Assembly: GCA_024741835.1 (NCBI GenBank) | Contig: JAENRP010000281.1 | Coordinates: 1-58,548, forward strand | Length of the DNA: 58,548 nucleotides | DNA from: Diplocarpon mali | Taxonomy: Eukaryota; Ascomycota; Leotiomycetes; Helotiales; Drepanopezizaceae | Direction: 5' to 3' | In this document: positions 1-58,548 of the stretch, piece by piece | How the letters are laid out: every line of letters starts with the position of its first letter | Numbering within the stretch: position 1 is the first letter of the stretch | The notes under the pieces: model-generated | What the model was told of the DNA's origin: nothing | Databases searched by the model: none | Seen by the model: the letters and a program-made list of their open reading frames with translations, nothing else | Made by a program: the position numbers and the translations under genes

Positions 1-2525
1 TAAAAACCCTTAATATTTTTCTATAAGCTAGATTTTATATAGCTTATAGTAGTTTTAGAATCGCCTTATTTTTATATTAAGGTTTCTACTAAAGTATAGA
101 ACTATAGTCTATACACTTATAACGCAAGTTAGGTATAATTGATATATCACAAATAGGAAGAGACCTTTTATAATAGAAGCTAGTCTATTTGTATAGTATA
201 ACATTTGCTTTCCCTAGGAAGTCCTAATTGCTTTATATTCTTTGAATTATAGATTCGAGTCGAAATAAATCCTTAACTACTTATTTAACTTTTTTAAAGC
301 TAATATAGTATTATCTAAAAGTCTAATCAATAAGGGATTTCTATAGAAAAAATGAATTAATTCTATTTTTTTAATGTTAAAGCTAATTGAATATTATTCC
401 CTTAGATTAATTAAATCTTTTACCTCTCTTTTAAGAATTTTAATATTACTCTTAAAACTTAAAGAAGAGGCTATAAGACTTAAATCATCTATATAAGACT
501 ATGGTTTAACGTTTTAAGATTTAAATAAGTCTTAAATATAAATCAAGAATAAAATCGGTAAAATAGGACTTCCTTAGGGAATACCTATATTAATAAACTT
601 AAATTCCTCTATTTAGTTATTAAAGGTAAGTCTAAGAGAACGGTCTTTTAAGAACAATTTAACCTATATAATAAGACTAATAGGGAGATTTAGTAAAACT
701 AGAATTTATAATAGTCTGTTTTTCGCAATATAATCAAATACGCCCTTAATATCAAGGAATAGTACACTTATTTTCAGCTTATTCGTCTTATTCAATTCTA
801 CTTCATTTTGCAAGATTAGAGCTGCGTTAATAGCTGATTTATATAATCTACTACTAATTTGAGAATAGTATAGTAGAGTAGTAGTTTCAACTAAATAACT
901 AAGACGCTAGGCTAGTATTCTTTTAGAAATTTTACTAAGACAATTAAGCAGTGATATAACTCTATATGCTTTTAGTTTTAAATAGTCTGGTTTTTTAAGC
1001 TTCTTAAGAATAAATCCAATAGCTTATTTCTATGCTTTAAAGTAGTAGCCCTAGTTTATTAAGGACAAATAGACTTTAAAAAACACTTCTGGAATAGCTA
1101 AATAAGCTTGAATAATTATTTCTTATATAATAAAATCTAGTCTTAGGGTTTTACCCTTTATCTTTGAAGTATACGCATTTTTAATCTCAATTTATATTAA
1201 TAATAACCAACTCCACTTATTACTCTTATTTAAATAATTAACGTCAATTTCTAACGCTTATAGATTTAGACTATTAGAAATAGGTAGAGTTAGAAAGAGA
1301 GTACTTTTAAAGATATTACACTTTTTTTAAAAAGTCGATTCAAGCTCTTAAGTATTAGAGTCAGATAAACTAAGGATTAATTAAGAGCTTAATCCCTTAG
1401 TATATAATATAGCTTTAAATATCGACTAAGAGTCCTCTTTTTTTAAGAATTGGTTCTAGTGCTTTATATTTGCTATTTTAATTAAATTAAAATATGTATT
1501 TCTAGCTTGTTTTAGTTCTTATTGAAAAAGAGTATACCTTAAGGATTTGCTTTTATAATAGAATCGTTATATGATTTTATATAGATTTTTTAAATCCTTA
1601 TTCTATTAGGGTTTACTATTTATAGATAACTTGGATTTAGATATTACCTTATCTGTAGCTTCTGTGAATTTTATAGTAAAAGTATTTACTAGGTCTTTTA
1701 GTTCTTAATTTGTATTAAAATCTTTAGAATATTTGAAATCTAAGAAGACGTTTTTAATTATTCTCTTAAATTTTTCCTAATTTAAATTTTTTATATTATA
1801 TTGTAGAACAGTAGGGTGAGACCTAGTATTACTAGTACTAATAGTAATAGTAAATAGAACCCTGAAGTGATTAGAACCTAGATCTAGTATAGTTTGCCAG
1901 TCTATGATTTTATTTACTATTCCTTAAGTAGCAAATGTTAAATCAATAATAGAGGGAGTTATTATATTTAATTTAAAATAAGTTCCTTCCCTTAGAGTAT
2001 TTAATAGATATAAAGAGTGTTTTTCTATAATATTTAATAAAATTGGAGCGTAGTGATCAGTTTCTTTAAGGGGGTCCTACTAAGGGTGATATATATTAAA
2101 GTCTTTTAAAAATATTAAATCCTTAGAAAATAATACTAGTAAATAGTCTCTTTTTAAGAATTTAATATTATTCGGCAAAATTTAAGGTGACTTGTATTAT
2201 AGATGTTAATTAATTGAATATGAAAAACGTTTATAATAATACAATTAGGATCAATTGGTAAGCTAGGTGCTAGTGTAGCGTATATTTTATTTAAAATATA
2301 AAATAATGTTTTAGGCCTAAAGGAATTTTGATTCAGAAGGATTTATTTAAAACTAAAGTGTACGATAGATCTATATAATAAATCGTTCTCTTATATAATC
2401 TAAGGTTCTTAAATTGCAATTAAATCAATAGATAACTCTACGGCCATTTGTAAAACGTACTCTATAGTAGGCGAGCTTCTATTTACGTTAATTTGTAGGC
2501 ATTTATTCCCAATTATTATTAATAG
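1..2525 (-). pseudogene. LINE (Tad1-like) ORF2: endonuclease and reverse transcriptase, RIP-degraded, runs off left edge
   Basis: This is the pol protein of a non-LTR retrotransposon, which nicks target DNA and copies its RNA in place. Reading the minus strand through stops gives an AP-endonuclease-type start (about 2510-2400, LQINVNRSSPTIEYV, then DLIAIQEP). The endonuclease motif D-F-N-I-Y-H-P followed by two stops and DP is at about 2105-2050, matching GDFNxHHPxWDP. The reverse transcriptase motif GIP-stop-GSPILPILFLI is at 585-541 and the catalytic box SYIDDLSLIA at 498-469. Both catalytic Asp of YIDD survive; the stop in GIPxGSP replaces the usual Gln, as expected of RIP. The thumb and any RNase H lie beyond base 1. 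Family motif order is established knowledge; the Tad1-clade label is inferred from fungal context and the knuckle-bearing ORF1 upstream. Confidence 0.85.
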
Positions 2526-4219
2526 TAGATAGAGCGCTGAATCGATTTATAGTAGTAGTACTACTAATAGTACGTTTTTCTATAGATTTATTTTTAATTA
2601 TAATAAAAACTTCATATAGCTTAGAATCAGCCGAATGTATAGTTTCTTTGCAATTAGCGCATTTAATACTAGTGTGCTTGCACTTAGTATTTACCTTATA
2701 AGTATTATAGGTATAAGCCTATCTTATATAGTTGCTTTTATATAGGAAGCATTTTAGTTCTCTTTTATAAAGAACCTTTAAATAGCTAAATTTAATATAG
2801 GTTTTATACTATTATATACTACTAGTATCTATATATTTAACGACTTTTACTAAAGCGCCACTGATATATAGTCTTTTGCTTATAGCTCGCTTAGCTTGAT
2901 TTTCATTTAAGAAAGAGATAATAATTATACTACTCCTATATAAACCAGAGTTACGTTTCTCTCTTAGAGTAGCTTAATAGGATTTTCCTACTAGGGTGAA
3001 ACCCTTATTAAAGGTTTTAATCTCTTTTAAGACTAGCTCTAAGTCTAGGCTACGCTTTATATTAAAATCCGCAAACGGAATACTATGAATAGCTCCTTTA
3101 TACTACGGCTTTTCCTTTTTAAGGCTAATTAATTGAAGAAGCACCCCTCTAATAATAGCCTTATTTGAAATTAAAAAATTAATGCTTAACGCAAGAGTAG
3201 TAGTTAAAATAATATTTTTATATAAAGATAAGGACGCAGTAGCGATTATTAAATTATTAAAACCGTTCTTTTTAAAAGTAGTATTAATTCGATTACGTAA
3301 AGCAATTGATGAAAAAGAAGTAGTCGAAGCTGAAGGGGACTATAAAAGGGTGCATCTCTTAAAAAGGACTGGCTTACTATTTCCCTTTGGCTTATTAGGC
3401 CCTGAATTCGCGGTAGGGTTCCTAGGGTTACCTGCAGCCCTAGCCCTATTCCTATTTGCGCCACCTGTACTAGTACTACTAGTAGTAGCGCTAGTACTAT
3501 AATTTGCAATAGTAGCTATAGTAGCTACTGCTACTGACTTGATTGCTTAAGCATACGTTTTTAGCATTTGCTCGATTTTCCGTATTGCTCTCTTTAAATT
3601 AGCTACTTGCGTAGCTAGAATCGTAGAAGTGTTTTTAATATAGTTATGCTTTATATACTTTTTGAAAACCTTAAGTAAATTAAGTAGTTTCGTCTGTTTT
3701 TCCCGAGAATTAGTCGCTAAGTATGCTTTAATAAGGAGGTCTCTTACTTAAAGTACAAGCTTAGTTGATTCGTTAGTATTAATACTACTAGCATTATTTT
3801 AAAAGGAGAAGTCGATTCTAAGGGTTTTATTAGCCCTTTAATCGATTAGGGACAGTGATCCCCTTTTGGCATTATTAACAATTTGGCTTGAATTAGCTAA
3901 AGGAGCCGCATTTCGCATTCGGCTAGCGTTAGTTTAAATAGGGGTAAGATTAAGGGGGTTAATACTCGAATCTCTACCTCTTGCAATAGGGTTATCCCTA
4001 GGGGTTAATTCGACTTTAGAAATCGAATCAAAGCCTTTAATATGGCTAGGTAGCTCTCCCTCCTCTATAGGGGAGTCGGAGTCATAGTGGGAGACGCCTA
4101 TAGGGTCGCTTAAGGGCTTTATACCACCTACTTCGCTATTATAGTAGAAATAAGCCACTGCAGCTTATAGGGGCAAAAGGGCAAGGTGTTTAGGGTATTC
4201 TGCAAAGAATGGAAGGTAG
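2526..4219 (-). pseudogene. LINE ORF1 (Gag-like, zinc knuckle), RIP-degraded
   Basis: ORF1 of the same LINE is an RNA-binding coat-like protein. The frame beginning near 4158 (SEVGGIKPLSDPIGVSHYDS) is acidic and Ser/Pro-rich. A coiled-coil-like stretch follows (ILATQVANLKRAIRKIEQML, about 3640-3560), then a Gly/Asn/Arg-rich linker near 3420. A Cys-rich knuckle region lies at about 2760-2640, with spacings resembling CxxC...CxxxxxxxCxxC; some expected Cys and His now read Tyr, consistent with RIP. Read through the GagO-1 insertion, one frame appears to continue upstream into 7153-7300 (WWFYSLL, FWIFHPLANDAYYLPFFAEY), so the true start is upstream of the insertion. No initiator ATG can be assigned; the short open frame at 4158 starts with GTG. 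Confidence 0.7.
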
Positions 4220-4466
4220 TATAGAGACCTGGAAGTGGAGGATCTCGTAACATAGGTCATATGGTTAGATAAGGACTAAGAAAGGGGTATATATAGGACC
4301 ACTATTATACTTAGAGACAGCGCGCAATGCCAACTACCTATTCTACCCTTAACTAGTGAATTGTCCTAGTTCTTGTCTTTAGAGAGCCCGCTTGTAGTGC
4401 TTCCTTCCTCTTTATCTTTAGTCTTCCCTTAGGCCTATTCTTATATTATGCCTACTTCCTCTTATA
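4220..4466 (+). repeat. 5' LTR of GagO-1
   Basis: The 247-bp direct repeat partner of 6906-7152. It is followed by a primer-binding region (TTAATAACTTACGCAAGG) that matches GagO-2 (TTGGTAACCTACGCAGGG) and Gypsy-B (TTAGTGACCTACGCAAGG). It carries the AGCGCGCAATGCCAACTACC block shared by all LTRs of this family. Confidence 0.85.
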
Positions 4467-5277
4467 TTAATAACTTACGCAAGGACGATTCCTTTGAGAT
4501 TTCGTCTTTATACGACTTCTCCTCTTGATTTTCTTAGTTTGCAAATAAAAGATTAACCCTTCGAAAACCCTTCTCAAATCTATAATCATTCAGTTATTTG
4601 TAACTATCGGTTGTTATTCCTCTATTATCGACCTTGCAATCACTTAGTTATTTGGAACTATCGATTGCTACTCTTTACTATTAATAACCTTAGATTTTCC
4701 TATTTCGGCCCTTATTTTGCCTCTCCTACCTCTAATTTAAAAAGCTTAAATTATCAGCTTATTAGTACGATTATCGGGTTTCCAGCCTCTCTAATATAAA
4801 GAAGTTTAATTAGCTATTATAGCTACTTTAAATAATAGTAGTTTTAAGTATTTATATAATACTAAACGAAAGCTCTAATTGGGAGTATCTCTTTAGTTTT
4901 TTTAAAAAGCTAAAATGGATACTTCAGCTGCCTTGGCTTGATAGAACTCTAAAAACTGCCTTAGAATTGTCTCTAAAGACCCCTTTATTCTAAAGACTAA
5001 TAGGAATTGTCTTAGAAGCTAAGATGAATCTTTCTTAGAAACTTTATCTTAAAAATTAGTCTTTAATTCGATAAACCTTTTCTTACTACTAGTGATTGCA
5101 ATACCTTTATTTGCTACTTTGCACCTATTAAAGAAGTCTTAGTAAAGTATAAATAAACTTTCTGCAAAAGCCGAATTTTCACTCTTAGGCCAGGCTTGCG
5201 AATAAGAATATAAAAATGTAATTTTATATAACTCGAGTTCTTTACCTTCCCTTTTGATAATTGCACTTGCTTTTTTA

Positions 5278-6492
5278 ATATCGATACTTGAAAATACTAA
5301 AAATATCAATTTTAAACCTCCTTTTGACCCTTTGCCCGAATCTTTTTAAGCCTATCCTAGTTACTCTAAAATTGACTCGGATTTTGAAAACTCTTTAAAA
5401 TACCTTATGCCTTATATTCGACCTAGCTCCTCTCCTATTGAAACAAATAAAGTAATAATGGCCGCCTTTAAAGCTATTACTAATCATTTTCCCTTTTTTA
5501 ATTCTTCTAGCGCTCCTTATTTTATTAGAGCTAATATTACTAATTTCCTTAAATAATATAAGGAGACTTATTATAATTTTAATATTAGATATAATAAGAT
5601 AATCAATCGACTTCCTTACTACTATAATTAAATTAATAAAGATATTATCAAATCTCTACTTAAGTAGAAGCTTTGCGAATCCTAAGAACTCCTTACTAAG
5701 GCTTTTAAATCTGAATTTTAAGAATTTAATAGATAGTAGATTTATAATACTCTAGCCTTTCTAAAGGAGTTTGTTCTTATTACTCGCACTCCTAAGGAAT
5801 TTAAAAACTACTATTAGACCTTTACTTAAGTATTAAATACCTTAATCGATTAGAAGATTCTTAGTAAAGTTAAAAGAGGATGCCTTTTCCTACTTAAGTT
5901 ACTTACTAGCCTTTAAAATAGGATTATTAAGCATTTTAAAATTAATAAGTATAATCTTATAATATACGCTTAATTCGAAGACTTTTCGACCTTTGCTTTA
6001 AAATCAGACCTTAGCAAAAGGACTATTAAAGCAATAGAAAAGGAGAAAGAGCCTACCTCCTCCTTTACTAAAGATCTTAAAAGCCTAGTATAAGAATATT
6101 TAAAGGCTTTAGAGGTTACTAAAGAGGTAAAGAAAAATCCAGTAGTAATTCCCTTTACTTATAGTCTTAGCCTAAGAGTGAAATCTGCCTTAAAAATCAA
6201 GGAACTTAAAGCTTAGTTTTCTAAACTCTATATCTAATGTTTAAAAACCTTAATCAAAGGCCTTCTTTAGGAAACTTATCGCGCCCTTTAGTTTAGTAAT
6301 CGATAGGCTTTAAAAGGTAAAAACTAGTATACGAATTCTAAATACCTAAATCCAGCTTCCTTTAAATTAAATAAGCGAGTCGCTATCTTAGAAAGGCTTA
6401 ATAATTATATATAGCTATATTAAAGAAATTCTTAAATTATTAGTCGAATTTTATATAAAGCTTGGATTTTCTTTAGTAAAGACGCCTCTTAA
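5278..6492 (+). pseudogene. Gag-like protein of GagO-1, RIP-degraded
   Basis: A degenerate 405-codon frame. The start codon reads ATA where the sister copy has ATG, so it has been lost by G-to-A change. The protein is homologous to the N-terminal and central Gag of Gypsy-B (shared blocks such as AAFKAIxNxFP, APYFIRANITxFLK, QYKETYY, LAFLKEFxLIT, SKVxRGRLFLLKL). It carries one copy of the 23-bp palindrome at 6157-6179, at exactly the same point as the copies in GagO-2 and Gypsy-B Gag. I see no zinc knuckle, unlike Gypsy-B Gag. It presumably would have formed particles together with Gypsy-B proteins (inference). Confidence 0.75.
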
Positions 6493-6710
6493 GTTAATTA
6501 AAGTATATATACTTAGGATTACTTGAAATTGTCTTCGAATTTTCTTTAAAATTGCGATTTAATAGCTTTAATAACTTCGAGCTTTTGACTCGCAGGCTTA
6601 GCCTAAGAGTCGTATTACTAAAGGAGGAAAAGGAGTTTTTATCATTTTTATTTATTTACTACTATACCTCCCCCCTTCCCTCTCTCCCTTTATATATTTC
6701 TTTAAAATCT

Positions 6711-6733
6711 ACTCGCAGGCCTGACCTGCGAGT
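6711..6733. repeat. Dispersed 23-bp palindrome (well-preserved example)
   Basis: ACTCGCAGGCC, a central T, then GACCTGCGAGT: an 11+1+11 inverted repeat with one mismatch. Other copies start at 5181, 6157, 6588, 7540, 8926, 11588, 13807, 13852, 23850, 23895, 25976, 27400, 29367, 29529, 31945, 32915, 33346, 33470, 34385, 35394, 39898, 39964, 41377, 41425, 43324, 44144, 44206 and 51093, with two more near 51720 and 51780. The Copia-D and Copia-E arrays are additional. Confidence 0.9.
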
Positions 6734-6905
6734 TAAAAAAAAAAAAAAAAAAACCCTCTCTCCTCTCCCTATCTTTACAACTTTAAGTACTAACTCTACT
6801 TATACTTATTATTCTTATAAATAGGGATTGGTATTCTTAACTTATAAGAGTCTTATATCTTTGCTAATAGTAGTAGGGGCCGCTACTTAAGTTAATTAAG
6901 GCATA

Positions 6906-7152
6906 TATAAAGACCTAGAAGTAAAGGATCTTATAATATAAGTTATATAGTTAGATAAGGACTAAGAAAGGGGTATATATAAGACTACTATTATACTTAA
7001 AGATAGCGCGCAATGCTAACTACCTATTCTACCCCTAATTAATGAATTATCTTAGTTCTTATCTTTAGAGAGCCTGCTTATAGTACTTCCTCCCTCTTTG
7101 TCTTTGGTCTTCCCTTAGGCCTATTCTTGTATTGTGCCTGCTCCCTCTTATA
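6906..7152 (+). repeat. 3' LTR of GagO-1
   Basis: The 247-bp direct repeat partner of 4220-4466, diverged mostly by transitions. The GTAG duplication follows immediately. Confidence 0.85.
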
Positions 7153-7156
7153 GTAG

Positions 7157-7440
7157 TAGGCGTCGTTTGCTAGGGGGTGAAAAATCCAGAAAAGAGGTTG
7201 CTCTGCGTATAGTTGTTATAAAAGGCTATAAAACCACCAGTTCTATAAAGTTTGTTTAAGCGCATTTTAAAAAGGTGCCCTTGTTTCATTATTACTATAA
7301 TAGGGTTATTATTATTAGTAATAGGCCGTAAGATCTCTTTTTACTTCATTTTTGCAATTATATAAGCTAGTTAAGATTTTGAACCAAGTGCTTAGGAAGT
7401 CTATCGACTTATCTTTTTCGCAGATAGAGTAAGTTTTATA
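7157..7440. other. Junction between the LINE 5' part and the Gypsy-B-linked long frame
   Basis: This stretch lies between the GagO-1 TSD and the end of the long minus-strand frame at 9860-7440. Two minus-strand frames are both fairly open here: one continues the upstream long frame, the other joins LINE ORF1 across GagO-1. The LINE 5' end therefore lies somewhere in this interval but I cannot place it to the base. No other feature is visible. Confidence 0.4.
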
Positions 7441-9860
7441 TCCGATTAAGAGCCGATCTACTTATTAAGGCTTTCAAAAGCTGGCCCTTATCCGATCGAT
7501 AGGATCTGATAATCTAAGACTTGCTTTCTAATAAAATTGACTTGCGGGCCGGGACCGTAAGTGATAATCGGATTTTCTTTATTAGCAGTACTTGCATCTC
7601 TCTTTATCGAAACGACTTAATTGTAAAGACTAAGACTAATTAATTAAGGAGGTTTAAAGTAGGCTATAAGCTAATAGGCTCCTCTACTTTTTACTATTAT
7701 AGTTAAGAGGTAGAGTCTATAATATATCTAAAGGACTTATTAAGTAAGATTAAATATTATATTATAGAGAAAATAAGAAGGTATAGAGATTGCGTTATCT
7801 ATAAGGCAGAAGTGATAAAGGTATATCTCTACTTCTTATCTTATAATAGAGAGGAATATACTTATAAAAGCACTATTATTAATAGTAAAGTTATCGGTTA
7901 GGAAGCGGCATCTAAAGGATTTAAGTATTACAATTGACCCTTCTTCTTCTATTTCCTCTTACTATTTATTGCTTAATAATATTAAAAAGAAAGAATTGTT
8001 CTATTTAATCGGCTCTAACGCCTTTAAGGCTTTGGGATCAGCCCTGAATTTTATAGCACTTAAAGATGCTTCTATTATTAATAAGTTGGATTTGCGTATT
8101 CTTAAAGAGATAAAGAATTAATTATTAAAGTAGATTAGAAAAAGATCGATATCTTCTACTATGTAAAGAAGTTTAAAGTATTTAATAGTTTCGTTAATAT
8201 TAAATCCTTTATAATTAAGACTATAGTAAACCGAAAGAGAGTAAATATAAAGGTCGCAAAGTCTTCTCCCTTCGATTCCTACGCTAAGAAGATACTATTA
8301 AAAGCGAGTTTTCATTATAAAGGACACTTGAATATTATATCGTTCTTTAAGCTTAAGGTTAAGAATAACCGATTGAGGTACGTTATTATAATTACAAATA
8401 TCCTAATTAATAGATTCCTCTTCGCGCTCTCTTTCTCGCAAGATAAAATAGTCTCGCTTAATATCTAAGAGATTAGGTTTTTAACTTTTATAATTATTAA
8501 AGAATTGAATAATATCCGTAAGGGCGAACTCGTTTAGGATAAGCTATTAAATCTATTTGATAGCTCTCTTAATTGTCTTTAAAGTAGTAGGAATAAGGTC
8601 TTCCTTTATATTATCGTTTCTAAAACAGTTATATATAAATATAAAGAAGTTAAGAACTAGCTCCTTTAAGTTATTAGGAAAGGAGTTTAAGCAAGTACGC
8701 AATCCTTTGGTTTTAAATTGCAAATTAGCTAAGGTAGCTATGAAATAATCCATCCTTTTTAAAGGTTAAGCTAAAATAGGTCGTTTAGCTAAAGGAGAGT
8801 CCTTTAAAGATTTTGAAAATTCTAAAGAGGCTGCGCTAAGCGTTTAAGCAGTTTATTTAGCAGCGGTTTCTAAAATCATTTCAATAAGAGGCAGGTTAGG
8901 TCTAATTCCAAAATTATTACTTCTAACTCCTAGTCTAAGACTATAAGTTAAATTATATAGTTTAGCACTTATTATATCTTTAGGCTAAGAAGCGAATTTC
9001 AAGGCAAGCTTAACTATAAATAACCAATTCCCTTCTTTATTATTAAAGAAATCTTATTTAAACCTTAGCATAAGAGTCTAGTTCTCTTTTAAAATAAGCA
9101 AACTATAAGTAGAAGCGCAAAGCCTTAGCATATTAATAATAGTACTATTAGGTAAGGTAATATCTGCAGCTTAATTTGATCTTTTTATAGCTCTATTAGC
9201 TATTATAAGTACTGCATTAGATAGGCCTATAAATCTACGACCGCGAATTCGATTGCCTTAGAATTTTACTACTCCTTTTTAAATAATAAAGAAATTAAGA
9301 ATCTAAATAGCTTTAGCAGTAGGAGTATTTTCCTTAAGAATTTTTAATATTACTCGCCTTCTATTATTAGAATCAATATTTATCAGGAAGTGCAAACGAA
9401 ATAGGAGTCCTCTCTTATTAATAGCTGAATTATCCAATCGTCGAATAGATTCTTCCCTTTTATCTTAGTCTATTCTAAAAGTATTAGCTAAGGTTATATA
9501 TTAATTTGCGTTAATTAAGAATTCCTCTTTAGAGATTCCCTTTAGTCTTAATTTACTAGTTAGGAAGTTGTTAAATTAGAGAATTCTAAGGGCCATTTGG
9601 GTTAAAAGGTTGTTAATAGCATTCGCGTAAGCTAAAAGGAGTTTTTATTACTCTATATCTCTTAAAGCTGCGTAAGTCGATTTGAAGCTCTTTAATAATG
9701 CAATAGCTTTGCCGTCTTAAGAGAAGTTTATAACTAGTGTTTATTTATCCCTTATTATAATAGATAAAACCATTTATAAGTTCTTTAAAGGCATATTACT
9801 TATGAAAGATAGGGAGTATAAATAAGAGAGTTTAATAGGGTATAAGAATTAAAAGGGCAT
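7440..9860 (-). pseudogene. Unrecognised long coding remnant of about 800 codons, downstream of and in frame with Gypsy-B pol
   Basis: I do not recognise this protein. One minus-strand frame stays readable from ATG-like codons at 9860 or 9794 (MPLKNL-stop-MVLSIIIRDK) down to about 7440, with stops at roughly the density expected if Gln and Arg codons were mutated. Its content is protein-like: charged, mixed segments such as LKGISKEEFLINAN, KREESIRRLDNSA, RGRRFIGLSNAVLIIANRAI, KEGNWLFIVKLALKFAS, MDYFIATLANLQFKTKGLR and FILREREREEESIN. Two copies of the 23-bp palindrome lie in this frame (8926-8948, TYSLRLGV; 7540-7562, TYGPGPQV). Removing Gypsy-A and one TSD copy joins it without a frame break to the end of Gypsy-B integrase. 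It could be a third Gypsy-B protein, a protein of the adjacent LINE, or part of another unseen element. Confidence 0.5.
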
Positions 9861-10043
9861 ATAAGCTGCAATAGGTTTACTATATATATATTAAGGAAAT
9901 TGGACTTTTTATTTATTATTCTAAGAAAGTAATAGGAATGCTATAATTAAAGGCTAATATCAAGAATGTAAAATAAGTTAGAGCAGGCAAGAATTTAAAG
10001 TGATCCTAAAAGATCTATATCTTAAATAATAAAAGAGGCGACC

Positions 10044-10284
10044 TGTTACAGCCGCATCACGTGCACGGTTATATCACGTGTCGAAGTCAGGTGCACGCTA
10101 AGGTAGCGAGGTGGCTGGATCACGTGCACGCTAGTAAAGCACCTGTACTTATTCTAGAGGAGCTCTACTAAAGACTCTCTCTTCTTTATCTTTTCTTTTC
10201 TATTATATAGCATACCTTTTAAGGTAATATAGTTAGCGTTATTCGATTATCGCCCCTTTATATGCTTTAGAGCAAGTTGTAATA
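10044..10284 (+). repeat. 5' LTR of Gypsy-A, with CACGTG boxes
   Basis: A 241-bp repeat beginning TGTTACAGCCGCATCACGTG and ending GAGCAAGTTGTAATA. Three CACGTG E-box palindromes fall within its first 95 bases. It pairs with 25575-25815. Confidence 0.92.
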
Positions 10285-11380
10285 TAAGAAAAGATCAACT
10301 TAACCTTTGCTAAGACGCTTAATATCTACCCCCTTTAGAATCGTCACTTCGAACTGCCTTAAGCAACTCGATCTTTCGATCTTAACTCTTCTACTACAAA
10401 CTGCCTTAAGCAACTTATATATAGCGCCTAGATCTTACTAATCTAGTTTTTAAAGAAAGCTGAACAATAACCCTTAAATACAAGATCAGCTCGTTTTTTC
10501 GACCCCTTATCTACTCTATTCTGTAAATAGAAACTCACCTTTAATTTCAACTCGAAAAAAAATATTTACTATATCCTCGCTTCGCTAGCATAGGCTGCTG
10601 CCTAGAGCAGTATAATAAATCGAGAAAACCTTCGTGGCTCAGGATTGGGACGTCGGTGCTGCCGGTGGACAGTTTGCGCTCGCCCTCTTTATATTCCTCT
10701 ATGTCGATATCATCGATGCAACAGCGACACTGTACTCAATGGCGCGCTTCTCTGGAGTGGTCGACCCAGAGAGTGGAGACTTTTCTCTTCTTAACTCTCT
10801 CCTTCTCTTACAAACACTTTATACCACTTGTCTTTATCGACCTATACTTATCGATAACTCTCCTTATACTCGTCGATAACTCTCCTTATACTCTTCGAAG
10901 CTCCTTACTCCTTCCTTCGAAACCCTTAAATACAACTCGACTCTTTGAAAAACCCTCCTTATAAATAAGTCATCGACCTTCTTTTTACTCCCTATCGACC
11001 CATACTTATCGACAACTCTCCTTATACTCTTCGAAGCTCTTAGGTACGAAACTAAGAGACTTATATATATATATATATATAGAGACTTAGTCAGCCTTAA
11101 TAGGTTATACTATACTGTTAGAGATTAGGTCAACTTTAATAGAGTAATAAGCTTTGGATCTCCAGACCCTACTTCCCTGGATTTACACTATATCCTTAGA
11201 TAACCTTATTACAACTCCTAATTAGTAAAGAGACGTGATCTTAAAGTAAAACCTTCTTTCTTAAGATCTATAAACCTACGATACCTTAATATATACTTTA
11301 CTAAAAGGCTTTAAGAACATATATAGCTCTACCTATACTAATCTTCCCCCTTTTAAATAGGTTACTATTTAGCATTAAGT
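10285..11380 (+). other. Gypsy-A leader: untranslated region with captured host fragment and short direct repeats
   Basis: About 1.1 kb between the 5' LTR and readable gag. It contains the purine-permease fragment (separate entry). A direct repeat of about 45 bp, including CTTATCGATAACTCTCC, occurs near 10835-10905 and again near 10997-11040. A short TA microsatellite lies at about 11062-11081. No obvious primer-binding match is seen right after the LTR. Confidence 0.6.
10634..10783 (+). pseudogene. Captured fragment of an AzgA-type purine permease
   Basis: Fifty codons without a stop encode [20 protein letters not shown], then [20 protein letters not shown] and VVDPESGDF. This matches the well-known AzgA (hypoxanthine-adenine-guanine, NCS2) block with [12 protein letters not shown] and SMARF-x-GVVD, a membrane-spanning segment of the transporter. 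Homology stops abruptly at both ends: the next residues ([10 protein letters not shown]) are leader sequence. The stretch is clearly richer in G and C than its surroundings and has intact CpG and CpA sites, so it looks almost untouched by RIP. It lies in the Gypsy-A leader ahead of gag, as expected for a transduplicated host exon piece. It has no proper start and is far too short to work. Confidence 0.82.
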
Positions 11381-11805
11381 CCCTTTAGACTAAATTAGAT
11401 AATATAAAGAGAGTTAGTACTTATAACCTCTAATCTTATACCACTTAGGAGAAGTAAAAGGTTAACCGCACCTTTACTACCGGGCCTTACTGCCACTAGT
11501 TCTATAGGCCTTACTACTACCTTAGGTCTTAAAGATATTCCCCCTCTTAAGCCTACTTAAGAAGTTACCTCCTTTAATACAGATTCTACTCCTAGGCCTG
11601 GCCTATAAGTGGATTCTTAAAATACTCCCTTTCTGTCGATTGAAGTTAAGGAAGAAGATATACTCTCTTTAATAATATCTACCCTTACTATATTAGCCCC
11701 TCTCTTTTCAACTACTTAATAGGCCGAAATTGCAAACCTTATTAGCGCTACTATAGCTGCTGCTCTTTAAAATAATGCTACTGCCCCTTCTTCCTTAAGT
11801 GTTAG

Positions 11806-12232
11806 TGTGAAATATGAGGGCTGGCCGATATGGTAAAGAGAGTATAAGGTAGTATTAAGTAGTAAGTAATAGTAGTAGTTGTTGAACTTGGAGACTTAGG
11901 AGGCTTGATTCCTAACTACAGGAGCAAAGCAATCTATATATACAAAATATCTTGAGCTTCTAGAACCTTCTAGTATATTNNNNNNNNNNNNNNNNNNNNN
12001 NNNNNNNNNNNNNNNNNNNNNNNNNNNNNNNNNNNNNNNNNNNNNNNNNNNNNNNNNNNNNNNNNNNNNNNNNNNNNNNNNNNTAAATATAGAACTATGA
12101 CTCATAGCTAGGATATAGAGTTCATAGCTAAATTTAGTATAGCTATGATTTCTAATCCAACTTAGCTAGTATAGCTACTCCACCTTAGCTATTCCTTCTT
12201 TAGCTAGTATAGCTATGATTCTATATTCAACA
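11806..12232. mobile_element. Solo LTR, or collapsed LTR element with assembly gap, in Gypsy-A gag
   Basis: An insertion of 427 bp beginning TGTGAAATATGAGG and ending TATATTCAACA, flanked by a perfect 5-bp duplication GTTAG (11801-11805 and 12233-12237). TG...CA ends and a 5-bp TSD fit an LTR. A run of 104 N (11980-12083) sits inside, so a full element could be hidden by the gap. Internal direct repeats of AGCTAGTATAGCTA are visible at 12150-12220. Removing it restores the Gag frame exactly. Confidence 0.75.
11980..12083. other. Assembly gap (104 N)
   Basis: An unsequenced run of N inside the solo LTR. Its true length is unknown. Confidence 0.99.
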
Positions 12233-13200
12233 GTTAGCCCTTAGAATACTCAGTCTCTTACCGCCGACTTATTGCCTCTCTTAGACTACTACCTCTTAAT
12301 CATCCGACCTTTAGTCCTAGCTGTCGACTCCTATTGGATTAAGTACCTTTAAACCTATTTTAGCAACCACTAGGGCGAAATCACTTATAATACTTAAAAG
12401 ATAGCTATAAAGGTATTTATTTAAAAGTACTTAAGCAACTTCACTTTAAAAGAGGATTAGATCACTACCTACTTTAAGTATATAATAAGTAAAGCTTAAA
12501 ACCTAATCCTATAATATATAGATCCTATTTTTACTAATAAGTTTATATATACTACTAATATCCTTAAGGTCTTAGATTAAAGGTTCTTTAATTATAACTA
12601 TATTTAGTCCGCTAAGCTTAAATATAGTAGGCTAACTATAGGTTTAATATTATATAATAAGTTCTGATTTAAGTTTATTACCCTTACTATAACTAATAAG
12701 ATCGATCAGTCTTGCTAATTTAATAACATTTATAAAAAGGTCTCCTTAGCTTTAAAGAATGACCTTTAAGTAGAGAAGTATAAAATAAATAATAATTATA
12801 CTACTTTAGATAAGTTCTTAGCTATTACAGACCGCAAGGCCTATAATATTAAGTAAGAAGAAGCCTATAACGCTTAATAAGTTATTCCTACTATCGCATT
12901 CTCCCCCTTAAAGGACCGCGTCCCTAGTATATTAAAAAGGGAGTTATAAAGACCTATAGCTATAGCTACCTCCCTAGCTCCCTGCACTTATTCCCCCTTG
13001 CCGGCGGCCTATTAAGAAAGGTCTATTAGCCTAAAGCTATCGTCTAGTCTCTGCTATAACTGCAAAGCCTTAAGTTACTATACGACAGATTGCCCTAAGC
13101 TAAAGAAGCAAGGCGAGTTTATAATAGCTAAAGTTAAAATGGAAAACGACCTACTATTAAGAAACTACTAAGCTATGGCAAAGACTCCTACTATAATATA

Positions 13201-15368
13201 GACTATAATTTATAGAAAGACTTGGATTTTGATTCCCGCCTATTAATAGGCGGCCGCTAGTTTTTAATTCCTATAGAACTAGCTTAAAATAAATCATTTA
13301 TTAAAATAGTTACTTATATTAATAGTAGAGCTAATATTTTCGGTATTATTAAAACGTCTTTAGTATATTAGCTCTTTTAAAGACTTAGGGTAAAGTTTAT
13401 TAAATTACTTAAACCAATTACTCCTATTAGCTATAATAGCCTTAAGGGAGAAACTATTTAATTTACTATCTTACTTACCCTTATAATCGATAGGCGATAA
13501 ATAAACTTCCCTTTTTTAATTATAAGCTTAAGAGCAACTGATGTTTTGATTAATAGGAAGTTCCTAAAGTACTATAACTTTAAATAGTCCTATGGAAAAG
13601 GGAAAAAAAGTATATCTTAGCTTAAGGATATGCCTATTGTCTTCTACTTTAATCGATGCATACTAATCGATCTTTTGCAGCTAATAAAACCTCTAATAGC
13701 TTAGTAAGATATCGATTGTTGAGCAGCTATAATAGACGCTGAGGACAAAGACCTAAGAATGGCCTAAGCCTAGCTCTTAGTACTAATAAGCAAAAACTCG
13801 AATTCCACTCCTAGGCCTAGCCTATAAGTGAAAACTGCAAACTCGAATTCCACTCCTAAGCCTAGCCTATAAGTGGCCTTTTATAGACTTAAGGATAGCA
13901 GTTTCTTTAAAGACTTAAAAAGAGATTTAAACTATATAAAGAAGGCCTTACTAAAAGTACTAAATCCCTTGCTCCCTCTCTTAGTAAAAAGGAACGCTCC
14001 TTTAAAGCCGGCTTATTAGATCAGCCTGATCTTAGCCTTAGCAATCAGCGCCCTTTACTACTACTTTATAATTAGGGCAAGATAAGCTATATAAACTTAA
14101 GAACTAGCACTTAAAGAGTTTATATTTATAAGCTCTATTTATAATCTAAACTAAGAGATTAATCGCTAAAAATCAGCTAAGCAAATTGAAATTAGCTCCC
14201 TTAGCCTTAGTTTAGCGCTATAAGCTAAGTATAAGAGTAATAATAAGCTAATAAACCAGAAGCTCCTACCTTAGTATACTAAGTTTAAGAATGTCTTTAA
14301 TTGCTAGGCCTTTGATTAGCTATTAAAAACTAGGCTAGAGGTAGATTATAAAATCGAACTAATAGGCGAGAATAACTTAATAATCGAACCCTTCTACCGC
14401 CTTACTGATAAATAGCTCTTAAAGGTCAAGAGCTATATTCTTAAGAACCTATATAAAGGATTTATTAAAGCTTCGAGTTCCCCTTAAGTAGCCTTAATCC
14501 TCTTTATTAGAAAAGCTAATAGCTCTTTATATCTATATATCGATTATTAAAAACTAAACGCCTTAATAAAGAAAGACCCCTACCCAATTCCACTTATTAA
14601 TAAGATAATAATACGCATTTTAAAAGCTTGTATTTTTATAAAAATCGATATATAATAAGCCTTCTACTATATTCGCATATTAGCTAATACTAAAGACCTA
14701 ACTACTTTTTATATATATTATAAGACTTATAAATATAAGGTTTTGCTATTCGGGCTAATAAATAGGCCTGCCACCTTTTAAAGGTTTATTAATAATATTC
14801 TCTTTAAGCACTTCGACAATTTCTACTCTACCTATTTAAATAATATTCTAATCTATTTAAAAAACTCCCTTAACTATAAAATTTATATTAAAAAGATCTT
14901 AGGAATTCTCTAATGCTATAGCCTTAAAATAGATATTAAGAAAAGCAAGTTCGGAGTTACTAAGACTAGGTTCCTAAGGTTTATTATTAGAGTTTATAAA
15001 ATTGAGATAAACCCTAATAAGGTCTTAGTCATTTAAGAGTAGAAATACGCTAAGAATATATATAATATACAAAGCTTCTTAAGGTTTTATAACTTCTATT
15101 AAAGGTTTATTCAAGGCTATAGTTATATCTGCCGACCTTTAATAGCTTTTATAAGGAACATTCCTTTTAATTTTAATAACGCTTATAAGGAAGCTTAAGA
15201 AGCTCTGCGCTTAAGCCTTTAAACGACCCCGATTTTATACTACTATTACCCTTAGAAGCAGATAAGGCTTAAGACCGACGCCTCTAATAGCATAGTCGCT
15301 AGCATACTCTCCTAACTCTAGGAAGACGATAACTACCACTTAATTAAGTACTTTTTAAAGATTATAAA
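13201..15368 (+). pseudogene. Gypsy-A Pol, first part: protease, reverse transcriptase, start of RNase H
   Basis: This frame is -1 relative to gag (DFDSRLLIGG near 13225). The retropepsin site reads TYINSRANIFGIIKTSLV at about 13312-13365, where the family has DSGA; Asp to Asn and Gly to Arg are RIP-type changes. Two palindrome copies (13807-13829, 13852-13874) follow in the linker, each read STPxPSLQV. The reverse transcriptase covers about 14450-15000, with LYLYIDYQKLNALIKKDPYP and a catalytic box TYLNNILIY (14827-14856) that stands for YLDDILIY. RNase H begins with LKTDASN near 15255. The frame is cut at 15368 by Copia-F and continues at 23475. Confidence 0.9.
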
Positions 15369-15667
15369 TATAGGTTCTATATCGGTAATCGATATTCACG
15401 TGAATATAGTTAAGTACTTATTATTAAAAAGAATTTATTATAATATCTATCTATCTTTATATAACTGAGATAGTACCTTTATACTTATAAATGTCCTCCC
15501 TCCTATAGTCCCTCTTAGCTGTATATAGATATTCTTCTAAGGTCCTCCGGCTAAATAGCTGTCCGAAATACATACGAAACCCCTTATATCGCATATAGTA
15601 TAGCTGTATAGGATGACCTTAGGAATAAGGGCAAGTTGCCTCTTGCATAGGAATCTGCGTACTAATA
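15369..15667 (-). repeat. 3' LTR of Copia-F
   Basis: The 299-bp partner of 23176-23474. This copy shows more C/G-to-T/A differences than the right one, for example CTGTATAT against CCGCATAT. Confidence 0.9.
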
Positions 15668-17519
15668 CTAGCAGTACTCTCTTTTTAAAAAGACCTTTTC
15701 AACTCGTATAAGGAAGTACGTAGAATAGGTGTATAAAGGAGGCAGATTAGTAGCAAATAATCAAATAGTAATAAAGAATAAAATAGCAAAGATAAATAGC
15801 TTAATAGCAAAGGCAAGTGTAATAAGTGATAAGGATAGTATATAGGAAGTAGAATAGCAAAGATAAAGGTAAATAGTAAAAAGGGAAAGGAAAGGTATTT
15901 AAGTAATAGAAGCAATCTAAAGTCTTTATTTAAGCCTTATAATAGTACGATTATAATCCGATTGCATTTTAATAAGTTTGAGACTCTTTATTAAAGAGTC
16001 ATCTAGAGTTATAATCCACTATGGCTATAAATTATAATAATCTATAGAAGGGAAAAGAGGGGCCTTTAAGAAGGCATATATATTAAGCTTCCCTTCTCCT
16101 TTGATCTTTTAACTCTAACTCCTACTTCTTATAAGTAGGTCGATTCTCCCTCTTACTTTTGAGTTGATTAACCCTATAGTAGATCTTATCTTATATTATC
16201 TTATTAATACTATTATTATTATTAGTAAGTGCTCCGATTATTGGCCGACCCCTTTTAATATATCTATTATTAACTTGGATAGTGCTTAAATGCAATTTAA
16301 AAGACCTGCTTAAAGCGTTTTAGATACTTTATATATATTATATATAAGTAATATTAAAAAAGGAGGCTAGTAAGAATAATACTAGCTATATATACGCATT
16401 TAATACTCTTACTTTTAAAAAGTATAACTACTATATTATATAATAGGCAAAGTGTATCTTAGTAAGTGCCCTTTAATATCCTCTTGCCTTAATAACCTTA
16501 GATAGATATCCGTTTTAAATACCTATTTAAGCTTAAGATAAGTATATTATCCTTTAGGATGCTTAGGTTAGCGGCGATATTAAAGCGATTTAAAAGGCGG
16601 CTTAAATCCTATCTAAAGAGACTTAAATACAAATCTTTATAGTCTTAAAGACTTAAGATACTCTTTAGCTAGCCTAGTTAAACGAAGCTTATACTCTCTA
16701 CTATAGTATCGACCTTGCGAATACCTAGTAAGCTATACATACCTTTAAATCTATCTAATATTAATAATTAACTATTCGCAGGATCTATTGCATATTATCT
16801 AAGGCAGTAATACTGCCCTTAGGCGTCTTAAAACTTAAGGCGCTAAGGTGCTCGGCTCCCTTTAGCGTATAAAGGGACTATTTAGCTTAGCTAAGGGCCG
16901 CTCTTAGGCTCCTTTTAATAATATCTGCTACTAAAAAGGCAAAGGCAGATAGATACCTTCTAAGGGCTTTTTAAAAGGTAGGGATCTAGATCTTAGTAAT
17001 TTAAATAAGCCGAATCTAAAGGAGATCGCGGCCGCTCTTACTTAAGTGCAAGCTTAAGAGGAGTAGGCCAACTTGGCCGCTGCTTCAGGTAGTAAGGCTT
17101 CTAAGCCTTAAGGGTTTAAGGATCTACGCCTTAGAAATCCTAGTACTTAAGATAGGTGCTTATTAAAGGTAGAATCATTAGTAGATCATTATCTTTAGCA
17201 ATATAATAATCGCTGCTTTGCTATAACCTCCTTCTTAAGTACTGCTTAAGTGATAAAAAAAATGCAAGTACGCGCAAGTAAGTAAGAAAAGATAAAAAGA
17301 AGGTAGTAATAGCAAGTGTAGGAATATAGTAAGAAAAGATAAAAAAGAAGGTAGTAATAGCAAGTATAGGAATATAGCAAGAAAAGATAAAAAAGAAGGT
17401 AGTAATAGCAAGTATAGGAATATATCTCGTAGTAAAATAAAAAAATAAATAAAAAAATTGCCAATAGCTTGCAATTAAAAATATTAGATATTATTAATCT
17501 AGGACCTTTTCAAGTCTAG
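15668..17519. other. Long non-pol stretch of Copia-F with a possible plus-strand coding remnant and a tandem repeat
   Basis: This lies between the pol stop and the 3' LTR. The first part (15740-15900) is purine-rich with loose repeats of AATAGCAAAGATAAA. From about 16480 to 17230 one plus-strand frame is unusually readable (NEAYTLYYSIDLANT, YCILSKAVILPLGVLKLKAL, ISATKKAKADRYLLRAF) with a few stops. It also has a higher G+C content, including GATCGCGGCCGC near 17026. I do not recognise this protein. It may be a captured gene piece or an older insertion. A 47/48-bp tandem repeat follows at 17281-17425. Confidence 0.35.
17281..17425. repeat. Tandem repeat, three units of 47-48 bp
   Basis: Three near-identical purine-rich units, each containing AAGAAAAGATAAAA and GGTAGTAATAGCAAGT. 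The two apparent minus-strand open frames here (repeating FLYLLLLPSF) are simply the repeat read as protein. Confidence 0.85.
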
Positions 17520-20500
17520 TTATGCCCTAATAGGCCTTTATACCTATCCTTCCTTTCTAATAGTTATCAAATTAGTATCTACCAATTGCTAAAGGGCCTG
17601 ATTTAAATTGGCTTTTATTATAGCATTAGCGGGATTACTAGCGCTATTGATCCAACGTATCTTTATAAGCTCCCTATTCTTATACAATTGTCAAATAGCT
17701 ATTATATCAATTATCAATCGCTTCTCCTTTATAATGCCCAATTTGATAATACACTTATATAAGGAAAGGGAATCTATACATATAATAGTAAGGAGGCAGG
17801 GTAGACTTAGCTTAGCTATCACTATATCGATCGTTATAGCTATAGAAACTAGCATATTAGTACCCGCTACTATAGTATATAGTTCAAAGGCTAGTATAGC
17901 TCTTATCACTCTCTTATACTTTATCAAACTATAGTATAGAATATTACCTTTTAAAGTAAACTGCAATTCTCCTTCCTCTTTAGTAGCTAGTATAATAATA
18001 TAGCCGATCTGCAAGCTTAAATCCTTATTATTAACAAAAGATCTATCGATAAATATAAATAGTTTAGCGTTTTGCAAATTGATAGCAAAGTAGGTTAGGC
18101 CTCTTTTAAAGTTGTTTCAGATCTATTTAAGTCGCTTATTTAAATTCTTTATATCTTAAACTATCGGATCCTAGTATTAGGCTATAGCTGACAAATCAAA
18201 AGAAGCTTCTAGCTAGCAGATCATAGCTAAATAAGCTCCTCTTGCTCTCTACTCTAGGTATTATTACTTATAGCCCTCTTAAGAAGTATCAACTAGTTCC
18301 AGCCTTTAGCCCTGGCCCTTTTATCGCATATATACTATATCCCCTTCCTAAGAAATAATACACCTATTAAAAGCTAGTGATTCAGTGCTTAATAGGTACT
18401 ATATTAGCTTTATAAGGAATCCTACCCTTTTAATCTCGTCCTCCTCCTTTTTCAAGAAGTCTGCTTCTCTAAGTATTAAAGTATCATCTATTTATATTCC
18501 TACTATGCTAAAAAAGGGAGAAGTGCTTAAGGTTAATAATAGACAAAGGTTATAAGTTGAATTAGCCATACCGAGATTGCTGCAATAGTACTTATAGTAG
18601 GTGCTAAACTAGTGATTTCCTAATTCGGGAATGCCATAGAGCGGTAGTACCACTTTAAAGACTGTACCTATAAGGAATAGCTTAATAATATCTTATAGGA
18701 GAAATACAAATATATCTTATAATAGCTTTAAAGCTACTTAGGTATACGCTTATATAATATCCTATAAGCTAAGAATGCCCTTCTTACCCTATTCTTTAAA
18801 GTATTTTTAAATTAATACTAAAAGTAATACTAAAAGGCGTTAGCTTGCTTATTAGATAGTTAGGGATTAAGTGATTATGCCTTCCTCCTTCTTACTAGTA
18901 TTATTCTAAGCCTATACAATTAGGCGTGATTTCTCAAATAGGTAATCTATCTCCTTCCCCTTTATCTTATCAACTATTTTCGATTTGAAGATCCTCTTGC
19001 CTTTTATAATAGGGTCATTTTTATTCATCAGCATAAATACCCCTCTATTCATCAGCCCTTAATACTCCTTTAAGCGAGATTGCTAAAAAGGGCGCCTAAG
19101 AGTAGTAATCTTGCCTTCTGCCTATAGCTTCCGCAACAGTTCCTAGTCCTTATTCTCCTTCTCTATTAAGAATACCTCTAATTTAGCTATATATAGCTTA
19201 TCATCTGCTCTAAAGGATATCTATATCTTAGCATTATAATTATTATCGATTATAAGAAGGCCGGAAATAGGCTTAATAAAGGGAACCTCTACTCTTAGCG
19301 ATTGCTTACAACTATTAAGTTGCGGCTTAACTAAGCGAAAGGGCTCTACTTCTTTATTAACGTCAGTTGCGTTCTACTCCCTTTTAATAGTCGTTCGATC
19401 CTTAGGTTCAATTCCTTTAGTTTCCTTTAGGCAGTTTTCTTTATTATCGATTTTAAATAGACGTACGCTTATTGATCTAAAGTGCCTTATTCTACTGCTA
19501 ATATCGACTATATAGGTTTCGTTCTCTAAGCCTAAGAACTCGAATAGGCCTATCTATCCTCCCTTCTTCTAATATACTAATACTAGGTCTTTTAGCTTTA
19601 AATTATAAATATAAGTAGTTCTAAGGCCATTCCTTATACTTAAAGCGTCGTTGACCTTGCAAGTAGTATAGATCTTCCTAACTTCCTTTATAGCCTTCTT
19701 AATTATTGCTGCCCTTTATTCTACCAACGGATTTGGTAGATCTAGTTCAATTAGCCTTAGATATGCCTTGAAAATGAATAGGGTAAGAATCATCCTATTA
19801 GGCCCTGCTATATTATTGACTGCTTTAACGGCCATTTATAACCTCTTATTATCGCTCAATCGGGGGTATTTAGCCGTTATTATCTTAAAGGCATATCTTA
19901 AAGGGCGATAATACCATTCGACCTTACCGATAGAGTGGTACGCTTTTATAAGAACTAACTTAAGGGTTATTCCTATAGATCTTAAAGAGCTTCTAAACTC
20001 TGCCGAGTTAAAGTTAGTACTATAATTGTATACTATAAAATCAAGAGGTTTAATATACGTATCTAGCTAAGCCAATTTAAGGGCTCGAAATACTGCATCG
20101 GCCGAATATGCTCCTATTCCCTTCCGTAAGAACCTTACAGCTTTAAATCCCGTCGCTTTATCAACTATATAAAGGGCGTTCCTTCTACCGAACTAAGCAA
20201 TATCAATATATATAGTATAATTGAAGTCGATATCGTCTTATAGCTTGAATCGGAATCTATAAGGAGCGTTAGCATAGAGTTGATAATATCGGCATATTTC
20301 CCTTACTCTTGCTATAATGCTAGAGTCGACGTTATAACCGGCCTAATTTAAAAGGTATTTAAGGCATTTTACTAATAAATGTCCGAATCTTTTATATAGC
20401 CTTTAGATCTCTATTTCTATTAAGTAGTATATATTGATCGTACCCTTTAAAGTTATTAGAAGTTGCTCTATTATATTAAGTAAAAGCTATAGGTGCCTAT

Positions 20501-22802
20501 ATTTTCTAATAATTAAGTGTTTCTCCTTACCAATTATAAGTAAATTGCGCAGATTATCGTATTTAGCTCCTATTTTATTAAGTTATTATAAGCAGACTAA
20601 AAACAGTATATCTGCCTTTATAATTAAGAACTCTATAGGGCCTACTAGTATTCGAACAATTGTCTTACCAATTGCATTTCGCAAGCTTGCCCTAAAGGTA
20701 ATTTTATGCTTTTTAGCGCTAAGTAGAGCTAGAACTGCGTCTGATATATTTTACAAGGCTTTGAATTAATTAATTCCTTTTACATTTTTATTTAAGGCGC
20801 CTATATCAATTAAGAATCCTTAAAAGAACTGATCCGTCTACTAGGTTATAAATACCTTAGGGTCCGTTTATATAGGTTTATTAACCCTTATTATTAAGAG
20901 GTATTTAGCCTTCTACTTTTCAAGCTAGTTAAGCATAATTCTTAAGTTATATTCCCTTTTAAAAGCTAGGAATACTATAGTAAAGTTGATATCACTATCC
21001 TTAGGGTTACTAATTGCTTAATCCTCCTCTTTTAAAGAGGTTTCCTATTTATCCTTATCAGTCCTATTGCCTTTTAAATATGCTCTATTGTCTTCTCGAG
21101 CTAAGTATGCCTTATATATTTTATCTATTGGCTTATACCCTTCGGCTTATTGGCTTGCTATATAGTAAGACTTTTAAGCGGCTCTTTCTTCTTCTAAGTG
21201 CTTGCTATTATAGCAGTCCTTTTTCTAGCATATAATACACCTTATATAGCCTGGTTTTAGTTAAAAGGTTATTCCTCTCTTATTACCTTAGGCAAACTTT
21301 ATCTTTCTATTTAAAAAGTGTGCTATAGATTGCCTTTGCTCCTTAGCTAAATAATATTAAGGTCTATTAGTAGCTGAACTAAAGTACTAGGGTCTAAATG
21401 GTCCATCTTAGGCAACTATTCTTATATAAGCCTATAAGCTATCTAATAGAGCTAGGAACGTCGCTAGTAACTTAAAAAGTGCTATTTAAAATAGCCGATT
21501 CCCGGAAACACCTTATATAAGTCTATCTCTAATCGATCGATCGTTCCTTATACTAGCATATAGGCCTAATTGCAAGTTTTGCAGCTCCTTAGTATAGTTC
21601 TCAAGTTAGGTTAGGATCGGTTTCCCCCTTTAGTAGTCCTCTTATTAGAATAGGTCAAATATCAGCCGAAACTACCTCCTTAGGAATCTGCTACTTCTCT
21701 CTTCGGTCTTATAATTGGCCCGAATAGCCTTTATTAGCTTAGTAAACTTAAAGTTCTTATTTTATAAGTACTAATAGTAGTATATCGAGGCCGAGTCTTA
21801 TAATATAAATGGAAAGGCTTTATATTATATACTCTAGTCTACTAAAGCTCTTTAGTATAAATCGGCAAATATATAAAGCTTCTTATTAAGGTGATCTCTC
21901 CCGCTTAAGTACTAAGTCTCCTTAATATATATCTTATTTAAATTTATAAGGGTTTTAGCCTAATTTAAAGTCAAAGGTTCTATAATATACTAAGATAGTT
22001 GAGCGTTACTCTAGTTTAGGTTTAGAAGCGCTTTTAAACCCCTTCCTATAGCAAAGGGTAGCAATAATCCGTTTCTCGGTTAAATCAGTAGCATTAGTAT
22101 CAGATTCGGGATCTCTAGGTATTGCAAAACTAAGGTTTGTCCTAACTAGGGTTAATAAGGTATTCTTTTAAAGTTATATCATTTGGTTATTTATCTTAGA
22201 GTATCTACTTTATATAGGTTATCTTATAAAGTATTATTATTATATCTAAGGTATCCTTATTAAAGCGAGTCTTAGCGTAGTATCTCCTATTTAGTTATAA
22301 TAACCCTTTAAGCAGGTGGCTCGCTTATTCGCATAGACTTGGCAAATTCTAAAATAGACCTTATTCTATATCTTAGAGATTGTATTAAAACTGAGTTTAG
22401 TACTTCTTAGGTCTATAACTCTAGCTAATCTTCTAGCCACTTATTTCCTTCTTAGTGTATTATATCGAAAAGTACCTAGCTAATCGAAACGCCTTTCCTA
22501 TGCTAAATGTATACTTTATAGTACTAAAGGTCGTCCTTTAGGCGTTATCGAACGTCCTTATCTAGCGATTTAAAGTCGCTAACTGTCCAATCTTAGAACT
22601 CCTTTTAAAAGTCCTTAGTAAGGTATAATCCTCTCCTTTTACCATCTTATAATATCTTCTAGAAGTTCTTTATATATAGGTCTTTTAGTCTAAAGGCCTC
22701 TTCGCTAGGTTAATCCTCTTAAGGTCTTATATCCCTTTTAAGGTCCTTTAACGTTTGAGGTTACCTTAGATTAAGCAATATTAATAGTCTCCCCTTAGTC
22801 AT
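17520..22802 (-). pseudogene. Copia-F Gag-Pol polyprotein, RIP-degraded but without frameshift
   Basis: One minus-strand frame of 1,761 codons from ATG 22802 (MTKGRLLILLNLR) to TAA 17522-17520; the length is an exact multiple of three. The integrase core is at about 20230-19400 (IDIAQFGRRNALYIV, then KAYHSIGKVEWYYRPL). The integrase tail follows with LVLVYQKKGGQIGLFEFLG. The reverse transcriptase box IVGI-stop-IDDTLILREADF is near 18520-18480, a Copia-type xIDD. RNase H, with AKLFIFIDRSFVNNKDLSLQ, is at about 18070-17690. Stops replace Gln, Trp or Arg. The IDD aspartates are intact. It belongs to the widespread fungal Copia group with the block RLELVDTS-x-EGY (recognised from memory). Confidence 0.9.
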
Positions 22803-23175
22803 TTCCTAATATTGTCCAGATATTGCTCTACGCCTTAATAGGGTCCGAAAGAAGTCTAATATAATTATATTTTATATATTATTACGCTATTATCTAATTA
22901 TAATTAGGATACCGATTGCACTCCGGTTTTACCCTAATTATAATATATAATAGAACGCAAATAGAAGAGGATAGTATCTACCTTTAAAGTAACAACTCTA
23001 GCTAGATTTGCGTACCTTTTGCCTTTTCCTCTCTAATAGTAACTGATATTACTTTATACATTTAGGTTAGTATTTAAGGTAAGCCGGAAATACAATTAAG
23101 TACTCCTTAAATTAAGAAAGAATTCTTTAGTTTAATAACCTTACTATCTATAGTAAAGGTACTACTACTAATTAG

Positions 23176-23474
23176 TATAAGTTCTATACTAGTAATCGAT
23201 ATTTATATAAATATAGTTAAGTACTTATTATTAAAAAGAATCTATTATAATATCTGTCTATCTCTATATAACTAAGATAGTACCTTTATACCTATGAATA
23301 TCCTCCCTCCTATAGTCCCTCCTAGCCGCATATGGATATCCTTCCAAGGTCCTCCGGCTAAACAGCCGTCCGAAATACATACGAAACCCCTTATATCGCA
23401 TATGGTATAGCTATATAAGATGACCCTAGGAACAAGGGCAGGTTGCCTCTTGCATAGGAATCTACGTACCAACA
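23176..23474 (-). repeat. 5' LTR of Copia-F
   Basis: The 299-bp partner of 15369-15667. On the minus strand it begins TGTTGGTACG and ends GAACTTATA. It retains more CpG than the other copy. Confidence 0.9.
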
Positions 23475-23894
23475 ATAAATAACGCTAAGCTAAATTACCC
23501 TATTTATAATAAGGAGCTCCTAGCGATTTTTAGATCGTTTTACTAGTATAAGGCAGAGCTACTTAAGGCTTAGAAAATAGTATATATATATATAGATCAT
23601 AAAGCCCTTAAGTACTTTATAATAACTAAGGACTTAATAGCCTAGTAGGCTTGCTAGGCGGAGTTCTTTACTAATTTCAACTTCCTTATCATATACCAAA
23701 TAGGTATAACGAATACGCTAGCTGATATACTCTCCTATTAAGACTAAGAGCTAACCCCTCTTAAGGCTAGGAAACGAGCTTTACGCTACTAGTAGCTCTT
23801 GCCCGATGATAAGCTCTTTATAGAAGTACTTACTACTAGAAACGATTCTACTCCTAGGCCCGGCCTACAAGTAACTTTAGCGCAGATCAATTCC

Positions 23895-23917
23895 ACTCGC
23901 AGGCCCGGCCTACGAGT
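23895..23917 (+). repeat. Dispersed 23-bp palindrome, near-perfect coding copy in Gypsy-A
   Basis: ACTCGCAGGCC, a central C, then GGCCTACGAGT. In the pol frame it is read S-T-R-R-P-G-L-R-V. It is the second of two copies 45 bp apart in the RNase H-integrase linker. Confidence 0.9.
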
Positions 23918-25560
23918 AACAATTATACTAATCGCGCTAATAGAAGCACCTACCGACCTAATATCTAAGGTCGAGTATAATATAGTAAGCTACTATATTA
24001 TTAATAAGGTCATTTAAGCTAATAAGACCTCCCTTAAGCTATAGAAGTTCCGAAACAAGGCGCAAAGCCATAGCCTCGACTATAAACTCAGCTAAGGCAA
24101 ACTCTTCTTCTAAGGTAGACTTATTATACTATCCTAACCTCTTGAACTGCAAATAGCCTTGATTCGTTATATATATAAGTAACCTTGCGTCGCATACGCT
24201 AGAATTGGGAAAATAAGACTTCTAATAGGAAGAAAATACTATTAAAAAAGCCTTAGCAGCGATATCGGCACTTATATCTAAAACTGTTATTATTTGAGAA
24301 TAAAAGCTCGTTATAATAAAACCCTAGGTTTCCTATAACCCTTGCCAATTCCCGAATAAGCTTATTAACACTTAATAATGGATTTTACAAAGCTTCCGCT
24401 TAACGAACTCGGTTATAATTCTACCCTTATAATTATCGATAGGTTATTAAAGAAGGCAGTTTCGGTTCTATACTATAATTCGATTAATATAAAAGGCCTT
24501 GCAGAGTTGTTTTTAATTTATTAGATACGCTATTTTAGCATGCCCGACTCAATTCTATTAAATAAAGGCGCCTAATTTGTCTCTTCCTTTTGAAAAGAGC
24601 TCTATTAAATACTAGGTACAAAGGTTAAGCTAACTATAGCCTATAACCCTAATGTCGATAGCTAAACTAAGATTATAAACCAGTACTTAAAATAATGCCT
24701 TAGACTGTTCTACTTATACTACTAAGACAATTGGAGTCGTCTCTTGCCTTTAATAGATATTGCCCAATTGACCTTATCTTATAAATTGCTAAGGCAAATT
24801 TCCCCTTTCTAAGTGCTAAACAGCTATAAAGCTCGCTCCTCTTAAAATTTAATTAACCTAGAGCCTTTATAGATAGTAATTAAGAGAGTAAATCGTAAAA
24901 TGGCGCTTTATATAGCTACTAGAGCTTAAAAAGTAGTCCAATTCGCTTAATTATCTCTTTAAGTATAATAGGCTAAAATGAAACGGCTTGCAGACCTCTA
25001 CTACTAGCCAGTTGATTAAACTATAGGAGATGATATACTAATTAGTACTAAAAACTGGAAGCTCGATCGGCCGAGCTAGAAGCTCTCTAATAAGTGGTAT
25101 AGCTTAGTAAAAGTACTAGAAAAGCTAAGAGAAAGCTAGAAGCTATAATTGCCTAATTTGCTCTATTCGATCTACCCTATTTTCCACTCCTACTTACTAT
25201 ATAAATACATTCCTAACCTCCTGCTAGGACAAGTTCAAAAACCTCCTACTGCAATTAAAATACTATTAGAATAAAAGGAGTAGGAGATAGAAGAGATAAT
25301 TAGATCTTATATTCGAGCTAGGAAGCTCGAATATCAGATTAAGTGGAAAGGAGCTAATAAAGACCTCGAATAGTACCTATGCTCTAATGCTATAATAGCA
25401 CCGTATGCTATTCGAGATTTCTATCTAAAGAACCTTTAAGCTAAGGGGCCACTAAGGGCGCTATTAAGCTAGCTTAGGTCATATAATAATAGAGTTGACG
25501 ATTATAAGGACCTAAAGGATAATACGCCTATAGATACAACTGCGCAGGCGCAGTTTTTCA

Positions 25561-25574
25561 AAGGGGGGAGGTAG
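25561..25574 (+). promoter_or_regulatory. Polypurine tract of Gypsy-A
   Basis: AAGGGGGGAGGTAG lies directly before the 3' LTR and overlaps the last codons of pol. It is the expected primer for plus-strand DNA synthesis. Confidence 0.8.
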
Positions 25575-25815
25575 TATTACAGCCGCATCACGTGCACGGT
25601 TATATCACGTATCGAAGTCAGGTGCACGCTAAGGTAGCGAGGTGGCTGGATCACGTGCACGCTAGTAAAGCACCTGTACTTATTCTAAAGGAGCTCTACT
25701 AAAGACTCTCTCTTCTTCATCTTTTCTTCTCTATTACATAGCGTACCTCTTAAGGTAATACAGTCAGCGTTACTCGATTATCGCCCCTCTGTACGCTCCA
25801 GAGCAAGTCGTAACA
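25575..25815 (+). repeat. 3' LTR of Gypsy-A
   Basis: The 241-bp partner of 10044-10284. Its start reads TATTACAGCC instead of TGTTACAGCC. Two CACGTG boxes are intact; a third reads CACGTA. Confidence 0.92.
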
Positions 25816-25820
25816 TAACC

Positions 25821-28800
25821 TCGCCGAAAATGTAAAAATAAGGATTGCAAGAAGGCAAGACAATTGATAAGCTAGGAAATCGCTTAGTATTCCTACTTAT
25901 GTTCTTTAGATATTTTAAGAATAATAACTTAAGGTTATGATTAATTAGGTATTTTAATATTCTTTACTCGCAGGACTGGCTTACAGGTTAAATTGGGCAA
26001 ATCTCCGTCTTTATCTAAGGGTTTAAAATTACTTATATTACTATTAGTTCCTATAGAAGATTCGGAGGTTATATCGGTTTCCGATTCGTCTTCTAAGGGA
26101 AATAAGGTCTAGTTATATCGATAAAATCGCTTTAATCAGTTGGCTGCAAAGGTTCTTTTAATATCGACTCTATTAAGTTCTTAAAGAGAATAGTATCCCT
26201 TTTCTTCCTACTCAGCCTTAACCTTAAATAGACTAAGCTATCAATAGTTAAGTTTAGTATCTACTGATATATTAATACTTCTTATAATATTATAGACTAG
26301 GATAAGATTATCTTTTCGAATAGGGTGCGTTTTAAGTACTTTAAAAGCAGCCTATGCTTCTTTAGCTTTTTCCTTATATTATTTCTTTCGTAGAATGATT
26401 TCCTCTATATCTATATCTTAAAGCTTAAGTTATTAGCATCTTATTATAAGCAAATTAAAACAGTTTTAAATTTGACTATAGTTGAACAATCTCTAAATAG
26501 ACTATTGGAATTCAAAAGGGAGCTATGCCTCTTTGCTATAGATAAGGAAAAATAGTATAACTCTAATCGGTTTATAAATTATCATTCGATAAGTAAAGAG
26601 TATTTTATAAAAGTGTTTTATTTAATTCTTAAATCCTCTATAGGTAACTTTAGATAGCCTATTAAAAATGTTGCAATATCCTTGCTCTACTACTCTATTA
26701 GCTTTTGAGTTATACGCTAAGATTTGAATCCGCTTAATATTATATTTTTGCGAAAAAGCTTTAACTACTCCTTTATTTTCAAGGCCTCTATTAATAGTTA
26801 ATCTGCTAAAAAGTCTATAGTAGCAGACTATATCTTCCTAAAGGAACTTCGTAATAGATTCAAAGTTAGCAGATCTTAAAGGTCGTCCTTTAAGCTATCT
26901 TAATAGGTCTTCTTTTATTAAAATAAAATATATTATCCTATTCTTAGTAATTAGTACTTATATAATATTAAGGCTAACTTTATAGAAAAGGCCAAATAGC
27001 CAGGTTAGAAATAAGAGATTCTCTTTATAATTAGGTTTTCGTTTCTAATAAGGAACGCAGCTTTTTACAAAAGCTTTACAGTCTTTAAAAGAACCTTTCC
27101 AAAAGAATTTTCTTAAAAGCCGATAGTAAGTAGACTTAGCTCTTTAGTAGCCTATCTTCTTATAAATATCTTAAATAGCCTTAGCTTACAGTTTGTCGTT
27201 ATTTAAATAGAGTCGTATAGGAAATGAGTTATCGCTCCTTTTAAATAACCGCCTTCCTTGCATTAGATAACTTAGAGCTTTAGCTTTAAACTTCTGAAAA
27301 TCCTTAAGAGAAACTGTCTTTAGTTATTTAAGTATAATTAAAATTTTATAATTTCTTTAAAGTCACTTAAGTAGTTAGGTAATAAAATTCTCTTATTTGA
27401 CTCGCGGGCTAGGCTTGCGAGTCGAATCCCTTTGAGGCGATATATTAATAGATAATTAACTTCGTTCTCTACTTACTTATTAATATCTATTTCATCTTCT
27501 TTAATCAAATCAAAAGGGTAAGGATAAGTTCTTTTTAAAAGGCCGTTAGTAATAGTATTTTTCATTCTTAGAATATATTTAACTTTAAAGTCTATTAGTC
27601 TTATTTAAGCAATCCATTTTATTAGCAAGGCTCTTAGTAGGTCGCTTATAGCTCTATTTAATTGTTTTACTAGCACTTTAGCATTAGTTTTAAAGATGAA
27701 GTAAGTGCTATAGAGGTCGCTTCTTATCTTTTTCATCGCCTTTAAAACGCCTTTACATTCCTATTTAATAATATTATACTTTATTTCTACTAGATTCTAA
27801 AGACTACTTTCAAAGCGAGCTAAATGTCTTTTCTATTAGCTATTAGCTTATTAAAGAATAGCACCCTATCTGATTAAGCTTATATTAACTATTAGTATAA
27901 TTGGCCTAGCGTTAGCTCTATAGTCTATTTTAATCAAATATAGCACTTTAAGCAACGCTTGCTTTAATTGTTTCATAGCCTCTATTTAAGGTTCCTCCTA
28001 CTAAAACTCAGCCCCTTTCTGAAATAAGGTATAAATAGGTACTGCCTTTTTAATAAAATCCTTAATTTAAATGCGATAGTATACTATAATACTAATAAAC
28101 GCGCGAGCTTCTGCCATATTATTATACCTCTTCTATTTATCGATTTTAAGTACTTTAGCCCTTTAAGGACTTCGGCTATTAGAATCAGTAATAAAACTAA
28201 CAATTTCCATTAATAGAAGATAGTATTATAACTTCAGACTAACTATTGCTCTTGCCCTTTCGAATCGTTTAAGTACCTAGTCTAAGTTTTAAATATATTC
28301 TATTATAAATCGTTATATACTAAGGAGAACTTCTTTATAATTATAGAATGATCTTAATCCTTTTACTCCTATATTATCTATATAAGGGAGCATAATATTA
28401 GGTATATAATCTATTAATATCTTATAGATTACTTAAACAAATTGAGCGATCGAATTTATAGCCCCTTAAGGTAATCTTATTATCTAAAGTAGCCTAAAAG
28501 GGGTTTGAATTGCTATTATATCTCTCGATTTAACATTAAGAATGAATTAGTTGTATTTAAAAAAGAAGTTAATAAGAGAGCTATAGGTTAATCTTATAAA
28601 TTTATTTAAGAACTTATCTATATTCGGAGGAACGTTAGCGTCCTTAACAGTTACTCAGTTCATCTCTACTACTATTATTATTAATCTATAAGTTCCCTTC
28701 TCCTTCTTAGCAACTAGGAACCATTTATTTCTATAAAGGCTATTATAGAATTTGAAAATGCCTTGCTTTAGCCTATCCTTTAATATTTCGATTACCTTTT

Positions 28801-30983
28801 CTTAAAGAGCTTTAGGAACTCTAAATGTTTTCTCTTACTAGGCTTTATAAGGTATTATCTTAATCTTAATATAAGGCGTAACCTCTTTTCGAATTTGACT
28901 AAGTTCTGTCTAGTCAAAAGCTAAGGCGTCCTTTTGATTTATTAAGGTTTTATAAAGTAGTTCGCGTTCTTACTCTATTAGGTCATCTCTAATTTTTAAT
29001 ATATTAAAATGCTCTTTTATTAGCTAATATCCGATAGGTTTATTAGAAAATCTGCCTATAATAAACTTATCGAATTTGCTACCTAGCTTTAAAGGTTAAA
29101 GCTTCTTATCTTATTCAAACTAATCATTTAGTCCTCTAGGCTTTAAGCTATTAGAGATTCCCTAATCTACCAGTTATACTTTATCTACCTTACTTTTATA
29201 TATAGTTCGAATATTAGCTAGTACTATACTTTTCTACTTCTTTCCTTTTTTATCAAATCCTATAAAATGGTCCGAATTTTCTTTTTTAAAAATAAATAAA
29301 AGATTTTTTAAGTTATTAATTTAAAGTGTATAAATAGAAATATTATTAATAATTTTATTATTTTTCACTTGCGGGTCTGGCTTATAAGTGGTTTTTAGGT
29401 TTTTTAAAATAATTAGTAAATTATCGAAATTTATAAAACAAACTCTCTTCTTTACCTTATTTTTCTTTTTTCTTAATTATTAAGCTGATAAAATACTAAT
29501 TGTACTATTCTTTAAAATTCCAGATTTAACTCTTAAGCTAAGACCGCAAGTCAAATCGCTATTATTTAAAATCGGCAAACTCACCTTCCTTTTACTATAA
29601 CTCTTTACTAAGTGCCTTCCTTTATTAGTATTAAGCCTAGCCCTTATATTAGCTAATCGTTTTCCGAAACCTCATTTTAAAATTCGACTATATCTCCTAT
29701 AATAACCATTTATCCTTTTAAAGATCGATTTATATTTTAAAAACTAGCTTTTATAAGACTATCTTTAGAATAGTTAAATATTAGCTAAGATTTTAAAATA
29801 AAGGGCATTTTTAAAAGAATATCATTTAAAGAATTCTCTATTATTAGAAAGTCGGTATAATTAACAATCCCTCTAACTCTAACCTTTATATTTTTTACCT
29901 ATTTATTAAAATTGTATTTCGATCTAAAGACAGTCGAATAAATAAGGAGTCAATCGCTAATAATTGTCAATCGAGTTATTTCTGCCACTTTTCTAATTAT
30001 TATATTAACTTCTGAACTATAATCGATTAAAGCCTTTGCTTTAACCGATTCTTCTATTAAATAAATAATAATAAGGCTTTTTATCGCAATTGCTAAATAA
30101 TTTCGATTAATATTCTAAGATATTAAAGCTATTGCTATAATATTATAGTACCTCTAGGTTCCTTTATCTTTTGCAATCTAAAGACATTTGATTAAGGCTA
30201 GATGCTTCTTAAAGCTCTTTTATATTACAATTTCCATTTCCTTATTATTATTCAAATCTTTAAAAGCAACTAGGATATGTTTTCCTAATAATTTATTAAA
30301 CTGTCTAATTAAACTAAATAGGTCTTTAAACGTAAGGTTTATTTACTAAGCTATAATATTCTCTATAGCTTTCTCTATTATAGTAGAACTAGCGTATTTG
30401 TCGACGAATTTTTCCTATTTTAACATTTATCTCTTTTACTTAAGGTCAGGGGTCTATGCAATTACTTTAACTTCTTGATCTTTAAGCTTAAAGCCATCTT
30501 TATCTATTATATCTTTAATTAATTCGTCTACTATATCGGCTTTATCCTTATCTATTGTAGTTCTAGATTATTAGGTATCTTTTAGCGTTTGGACTTTATA
30601 TTGAGATTCCTAAGTTGTATATATTAATTTCTAGACTTTAGCTGGTTTTATTAGTATTAAAGGAGTGGTAGATCTAAAAGGACGCTAAGTATTCTAAGGG
30701 TTTTAGATATAGAAGTAGTATTGATATCAGCAGATATATTGTTATTAACCTACCTTAAAATAGAGATACCTTTGACTTTAATAGCAGTCTAGTTCGAAGT
30801 TTAGTTAATAAGCACTCCCTTAGGTAGATTGCTAGCTAGACCTATATATATATAAGTTAGGACCTTAGAGTTTATTTCGATAATGCGCTTTCGTTTAGCC
30901 AAATCCTTATCCTACTTTATACTATATATCATTATTCGAATAGTCTATAGCTATAAACGATTTTGATATTTTTTTTAATAAGG
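25821..30983 (-). pseudogene. Gypsy-B Pol: protease, reverse transcriptase, RNase H, integrase, RIP-degraded
   Basis: On the minus strand, an acidic segment (DELIKDIIDKDGFKLKDQEV, about 30530-30470) precedes the retropepsin site ALIDYSSEVNIIIRKVAEI (about 30035-29980), standing for DSGSEVN. The reverse transcriptase starts with WFLVAKKEKGTYRLI (about 28720) and has its catalytic box LPYIDNIGVKGLRS at 28388-28350, with the second Asp now Asn. The integrase zinc region and core cover about 27260-26650: FWKGSFKDCKAFVKSC, GRPLRSANFESITKFL, then NRGLENKGVVKAFSQ and VVEQGY. The C-terminal tail includes VDTKLNYxxLSLFKVKAE and a palindrome copy at 25976-25998 (LTCKPVLRV). Further copies are at 27400-27422, 29367-29389 and 29529-29551. 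The frame runs on unbroken past the Gypsy-A insertion point. Confidence 0.88.
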
Positions 30984-30987
30984 ATAG

Positions 30988-31232
30988 TATAGAGACCTGG
31001 AAGTGGAGGATCTCGTGACATAGGTCACATGGTCAGATAAGGACTAAGAAAGGGGTATATATAAGACTACTATTGTACTTAGAGACAGCGCGCAATGCCA
31101 ACTACCTATTCTACCCTTAATTAGTGAATTGTCCTAGTTCTTCCTTAGAGAGCCCGCTTGTGGTGCTTCCTCCCTCTTTGTCTTTGGTCTTTACATAGGC
31201 CTATTCTTATATTATTCCTACTCCCTCTTATA
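30988..31232 (+). repeat. 5' LTR of GagO-2
   Basis: The 245-bp partner of 33678-33922. It is less RIP-mutated than its partner and keeps the forms GGATCTCGTGACATAGGTCA and CATGG. Confidence 0.87.
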
Positions 31233-32041
31233 TTGGTAACCTACGCAGGGACGATTCCTTTAAGATTTCGTCTTTATACGACTTCTCCTTTTAATTCTTT
31301 TAATTCGCAGTTAAGAGATCAACCCTTTGAAAACCTCTTAAGATAATAATCATTCAGTTATTTATAACTGTCAGTTGTTATTCCTCTATTATCAACCTTG
31401 CAATCACTTAGTTATTTAAAGCTGTCGATTGCTACTCTCTACTATTAACAACCTTAGATTTTCCTATTTCGGCCCCTATTTCGCCTCCCTTACCTTTGAT
31501 CCGATAAGCTTGAATTGTCAGCTTATCGGTACAATTATCGGATTTCCAGCCTTTCCGATACGAAGAAGTTTAATTAGCTATAATAGCTACCTTAAATAAT
31601 AGCAGTTTCGAGTATTCATATAATATTAAATAAAAGCTTTAATCGGGAGTATCTCTTTAGTTTTTTCAAAAAGCTAAATCGGATACTTCAACTGCCTTTA
31701 TTCAATAGAACTCTATTCTTTACTTTAGAAACAACCCCTAGGATATACAGATTTTAAAAACCAATAGGAATTATCCTAAAAGCTAAGATGAATCTTTCTT
31801 AGAAACTTTATCTTAAAAATTAGTCTTTGACTTAATAAACCTTTTCTTACTACTAGTGATTGCAATACTCTTATTTATTGCTTTGCACCTATTAAAGAAG
31901 TCTTAGCGAAGTATAAATAAACTTACTATAGAAGCCGGATTTTCACTCTTAAGCCAGGCCTGCGAGTAGGAATATAAAAATACAATTTTGCATAACTTAA
32001 GTTCTTTATCTTCCCCTTCGATAACTGCACCTGCTTTTTCA

Positions 32042-33250
32042 ATGTTAACACTTAAAAATATCAATTTTAAACCTCCTATTAACCCTTTACCCGAATCTTT
32101 TTAAGCTCGCCTTAGTCACTTTAAGATTGACTTGGATTCTGAAAATTCTTTTAAATACCTTAGGCCTTATATTCGACCTAGCTCCTCCCCTCTTATTAAA
32201 ACGAATAAAGCGATAATAGCCGCCTTTAAAGCTATTACTAATCATTTTCCCCTTCCTAGTTCCCCTAGTACTTCTTATTTCATTAGAGCTAATATTACTA
32301 ATTTCCTTAAATAATATAAGGAGACTTATTATAATTTCGGCATTAGATATAATAAGATGATTAATCGACTTCCCTACTACTATAACTAAATTAGCAAAGA
32401 TATTATCAAATCTCTACTTAAGTAGAAGCTTCGCAAGTCCTAGGAACTACTTATTAAGGCTCTTAAGTCTGAATTCTAGGAATTTGATAAATAGTAGATT
32501 CGCAATACTTTAGCCTTTTTAAAGGAGTTTATTCTTATTACTTGCACTTTTAAAGAACTTAAAAACTACTATTAGACCTTTACTTAAGTGTCGAATACTT
32601 TAATTGATTAGAAGATTTTTAATAAAGTTAAAAGAGGACGCCTTTTCTTACTTAGATTGCCTATTAGCCTTTAAAATAAGATTATTAAATATTTTAAAGT
32701 TAATAAGCAGGATCTTATAATATACGCTTAATTTAAAGACTTCTTAACCTTTGCCTTAAAATCAGACCTTAATAAAAGGACTATTAAGATAATAAAGAAG
32801 GAAAAAGAGCCTACTTCCTCTTTTACTAAAGATCTTAAAAGCTTAATATAAGAACATTCGAAGGCTCTAAAGGTTATTAAAGAGGCAAAGAGAAATCCAG
32901 TAGTAATTCCCTTTACTTGCGGTCCTAGCTTAAGAGTAAAGTTTGCCTTAAAAATCAAGGAACTTAAAGCCTAGTTTTCTAAACTTTGCATTTAATATTT
33001 GGAAACCTTAATCGAAGGCCTTTTTTAAGAAACTCATCGCGCCTCTTAGTTTAGTAATTAATAGGCTTTAAAAGGTAAAAACTAATACGCAAACCTTAAA
33101 TACTTAAATCCAGCTTCCCTTAAGTTGAATAAGCGAGTTACCACCTTAGAAAGGCTTAATAATTGTATATAGCTATATTAAAGAAATTCTTAGATTATTA
33201 GTCGAATTTTATACAAAGCCTGGATTTTCTTTAGCAAAGACGCCTCTTAA
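32042..33250 (+). pseudogene. Gag-like protein of GagO-2, RIP-degraded
   Basis: A 402-codon frame from ATG 32042 (MLTLKNINFKPPINPLPESF) to TAA 33248-33250, broken by Gln-type stops. The longest open piece starts at 32132 (MDSENSFKYLRPYIRPSSSP). It aligns along its length with GagO-1 and with the first two thirds of Gypsy-B Gag, but lacks the Cys-rich knuckle that Gypsy-B Gag has. The palindrome copy at 32915-32937 is read FTCGPSLRV. Two more copies lie in the 3' untranslated part (33346-33368; 33470 into the N run). Confidence 0.75.
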
Positions 33251-33487
33251 GTTAGTTAGGGCATATATACTTAGGATTACTTAAAATTGTCTTCGAATTT
33301 TCTTTAAAATTGCGATTTAATAGCTTTAATAACTTTGAGCTTTTGACTCGCGGTCCTAGCCTAGGAGTCGCATTACTAAAGGAGGAAAAGGAGTTTTATC
33401 ATTTTTATTCGTTTACTACCGCCCCTCTCCCCTTTCCCCTTTTCCTCTATATTTATTTCTTTAAAATCCACTCGCAGGCCTGACCTA

Positions 33488-33504
33488 NNNNNNNNNNNNN
33501 NNNN
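33488..33504. other. Assembly gap (17 N) within a palindrome and poly-A tract
   Basis: The N run begins inside a palindrome copy and is followed by about 22 A. The same point in GagO-1 (6711-6754) shows a palindrome followed by about 18 A, so this is probably a sequencing failure at a hairpin plus homopolymer. Confidence 0.9.
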
Positions 33505-33677
33505 AAAAAAAAAAAAAAAAAAAAAACCCTCTCTCCTCTCCTTACCTTTACGACTTTAGGTACTAACTCTACTTACACTTATTATTCTTATAAATAGGGA
33601 TGGTATTCTTAACTTATAAGAGTCTTATATCTTCGCTAATAGTAGTAGAGGCCGCGTCTTAAATTGATTAAGGCATA

Positions 33678-33922
33678 TATAGAGACTTAGAAGTAGAGGA
33701 TCTTATGATATAGGTCATATAGTTAGATAAGGACTAAGAAAGGGATATATATAGGACTACTATTATACTTAAAGATAGCGCGCAATGCCAACTACCTATT
33801 CTACCCTTAACTAGTGAATTGTCCTAGTTCTTCCTTAGAGAGCCCGCTTATGGTGCTTCCTCCCTCTTTGTCTTTGGTCTTCACGTAGGCCTATTCTTAT
33901 ATTGTTCCTGCTCCCTCTTATA
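33678..33922 (+). repeat. 3' LTR of GagO-2
   Basis: The 245-bp partner of 30988-31232. The ATAG duplication follows. Confidence 0.87.
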
Positions 33923-33926
33923 ATAG

Positions 33927-35340
33927 CCTTTAGCCTAGGATCTCTAATGCAAAGCATCCTATACTTATTAATATGCATAACCCTAGTATTAATAAAACGA
34001 TAGAAAAGAGGACATTCGTTATAATACTTATATAAAGGGCAGTTAGGTTCCTTATTATTGCAAAAGTTGCAAGTTAGTCTTTTTCTATTACTATTCCCTT
34101 AGTACCTTATAGTATTAATATTAGCAAAGTGCTAGTTAGGATCAATTTCTCCTTCTTTAGTCAACTATTAAGTTCTTATATTAGCTGGTTATTCCGAATG
34201 ATAAGAAGTAAGAGTCTGGTAATAGGAACTACTAAGTTGGCTTATAATAGCCGAGTTTTGCCTATTACCAAATTAGGGAATATGCTATTTTTCCTATAAG
34301 AGATTATTAATCCTAGTTTCTAAGCTTTAGATTCGGAGTTTTACAAATTGGGTCTTTAGCTCCTTAATTCTAGGGTTAGATCTTACTCTTAAGTCGGGCC
34401 TGCAAGTAAAAGGTATGATTACTAGGTTCTTCTTTACCTCTTCTATAACTTCTAAAGCCTTCGAGTGTTCTTGGACCAGGCTCTTAAGGTCTTTAGTATA
34501 AGAGGGAGTAAGGGCTTTTTCCTACTTTATAATATTAATAGTTCTTTTACTAAGATCTGATTTTAAAGCAAAGGCCGAGAATTCCTTAAATAAGGCGAAG
34601 GTTATAAGGTCTTGCTTATTAATCCTAAAATGCTTAATAATCTTATTTCAAAGGCCAGTAGGTAATTTAAGTAAGAAAAGGCGACCTCTTTCGACTTTAC
34701 TAAGTATTTTCTAACTAATTAAGGTATTTAATACGCGAGTAAAGGTCCGATAGTAGTTCTTAATTTCCTTAAGAGTATAAGTAATTAGAACAAATTCCTT
34801 TAAGAAAGCTAAGGTATCGCGAATCTGCTATCTTTTAAATTCTCGGAATTTAAATTTAAAGGCCTTAATAAGGAGTTCCTATAAACTATAAGTTTTCTAT
34901 TTAAGGAGGGATTTAATAATATCTTTACTTATATAATCATAGTAGTAAGGAAGTTAAGAAATCATATCCTTTTATATAATACTAAAATCGTAATAAGTTT
35001 CCTTATATTGCTTAAGGAAATCAGTGATATTGGCTCTTATAAAGTAAGGAGCGCTAAGGGAATTAAGGAGGGGAAAGTAATTAATAATAGCCTTAAATGC
35101 AGCTATTATCGTTTTATATTAACTGTCTAAGTTAATAGAATCTATAGAGGGTAAAAGGGAAGCTTTAATATTATAAGATTGATTGCTAAAAGGAGTACTT
35201 CGAAATTTAAAAGGGCTTAAAGAACGTTTAGAATCCGAGTCAATCTTAGAGTGACTAAGACGAGTTTAAAAAGATTTAAATAAAGGGTTAGTAAAAAGTT
35301 TAAAATTGTTATTATTTTTAGTATTTTCTAATATTAATAT
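33927..35340 (-). pseudogene. Gypsy-B Gag with zinc knuckle, RIP-degraded
   Basis: The capsid and nucleocapsid precursor of Gypsy-B. The frame starts at an ATA (a lost ATG) at 35340 and reads RLSHSKIDSDSKRSLSPFKF, IIAAFKAIINYFPLLNSLSA, PYFIRANITDFLKQYKETYY and LAFLKEFVLITYTLKEIKNY, all shared with GagO-1 and GagO-2. A palindrome copy at 34385-34407 is read FTCRPDLRV, at the same alignment point as in the Gag-only elements. Near the C-terminus a Cys-rich motif reads TCNFCNNKEPNCPLYKYYNEC (about 34075-34010, here with one residue over typical knuckle length), which fits a modified CCHC knuckle. GagO-2 is inserted just after it. Confidence 0.8.
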
Positions 35341-36089
35341 TAAAAAAGTAGGTAGCGGCCTTAAGTTATTTAAGGATATCTTTTTATTCTTCTACTTATA
35401 GGCTAAGCCTAGGAGTAGAATTCCGGATTCTATTAAAACTTTAATCCAAGTTTGCTAAAAGATTCTAAGTAGGTATTAAACAGCTAATAGGAGCGTCGCA
35501 ACTAATCGCAATAAGATAAGGTTTACTTAATTTAAAACTAATTTCTAAGATAAGGTTTATATATAAGATTCTTCTTAGCCTTTAGGCTAATTCCTATTAG
35601 TCCTTAGAATAAAGGGGTCTTCGGAGACGATTCTAAGGCAATTTTTAAAGTTCTATTAAGCTAAAGCAGCTGAATTATCAGATTCGGATTTCTAAAGATT
35701 CTAAAGAGATACCTCCGGTTAGAGTTTGCGCTTAGTATTACTTAAGTACTCGAAACTACTGCTATTTGAAATTGCTATTATAGGGTTTATTAAACTTTTC
35801 ATACTAGAAAGCCGAAAATTCCGAGAATCTTAAAGTTAAAGAGAAAAATAAGGGTTTTTCAAAGTGGAGCCGAAAAGGGAAATTCTAAAGTTATTAATAA
35901 TTGCTAAACGAAAATCGACAGTTCTAAGTAACTAAGCGATTAAGGATAAGGTTTTTAAAGTTAATTAAAATGCTATAAGTGTTTCAAAAAGATTTTTCAA
36001 AGGCCGGTCTCTTATCTGCGAACTAAGAGATTGATAAGGTTATATAAGGATAAAAATCTTAAGAAATCGGTCCTTGCGTAGGTCACTAA

Positions 36090-36335
36090 TATAAAACAGA
36101 AGGCAGATAATATAAGAATAGGCTTAAGGGAAGACTTAAAAATAAAAGGAGAAAGCACTATAAGCGGGCTCTCTTAAATAAGATATTAAAAACAAGTCCT
36201 AAGTATAAGGTATATTTAATACTTATAGCAACGCGCGCTATCTCTATATACAAAAGATGGCCCTTTTATCCTCCCACTATCCTGCGCCGATCATATGATA
36301 TATATCACAAGACCTATCCATCTCAGGTCTCTATA
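36090..36335 (-). repeat. 5' LTR of Gypsy-B
   Basis: About 246 bp on the minus strand, from TATAGAGACCTGAG to TCTGTTTTATA, followed by the primer-binding region TTAGTGACCTACGCAAGG. It shares ends, the AGAGAGCCCGCTTATAGTGC block, the CTTCCCTTA-x-GCCTATTCTTATATT block and the leader with the Gag-only LTRs. The central part differs. No second copy is visible in the window. Confidence 0.8.
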
Positions 36336-36830
36336 CTAAAAGGGATTTAGGCGATAGTTGCTATAAGTAAAACTCGAAATAGTATCGAATCGATTGCTAA
36401 CTTATTAATAGGAGCGCAGCGACCTTATTAAGTCTTAGCTAGCGAGATTAAAGCAATCTAGCCGAATTATGCTAAGCCTCTTAAGGTCTATTGCCGCATT
36501 AGTAGAGCGGACTACTATAATAGTAGAATCTCTTATAAGGGGCAGAGGGCTTTCAGTAGCAAGGGTAGCATTAGGCGCAGCAGTTAGTAAAGCGGCGCTA
36601 GCAGCAAGAGGAGGTTAAGGTCGTTTTAGGCAAAGGTATAGTAAGGAGGTAAGCTCTAGCTTTAATAAGGAGTTGGAGCTTATCTCTTTAAGCGCAAAGG
36701 AGAAGTGCTTAAAGGAGTTATAAGAGAGGGATAGTAGGCTTAGTATTATTATTATTATTTTTTTTCCTTTTCCCTCTCCTTTTTTATTTATTTATATTTT
36801 TAAATTTATTTACTAACCTATTTTACATTT
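36336..36830. other. 3' end region of Gypsy-C, less RIP-degraded, unresolved
   Basis: This lies between the Gypsy-B LTR and the recognisable tail of Gypsy-C. Part of it (36410-36700) is richer in G+C. It is open on both strands for long stretches (plus: QVLASEIKAI, KVYCRISRADYYNSR). I recognise no family. An ATT microsatellite and pyrimidine-rich tract lie at 36744-36800. Confidence 0.35.
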
Positions 36831-38193
36831 AGCCTATTATCTTTTAAATAATTATAATCATCTATACTATCTTCTTAAGCCTTTAACTAAGCTTATAGGT
36901 TTTAAAGTAGTCTTAGCTTTATAGGATTATTTTAATAAAAGTTGCAAATCTTATATAAGGATCTTATAAAATTTAAAGTATAATACTAATTTAAATTAAA
37001 GTTATAATTAGTCCATTTAACCTAATACTTTAGGTTCTCTTAAAATAAGCGTATACTTAGTATCTTAAATACTTTATACTCTTCTTATTTAGCAATCTTT
37101 TCTATAGTAGGCTAAGGTTATTCCTAATTTAGTAAAGGGTTCTATAGATCTTTAAATAGTAGCTTTAGCATAAAGATATCGTATATTATAGACCTTATAA
37201 GTAACCTAACTTAATATAAATTGCCTACTTTCTTAAGAACTTCAAAAGGAATATCTTATTAATTAGCCAGTTTCCTATTAAGGCAGTAGTTCTTAAGATT
37301 TTTTATTAAAAGGTAGACTATATCTTTAGGTTTTTAATCAATTTCCCTTTAGTACTAATTTAAGGACTTACGCATTTTATCTTAAGCGCATTCTATATTA
37401 CCTTTTACTACTTCTTAAATTAAGTATATCCTTTTTACTATTGGCTTAGCTTCTACTTAATTTAATCTCTTTTATAAACTTGACGTTTTTAAAGAGATCT
37501 AGTCTTAACTTATCTAAAGTGCAATTCTATACTTAAGCTAATATAAGGTCAAACTAATAGAAGTATAAAGAAGAATAGACTGCATATAATCTATTAATAG
37601 AATTAGTTTACTTTAATTATCTTAATAATAATTAATAAAAGGCTAGAGCCTTAAATTAATATACTTATTTATAATCTCTATTTAGCTATTAATCTCTTTA
37701 TAATATATTATAAAGAGTTTGATCTTAATACTAATAATATAGTAGAACTCTTTTTAGAATAAGGAGACGAATTAGAGACCTTAGTCTAAGATAATTGTTT
37801 CTAAAGTATAGCCGAATTGATAAATCTATTAAATAAATAATTAAGCAGTTTCTTAAGCGTTAATATCTTTTTAATAAAGGATTATAATAGCGCTCTTACT
37901 AAGTCGGTCTATAAATACTAGAATCCAATTAAAGCTATGCTTATTAAGAGGGAATTCCTTAAAATCTATATATAAGTACTATGTAAGATAATTAGGAATA
38001 AAAAGGGGCTATAAGAGACCTTGCTATTTAATTATCTTTAAATATAAGAATTGATAAGGTTTGCAATTTATAATAAATCTTTTACAATCTGAACCTATCT
38101 TAATTTAATAGTGCTTAAAAGCAAGTAGTTAATAGGTCTTTAAGCTATTAGAGTACGCACTTAAAGGTTGGTTATAAGCTTTTTAAATTAAAT
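36831..38193 (-). pseudogene. Gypsy-C Pol: integrase core and chromodomain (first visible piece)
   Basis: A chromodomain Ty3/Gypsy integrase on the minus strand, interrupted at 38193 by Copia-C. The core reads YIDFKEFPLNKHSFNWILVF then IDRLSKSAI (about 37985-37890), ETIILDQGLQFVS (about 37790) and AQSILLYTSISLTLY. The D-D pair is visible; the third residue region is RIP-mutated. The linker reads EVVKGNIECA and KPKDIVYLL, then YQVRLLIRSIIYDIF. The chromodomain (about 37110-37010) reads EEYKVFKILSIRLF-stop-ENLKY then VKWTNYNFN. The tail LKA-stop-EDSIDDYNYLKDNR ends near 36835. The domain order is that of fungal chromoviruses such as MAGGY. Confidence 0.87.
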
Positions 38194-38198
38194 AAGTA

Positions 38199-38445
38199 TG
38201 TTGCAGGTATGCCCGTCACATGTTTATCATATGATCTGTCATATGACATATCATACATATGATATATTATATGACTTGCCATATGACTTAGCGGCTTTGC
38301 TAAGAAGCCCGCTTACCTTAAATAGCTCTTAGTTAAAGAGCTCTTATGAATCAAAATATCTAATATCGTCGTTTGCACCTCATACTTCTTTATACCCTCT
38401 TCTAGTTTACTATTAAGTTTACTATTAAAGAACCTCCTAGCTATA
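38199..38445 (+). repeat. 5' LTR of Copia-C
   Basis: A 247-bp LTR starting TGTTGCAGGTATGCCC and ending CTCCTAGCTATA. Its first 90 bases hold a cluster of CATATG-like palindromes, plausibly decayed CACGTG boxes. Confidence 0.92.
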
Positions 38446-38458
38446 GGTTATGAGCCCC
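38446..38458 (+). promoter_or_regulatory. Primer-binding site of Copia-C (Met-tRNA anticodon-arm type)
   Basis: GGTTATGAGCCCC follows the LTR directly. It is the reverse complement of GGGCTCATAACC, the anticodon stem-loop of a tRNA with anticodon CAT. This is the half-tRNA priming known for Ty1/Copia elements (established knowledge). Confidence 0.75.
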
Positions 38459-38460
38459 GT

Positions 38461-41400
38461 ATGCCTATGAATAGCATTCGATAAATTCCATTGATTAGAG
38501 TCTCCTTTACAAATGAAAAGGCTAATCGATATTTTGAGTTTTACTTAATTAATAATATATAATAGCGTTATTTCAATAATAAAACAGTGGCTACTCCCCT
38601 TTTAGAGCGCTATGCAATAATCCAAGCTTACGTAAGATTCGTTACTATAGCTGAATTATTAGGACTAATAGCTGAGATTACCAGCTTAATTGCTAAAAGT
38701 ACTCTACTGCTTGAATTACCTAATCTTATAAAGACTAATATATAGTACCTTAAAATCGAATATAATAGTTTATCTCCTCCTCCTCCTCCTTCTCTTCCTT
38801 CTCCTTTCGACAATTCCATATATATATATACAAATAAGATATCGTTATCTTCAGCTGCCCTTAGCCTCCCTAAGTCTTAAAAGCTTAAGGGTGCAAAGGA
38901 CTATAGCTAATAGAGGAATAAGGTTTTAAACCTTATAAAGTCAAACGCCTTAATTATATATCTTTATATAAAAGCTAGAATATATACTCTACTTAAGGTT
39001 GACTTATAAGACTATTCTATCACTCTTAAGGAAAGGGACAATTAGGTTAAATAAGAAGTTAAGGAATCTTAAATAAAGCTTATTATTATACTTAATTGCA
39101 AACTAGGCCTATTAGCTTATATAAAAGGCGATAAATCTGCCTTAAATATATAGGAAGCTCTTTAAAAATAGTACAAAGGATTTGGAATAGTGCTTGAATA
39201 TAATGTTATATAGACTTATATTACTATTAAATATAACGACTTCAGCTTACTTAAAGCTTATATCGTCGCCTTTAGGCTTTTAATTACTAAATTAGAAGCT
39301 CTCGACTCTGCTTTTCCCTCTTATTAGCACCCTATTATATTTATTACTAGCTATTCTAGTAGATAGCCCATTTAAGCAGATTAATAACGCTCTAACCTTT
39401 GCTTAGCTATAGCAATTGGATAAAAATCAGAGATTACGCTTAAAGCTCTTATTAAAGATATTATTAATAAAGCTTAAGCCTTATAAAGTTTAAAAATGAA
39501 CGGAACCGTCTTATATAGTAATAAATCGGCTAGTAAGCCGCATTCCTTTAACTATAAGAAGTTAGAAAACAAAAGAGGTTTTAAAGACTTAAAGAAGAGC
39601 ACCTTTAGGAATACTACTACTTCCCTTAACTCCTCCTATCTTTATTATATATAATTAGAGCTATACTATAAGGCAGAAGATTGCTTTGCAATTAACAAAT
39701 CGAAAAGAGAGGCTTAAGAGAAGGACTTAAGGAAGAAGTACGTATTCTATCACTTTAAAGGCAAGGACGATAAGTCCTTGCTATTATTATTACCAAAAGG
39801 TAAAAAGCCTTTTAAAAAGATTCAAAAGGAAGACGAAGAGTTAGATAATGACCTCTTTAAGCATACTATACTATTACTAACCCTAGGGCCAATTCTTACT
39901 CGCGAGCCGGGCCTAGGAGTCAATTCCTCACTAGGAGGCGATTCCTCTTTAGGACCGATTTCCACTTATAGGCCAGGCCTAAGAGTCAGTTCTTCTACCT
40001 CTTACTTCTTATTAAAATTGAGGAATTATTAGCTATATAATATAGGTGCTAGTAAGCATATCTCTAATAATCTCTTTAAGTTTACCTCCTATACTACTTA
40101 AGATAATCTACCCTCTTTAAGTATAATTAATAGATCTATTCAACCTTTTAGCGTTAGTACTTGCAAAGTCAATACACTTAAATCTAATAGAAAGGTATAT
40201 ATTCTTAAGTTAATTAATACTCTTTATATACCTTAATCACCTATCTACTTATACTTTAGTAGTAAACTTAATAAAATCAAAGGCTTCTATCGAAATAGTA
40301 AGCTATTCCTATTTAATAAGAAGGAAATTTGTACTATCGATAATAATATATATATTAATAAGGAATAGCCTTCTACTAACTCCTCTAGTTATATAAGTAG
40401 ATATGCTCTCCTAGCTGCTATTGAAAATGGACCTCTTAATATTAAGCTCTAGTACTATCGATTAGGCTACGCTAGCCTATAAATAGTTAGAAAGACCTAA
40501 TCTACTATTATTAATATGCAGATCAAGGAAATAAAATCAGAAAAGATACGAATTTGCGCTTCCTGCGAGAAAGGCAGACCTCTCTAATACGTTAATAAAC
40601 GTTTAGCTTGCCCTCGACTTATAAAGGCACTTAACAAGCTATACGTTAATATAGTTTATCTAAAGCCAACTGGCCTTAATGGCTATAAATACGCTTCTAT
40701 CTTCACTTGCTTAGCTATAATAGCTAGGTAGGGATGGACCTATATAAATAAATCTAATGCCTTTAAGGTAAATAAGAAGATGATCAGCCTTTTACAAATT
40801 TAATATAATTGTATAATTAAGCAGTAGAGAACTAATAGAGGTAAGGAGTACTCTCTTATATAGATGCGAATACTTGTAGAAAACCTTAGTATAATTTTAG
40901 AAGAATCTAATCTATATACGCTAGAATAAGATAGTAGATTAGAACGATTAATTTGTATACTAATAGAAAAGTTGCAAATAGCTATAATTGACTAAAATAT
41001 CCCCTCCTTTCTTTAGCCTTACCTCCTTCTTTCGATAATATATATTACTAATCTTATTGCCTTTAATATTTTAAATGGCAAGACTCTATATAAGGTCTTT
41101 TGGGATGATATTGAGCCTAATAAGCCTTATACTCCCTTAATTAAGTATCTTAGAGTATTAGGCTATTGCATTTATATGCTAATCGAGAAAGAAAAGCGAA
41201 CTTAAAGTAATAAACTCGCTTTAAAAGCAGAGGTAGGTACTTTTATCGGATTTAATAGCAGAAGTATCTATCAGATTTATATACTATCGAAAATAGGTGA
41301 AAAGATTATTCGATTATCTTACATTCGATTTGATAAAGACGGCTTGATTATAAAGCTGCAATTAAAGGGTGATTTCACTCTTAGGCTAGGCCCGCGAGTC

Positions 41401-43251
41401 ACTTCTTAAAATAACGAAATTTTCACTAATACGCAGGGACCGCGAGTCAATTCAAGAGAAGCTAATAAAGCTAAGCTTCTAAATCTAAAAAAGAGAGAAA
41501 GACCTTTTAGTTTAAAGAATAAGCCTTACCCTTAGCCTTTTGAAAAGAGAGCTACTTGCTCTACTACTCTTAGATTCAAAGCTAATAACCTAAATAATAA
41601 AGAAGCCTATTTAGGCGCCTTTTATATGGCCTTACTCGACTCTCTATACCCAAATAACCCGAAAACAGTCGAATAAGCCCTCTCTTACGCCGACGCCGAT
41701 AAATAGCGATCTGCGATCAACTCTGAGTATAATTCCCTCGCTTATAAGGATATATAGGTAGTAATGAAACGCTTAGAACTATCTAAAGATAGTAAAGTAC
41801 TTAGATCGAGGCTTATCTTTAAAATAAAAAGAGACTAAAACGGGGAAATCTCCTAATAGAAGGTCAGATTCGTTATATAAGGCTATATGCAATAATAAGG
41901 TCGAGATTATAACTAAACCTTTGCTAGCGTTTGCAAATCTGCTATTTAAAAGATTGCAATTGCGCTTGCAGCTCTTTATAACTTTAAGCTAGATCAATTT
42001 AATATTAAGATAGCTTTCCTTAATTCAAAAGCTGACTTTAATATCTACGTCAAGTTACCTTTTAAATATATTTAAGATAAGGTCGTTCTTTTACCTTAAG
42101 ACTACTATCTTAAGCTTTTTAAGGCCTTATATAACTTAAAGCAATCTTTATAACTATACTAAGAAAAGCTACGGTTTAAGCTATAAAAGCTCGATTTTCA
42201 ACCTTTTAATATTAACAATTGCATATATATCAATTGTACCTTTCGGATTCTCATTATTACTTACGTCGACGACTTCCTTATAGTAGTAAAGAAGGGTAAT
42301 ATATATAATAAGTTTAAAAGAGATCTTTGCAACCTCTTCGAAATCATAGGTGGCAAACCGGCTAACTACTTCTTAAAAGTATATATAGTTAGAGATCGAT
42401 AAAATAGAACGATCTTACTTTATTAAGACGCCTACGTTAATAAGGTTCTTAAACGTTTTTATATAATTAAATACAAGAGCATACTAACGCCTTTTACTAG
42501 TAGCTATAAAGTTCATATAGTCAAATTTGAAGGCCAAGCCACTTTATAGGAAGTGAAGCTATACTAAGAGATCTGTGGTTCTTTATAGTACTTTGCGTAC
42601 TATACGCATTAGGATATACTATACTACTGCTCTATTCTTAGCAAATTCCTTATTAACCCTTTGCTATAATATATAGCAGCTTTAAAATGAGTTTTATAAT
42701 ACTTGCAAGGAACGCGATTCTATTATACTACCTTCGGAAGCAAAACAATTAACCTATAGCTTTAGAAATTGCATAGCTACTGCGATTCTGACTAAGCAAG
42801 TGATAGAAGAACTAGAGCCTCCTATTCTAGTGCCGTCTTCTTCTTTAATAATAGCATAATCACCGCCTCCTTTAAGCGATAAACTATTATCGCTCTCTTA
42901 TCTATAGAAGTAGAGTATATTGCTATATGCAAATTCGCATAAGAAGCCTCTTAGATACGCCAGGTACTTAAGGAAATGGGCTATAGCGGCGACAATGCTA
43001 TTAAAGTCGAGATAATCTGCAATAACTAAGGAACCCTTTATCTTACTGAAAACCCTAAATATCATTAGAGAATAAAGTATATCGATATCAAGTTCTATTA
43101 TATTTGGCAAAAGCTTTAGAAAGGCTATTTAGACCTTTAGTATACTAATATAAAAGATAACGCCGCCGATAGATTTACTAAGAGCTTAAATAGCTCTAAC
43201 TACGCCGCCTTTATCAAATTGTTAAATATAAAGGTTCTACACCTCGATTAA
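38461..43251 (+). pseudogene. Copia-C Gag-Pol polyprotein, single frame with RIP stops
   Basis: ATG 38461 (MPMNSIR) to TAA 43249-43251 is exactly 1,597 codons; every break I saw is an in-frame stop, with no frameshift. Gag includes AIIQAYVRFVTIAELLGLIA and a Pro-rich turn (38770-38800). The protease site reads NIGASKHISN near 40045, for DTGAS. The integrase zinc region ends ICASCEKGRPL (40550-40580) and the core includes KLYVNIVYLKPTGLNGYKYA and NRGKEYSL. The reverse transcriptase contains DYNQTFASV and an intact YVDDFLIV (42259-42285). RNase H reads YCDSDQASDRRTRASYSS, EVEYIAICKFAQEAS, YIDIKFYYIW and NAADRFTKSL. Palindromes are at 39898 and 39964 (Gag-protease linker) and 41377 and 41425 (integrase-RT linker). 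Confidence 0.93.
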
Positions 43252-43523
43252 GTGGTAATTTTTTTTACACCTCTATTATAAGGTGATTTTTTTTGCACTT
43301 CCTTTAAAGGGTGATTTTTTTTAACTCCTAGGCCGGGCCCGCGAGTTGATTTTGACTTTTTAAAGGGTGGATTTCCTACTCTAGAGTAGAGCGCGCTAGC
43401 GAACTCTATTCTATTTCCCATATCTGCAGGTAGATTTTTCATATGAAACTGTAAATTATAACAAAAGTTATAACGTTATATATATTGCTAGCAAGTACCT
43501 TTAAAGGTCTCCCTAAAGGGGTA
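43252..43523 (+). other. 3' untranslated region of Copia-C with triple repeat and palindrome
   Basis: Three direct copies of a unit of about 33 bp containing GGTGATTTTTTTT lie at 43251-43322. A palindrome copy follows at 43324-43346. A purine run CTAAAGGGG precedes the 3' LTR and is the probable polypurine tract. Confidence 0.7.
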
Positions 43524-43744
43524 TATTGCAGGTATGCCCATTATATATTTGTCATATGATCTATTATATAATATATTATATATATGATATATTATATAAC
43601 TTGCTATATGACTTAGCGGCTTCGCTAAGAAGCCCGCTTACCTTAAATAACTCTTAGTTAGAGAGCTCTTATGAATCAAGACATCTAATATCGTCGTTTG
43701 CACCTTATACTTCTTCGTACCCTCTTCTAGCTTACTATCAAGTT
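43524..43744 (+). repeat. 3' LTR of Copia-C, first part (continues at 49887)
   Basis: The start TATTGCAGGTATGCCC pairs with 38199. It is cut at AAGTT by Copia-D; the remaining 26 bases (TACTATTAGAGAACCTCCTA...) resume at 49887-49912. Confidence 0.92.
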
Positions 43745-43939
43745 TATTGAGCTTAAGTAAGTCGGCGCAGTAGGTAATGGAAACTTCTAAAGGTCGATAG
43801 TCGATATATTAGTAAGAGTTAAGGAAGGAAGGTTACCCCTTTCTTTTCTATAGCTATATATATATTAATATCCTACTAATTAAGCAGTAGGGTCATATGA
43901 TAATATATTAGAGTAATAGCTATATTACTTATCTTAATA
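43745..43939 (-). repeat. 3' LTR of Copia-D
   Basis: 195 bp; on the plus strand it starts TATTGAGCTTAAGTAAGTCGG and ends ATCTTAATA (consensus end TCTTAACA). Confidence 0.92.
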
Positions 43940-44242
43940 CCCTTACTTAGACCTTACTCTAATTGACCTATAGTTAAGAAAATAACAACTATCCTTTTAT
44001 ACTAATCCAACTCTTAAGTATCTCTTTAAATTAAAAACAATCAATTAATAGCAACTTCTATTGAAATTACTAAACTCTACTTATAGGGTAGGATTAGGAG
44101 TTAATTTTCCTAAAAGCGTTCCTTTATAAGATTATATAACTTGACTTGCGGTCTAGGCTTAGGAGTCGATTTAAAAAACTTTCCTTTATAAGACTATATG
44201 ACCTGATTCGCAGGGCGGGCCTAGGAGTCGTCCTTAAGCCTA

Positions 44243-47200
44243 TTAAGCCCTTACTATCTTCTATAACCCTAGTATATCTTTAAATGCTTTGAACTTTGCA
44301 ACTGTCTTTAATAGCTTTATAAATCCATTTGCTATTATTCGATTGGTTAAGATATAAGTAATTAATAACTTATTCTTTATAATAAGGTTGTAAATAAAGT
44401 AGTAGGTAATATTAATATATTTCGATCGCTTATATAAGTATAGATTCTTTATAAGTGCAATCGCCTTTATATTATCTATTTAAAGATTAATATAATTTTT
44501 ATCTTATTTAATATACTTAGCGAAACCTATATCTTTTAAAACTTAAGCGATCTATAATCCTTACTTACAATTTAATAATATTAATATATATTCGGCCTTA
44601 ATACTTGCAGTAGCTACTGATTTCTACTTCTTACTTCCTTATAATATAAGTCTACTATATAGTACTACTACGCTTTTAAATATACTTTTCCGACCTTTTA
44701 TATTTGCCTAATTAGAATTAGTATATACCTTAAGCTTTGCGCTTATATATTTCGTTAATCTATATCTTACCTTTTATATAATTATCAATCGAAGGTACTT
44801 TTTAAATCGCTTGACTGCATTCTTATATTAAATCGTCGGATCCTTTAAGTTCTAACTAAGTTGCTTAGTAATAAAGGCGATATTTAGTCTTATATATACT
44901 ATAATATATATAATTGCTCTAATATCCTATTAGTACTTCTTTAGATCTCCTTTCTACTCATTTTCATTAGTAGGCTTTAACTTATTATACTTTCCTTCAA
45001 TTAAAGTACGCTTTAGCTTAAAGTTGGAAGTATAAGTGGAGAGTCCTATTTAATCTAGGATCTTTTTAATATATTACTCTTAATCTAATTAGAGTTCTTA
45101 AATAGAGCGGTTCCTTATAATATAAATGCTAAGGATCTTATAAATTCCCCTTAGATCCTTAGTATTAAAACATTTCCGAATAGTTATAAAGAACCAATCT
45201 AATTAAGTAGTTATTTTCGCAGCTGCAATAATATTATTAATATATAATAGTAACTTGATTCTACGCTTAGCATAAGTAAATAGATAAAGGTTAGCTAGGC
45301 TTTAAATGAATCCTATTTCTACTAAAGTAGAGCTATATAAGAGGTTTTAATTATAAGCTGATTGCTTAAGCCTATAGATACTATAGAGTATATAAAGAGA
45401 GTGGCTAGCGTATATAGGAATACTATTAGGTTAGGAAAGAAAAATCCGTTCCTTTATAATCGCTTTAGTAAATGTATTTTTAATATCGTACTATTTGCAT
45501 TCAAGGTCCTTAGCAGCTACTATTGCTATAAATATGCAAAGGGTATTTATATAAACTATTAGCGCGAATGTATCGAAGTAGTCTTTTCTATACTATTAAG
45601 AGAAGCCCTTAGCTATAAGCCTTGCCTTAGAATATTCTAAGGTCCTATTTGCATATATTTTAATTATAAAGACCTACTTTATTAATACTAGGTTCATATC
45701 CTTTAGCATTAGTTCCTTTATCTATATACCATTTGTAATAAGAGAGTTTATCTCCTCTTAAATTGCCTTATTTTATACTACTCTATTCTCTAAGTTATTA
45801 ATAGCTTTATTATACGTCTTTAGAAGAGAGATTTTCATTATCCCCTTAGCGGCTAAGAACGCATTATCTTTATTAAAGCTCTATTAAAGTTCAAGCTTAT
45901 AGATCCTATACGCTATTATAGCTTAAATACGCTTAGACTTACGTTTGTTTAAGGTATCTTCCAGTTCTAGGTCTCTATTCCTCTTTAAAGGCGTAGGTTC
46001 AGCTATAGGTTCTATAGGCTTATTATCTAAGGAACCGCTTTCTAATAGTAGAGGCTTATTATTACTTATACCTATTTTAGGAATATCCTTCACTATAGGT
46101 ACTTTAATTAAAGGGATAATGATATTAAAGTTGTTCTTTACTTTAAGTAGTTCGCAGATGATAGGAATAGTCTATTCGGCCTTTAGGCGACTAATAGGTT
46201 ATTAATCAGCGGGTGCGCTTAATATACTTAAGCTAAGAGAAAGGGGTTATTAATTCGGCTTAATAGTATTACTATCGATTAGTATACCTTGCGAATCTCT
46301 AAGTATATAGAGCTTTAAGGATAGCTTCCTCTTATTTTAAGATTTATTAAACTTAACTATTAAGGATATAATTACTTGCCTTAGATCTAGCGCGTATATT
46401 ATCTATTGCTTTATTATCTATTTAATATACTTAATAAATATATACTCTTTACCTTAGTCTATTAGCTTCTTACTCTTTATACCCATAGGCTAGGACTTTA
46501 GGCTAATATAGGAGTAGCAGACGCTTCTAAAGATATAGATATAGTCTAAGCTTAGTTTCTATCTGAAATATGCCTTATATAGCGATATTTAAATGCTATT
46601 AACTATTAGTTTACTACCTATTCTATTTTATAAGTATATATCTGCCTTAACCGCAAGGTCTTAGAATTCTAGTAGTAGGTTAGTATCTTATAATAAAGCG
46701 CGATAATTAGTCTTTACTTATTAGATGCTTTACTTAGCGATGCTATTCTAGTAGGAACCTTTGTATATTATAGTTAGTTTATAATAAACTCCTTATTTTA
46801 CCTATTTATTAAGCTTTACCCTAATCTCTAATGCGTTATTAGATCTAATAGCTATTAGCTTCAACTAGGTCTAGCGTTCCTCTATCACTTTCTAAGTTTT
46901 TAACTTTTTTATAAGCTTAGATTTAGTCTTAGCGCAAATAGTCTATATCTATTAAGTAGAGTTATCTACTATTTAAGAAAACTAATTATTTCCTTTAATT
47001 AAGGTTATAAATAGTCTGGTAGTATTAATAGATATTAGTGCTAGTATCAAATCTTTCTATAGACTAAGCTTAGTTTGCGTTTAATTTCGAAGTTTTATAA
47101 GCTTGCAAATTCGGCATACTAAGCGATCCTTTAGTACTTAGATCTTCTATTTTAAAGTCGAGACCTTATATAGGCCCTTTAATTTCTTTAGCCTTAGATG

Positions 47201-49288
47201 CGCGAATCTTTTATACATTAGCTAATACTTTAATAGGCTTTCGGCTTCTAATAGCTTTAGTAGCCTATTATTAGTCGATACTTTATTATTAGCGGCTAAA
47301 AAGGATTAGTAATAGTAGTTTAAGGTTTTACTATTTTCCAATTGCAAGCCTGGCTTAGGAGTCGTTTTTAATAAAATGGCAAGATCTACTTATAGTCCTA
47401 GCTTAGGAGTCGTTTCTGACGAATCTGCGAAGTTCACTCGCGGTCCTAGCTTAGGAGTCATTTTTGCGAATTTTACTTATAATCCTAGCCTAAGAGTTAT
47501 TATTAATAAATCTGCAGAATCCACTTGCAGTCTTAGCCTAAGAGTCATTTTTACTAAATTCACTTATAATCCTAGCTTAAGAGTTATCTTTAAGGATATA
47601 TTGCATTCGACTTATAATCCTGGCTTAAGAGTCATTTTCGCGAATTTCACTTGCGATCCTAGCTTAGGAGTCTATCTATTCTCTCTATCCTTATTTAATT
47701 ATATTAAGGTAAAGAGTGCACTTTCTTTAAAGGAATCTACTTATAGGTCTGGCCTAAGAGTTAATTTCTATAATATTACCTTTAAAATAATATAAAGTCT
47801 ATCTTTGATTTTAGCCTTAAAGATTACTTTATAATTATTATTTATAAACTATAAAAATTGATTATTAAAAACTCTTATATAATTCAACTTTATATAGATC
47901 TTATAGCTAAATAAAAGATTAATACTTAAGCTAGGTATAAGGAGAACATTTTATAAAAGGAAAGAAATGCTAGCGATATTCATTTCTATTATACCTATTG
48001 AGTCTATATACAACCTTTTACTACCAACCTTAATAAAGCGCCTTTTTATTTTAATAAGCAAGCCTTCAAATAGGTAGGATTTATTAATTATATATACTAT
48101 ATAATTAGTATTACTATACCAGTTGGATTTAAGGATCTTATAAAGATCGACTTTTAAAATATAAGCATTTTTATTATAATTATCATTTGAATTATTAAAA
48201 GTGGATTTAAGTTTAAATAACTTACTATTATTATTAGAGGTATTTGCTAAAGTTTTGGCTAAATAGCCTTTTCCTTTGCCTTTCCTTAATAGTTATAGCC
48301 TTTAGTAGGATAAGGGCAGTTTGCTTCTTAACTTTTGCTTCAATTGCTTTTTAATATTAAAGCTAGCGACTATATTGATCAATTGCCTTTTAACTTTATA
48401 ATTAGTAATATTATAAGTACTATTATAAAAGTAGTATCCCTAATAAGCTTAAGGGCTTGTCCTACGCTCCTTCCTCTTCTTAGGCTTATTATTACTTTAT
48501 AATGCGGCATTTGCCGATTTAAAGCGTCTTTTAAAGTCTTACTTAATAGTTTAAAAGAGGTCGATCTTCTTATAAATCTTAAGGTTAGGTTAGATAAGAA
48601 GAGATTGTTTCGCAATAGCAAACTTAAAAGGGAGGCTATTAAGTAGGAAATTAAAAAGCTAAGTTTCCTTAAAAGTTATAACTATCCTAGGATCTGTAGC
48701 TCTTACTCTCCTCCTTACTTTATATAATATTAACTAAGCAAAGTCTATATTTATATTTATATCCTTGCTATCTTTATCTTTTCTATATTAAAATAAAGTA
48801 ATCTATTATAGTAAATGCTAGGTATTAAAGGCAGTTATCTAAGAGTATTTTACCTTTAAAGTATTCTATCTTATCTTTACATTATTATAAACTTAAATAA
48901 AATCTCAATCTTCGTCGCTTAAACCTTTATTAATCTTAAGCTTGCATTTAGCTAAGGCCAGCTTATACTCCTTCTCCTTTTCTATATTTAAGATCTGCCT
49001 TTAGAATTCTCAGTTATTATCTACTAAAGCTCTTAGGCTAAGCTTATTTAATATATTTGGCAAATCCTTAGTAGTTATATTAGCTATTAAGGTAGAAGTA
49101 GTCAAATCGGTAGAGGGAGTATAAGAGGCTATTTTCGCGTATTTAATAAGTATCTTTTGAATCGCTATTTCGATGCCTTTGCTTTTAAAGTAAAGCTCTA
49201 AATCGTCGAACTATTATTATTAGTTCTTTTAAGAGAGTTAAAGGTCTTTAGGTCTGGTGTTTCGATCGGAATCGGAAGCTATTGCCAT
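44243..49288 (-). pseudogene. Copia-D Gag-Pol polyprotein with an in-frame palindrome array
   Basis: ATG 49288 (MAIASDSDRNTRPKDL) to TAA 44245-44243 is exactly 1,682 codons in one frame, with RIP stops. Gag contains FDDLELYFKSKGIEIAIQKI and a Lys/Glu-rich helix (NIEKEKEYKLALAKCKLKI). A degraded knuckle is near 48440-48380 (GYYFYNSTYNITN). The protease site is near 48120 (YSNTNYIVYIINKSYLF, then FIKVGSKRLYIDSIGIIEI). A 9-unit palindrome array (47339-47761) separates protease from integrase. The reverse transcriptase box LLLYINNIIAAAK (about 45265-45230) stands for YVDD, both Asp mutated. The RNase H end reads IIANGFIKLLKTVAKFKAFK, matching ADGFTKPLK. Two further palindromes follow in the 3' untranslated part (44144, 44206). 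Confidence 0.9.
47339..47761 (-). repeat. Array of nine 23-bp palindromes in Copia-D pol
   Basis: Nine degenerate copies spaced mostly 39 or 48 bp (13 or 16 codons) apart. The plus strand reads as repeated S/F-T-x-x-P-S/G-L-R/G-V, giving a false 139-codon open frame. The minus strand, which is the coding one, reads similar peptides. Spacers contain alternating ATTTTTGCGAATT-like and AATCTGCAGAATC-like blocks. Confidence 0.88.
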
Positions 49289-49429
49289 TTCGAATAGAAT
49301 TGCGTTAAAATCAAATAAATTAAATAGTTAAAGGCATTCCTCCTATCGAAAAGTCGAAATGATTAAATAGCAGGTATTATAAAGGTATTAAATAGGGAGG
49401 AAGTCCTCTTATTAAAAAGGGTTTTTAGG

Positions 49430-49580
49430 CTATAACGCAGGGAATCACACTTCTTATAATATATAGTAAAGTAAGGAATTATACCTCTTGCAGTACCAAA
49501 GGGTTATAGAGTAAGGAATCATACCTCTTACAATATAGGTTGGCTAAATAGGGAATTATACCTCTTATTCGCCGATTGCT
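49430..49580 (-). repeat. Leader tandem repeat of Copia-D
   Basis: Four imperfect direct copies of a 35-45-bp unit containing GGAATTATACCTCTTAYA lie between the 5' LTR and the start codon. The same array is in Copia-E at about 58010-58145. Confidence 0.8.
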
Positions 49581-49674
49581 CGCCTCTTACTATAAGTCTC
49601 GTTTAACTTCCTATTAATAGTTGCAGCGCAAGTGCTTTCTAAAGGAAGTTAATAATCTATTATCGGTCTATCTA

Positions 49675-49686
49675 AGGCTTATAACC
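49675..49686 (-). promoter_or_regulatory. Primer-binding site of Copia-D
   Basis: On the minus strand GGTTATAAGCC follows the 5' LTR. It is GGTTATGAGCC with one G-to-A change, the same Met-tRNA anticodon-arm site as Copia-C. Copia-E has GGTTATAAGCCC. Confidence 0.65.
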
Positions 49687-49881
49687 TATTAAGCTTAAGT
49701 AAGTCGGCGCAATAGGTAATAGAAACTTCTAAAGGTCGATAGTCGATATATTAGTAAGAGTTAAGGAAGGAAGGTTACCCCTTTCTTCCCTATAGCTATA
49801 TACATATCAATATCCTACTAATTGAGCAGTGGGGTCATATGATAATACATCGGAGTAATAGCTATATCACCCATCTTAACA
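49687..49881 (-). repeat. 5' LTR of Copia-D
   Basis: The 195-bp partner of 43745-43939, ending CATCTTAACA on the plus strand. Confidence 0.92.
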
Positions 49882-49917
49882 AAGTTTACTATTAGAGAAC
49901 CTCCTAGCTATAAAGTA

Positions 49918-50290
49918 TATAAGGGAGTATTATAATATTCGCAAAGACGCTCTTTAAATTAAAGTAATCTATCTTTTAAAGAGTAGTTCTTAAAGAGGTT
50001 AGTTCAAATCTTTTAAAAGGATTTGCAATTATTTTTATAAAGCTTTTTAATTAGATTAAAGGAATCCTTAGGTCGATTTAAGGTCGAATTAGAAGTATCG
50101 GTTGATATTAGGGTAAGAATGCCTTCGGCGGATTCGGCGAGAAATTTATTAACTTGTTCGATATTAATTCGAGGATCTAATTAGGCAAAGGGAATTAAAA
50201 CCTAAGATCAGCTATCCAACTTCGCTTATTTATAAACTAATATATCCTACGCTCTATGGCTAAGGATATTAGCCTTTTAATTATCTTTAT
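49918..50290 (-). pseudogene. Gypsy-C Pol: RNase H-integrase linker and zinc region (second piece)
   Basis: This joins the piece ending at 38193 once Copia-C is removed. It reads NIEQVNKFLAESAEGILTLI, KDSFNLIKKLYKNN, then NYSLKDRLL-stop-FKERLCEYYNTPLYT and, across the junction, the His/Cys region of integrase. It is RIP-degraded; the frame is plausible but short. Confidence 0.75.
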
Positions 50291-50294
50291 TAAT

Positions 50295-50599
50295 ATAAGA
50301 GCGAGCAGGAACAACACCTAAGAATAGGCCTAAGGGAAGACCAAAGACAAGAGGGAGGAAGCACTATAAGCGGGCTCTCTAAAGACAAGAACTAGGACAA
50401 TTCACTAGTTAGGGGTAGAATAGGTAGTTGGCATTGCGCGCTGTCTCTAAGTACAACAGTAGTCCTATTTATACCCCCTTCGAACCTTAGCCGATCATAT
50501 GACTTTGTCACGTGACTTATATCACGTGACTCCTCCTTTGACTCTCTATCCTATGACTCCTCGACAGTCACGTGACTCCTCTTCTTCTTAGTCTCTATA
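50295..50599 (-). mobile_element. Solo LTR of the Gypsy-B/GagO family, with CACGTG boxes
   Basis: 305 bp on the minus strand with the family ends (TATAGAGACTAAG ... CTCGCTCTTATA) and the 4-bp duplication TTAA (50291-50294) and TCAA (50600-50603), differing by one C-to-T. It is longer than the other family LTRs because its upstream part holds three CACGTG boxes and one CATATG. Removing it restores the Gypsy-C RNase H frame (TLDKDN-stop-KANILSHRA). Confidence 0.85.
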
Positions 50600-50603
50600 T
50601 CAA

Positions 50604-50677
50604 GAGTATATATAATTCGGAAATTGAAGTTAGATAAGAATTCTATTTATTAATACTATTTCGCGGTTAAAACCTTA
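50604..50677 (-). pseudogene. Gypsy-C Pol: RNase H C-terminal fragment (third piece)
   Basis: IEFLSNFNFRIIYTLDKDN, with continuation across the solo LTR into KANILSHRA, matches the end of Ty3/Gypsy RNase H (FxIxYxPGKxNxxADALSRR). The rest of Gypsy-C lies beyond GagO-3, outside the window. Confidence 0.75.
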
Positions 50678-50681
50678 ATAG

Positions 50682-50929
50682 TATAAGAGGGAGTAGGAAT
50701 AATACCTAAGAATAGGCCTAAGGGAAGACTAAAGATAAGAGGGAAGAAGTACTATAAGCAGGCTCTTTAAAGATAAGAATTAAGATAATTCACTAATTAA
50801 GGGTAGAATAAGTAGTTAATATTGCGCGCTATTTTTAAGTATAATAGTAGTCTTATATATATCTCTTTTTTAATCCTTATTTAATTATATAACTTATATT
50901 ATAAGATCCTTTACTTTTAAATCTTTATA
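50682..50929 (-). repeat. 3' LTR of GagO-3
   Basis: About 248 bp, matching the GagO-1 LTRs in reverse orientation and heavily RIP-mutated. Confidence 0.85.
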
Positions 50930-51318
50930 TATATTTTAATTAACTTAAGTAGCGGCCCTTACTACTTTTAATAAAGAATATTAGACTCTTATAAGTTAAG
51001 AATACTAATCCTTATTTATAAAAATAATAAGTATAAGTAGAGTTAGTATTTAAAGTTATAAAGATAAAAAGAGAAGAGAGGTTTTTTTTTTAACTTATAG
51101 GCTAAGCCCGCGAGTAGATTTTAAGAAAAGAAGTAGAAGAGAAAGGAAAGGAGAAAGGTAAAATAATAAATAAAATAAAAAGGAAATAAAAACTTTTCCT
51201 CCTTTAGTAATATAACTCTTAAGTTAAGCTTATAAGTTAAAAGCTTAAAAATTAGCAAAGCTATGAAATTGCAATTTAAAGTAAAATTAAAGATAATTTT
51301 AAGTAATTTTAAGTATAT

Positions 51319-51513
51319 TATAGAGCTTAAGTGAGTCGGCGCAGTAGGTAATAGAAACTTCTAAAGGTCGATGGTCGATATATTGGTAAGAGTTAAGGAA
51401 GGAAGGTTACCCCTTTCTTCTTTATAGCTATATATATATTAATATCCTACTGATTAAGCAGTAGGGTTATATAATAATATATTAGAGTAATAGCTATATT
51501 ACCTATCTTAATA
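51319..51513 (-). repeat. 3' LTR of Copia-E
   Basis: The 195-bp partner of 58264-58458. Confidence 0.92.
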
Positions 51514-51990
51514 CCCTTACTTAAACCTTACTTTAATTGACCTGCAGTTGAGAAAATAATAACTATCCTTTTACGCTAATCCAACTCTTAAGTATCTCTT
51601 TAAATTAAAAATAATCAATTAATAGTAACCTCTATTAAAATTACTAAACTCTACTTATAAGGTAGGACTAAGAATCAATTTTCCTAAAAGCGTTCCTTTA
51701 TAAGACTATATAACTTAACTTGTAGCCTAGGACTAGGAGTCGATTTAAAAACTTTCCTTTATAAGACTATATGACCTGACTTGCAAGGCGGGCTTAGAAG
51801 TCGTCCTTAAGCCTACTAAGCCCTTATTATCTTCTATAACCTTAGTATATCTTTGAACGCTTTGAACTTTGCAACTGTCTTTAATGGCTTTATAAATCCA
51901 TTTGCTACTATTCGATCGGTTAGGATATAAGTGATTAATAACTTATTTCTTATAATAAGGTTGTAGATAAAGTAGTAGGCAATATTAATA

Positions 51991-52899
51991 TCGTGTATAA
52001 TACCGCTTGGCTAAAATGTGAATCCATACCTTAGGGCGCGTACTAGCATATTTAGCCTATTTTCTATATAATATACCCCTTAGGTCGCTAGAAGAATAGT
52101 TTTTCCGACGGCCTAAGTATTAGCCCAGTCTATAGTAGCGTAGATATAGCGCATAGACTGCTAAGCTAGTAGGAAATAGGTAGTCGGAAGGCCGGAATGC
52201 ATTTTTCTTCGGCTATATATTAGAGGTCGTTTTACTTAAATCTATCGAAACTTCTATTAATGCAGTCGAAACCGAGTATGATTATTGCCGAATTCTTTAA
52301 AAAGTGGTTTATTAGTAGAACTTCGAAGCGAGAAAAGTCGGCTAAACCTTGCGTAAGAGGAATGCGAAAAGATTTATTACTACGCTTATAGGGCTTATAA
52401 CTATTATATATAATACCGCTCGGCCAAAATGTGAATCTATACCTTAAGGCGCGTATTAGTAAATTTAGCCTATTTTCTATATAATATACCCCTTAGGTTG
52501 TCGGAAGAATAGTTTTTCCGACGGCCTAAGTATTAGCCTAGTTTATAGTAGCGTAGATATGGCGCATAGACCGCTAAGCTAGTAGGAAATAGGTAGTCGG
52601 AAGGCCGGAATGCATTTTTCTTTAGCTATATATCAGAGGTCGTTTTACTTAAATCTATCGAAACTTCTATCAATGCAGTCGAAATTGAGTATAATTATTG
52701 CTAAATTCTTTGAAAAGTGATTTATTAATAGAACTTTGAAGTAAGAAACGTCGGCTAAACCTTGCGTAAGAGGAATGCGAAAAGATTTATTGCTGCGCTT
52801 ATAGGGCTTATAACTATTATATATAATACCGCTCGGCCAAAATGTGAATCCATACCTTAGGGCGCGTACTAGCATATTTAGCCTATTTTCTGCATAATA
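51991..52899. mobile_element. 909-bp insertion in Copia-E made of a 413-bp tandem repeat (2.2 units)
   Basis: Copia-D lacks this segment, which gives a clean empty site. Units start at about 51998, 52411 and 52824, each 413 bp apart, recognisable by TAATACCGCT and GGCCAAAATGTGAATCCATA. The third unit is truncated. It is flanked by a 7-bp direct repeat ATTAATA (51984-51990 and 52900-52906). No convincing terminal inverted repeat is seen. On the minus strand one unit is open for about 75 codons (ALRYGFTFWPSGIIY, IPLTQGLADVSYFKVLLINH). I do not recognise it. The content has more CpG than its surroundings, so it was RIP-mutated less or arrived late. Confidence 0.85.
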
Positions 52900-55828
52900 A
52901 TTAATATATTTCAATCGCTTATATAAGTATGGATTTTTTATAAGTGTAATCGCCCTTATATTATCTATTTAAAGATTAATATAGTTCTTATCTTATTTAA
53001 TATACTTAATAAAACCTATATCTTTTAGAATTTAAGTGATTTATAATTCTTACTTACAATTTAATAATATTAATATATACTTGGCTTTAATGCTTGCGGT
53101 AGCTATTGATTTCTACTTCTTACTTTTTTATAATATAGGTCTATTATATAGTACTGCTACGCTTTTAAATATACTTTTCTAACCTTTTATATTTGTTTAA
53201 TTAGAATTAGTATATACCTTAAGCTTTGCGCTTATATATTTTATTAGTCTATATCTTACCTTTTATATGATTATTAATTAAAGGTACCTTTTAAATCGCT
53301 TAACTGCGTTTTTATATTAAATCGTTAGATCCTTTAGGTTCTGACTAAGTTGCCTAGTAATAAAGGCGATATCTGGTCTTATATATACTATAGTATATAT
53401 AATTGCTCTAATGTCCTATTAGTACTTCTTTAGATCTTCTCTTTACTTATTTTCATTAATAGGCTCTAACTTATTATACTTTCCTTCGATTAGAGTACGC
53501 TTTGGCTTAAAGTTGGGAGTATAAGTAAAGAGTCCTATTCGGTCTAGGATTTTCTTAATATACTGCTCTTAGTCTAATTAGAGTTTTTAAGTAAAGCGGT
53601 TCTTTATAATGCAGATGCTAAGGATCTTATAAATTCCCTTTAGATCCTTAGTATTAAAACGTTTTTAAATAGTTATAAAGAACTAATTTAATTAAATAGT
53701 TGTTTTTGCAGCTATAGTAATATTATTAATATATAGTAGTAACTTGATTCTACGCTTAGTATAAGTAAATAGATAAGGGTTAGCTAGGCTTTGAATAAAT
53801 CCTATTTCTATTAGAGTAAAGCTATATAAGAGGTTTTAATTATAGGCTGATTGTTTAAGCCTATAGATATTATAAAGTATATAAAGAGAGTAGCTAGCGC
53901 GTATAAGAATACCGTTAGGTCGGGAGAGAAAAATCCGTTCATTTATAGTCGCTTTAATAAATGCATTTTTAATATTATACTATTTGCATTTAAGGTCCTT
54001 AGCAGCTATTATTACTATAAATATGCAAAGGGTATCTATGCGAACTATTAGCGCGAACGTGTCGAAGTAGTCTTTTCCATACTATTAAAAGAAGTCCTTA
54101 GCTATAAGCCTTGCCTTATAATATTCTAAGGTCCTATTTGCATATATCTTAATTATAAAGACCCACTTTATTAAAACTACGTTTATATCCTTTAGCGTCG
54201 GTTCCTTTATTTATATGCTATTTGCAGTAAGAGAACTTATCTCCTTTTAGATTGCCTTATTCTATGCTACTCTATTCTTTAGATTATTAATAGCTTTATT
54301 ATACGTCTTTAGAAGAGAGATTTTCATTATCCCTTTAATAGCTAAGAATGCATTATCTTTATTAAAGCTCTATTAAAGTTCAAGCTTATAGATCTTATAT
54401 ACTATTATAGCCTAAATACGCTTAGACTCGCGTTTACTTAAGGTATCTTCTAGTTCTAGGTCTTTATTCCTCTTTAAAGGCGTAGGTTCAGCTGTAGGTT
54501 CTATAGGCTTATTATCTAAGGAACCGTTTTCTAATAGTAAAGGCTTATTGTTACTTATACCTATTTTAGGAATATCCTTTACTATAGGTGCTTTAATTAA
54601 AGGGATGACGAATATGAAGTTATTCTATACTTTAGGTAGTTCGCAGATAATAGGAATAGTCTATTCGGCCTTTGGGCGACTAGTAGGTCGTCGATTAGCA
54701 GGTGCGCTTAATATACTTAAGCTAAGAGAAAGGGGTTATTAGTTCGGCTTAATAGTATTACTATCGACTAGTATACCTTGCAAATCTCTAGGTATATAAA
54801 GCTTTAAGGATAGCTCCTTCCTATTTTGAGATTTATTAAACTTAACTATTAAGAATATAATTACTTGCCTTAGATTTAGCGTATATACTATCTATTGCTT
54901 TATTATCTATTTAATATATTTAATAAATATATACTTTTTACTTTAATCTATTAGCTTTTTACTCTTTATACCCGCGGGCTAGGACTTTAGGCTAATATAG
55001 GAGTAGTAGACGCTTTTAAAGACGCAGATACTATCTAGGCTTAGTTTCTATTTAAAATATATCTTATATAGTAATATTCGAGTACTATTAACTATTAGTC
55101 TATTACTTATTCTATTTTGCAAATATATATCTGCTTTAATTGCAAGGTCCTAGAATTCTAATAGTAAGTCAGCATCTTATAGTAGAGCGCGATAGTTAGT
55201 CTCTGCTTACTAGATGCTTTGCTTAGCGATACTATTTTAATAAGAACCTTTATATATTACAGTTGGTTTATAATAAACTCCTTATTTTGCTTATTTATTA
55301 AGCTTTACCTTAATCTCTAATGCGTTATTAGACTTAATAGCTATTAGCTTTAACTAGGTCTAGCATTCCTTTATCACTTTCTAAGTTTCTAGCTTTTTTA
55401 TAAGCTTAGATTTAGTCTTAGCGCAAATGGTTTATATCTATTAAGTAGAGTTATCTACTATTTAAGAAAACTAATTATTTCCTTTAATTAAAGTTGTAAA
55501 TAGTCTAGTAGTATTAATAGATATTAGTGCTAGTATTAAATCTTTCTATAGACTAAGTTTAATTTGCGTTCGATTTTGAAGTTTTATTAGCTTGCAAATT
55601 CGGCATACTAAGCGATCCTTTAGTACTTAGATCTTCTATTTTAGAATTAAGACCTTATATAAGCCCTTTAATTTCTTTAGCCTTAGATGTGCGAATCTTT
55701 TATATATTAGCTAATACCTTAATAGGCTTTCGGCTTCTAATAGCTTTAGTAGCCTATTATTAGTCGATACTTTATTATTAGCGGCTAAAAAGGACTAGTA
55801 ATAGCAGTTTAAGGTTTTGCTGTTTTCT

Positions 55829-56337
55829 ACTTGCGAGCCTAGCTTAAGAGTCATTTTTAATAAAATAGCAAGATCTACTTGCGGTCCTGGCTTAGGAGTT
55901 ATTTCTAACGAATTTGCGAAATTTACTTGCGGTCTTAGCTTAAGAGTCATTTCTGCGAATTTCACTCGCGATCCCGGCCTAAGAGTCGTTATTAGCGAAT
56001 CTGCAGAATCCATTTGCAATCTTAGCCTAAGAGTTATTTCTACTAAATTCACTTATAATCCTAGCCTAAGAGTTATTATTAGCAAATCTGCAGAATCTAC
56101 TTATAATCCTAGCCTAAGAGTTATTTCTACCAAATTCACTTATGATCCTAACTTAGGAGTTATCTTTAAGGATATATTATATTCTACTTATAGTCCTGGC
56201 TTAGGAGTCATTTTTGCGAATTTCACTTGCAATCCTAGCTTAAGAGTCCATCTATTCTCCTTATCCTCGCTTAATTGTATTAGGGCAAAGAGTGTACTTT
56301 CCTTAAAGGAATCTACTTATAGGTTTAGCCTAAGAGT
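55829..56337 (-). repeat. Array of eleven 23-bp palindromes in Copia-E pol
   Basis: Eleven copies, two more than in Copia-D. The coding (minus) strand has an open piece at 56052-55795 in the main pol frame, with TLRPGSRVKFAEM, TLKLRPQVNFANSL and TPKPGPQVDLA. The opposite strand is also open (55817-56371) because the unit is palindromic. Confidence 0.88.
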
Positions 56338-58009
56338 CAATTTCTATAATATTACCTTTAAGATAATATAAAGTCTATTTTTGATTTGAACTTTAAAGAT
56401 CACTTTATAATTATTATTTATAAACTATATAAATTGATTATTAAAAACTCTTATATAATTCAACTTTATATAGATCTTATAGCTAGATAAAAGATTAATA
56501 CTTAAGCTAAGTATAAGGAGAACATTTTACAAAAGGAAAGAAACGCTAATAATATTTATCTCTACTATACCTATTGAATTTATATATAACCTTTTACTAC
56601 TAACCTTAATAGATCGCCTTTTTATTTTAATAAGCGGGCCTTTAAATAGGTAGGGTTTATTAGTTATATATATTATATAACTAATATCACTATACTAATT
56701 GGATTTAAGGATCTTATAAAGATCGGCTTTTAAAATATAAGCATCTTTATTATAATTATCGTTTGAATTATCAGAAGTGGATTTAAGTTTAAATAACCTA
56801 CTATTATTATTAGAGGTATTTGCTAAAGTTTTAATTAAATAGCCTTTTCCTTTGCCTTTCCTTAATAGTTGCGGCCTTTAGTAAGATAAGGGCAGTTTGC
56901 TTCTTAACTTATACTTCGATTGCTTCTTAATATTAAAGCTAGCAACTATATTAATCAGTTGCCTTTTAACTTTATAATTAGTAATATTATAAGCACTATT
57001 ATAAAAGTAGTATCCCTAATAAGCTTAAGGGCTTATCCTACGCTCCTTCTTCTTCTTAGGCTTATTATTACCTTATAACGTAGTATTTGCCAATTTAGAG
57101 TATCCTTTAAGGTTTTGCTTAATAGTTTAAAGGAGGTCGATCTTCTTATAGATCTTAAGGTTAGGTTGGATAAGAAGAGATTGTTTTATAATAGCGAACT
57201 TAAGAGGGAGGCTATTAAATAGGAAATCAAAAAGCTGAGTTTTCCTAAAAGTTATAGCTATCCTAGGATCTATAGCTTTTACTCTCCTCCTTACTTTATA
57301 TAATATAAATTAAGTAGAGTCTATATTTATATCTATATCCTTACTATCTTTATCTTTTCTATATTAAAATAAAGTGATCTACTATAGTAGATCCTAGGTA
57401 TTAAAGGTAGTTATCTAAGAGTATTTTACCTTTAAAGTATCTTATCTTATCTTTATATTATTATAAATTTAAATAAAATCTTAATCTTTATTGTTTAAAC
57501 TTCTATTAATCTTAAGCTTGCATTTAGCTAAGGCTAGCCTATACTCCTTCTCTTTTTCTATATTTAAAATCTACCTTTAGGATTTTTAATTATTATCTAT
57601 TAAAGCTCTTAAGCTAAGCTTATTTAATATATTTAGCAAATCCTTAGTAGTTATATTAGCTATTAAAGTAGAAGTAGACGAATCAGTAGAAGGAGTATAA
57701 GGGACTATTCTTACGTATTTAATAAGTGTCTTTTAAATCGCTATTTTAATGCCTTTACTTTTAAAGTAAAGCTTTAAATCGTCGAACTATTATTGCTAGT
57801 TCTTTTAAAAGAGTTAAAGGTCTTTAGGTCTAGTGTTTCGATCGGAATTAGAAGCTATTGCTATTTCAAATAGAATTGCGTTTAAAATCAAATAAATTAA
57901 ATAGTTAAAGGCACTCCTCCTATCGAAAGGCTAAAATGATTAAATAGTAGGTATTATAGAAGTATTAAATAGGAAAGAAGTCCTCTTATCGAAAAGGGTT
58001 TTTAAGCTA

Positions 58010-58145
58010 TAACGCAGGGAATTATACCTCTTATAAAATATAATAAAGTAAGGAATCATACCTCTTATAGTACTAAAGGGTTATAAAGTAAGGAATTATA
58101 CCTCTTGCAATATAAGTTGGCTAAATAGGGAATTATACCTCCTAT
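58010..58145 (-). repeat. Leader tandem repeat of Copia-E
   Basis: Four imperfect copies of a unit with GGAATTATACCTCTTAYA, as in Copia-D. Confidence 0.8.
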
Positions 58146-58263
58146 TCGCCGATTGCTCGCCTCTTACTATAAGTCTCGTTCAACTTCCTACTAATAGTTG
58201 CAATATAAGTACTTTCTAAAGGAAGTTAATAATCTATTATTAGTCTAGCTAGGGCTTATAACC

Positions 58264-58458
58264 TATTAAGCTTAAGTGAGTCGGCGCAGTAGGTAATAGA
58301 AACTTCTAAAGGTCGATAGTCGATATATTAATAAGAGTTAAGGAAGGAAGGTTACCCCTTTCTTCCTTATAGCTATATATATATCAATATCCTACTGACT
58401 AAGCAATAGGGTCATATAATAATACATCGGAGTAATAGCTGTATCACCCATCTCAATA
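58264..58458 (-). repeat. 5' LTR of Copia-E
   Basis: 195 bp, ending ATCTCAATA, followed directly by TATAT (TSD). Confidence 0.92.
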
Positions 58459-58548
58459 TATATATACCTTAACTAACTTAAGAGGCGACTTTAGTAAAGA
58501 AAATCTAAGCTTTATATAAATCAAATTAATAATTTAAGAATTTCTTTA

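Follow-up and report, generated by a model that had tools for sequence, protein, structure and literature searches.

A repeat of 23 letters is scattered through what seems to be the nuclear genome of the apple blotch fungus, Diplocarpon mali. The repeat is real, and every copy that can be assigned belongs to a retrotransposon of either the Copia or the Gypsy class, which are unrelated. We tentatively interpret this near-palindrome as an ultra-short, non-autonomous hitch-hiker that may have spread between Copia and Gypsy LTR retrotransposons, a spread predicted to go via template switching of reverse transcriptase.

Abundance and consensus of the repeat

The window (the whole stretch of 58,548 nucleotides that was analysed) contains 48 sites matching ACTCGCAGGCCNGGCCTGCGAGT with at most 8 mismatches in 22, against a Markov-1 expectation of 1.15, and 25 sites with at most 6 in 22 (expectation 0 in 20 simulations). 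At a mutation-tolerant threshold the window has 26 palindrome sites, versus none for each of 20 palindromes with shuffled halves. Across the 49.4-Mb genome, which a single host protein of 700 aa matches to Diplocarpon coronariae, 722 places match the palindrome at no more than 3 mismatches. Its density is far above chance. The first-pass annotation had counted about 30 single or paired copies plus two arrays, in agreement with our 48 sites (30 single or paired, 18 in arrays of 8 and 10). All 10 copies in twenty sampled 10-kb stretches (a 200-kb sample) fall in the three that bear repeats; the other 17, gene-rich ones included, have none.

The less mutated copies yield a near-palindromic consensus of 23 bp, ACTC[G/C]C[A/G]G[G/T]CC-N-mirror, flanked on both sides by a weaker symmetric shoulder, RAWTY-N. 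The half-site of the first-pass annotation was rejected as the ancestral form in favour of this one. Positions 5 and 19 are mismatched in 42 of 50 places examined (out of 94), and positions 9 and 15 are complementary in 29 of 50 (also out of 94; 25.8 expected if independent); paired changes do not keep the symmetry of the palindrome. Position 3 is T in 52/52 symmetrised rows, obtained by a search that itself leans to the consensus. On RNA folding, three of five copies beat their shuffles, at about -12 to -18 kcal/mol, and two are no better. The palindrome has no match in Rfam, and a pattern scan of IMG/VR returned 0 matches; the same scan of prokaryote contigs returned 3, near the computed chance (about 1-2).

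Sites in the window

Positions are those of the whole window, and strand is given where assigned.

5181..5203: palindrome, 4 mismatches, in the element at 4.2-7.6 kb; site shared with 31945, L032 and 35394; outside the TxRPGLRV register (stop counts)
6157..6179: palindrome, element at 4.2-7.6 kb; shared with 32915 and L032:5501
6588..6610: palindrome, element at 4.2-7.6 kb; shared with 33346, L006 and L032
6711..6733: palindrome, 1 mismatch, followed by an A-run, element at 4.2-7.6 kb
7540..7562: palindrome, repeat family other than the 4.2-7.6 kb element; shared with L001, L002, L003, L005, L009 and L013
8926..8948: weak palindrome, 9 mismatches, outside the count of 48; shared with L022
11588..11610, - strand: palindrome near gag start, Gypsy family 1 (L033/C48/C160); context as at L033:2452, with an open 64-aa frame, TPGPGPRV; gag by eye, without Pfam match
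13807..13874, - strand: two palindromes, 45 bp apart, Gypsy family 1 linker; L033 has three; protease-RT position by eye, without Pfam match
23850..23917, + strand: two palindromes, 45 bp apart, Gypsy family 1 RNase H-integrase linker; one copy in L004 and L046
25966..25988: palindrome, Gypsy family 2 (mismatch scan, flank comparison)
27030..27197, - strand: integrase H2C2 zinc-binding domain (PF17921), Gypsy family 2; E 2.4e-7; 1 TAG and 3 TAA inside
27400..27422, - strand: palindrome, Gypsy family 2 RNase H-integrase linker; register one base later, here LASLARE; L010 frame; RNase H end by eye
29367..29551: two weak palindromes, 162 bp apart, 7 and 8 mismatches
31945..31967: palindrome, second copy of the element at 4.2-7.6 kb
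32915..32937: palindrome, second copy of the same element
33346..33368: palindrome, second copy of the same element
33470..33487: palindrome half-site, interrupted by an N-run
34385..34407: palindrome, inverted third copy of the 4.2-7.6 kb element
35394..35416: palindrome, inverted third copy of the same element
39898..39986, + strand: two palindromes, 66 bp apart, open 104-aa Copia frame, gag side; likely counterpart of L036:3442
41377..41447, + strand: two palindromes, 48 bp apart, Copia integrase-RT linker; aligned with C185, C235, C35 and C94
42187..42399, + strand: part of a Copia reverse transcriptase (RVT_2); E 2.8e-5; score of 24.3 bits, short of the 31.6 set as curated cut-off
43324..43346, + strand: palindrome, Copia 3' UTR, T-run on one side and TGATTTT on the other
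44144..44228: two palindromes, 62 bp apart, without open frame; same pair at 51718/51779
47340..47761, - strand: array of 8 palindromes at no more than 8 mismatches and a ninth at 9, mostly at 39 or 48 bp spacing; coding strand by eye, both strands being open with mirrored registers
51093..51115: palindrome adjoining a T-run
51718..51801: second copy of the 44144/44206 palindrome pair
55829..56337, - strand: second copy of the 47340..47761 array, 10 palindromes at no more than 8 mismatches

Host elements

When the palindrome is excised and the 100-bp flanks are compared, matches across the joint are limited to members of one repeat family. Each retrotransposon family has its own palindrome sites, found in many copies of that family. 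As first proposed, the palindrome is common to unrelated retrotransposons, namely Copia and two Gypsy families, and occurs both in a UTR (Copia 3' UTR) and in the coding linkers of Copia and Gypsy. Common descent of the sites is therefore excluded between the superfamilies.

In the Copia family the sites lie on the gag side, in the integrase-RT linker and in the 3' UTR. Pfam domains SH3_retrovirus and RVT_2 surround the linker palindromes of L036, which has another palindrome downstream of the stop codon of its RNase H-like frame and one, at L036:3442, that by our own arithmetic is in frame with gag_pre-integrs. Among 20 RIP-damaged pieces of the window searched against Pfam, RVT_2 was the one credible match, alongside a weak integrase match (rva_4, E 0.01). 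The peptide is absent at the integrase-RT linker in three Copia relatives from other sources, one of which covers half the query.

The palindrome lies 243 nt upstream of the H2C2 domain in 4/4 measurable copies of Gypsy family 1, and 223 nt upstream of it in 13/13 of family 2. The Gypsy element L046 reads NTLADTLSRRD...GDSTRGPGPQVTS...H2C2, and a D. coronariae protein from another assembly (2.3-Mb contig) carries NPGPRVKPANS at the Gypsy linker. One ORF-intact Gypsy stretch that was examined (511 bp of C102) has no palindrome, its best match having 11 mismatches.

Reading register

In both Copia and Gypsy the palindrome sits inside coding frames without a frameshift. The 35 non-zero differences in Copia linker length fall into 13 size classes, and every one of them is divisible by 3 (40 of 42 rows used, two short fragments being left out). 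The TxRPGLRV register is common to the Copia integrase-RT and gag-side copies and to the gag, PR-RT and RNase H-integrase copies of Gypsy family 1; the free positions 9, 12 and 15, like the constant position 3, are third codon positions in it. The first-pass annotation had assigned a single register to all coding copies. This fails for Gypsy family 2 (25.9-27.4 kb), where 13/13 measurable copies read one base later than the other anchored sites (family 1: 4/4 via H2C2, 6/6 via rve). Anchoring covered 40 copies in each of the two families, of which 13 in family 2, and 4 (H2C2) and 6 (rve) in family 1, were measurable; the anchors were about half of the 150 H2C2 rows and 6 of the 70 rve rows, chosen for contigs able to pair. 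At site 5181/31945 the TxRPGLRV register is closed on either strand: four copies have between 22 and 29 stops per 208 codons.

A random register had been named as refuting the in-frame mobile element, and this refutation holds in part: at least two registers are in use, and frame-aware insertion is therefore unnecessary. Since the register differs between families, what they share is DNA (or RNA) and not one peptide. In the extended consensus, TxRPGLRV is the only register without stops for every flanking base, and survival alone would bias copies towards it; the TxxPGxxV excess would be survival for that reason.

Copy number and flanking sequence

One Copia linker site holds 1, 2 or 3 palindrome units with flank-like spacers, a variation that, from the sequence, looks like tandem duplication. 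Searches for an empty site found none: in four contexts, 40 scored copies (from 160-255 candidates each) all continue through the site without a site-sized deletion, and none of 42 Copia linker length rows is short enough to be without both units. With the joined Copia linker flanks as query, four matches span the joint, and each of the two readable ones contains one palindrome.

Treated as direct repeats, the flanks agree at P 0.0006-0.05 over 26 sites and at P 0.007-0.07 over the 16 non-array sites, depending on word length, and they agree better as direct than as inverted repeats. A control in which both flanks are moved outward 14 bases is equally or more significant (P 0 to 0.004), and therefore no target duplication is shown. 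Flank comparison and shifted control establish the shoulders neither as longer palindrome arms nor as target duplication. Among the little-mutated contexts, TGATTTT stands on both sides only in the Copia 3' UTR, where a T-run separates the left one from the palindrome. The earlier reading is supported as to the sharing among unrelated elements; mobility in the strict sense, by an empty versus filled allele or by target duplication, gains no support from the 40 scored copies per search or from the flanks set against the shifted control.

Origin of the repeat

The copies occur in two unrelated classes and in more than one reading frame, and have therefore likely spread from one retrotransposon to another. 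Such spread would take place during RNA-to-DNA copying: the GC-rich hairpin would stall reverse transcriptase, so that a short patch could be transferred to the RNA of another element packaged with it. Insertions in linkers and UTRs would survive through causing little harm, and the spread was probably over before most copies decayed through repeat-induced point mutation. We regard as distinctly unlikely the bolder proposal that the 23-bp palindrome is itself a retrotransposon parasite, and so the smallest mobile DNA of any eukaryotic nucleus known, which jumps between Gypsy and Copia during reverse transcription, duplicating a 7-bp NRAWTYN target and adding 30 bp per insertion with the frame kept in any register.

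Alternatively, recombination or template switching may have exchanged whole tandem-repeat linkers among families; the palindrome would then be their best-kept part and no mobile unit would be involved. Several families have arrays of 39-48 bp period, tandem duplication explains the varying number of Copia units, and TCTGC(G/A) is seen by eye in the spacers of both Gypsy family 1 and the 47-kb array. Nevertheless we find such exchange rather unlikely, given that the 22-nt spacer middles of Copia and Gypsy family 1 are unmatched by eye and that single copies in UTRs and linkers have just the 23 bp and a weak shoulder in common. A repeatedly gained binding site or RNA signal, of use to the retrotransposons in transcription, packaging or dimerisation, is an unlikely explanation of the palindrome: gag, coding linkers and the 3' UTR are odd locations for one signal, tandem arrays speak against it, the one ORF-intact Gypsy stretch examined does without it, and repeated convergence on some 20 specified bases is implausible, even though 23 bp are near-identical at many sites of different families, several copies occur in one element and the shoulders are symmetric.

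Selection for a linker peptide, TPGPGPRV, of which the palindrome is a codon by-product, would fit the register shared by Copia and Gypsy family 1 and the variable third codon positions. As a general account it is contradicted by the 3' UTR copy, the different register of Gypsy family 2, the copies without open frame and the invariant third position 3 (under a search favouring the consensus), and it is highly improbable. An assembly or library artefact can practically be dismissed, as the copies mutate along with their flanks and differ between families, and the D. coronariae peptide comes from another assembly.

Comparison with known repeats

Rickettsia palindromic elements (RPEs) are short palindromic repeats within unrelated coding sequences whose frame they leave unbroken, and in this the Diplocarpon repeat resembles them. 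However, RPEs are bacterial, about 100-150 bp long and found in host genes, whereas the Diplocarpon repeat is 23 bp, ascomycete nuclear, located in retrotransposons where placeable and read in more than one register; in the 200-kb sample of 20 stretches no insertion into host genes was seen, the 17 stretches without copies including the gene-rich ones. Miniature inverted-repeat elements (MITEs) are likewise short, non-autonomous and built on an inverted repeat, but the Diplocarpon unit is much shorter, and its flank agreement as direct repeats is matched by the shifted control.

Selfish palindromic, hairpin-forming repeats multiply in the organelle DNA of Volvox carteri, with reverse transcriptase suggested as one route; they occupy intergenic and intronic DNA, and nuclear copies are proposed to be inert organelle transfers (PMC2670323). 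The ultra-short mobile elements of Podospora and the GC clusters of yeast are short GC-rich or hairpin repeats of fungal mitochondria for which mobility has been proposed (Koll et al., cited in PMC2670323), and repetitive hairpin elements of sponges have mobility proposed at the RNA or DNA level (PMC2800124). The Diplocarpon repeat is like that of Volvox a short palindromic repeat that multiplies, three of its five folded copies beating their shuffles, but unlike the Volvox repeats and GC clusters its placeable copies sit in retrotransposons and not in organelle DNA; the Podospora, yeast and sponge elements are mitochondrial and not within LTR retrotransposon coding frames. The Conserved Hairpin Site of GalEa elements, which are fungal Copia retrotransposons, is palindromic as well; it has 9 bp and a single fixed position next to the 5' LTR (PMC5445492). 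The Diplocarpon repeat differs in sequence, is dispersed over Gypsy and Copia, and lies on the gag side, in the integrase-RT linker and in the 3' UTR instead of the primer-binding position.

We found no nuclear case of such a repeat in the open-access literature, and word searches of the genome papers on D. coronariae and D. rosae gave no instance of "palindrom" in the main text. The exact motif occurs in three papers on animals and cells, where, to judge by the titles, it coincides with a primer by chance.

Implications

If the repeat is a hitch-hiker, unrelated retrotransposon superfamilies would trade short sequence in the nucleus, and selfish palindromes, familiar from organelles and bacteria, would be present in eukaryotic nuclear DNA too. 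The palindrome would then be a supplier of in-frame linker peptides, and its copies would form a natural record of template switching by LTR elements, legible in any Diplocarpon genome.

General features

The genome scanned comprises 49,369,952 bases on 676 contigs, with the window as contig C281. The window has a G+C content of 30.8%, its longest stop-to-stop frame is at most 188 codons, and CpA and TpG occur at 0.38 and 0.41 of expectation. Such CpA/TpG depletion is the signature left by repeat-induced point mutation (RIP), a process established in ascomycetes. Across the window (1-58548) the depletion spares the GCA/TGC context (observed/Markov expectation 1.67/1.63; CCA, TCA and ACA, 0.65-0.93), an unusual context preference. 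A 700-aa host protein encoded on another contig shares 100% identity with PZA11_001820 from Diplocarpon coronariae, an apple leaf pathogen of the order Helotiales; identity is 92% with a shorter model under the name Marssonina coronariae and 76-78% with D. rosae. The host is accordingly taken to be D. coronariae. The genome paper on that species gives 34% repeats, 20.7% Copia and 5.7% Ty3 (PMC11527701).

Abundance and distribution of the palindrome

The 23-bp palindrome is a real, dense repeat that crosses retrotransposon families. In the window, ACTCGCAGGCCNGGCCTGCGAGT is matched at 48 sites when up to 8 mismatches are allowed (1.15 expected); 18 of them belong to two arrays and the other 30 lie elsewhere. 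Allowing up to 6 mismatches leaves 25 (expectation 0, 20 simulations); a score forgiving RIP transitions finds 26 sites, against 0 for each of 20 shuffled palindromes. Across the whole genome, 722 places have 3 mismatches or fewer, and the degenerate form ACTCSCRGKCCNGGMCYGSGAGT, which is less mutated, is matched exactly 94 times (chance number about 0.0002 by composition-free arithmetic), the reversed control giving 0 in both cases. The symmetrised profile has a shoulder, RAWTYN, flanking the 23 bp; all 52 rows have a pyrimidine at -2. An IMG/VR pattern scan gave no palindrome match, and 257 Gb of prokaryote contigs gave 3, about the chance number. The papers searched contain no palindromic repeat of this kind, and we know of no earlier report of a family-crossing one.

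Among 20 stretches of 10 kb chosen ahead of scanning, 17 had no site at a mutation-tolerant score of 3.5; L022, L032 and L033 together carry all 10 sites (2, 4 and 4), 8 of which reach 2.5. L025, L026 and L027 each have one extra match at up to 7 plain mismatches, unsupported by the mutation-tolerant score. L022 and L032 are AT-rich; in L033, whose retrotransposon is less mutated, all four sites accordingly fall in bins with 45% GC or more. Twenty pieces (21 units) were taken from the 50 of 94 little mutated places listed, and their flanks, judged by eye, are all of six known contexts: the Copia 3' UTR, linker and gag side, two Gypsy family 1 sites, and the repeat family with a unit at window 7540. 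By flank similarity the 72 sites in the sequences examined form 26 contexts, which exceeds the true number of distinct sites since array members and both units of one Copia linker are counted separately.

The array at window 47319-47792 has an open + strand frame of 158 codons; that at 55805-56368 has one of 188 on the + strand and one of 85 on the - strand. Window 51996-52899 holds 2.2 copies of a 413-bp unit (91%) and adjoins the 44-kb element's second copy. The 4.2-7.6 kb element also occurs a third time, inverted, at 34264-35783, just behind its second copy.

Sites in Copia elements

L036 (contig C185) is a little mutated Copia copy.

Features of L036, minus strand, in order
gag_pre-integrs, E 4.2e-5, below cut-off
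integrase-like piece
SH3_retrovirus (PF25597), E 1.2e-18
linker with DLTPGPGPRVNSHSHDFTPGPGPRVNSNSEE
RVT_2, E 1.5e-17
RNase H-like frame, by eye

Two further units are present, one on the gag side and one in the 3' UTR, past the RNase H-like frame's stop. Window 41377/41425 is the same linker site. The linker peptide is missing in three Copia relatives, two JGI proteins and one of Podosphaera aphanis covering half the query. Linker length was scored in 40 of 177 candidate copies; 35 have another length than the query, every one by a multiple of 3 (13 size classes), so the elements preserved the frame for as long as they were active. The linker has one palindrome in C244 and C297, two in C185, C235, C94, C204 and the window, and three in C35; the spacer looks by eye like the left flank, so tandem duplication is the probable origin of these numbers. 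At window 43238-43323, in the Copia 3' UTR, stands a tandem array of 28-bp units with GGTGATTTT, directly followed by a palindrome at 43324.

Sites in Gypsy elements and reading register

Two Gypsy families carry units: family 1 (L033, L046, C48, C160) and family 2 (window 25.9-27.4 kb, L008, L010, L022).

Units in the Gypsy families
Family 1, near the gag start: one unit, placed by eye, no Pfam match
Family 1, after a protease-like stretch: three units in a 15-aa repeat, placed by eye, no Pfam match
Family 1, between RNase H end (by eye) and H2C2 domain: one unit
Family 2, between RNase H end (IDFKVKYILRMKNTAANSLLRR; by eye, no Pfam match) and H2C2: unit

At the RNase H-H2C2 linker L046 (54% GC) runs NTLADTLSRRD...GDSTRGPGPQVTS.... 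The family 1 unit starts 243 nt ahead of H2C2 in 4/4 measurable copies and 459/462 nt ahead of the integrase core in 6/6, and its register is therefore ACT-CGC (TRxPGxxV). In family 2 the unit lies 223 nt ahead of H2C2 in 13/13 measurable copies, with register A-CTC-GCA and peptide LAS(L/P)A(C/R)E. The window copy has 9 stops in 208 codons in this register versus 22 and 30 in the others; its distance to H2C2 is 225 nt, which would place H2C2 in the other frame, and close by it differs from its kin by a one-base indel. The first-pass annotation had read all the coding copies that it translated in one register; the two families use two, so what the sites have in common is their nucleotide sequence. 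The site at 5181/31945, present in the 4.2-7.6 kb element and its second copy, may be coding in a further register, because lengths there vary only by multiples of 3 (26 of 26 non-zero differences, though in only three size classes, 23 of them in one +9 class); stops exclude the TxRPGLRV register on both strands. Given the shoulder RAWTYN...NRAWTY, the TxxPGxxV register is stop-free for any base and the other two can have a stop. Its excess would thus need only survival. Single register and frame-aware insertion are the points on which the earlier reading is partly corrected.

Gypsy elements at G000:C102:133108, C200:6014 and C498:5858 have open frames of 964-1024 aa with no stops. The 511 bp read of the C102 element contain no palindrome (best match, 11 mismatches).

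Symmetry and probable mobility

Pair 5/19 is mismatched in 42 of the 50 listed little mutated places and pair 9/15 complementary in 29 (25.8 expected if independent), and all 8 places pairing at 5/19 fail at 9/15, many of the 50 being non-independent copies of one family. In RNA folding, 3 of 5 copies were better than shuffles. On these counts and foldings, perfect hairpins show no visible upkeep, and the palindrome is not clearly kept as such. Through the 5/19 mismatch the unit even acquires an orientation.

Different superfamilies (Copia, Gypsy) carry the palindrome at non-homologous places, and these positions show that it was either transferred or gained repeatedly. In four contexts searched for an empty site, all 40 scored copies (of 160-255 candidates each) run through the site, and no scored Copia linker row is short enough to lack both units. 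Flanks agree better as direct than as inverted repeats, the best of 14 offsets tried being 7 (P 0.0075), but a control with flanks shifted outward 14 bases is equally or more significant. A 7-bp offset and the 23 bp would make 30 bp, a frame-neutral gain. Mobility of the palindrome is likely.

GC-rich near-hairpins are a known kind of pause site, and reverse transcription would be the one process common to all carriers. Co-packaged RNAs could let short patches be copied across elements. After transfer, each family would have multiplied its own copies, one linker would have expanded through tandem duplication, and RIP would then have decayed most copies.
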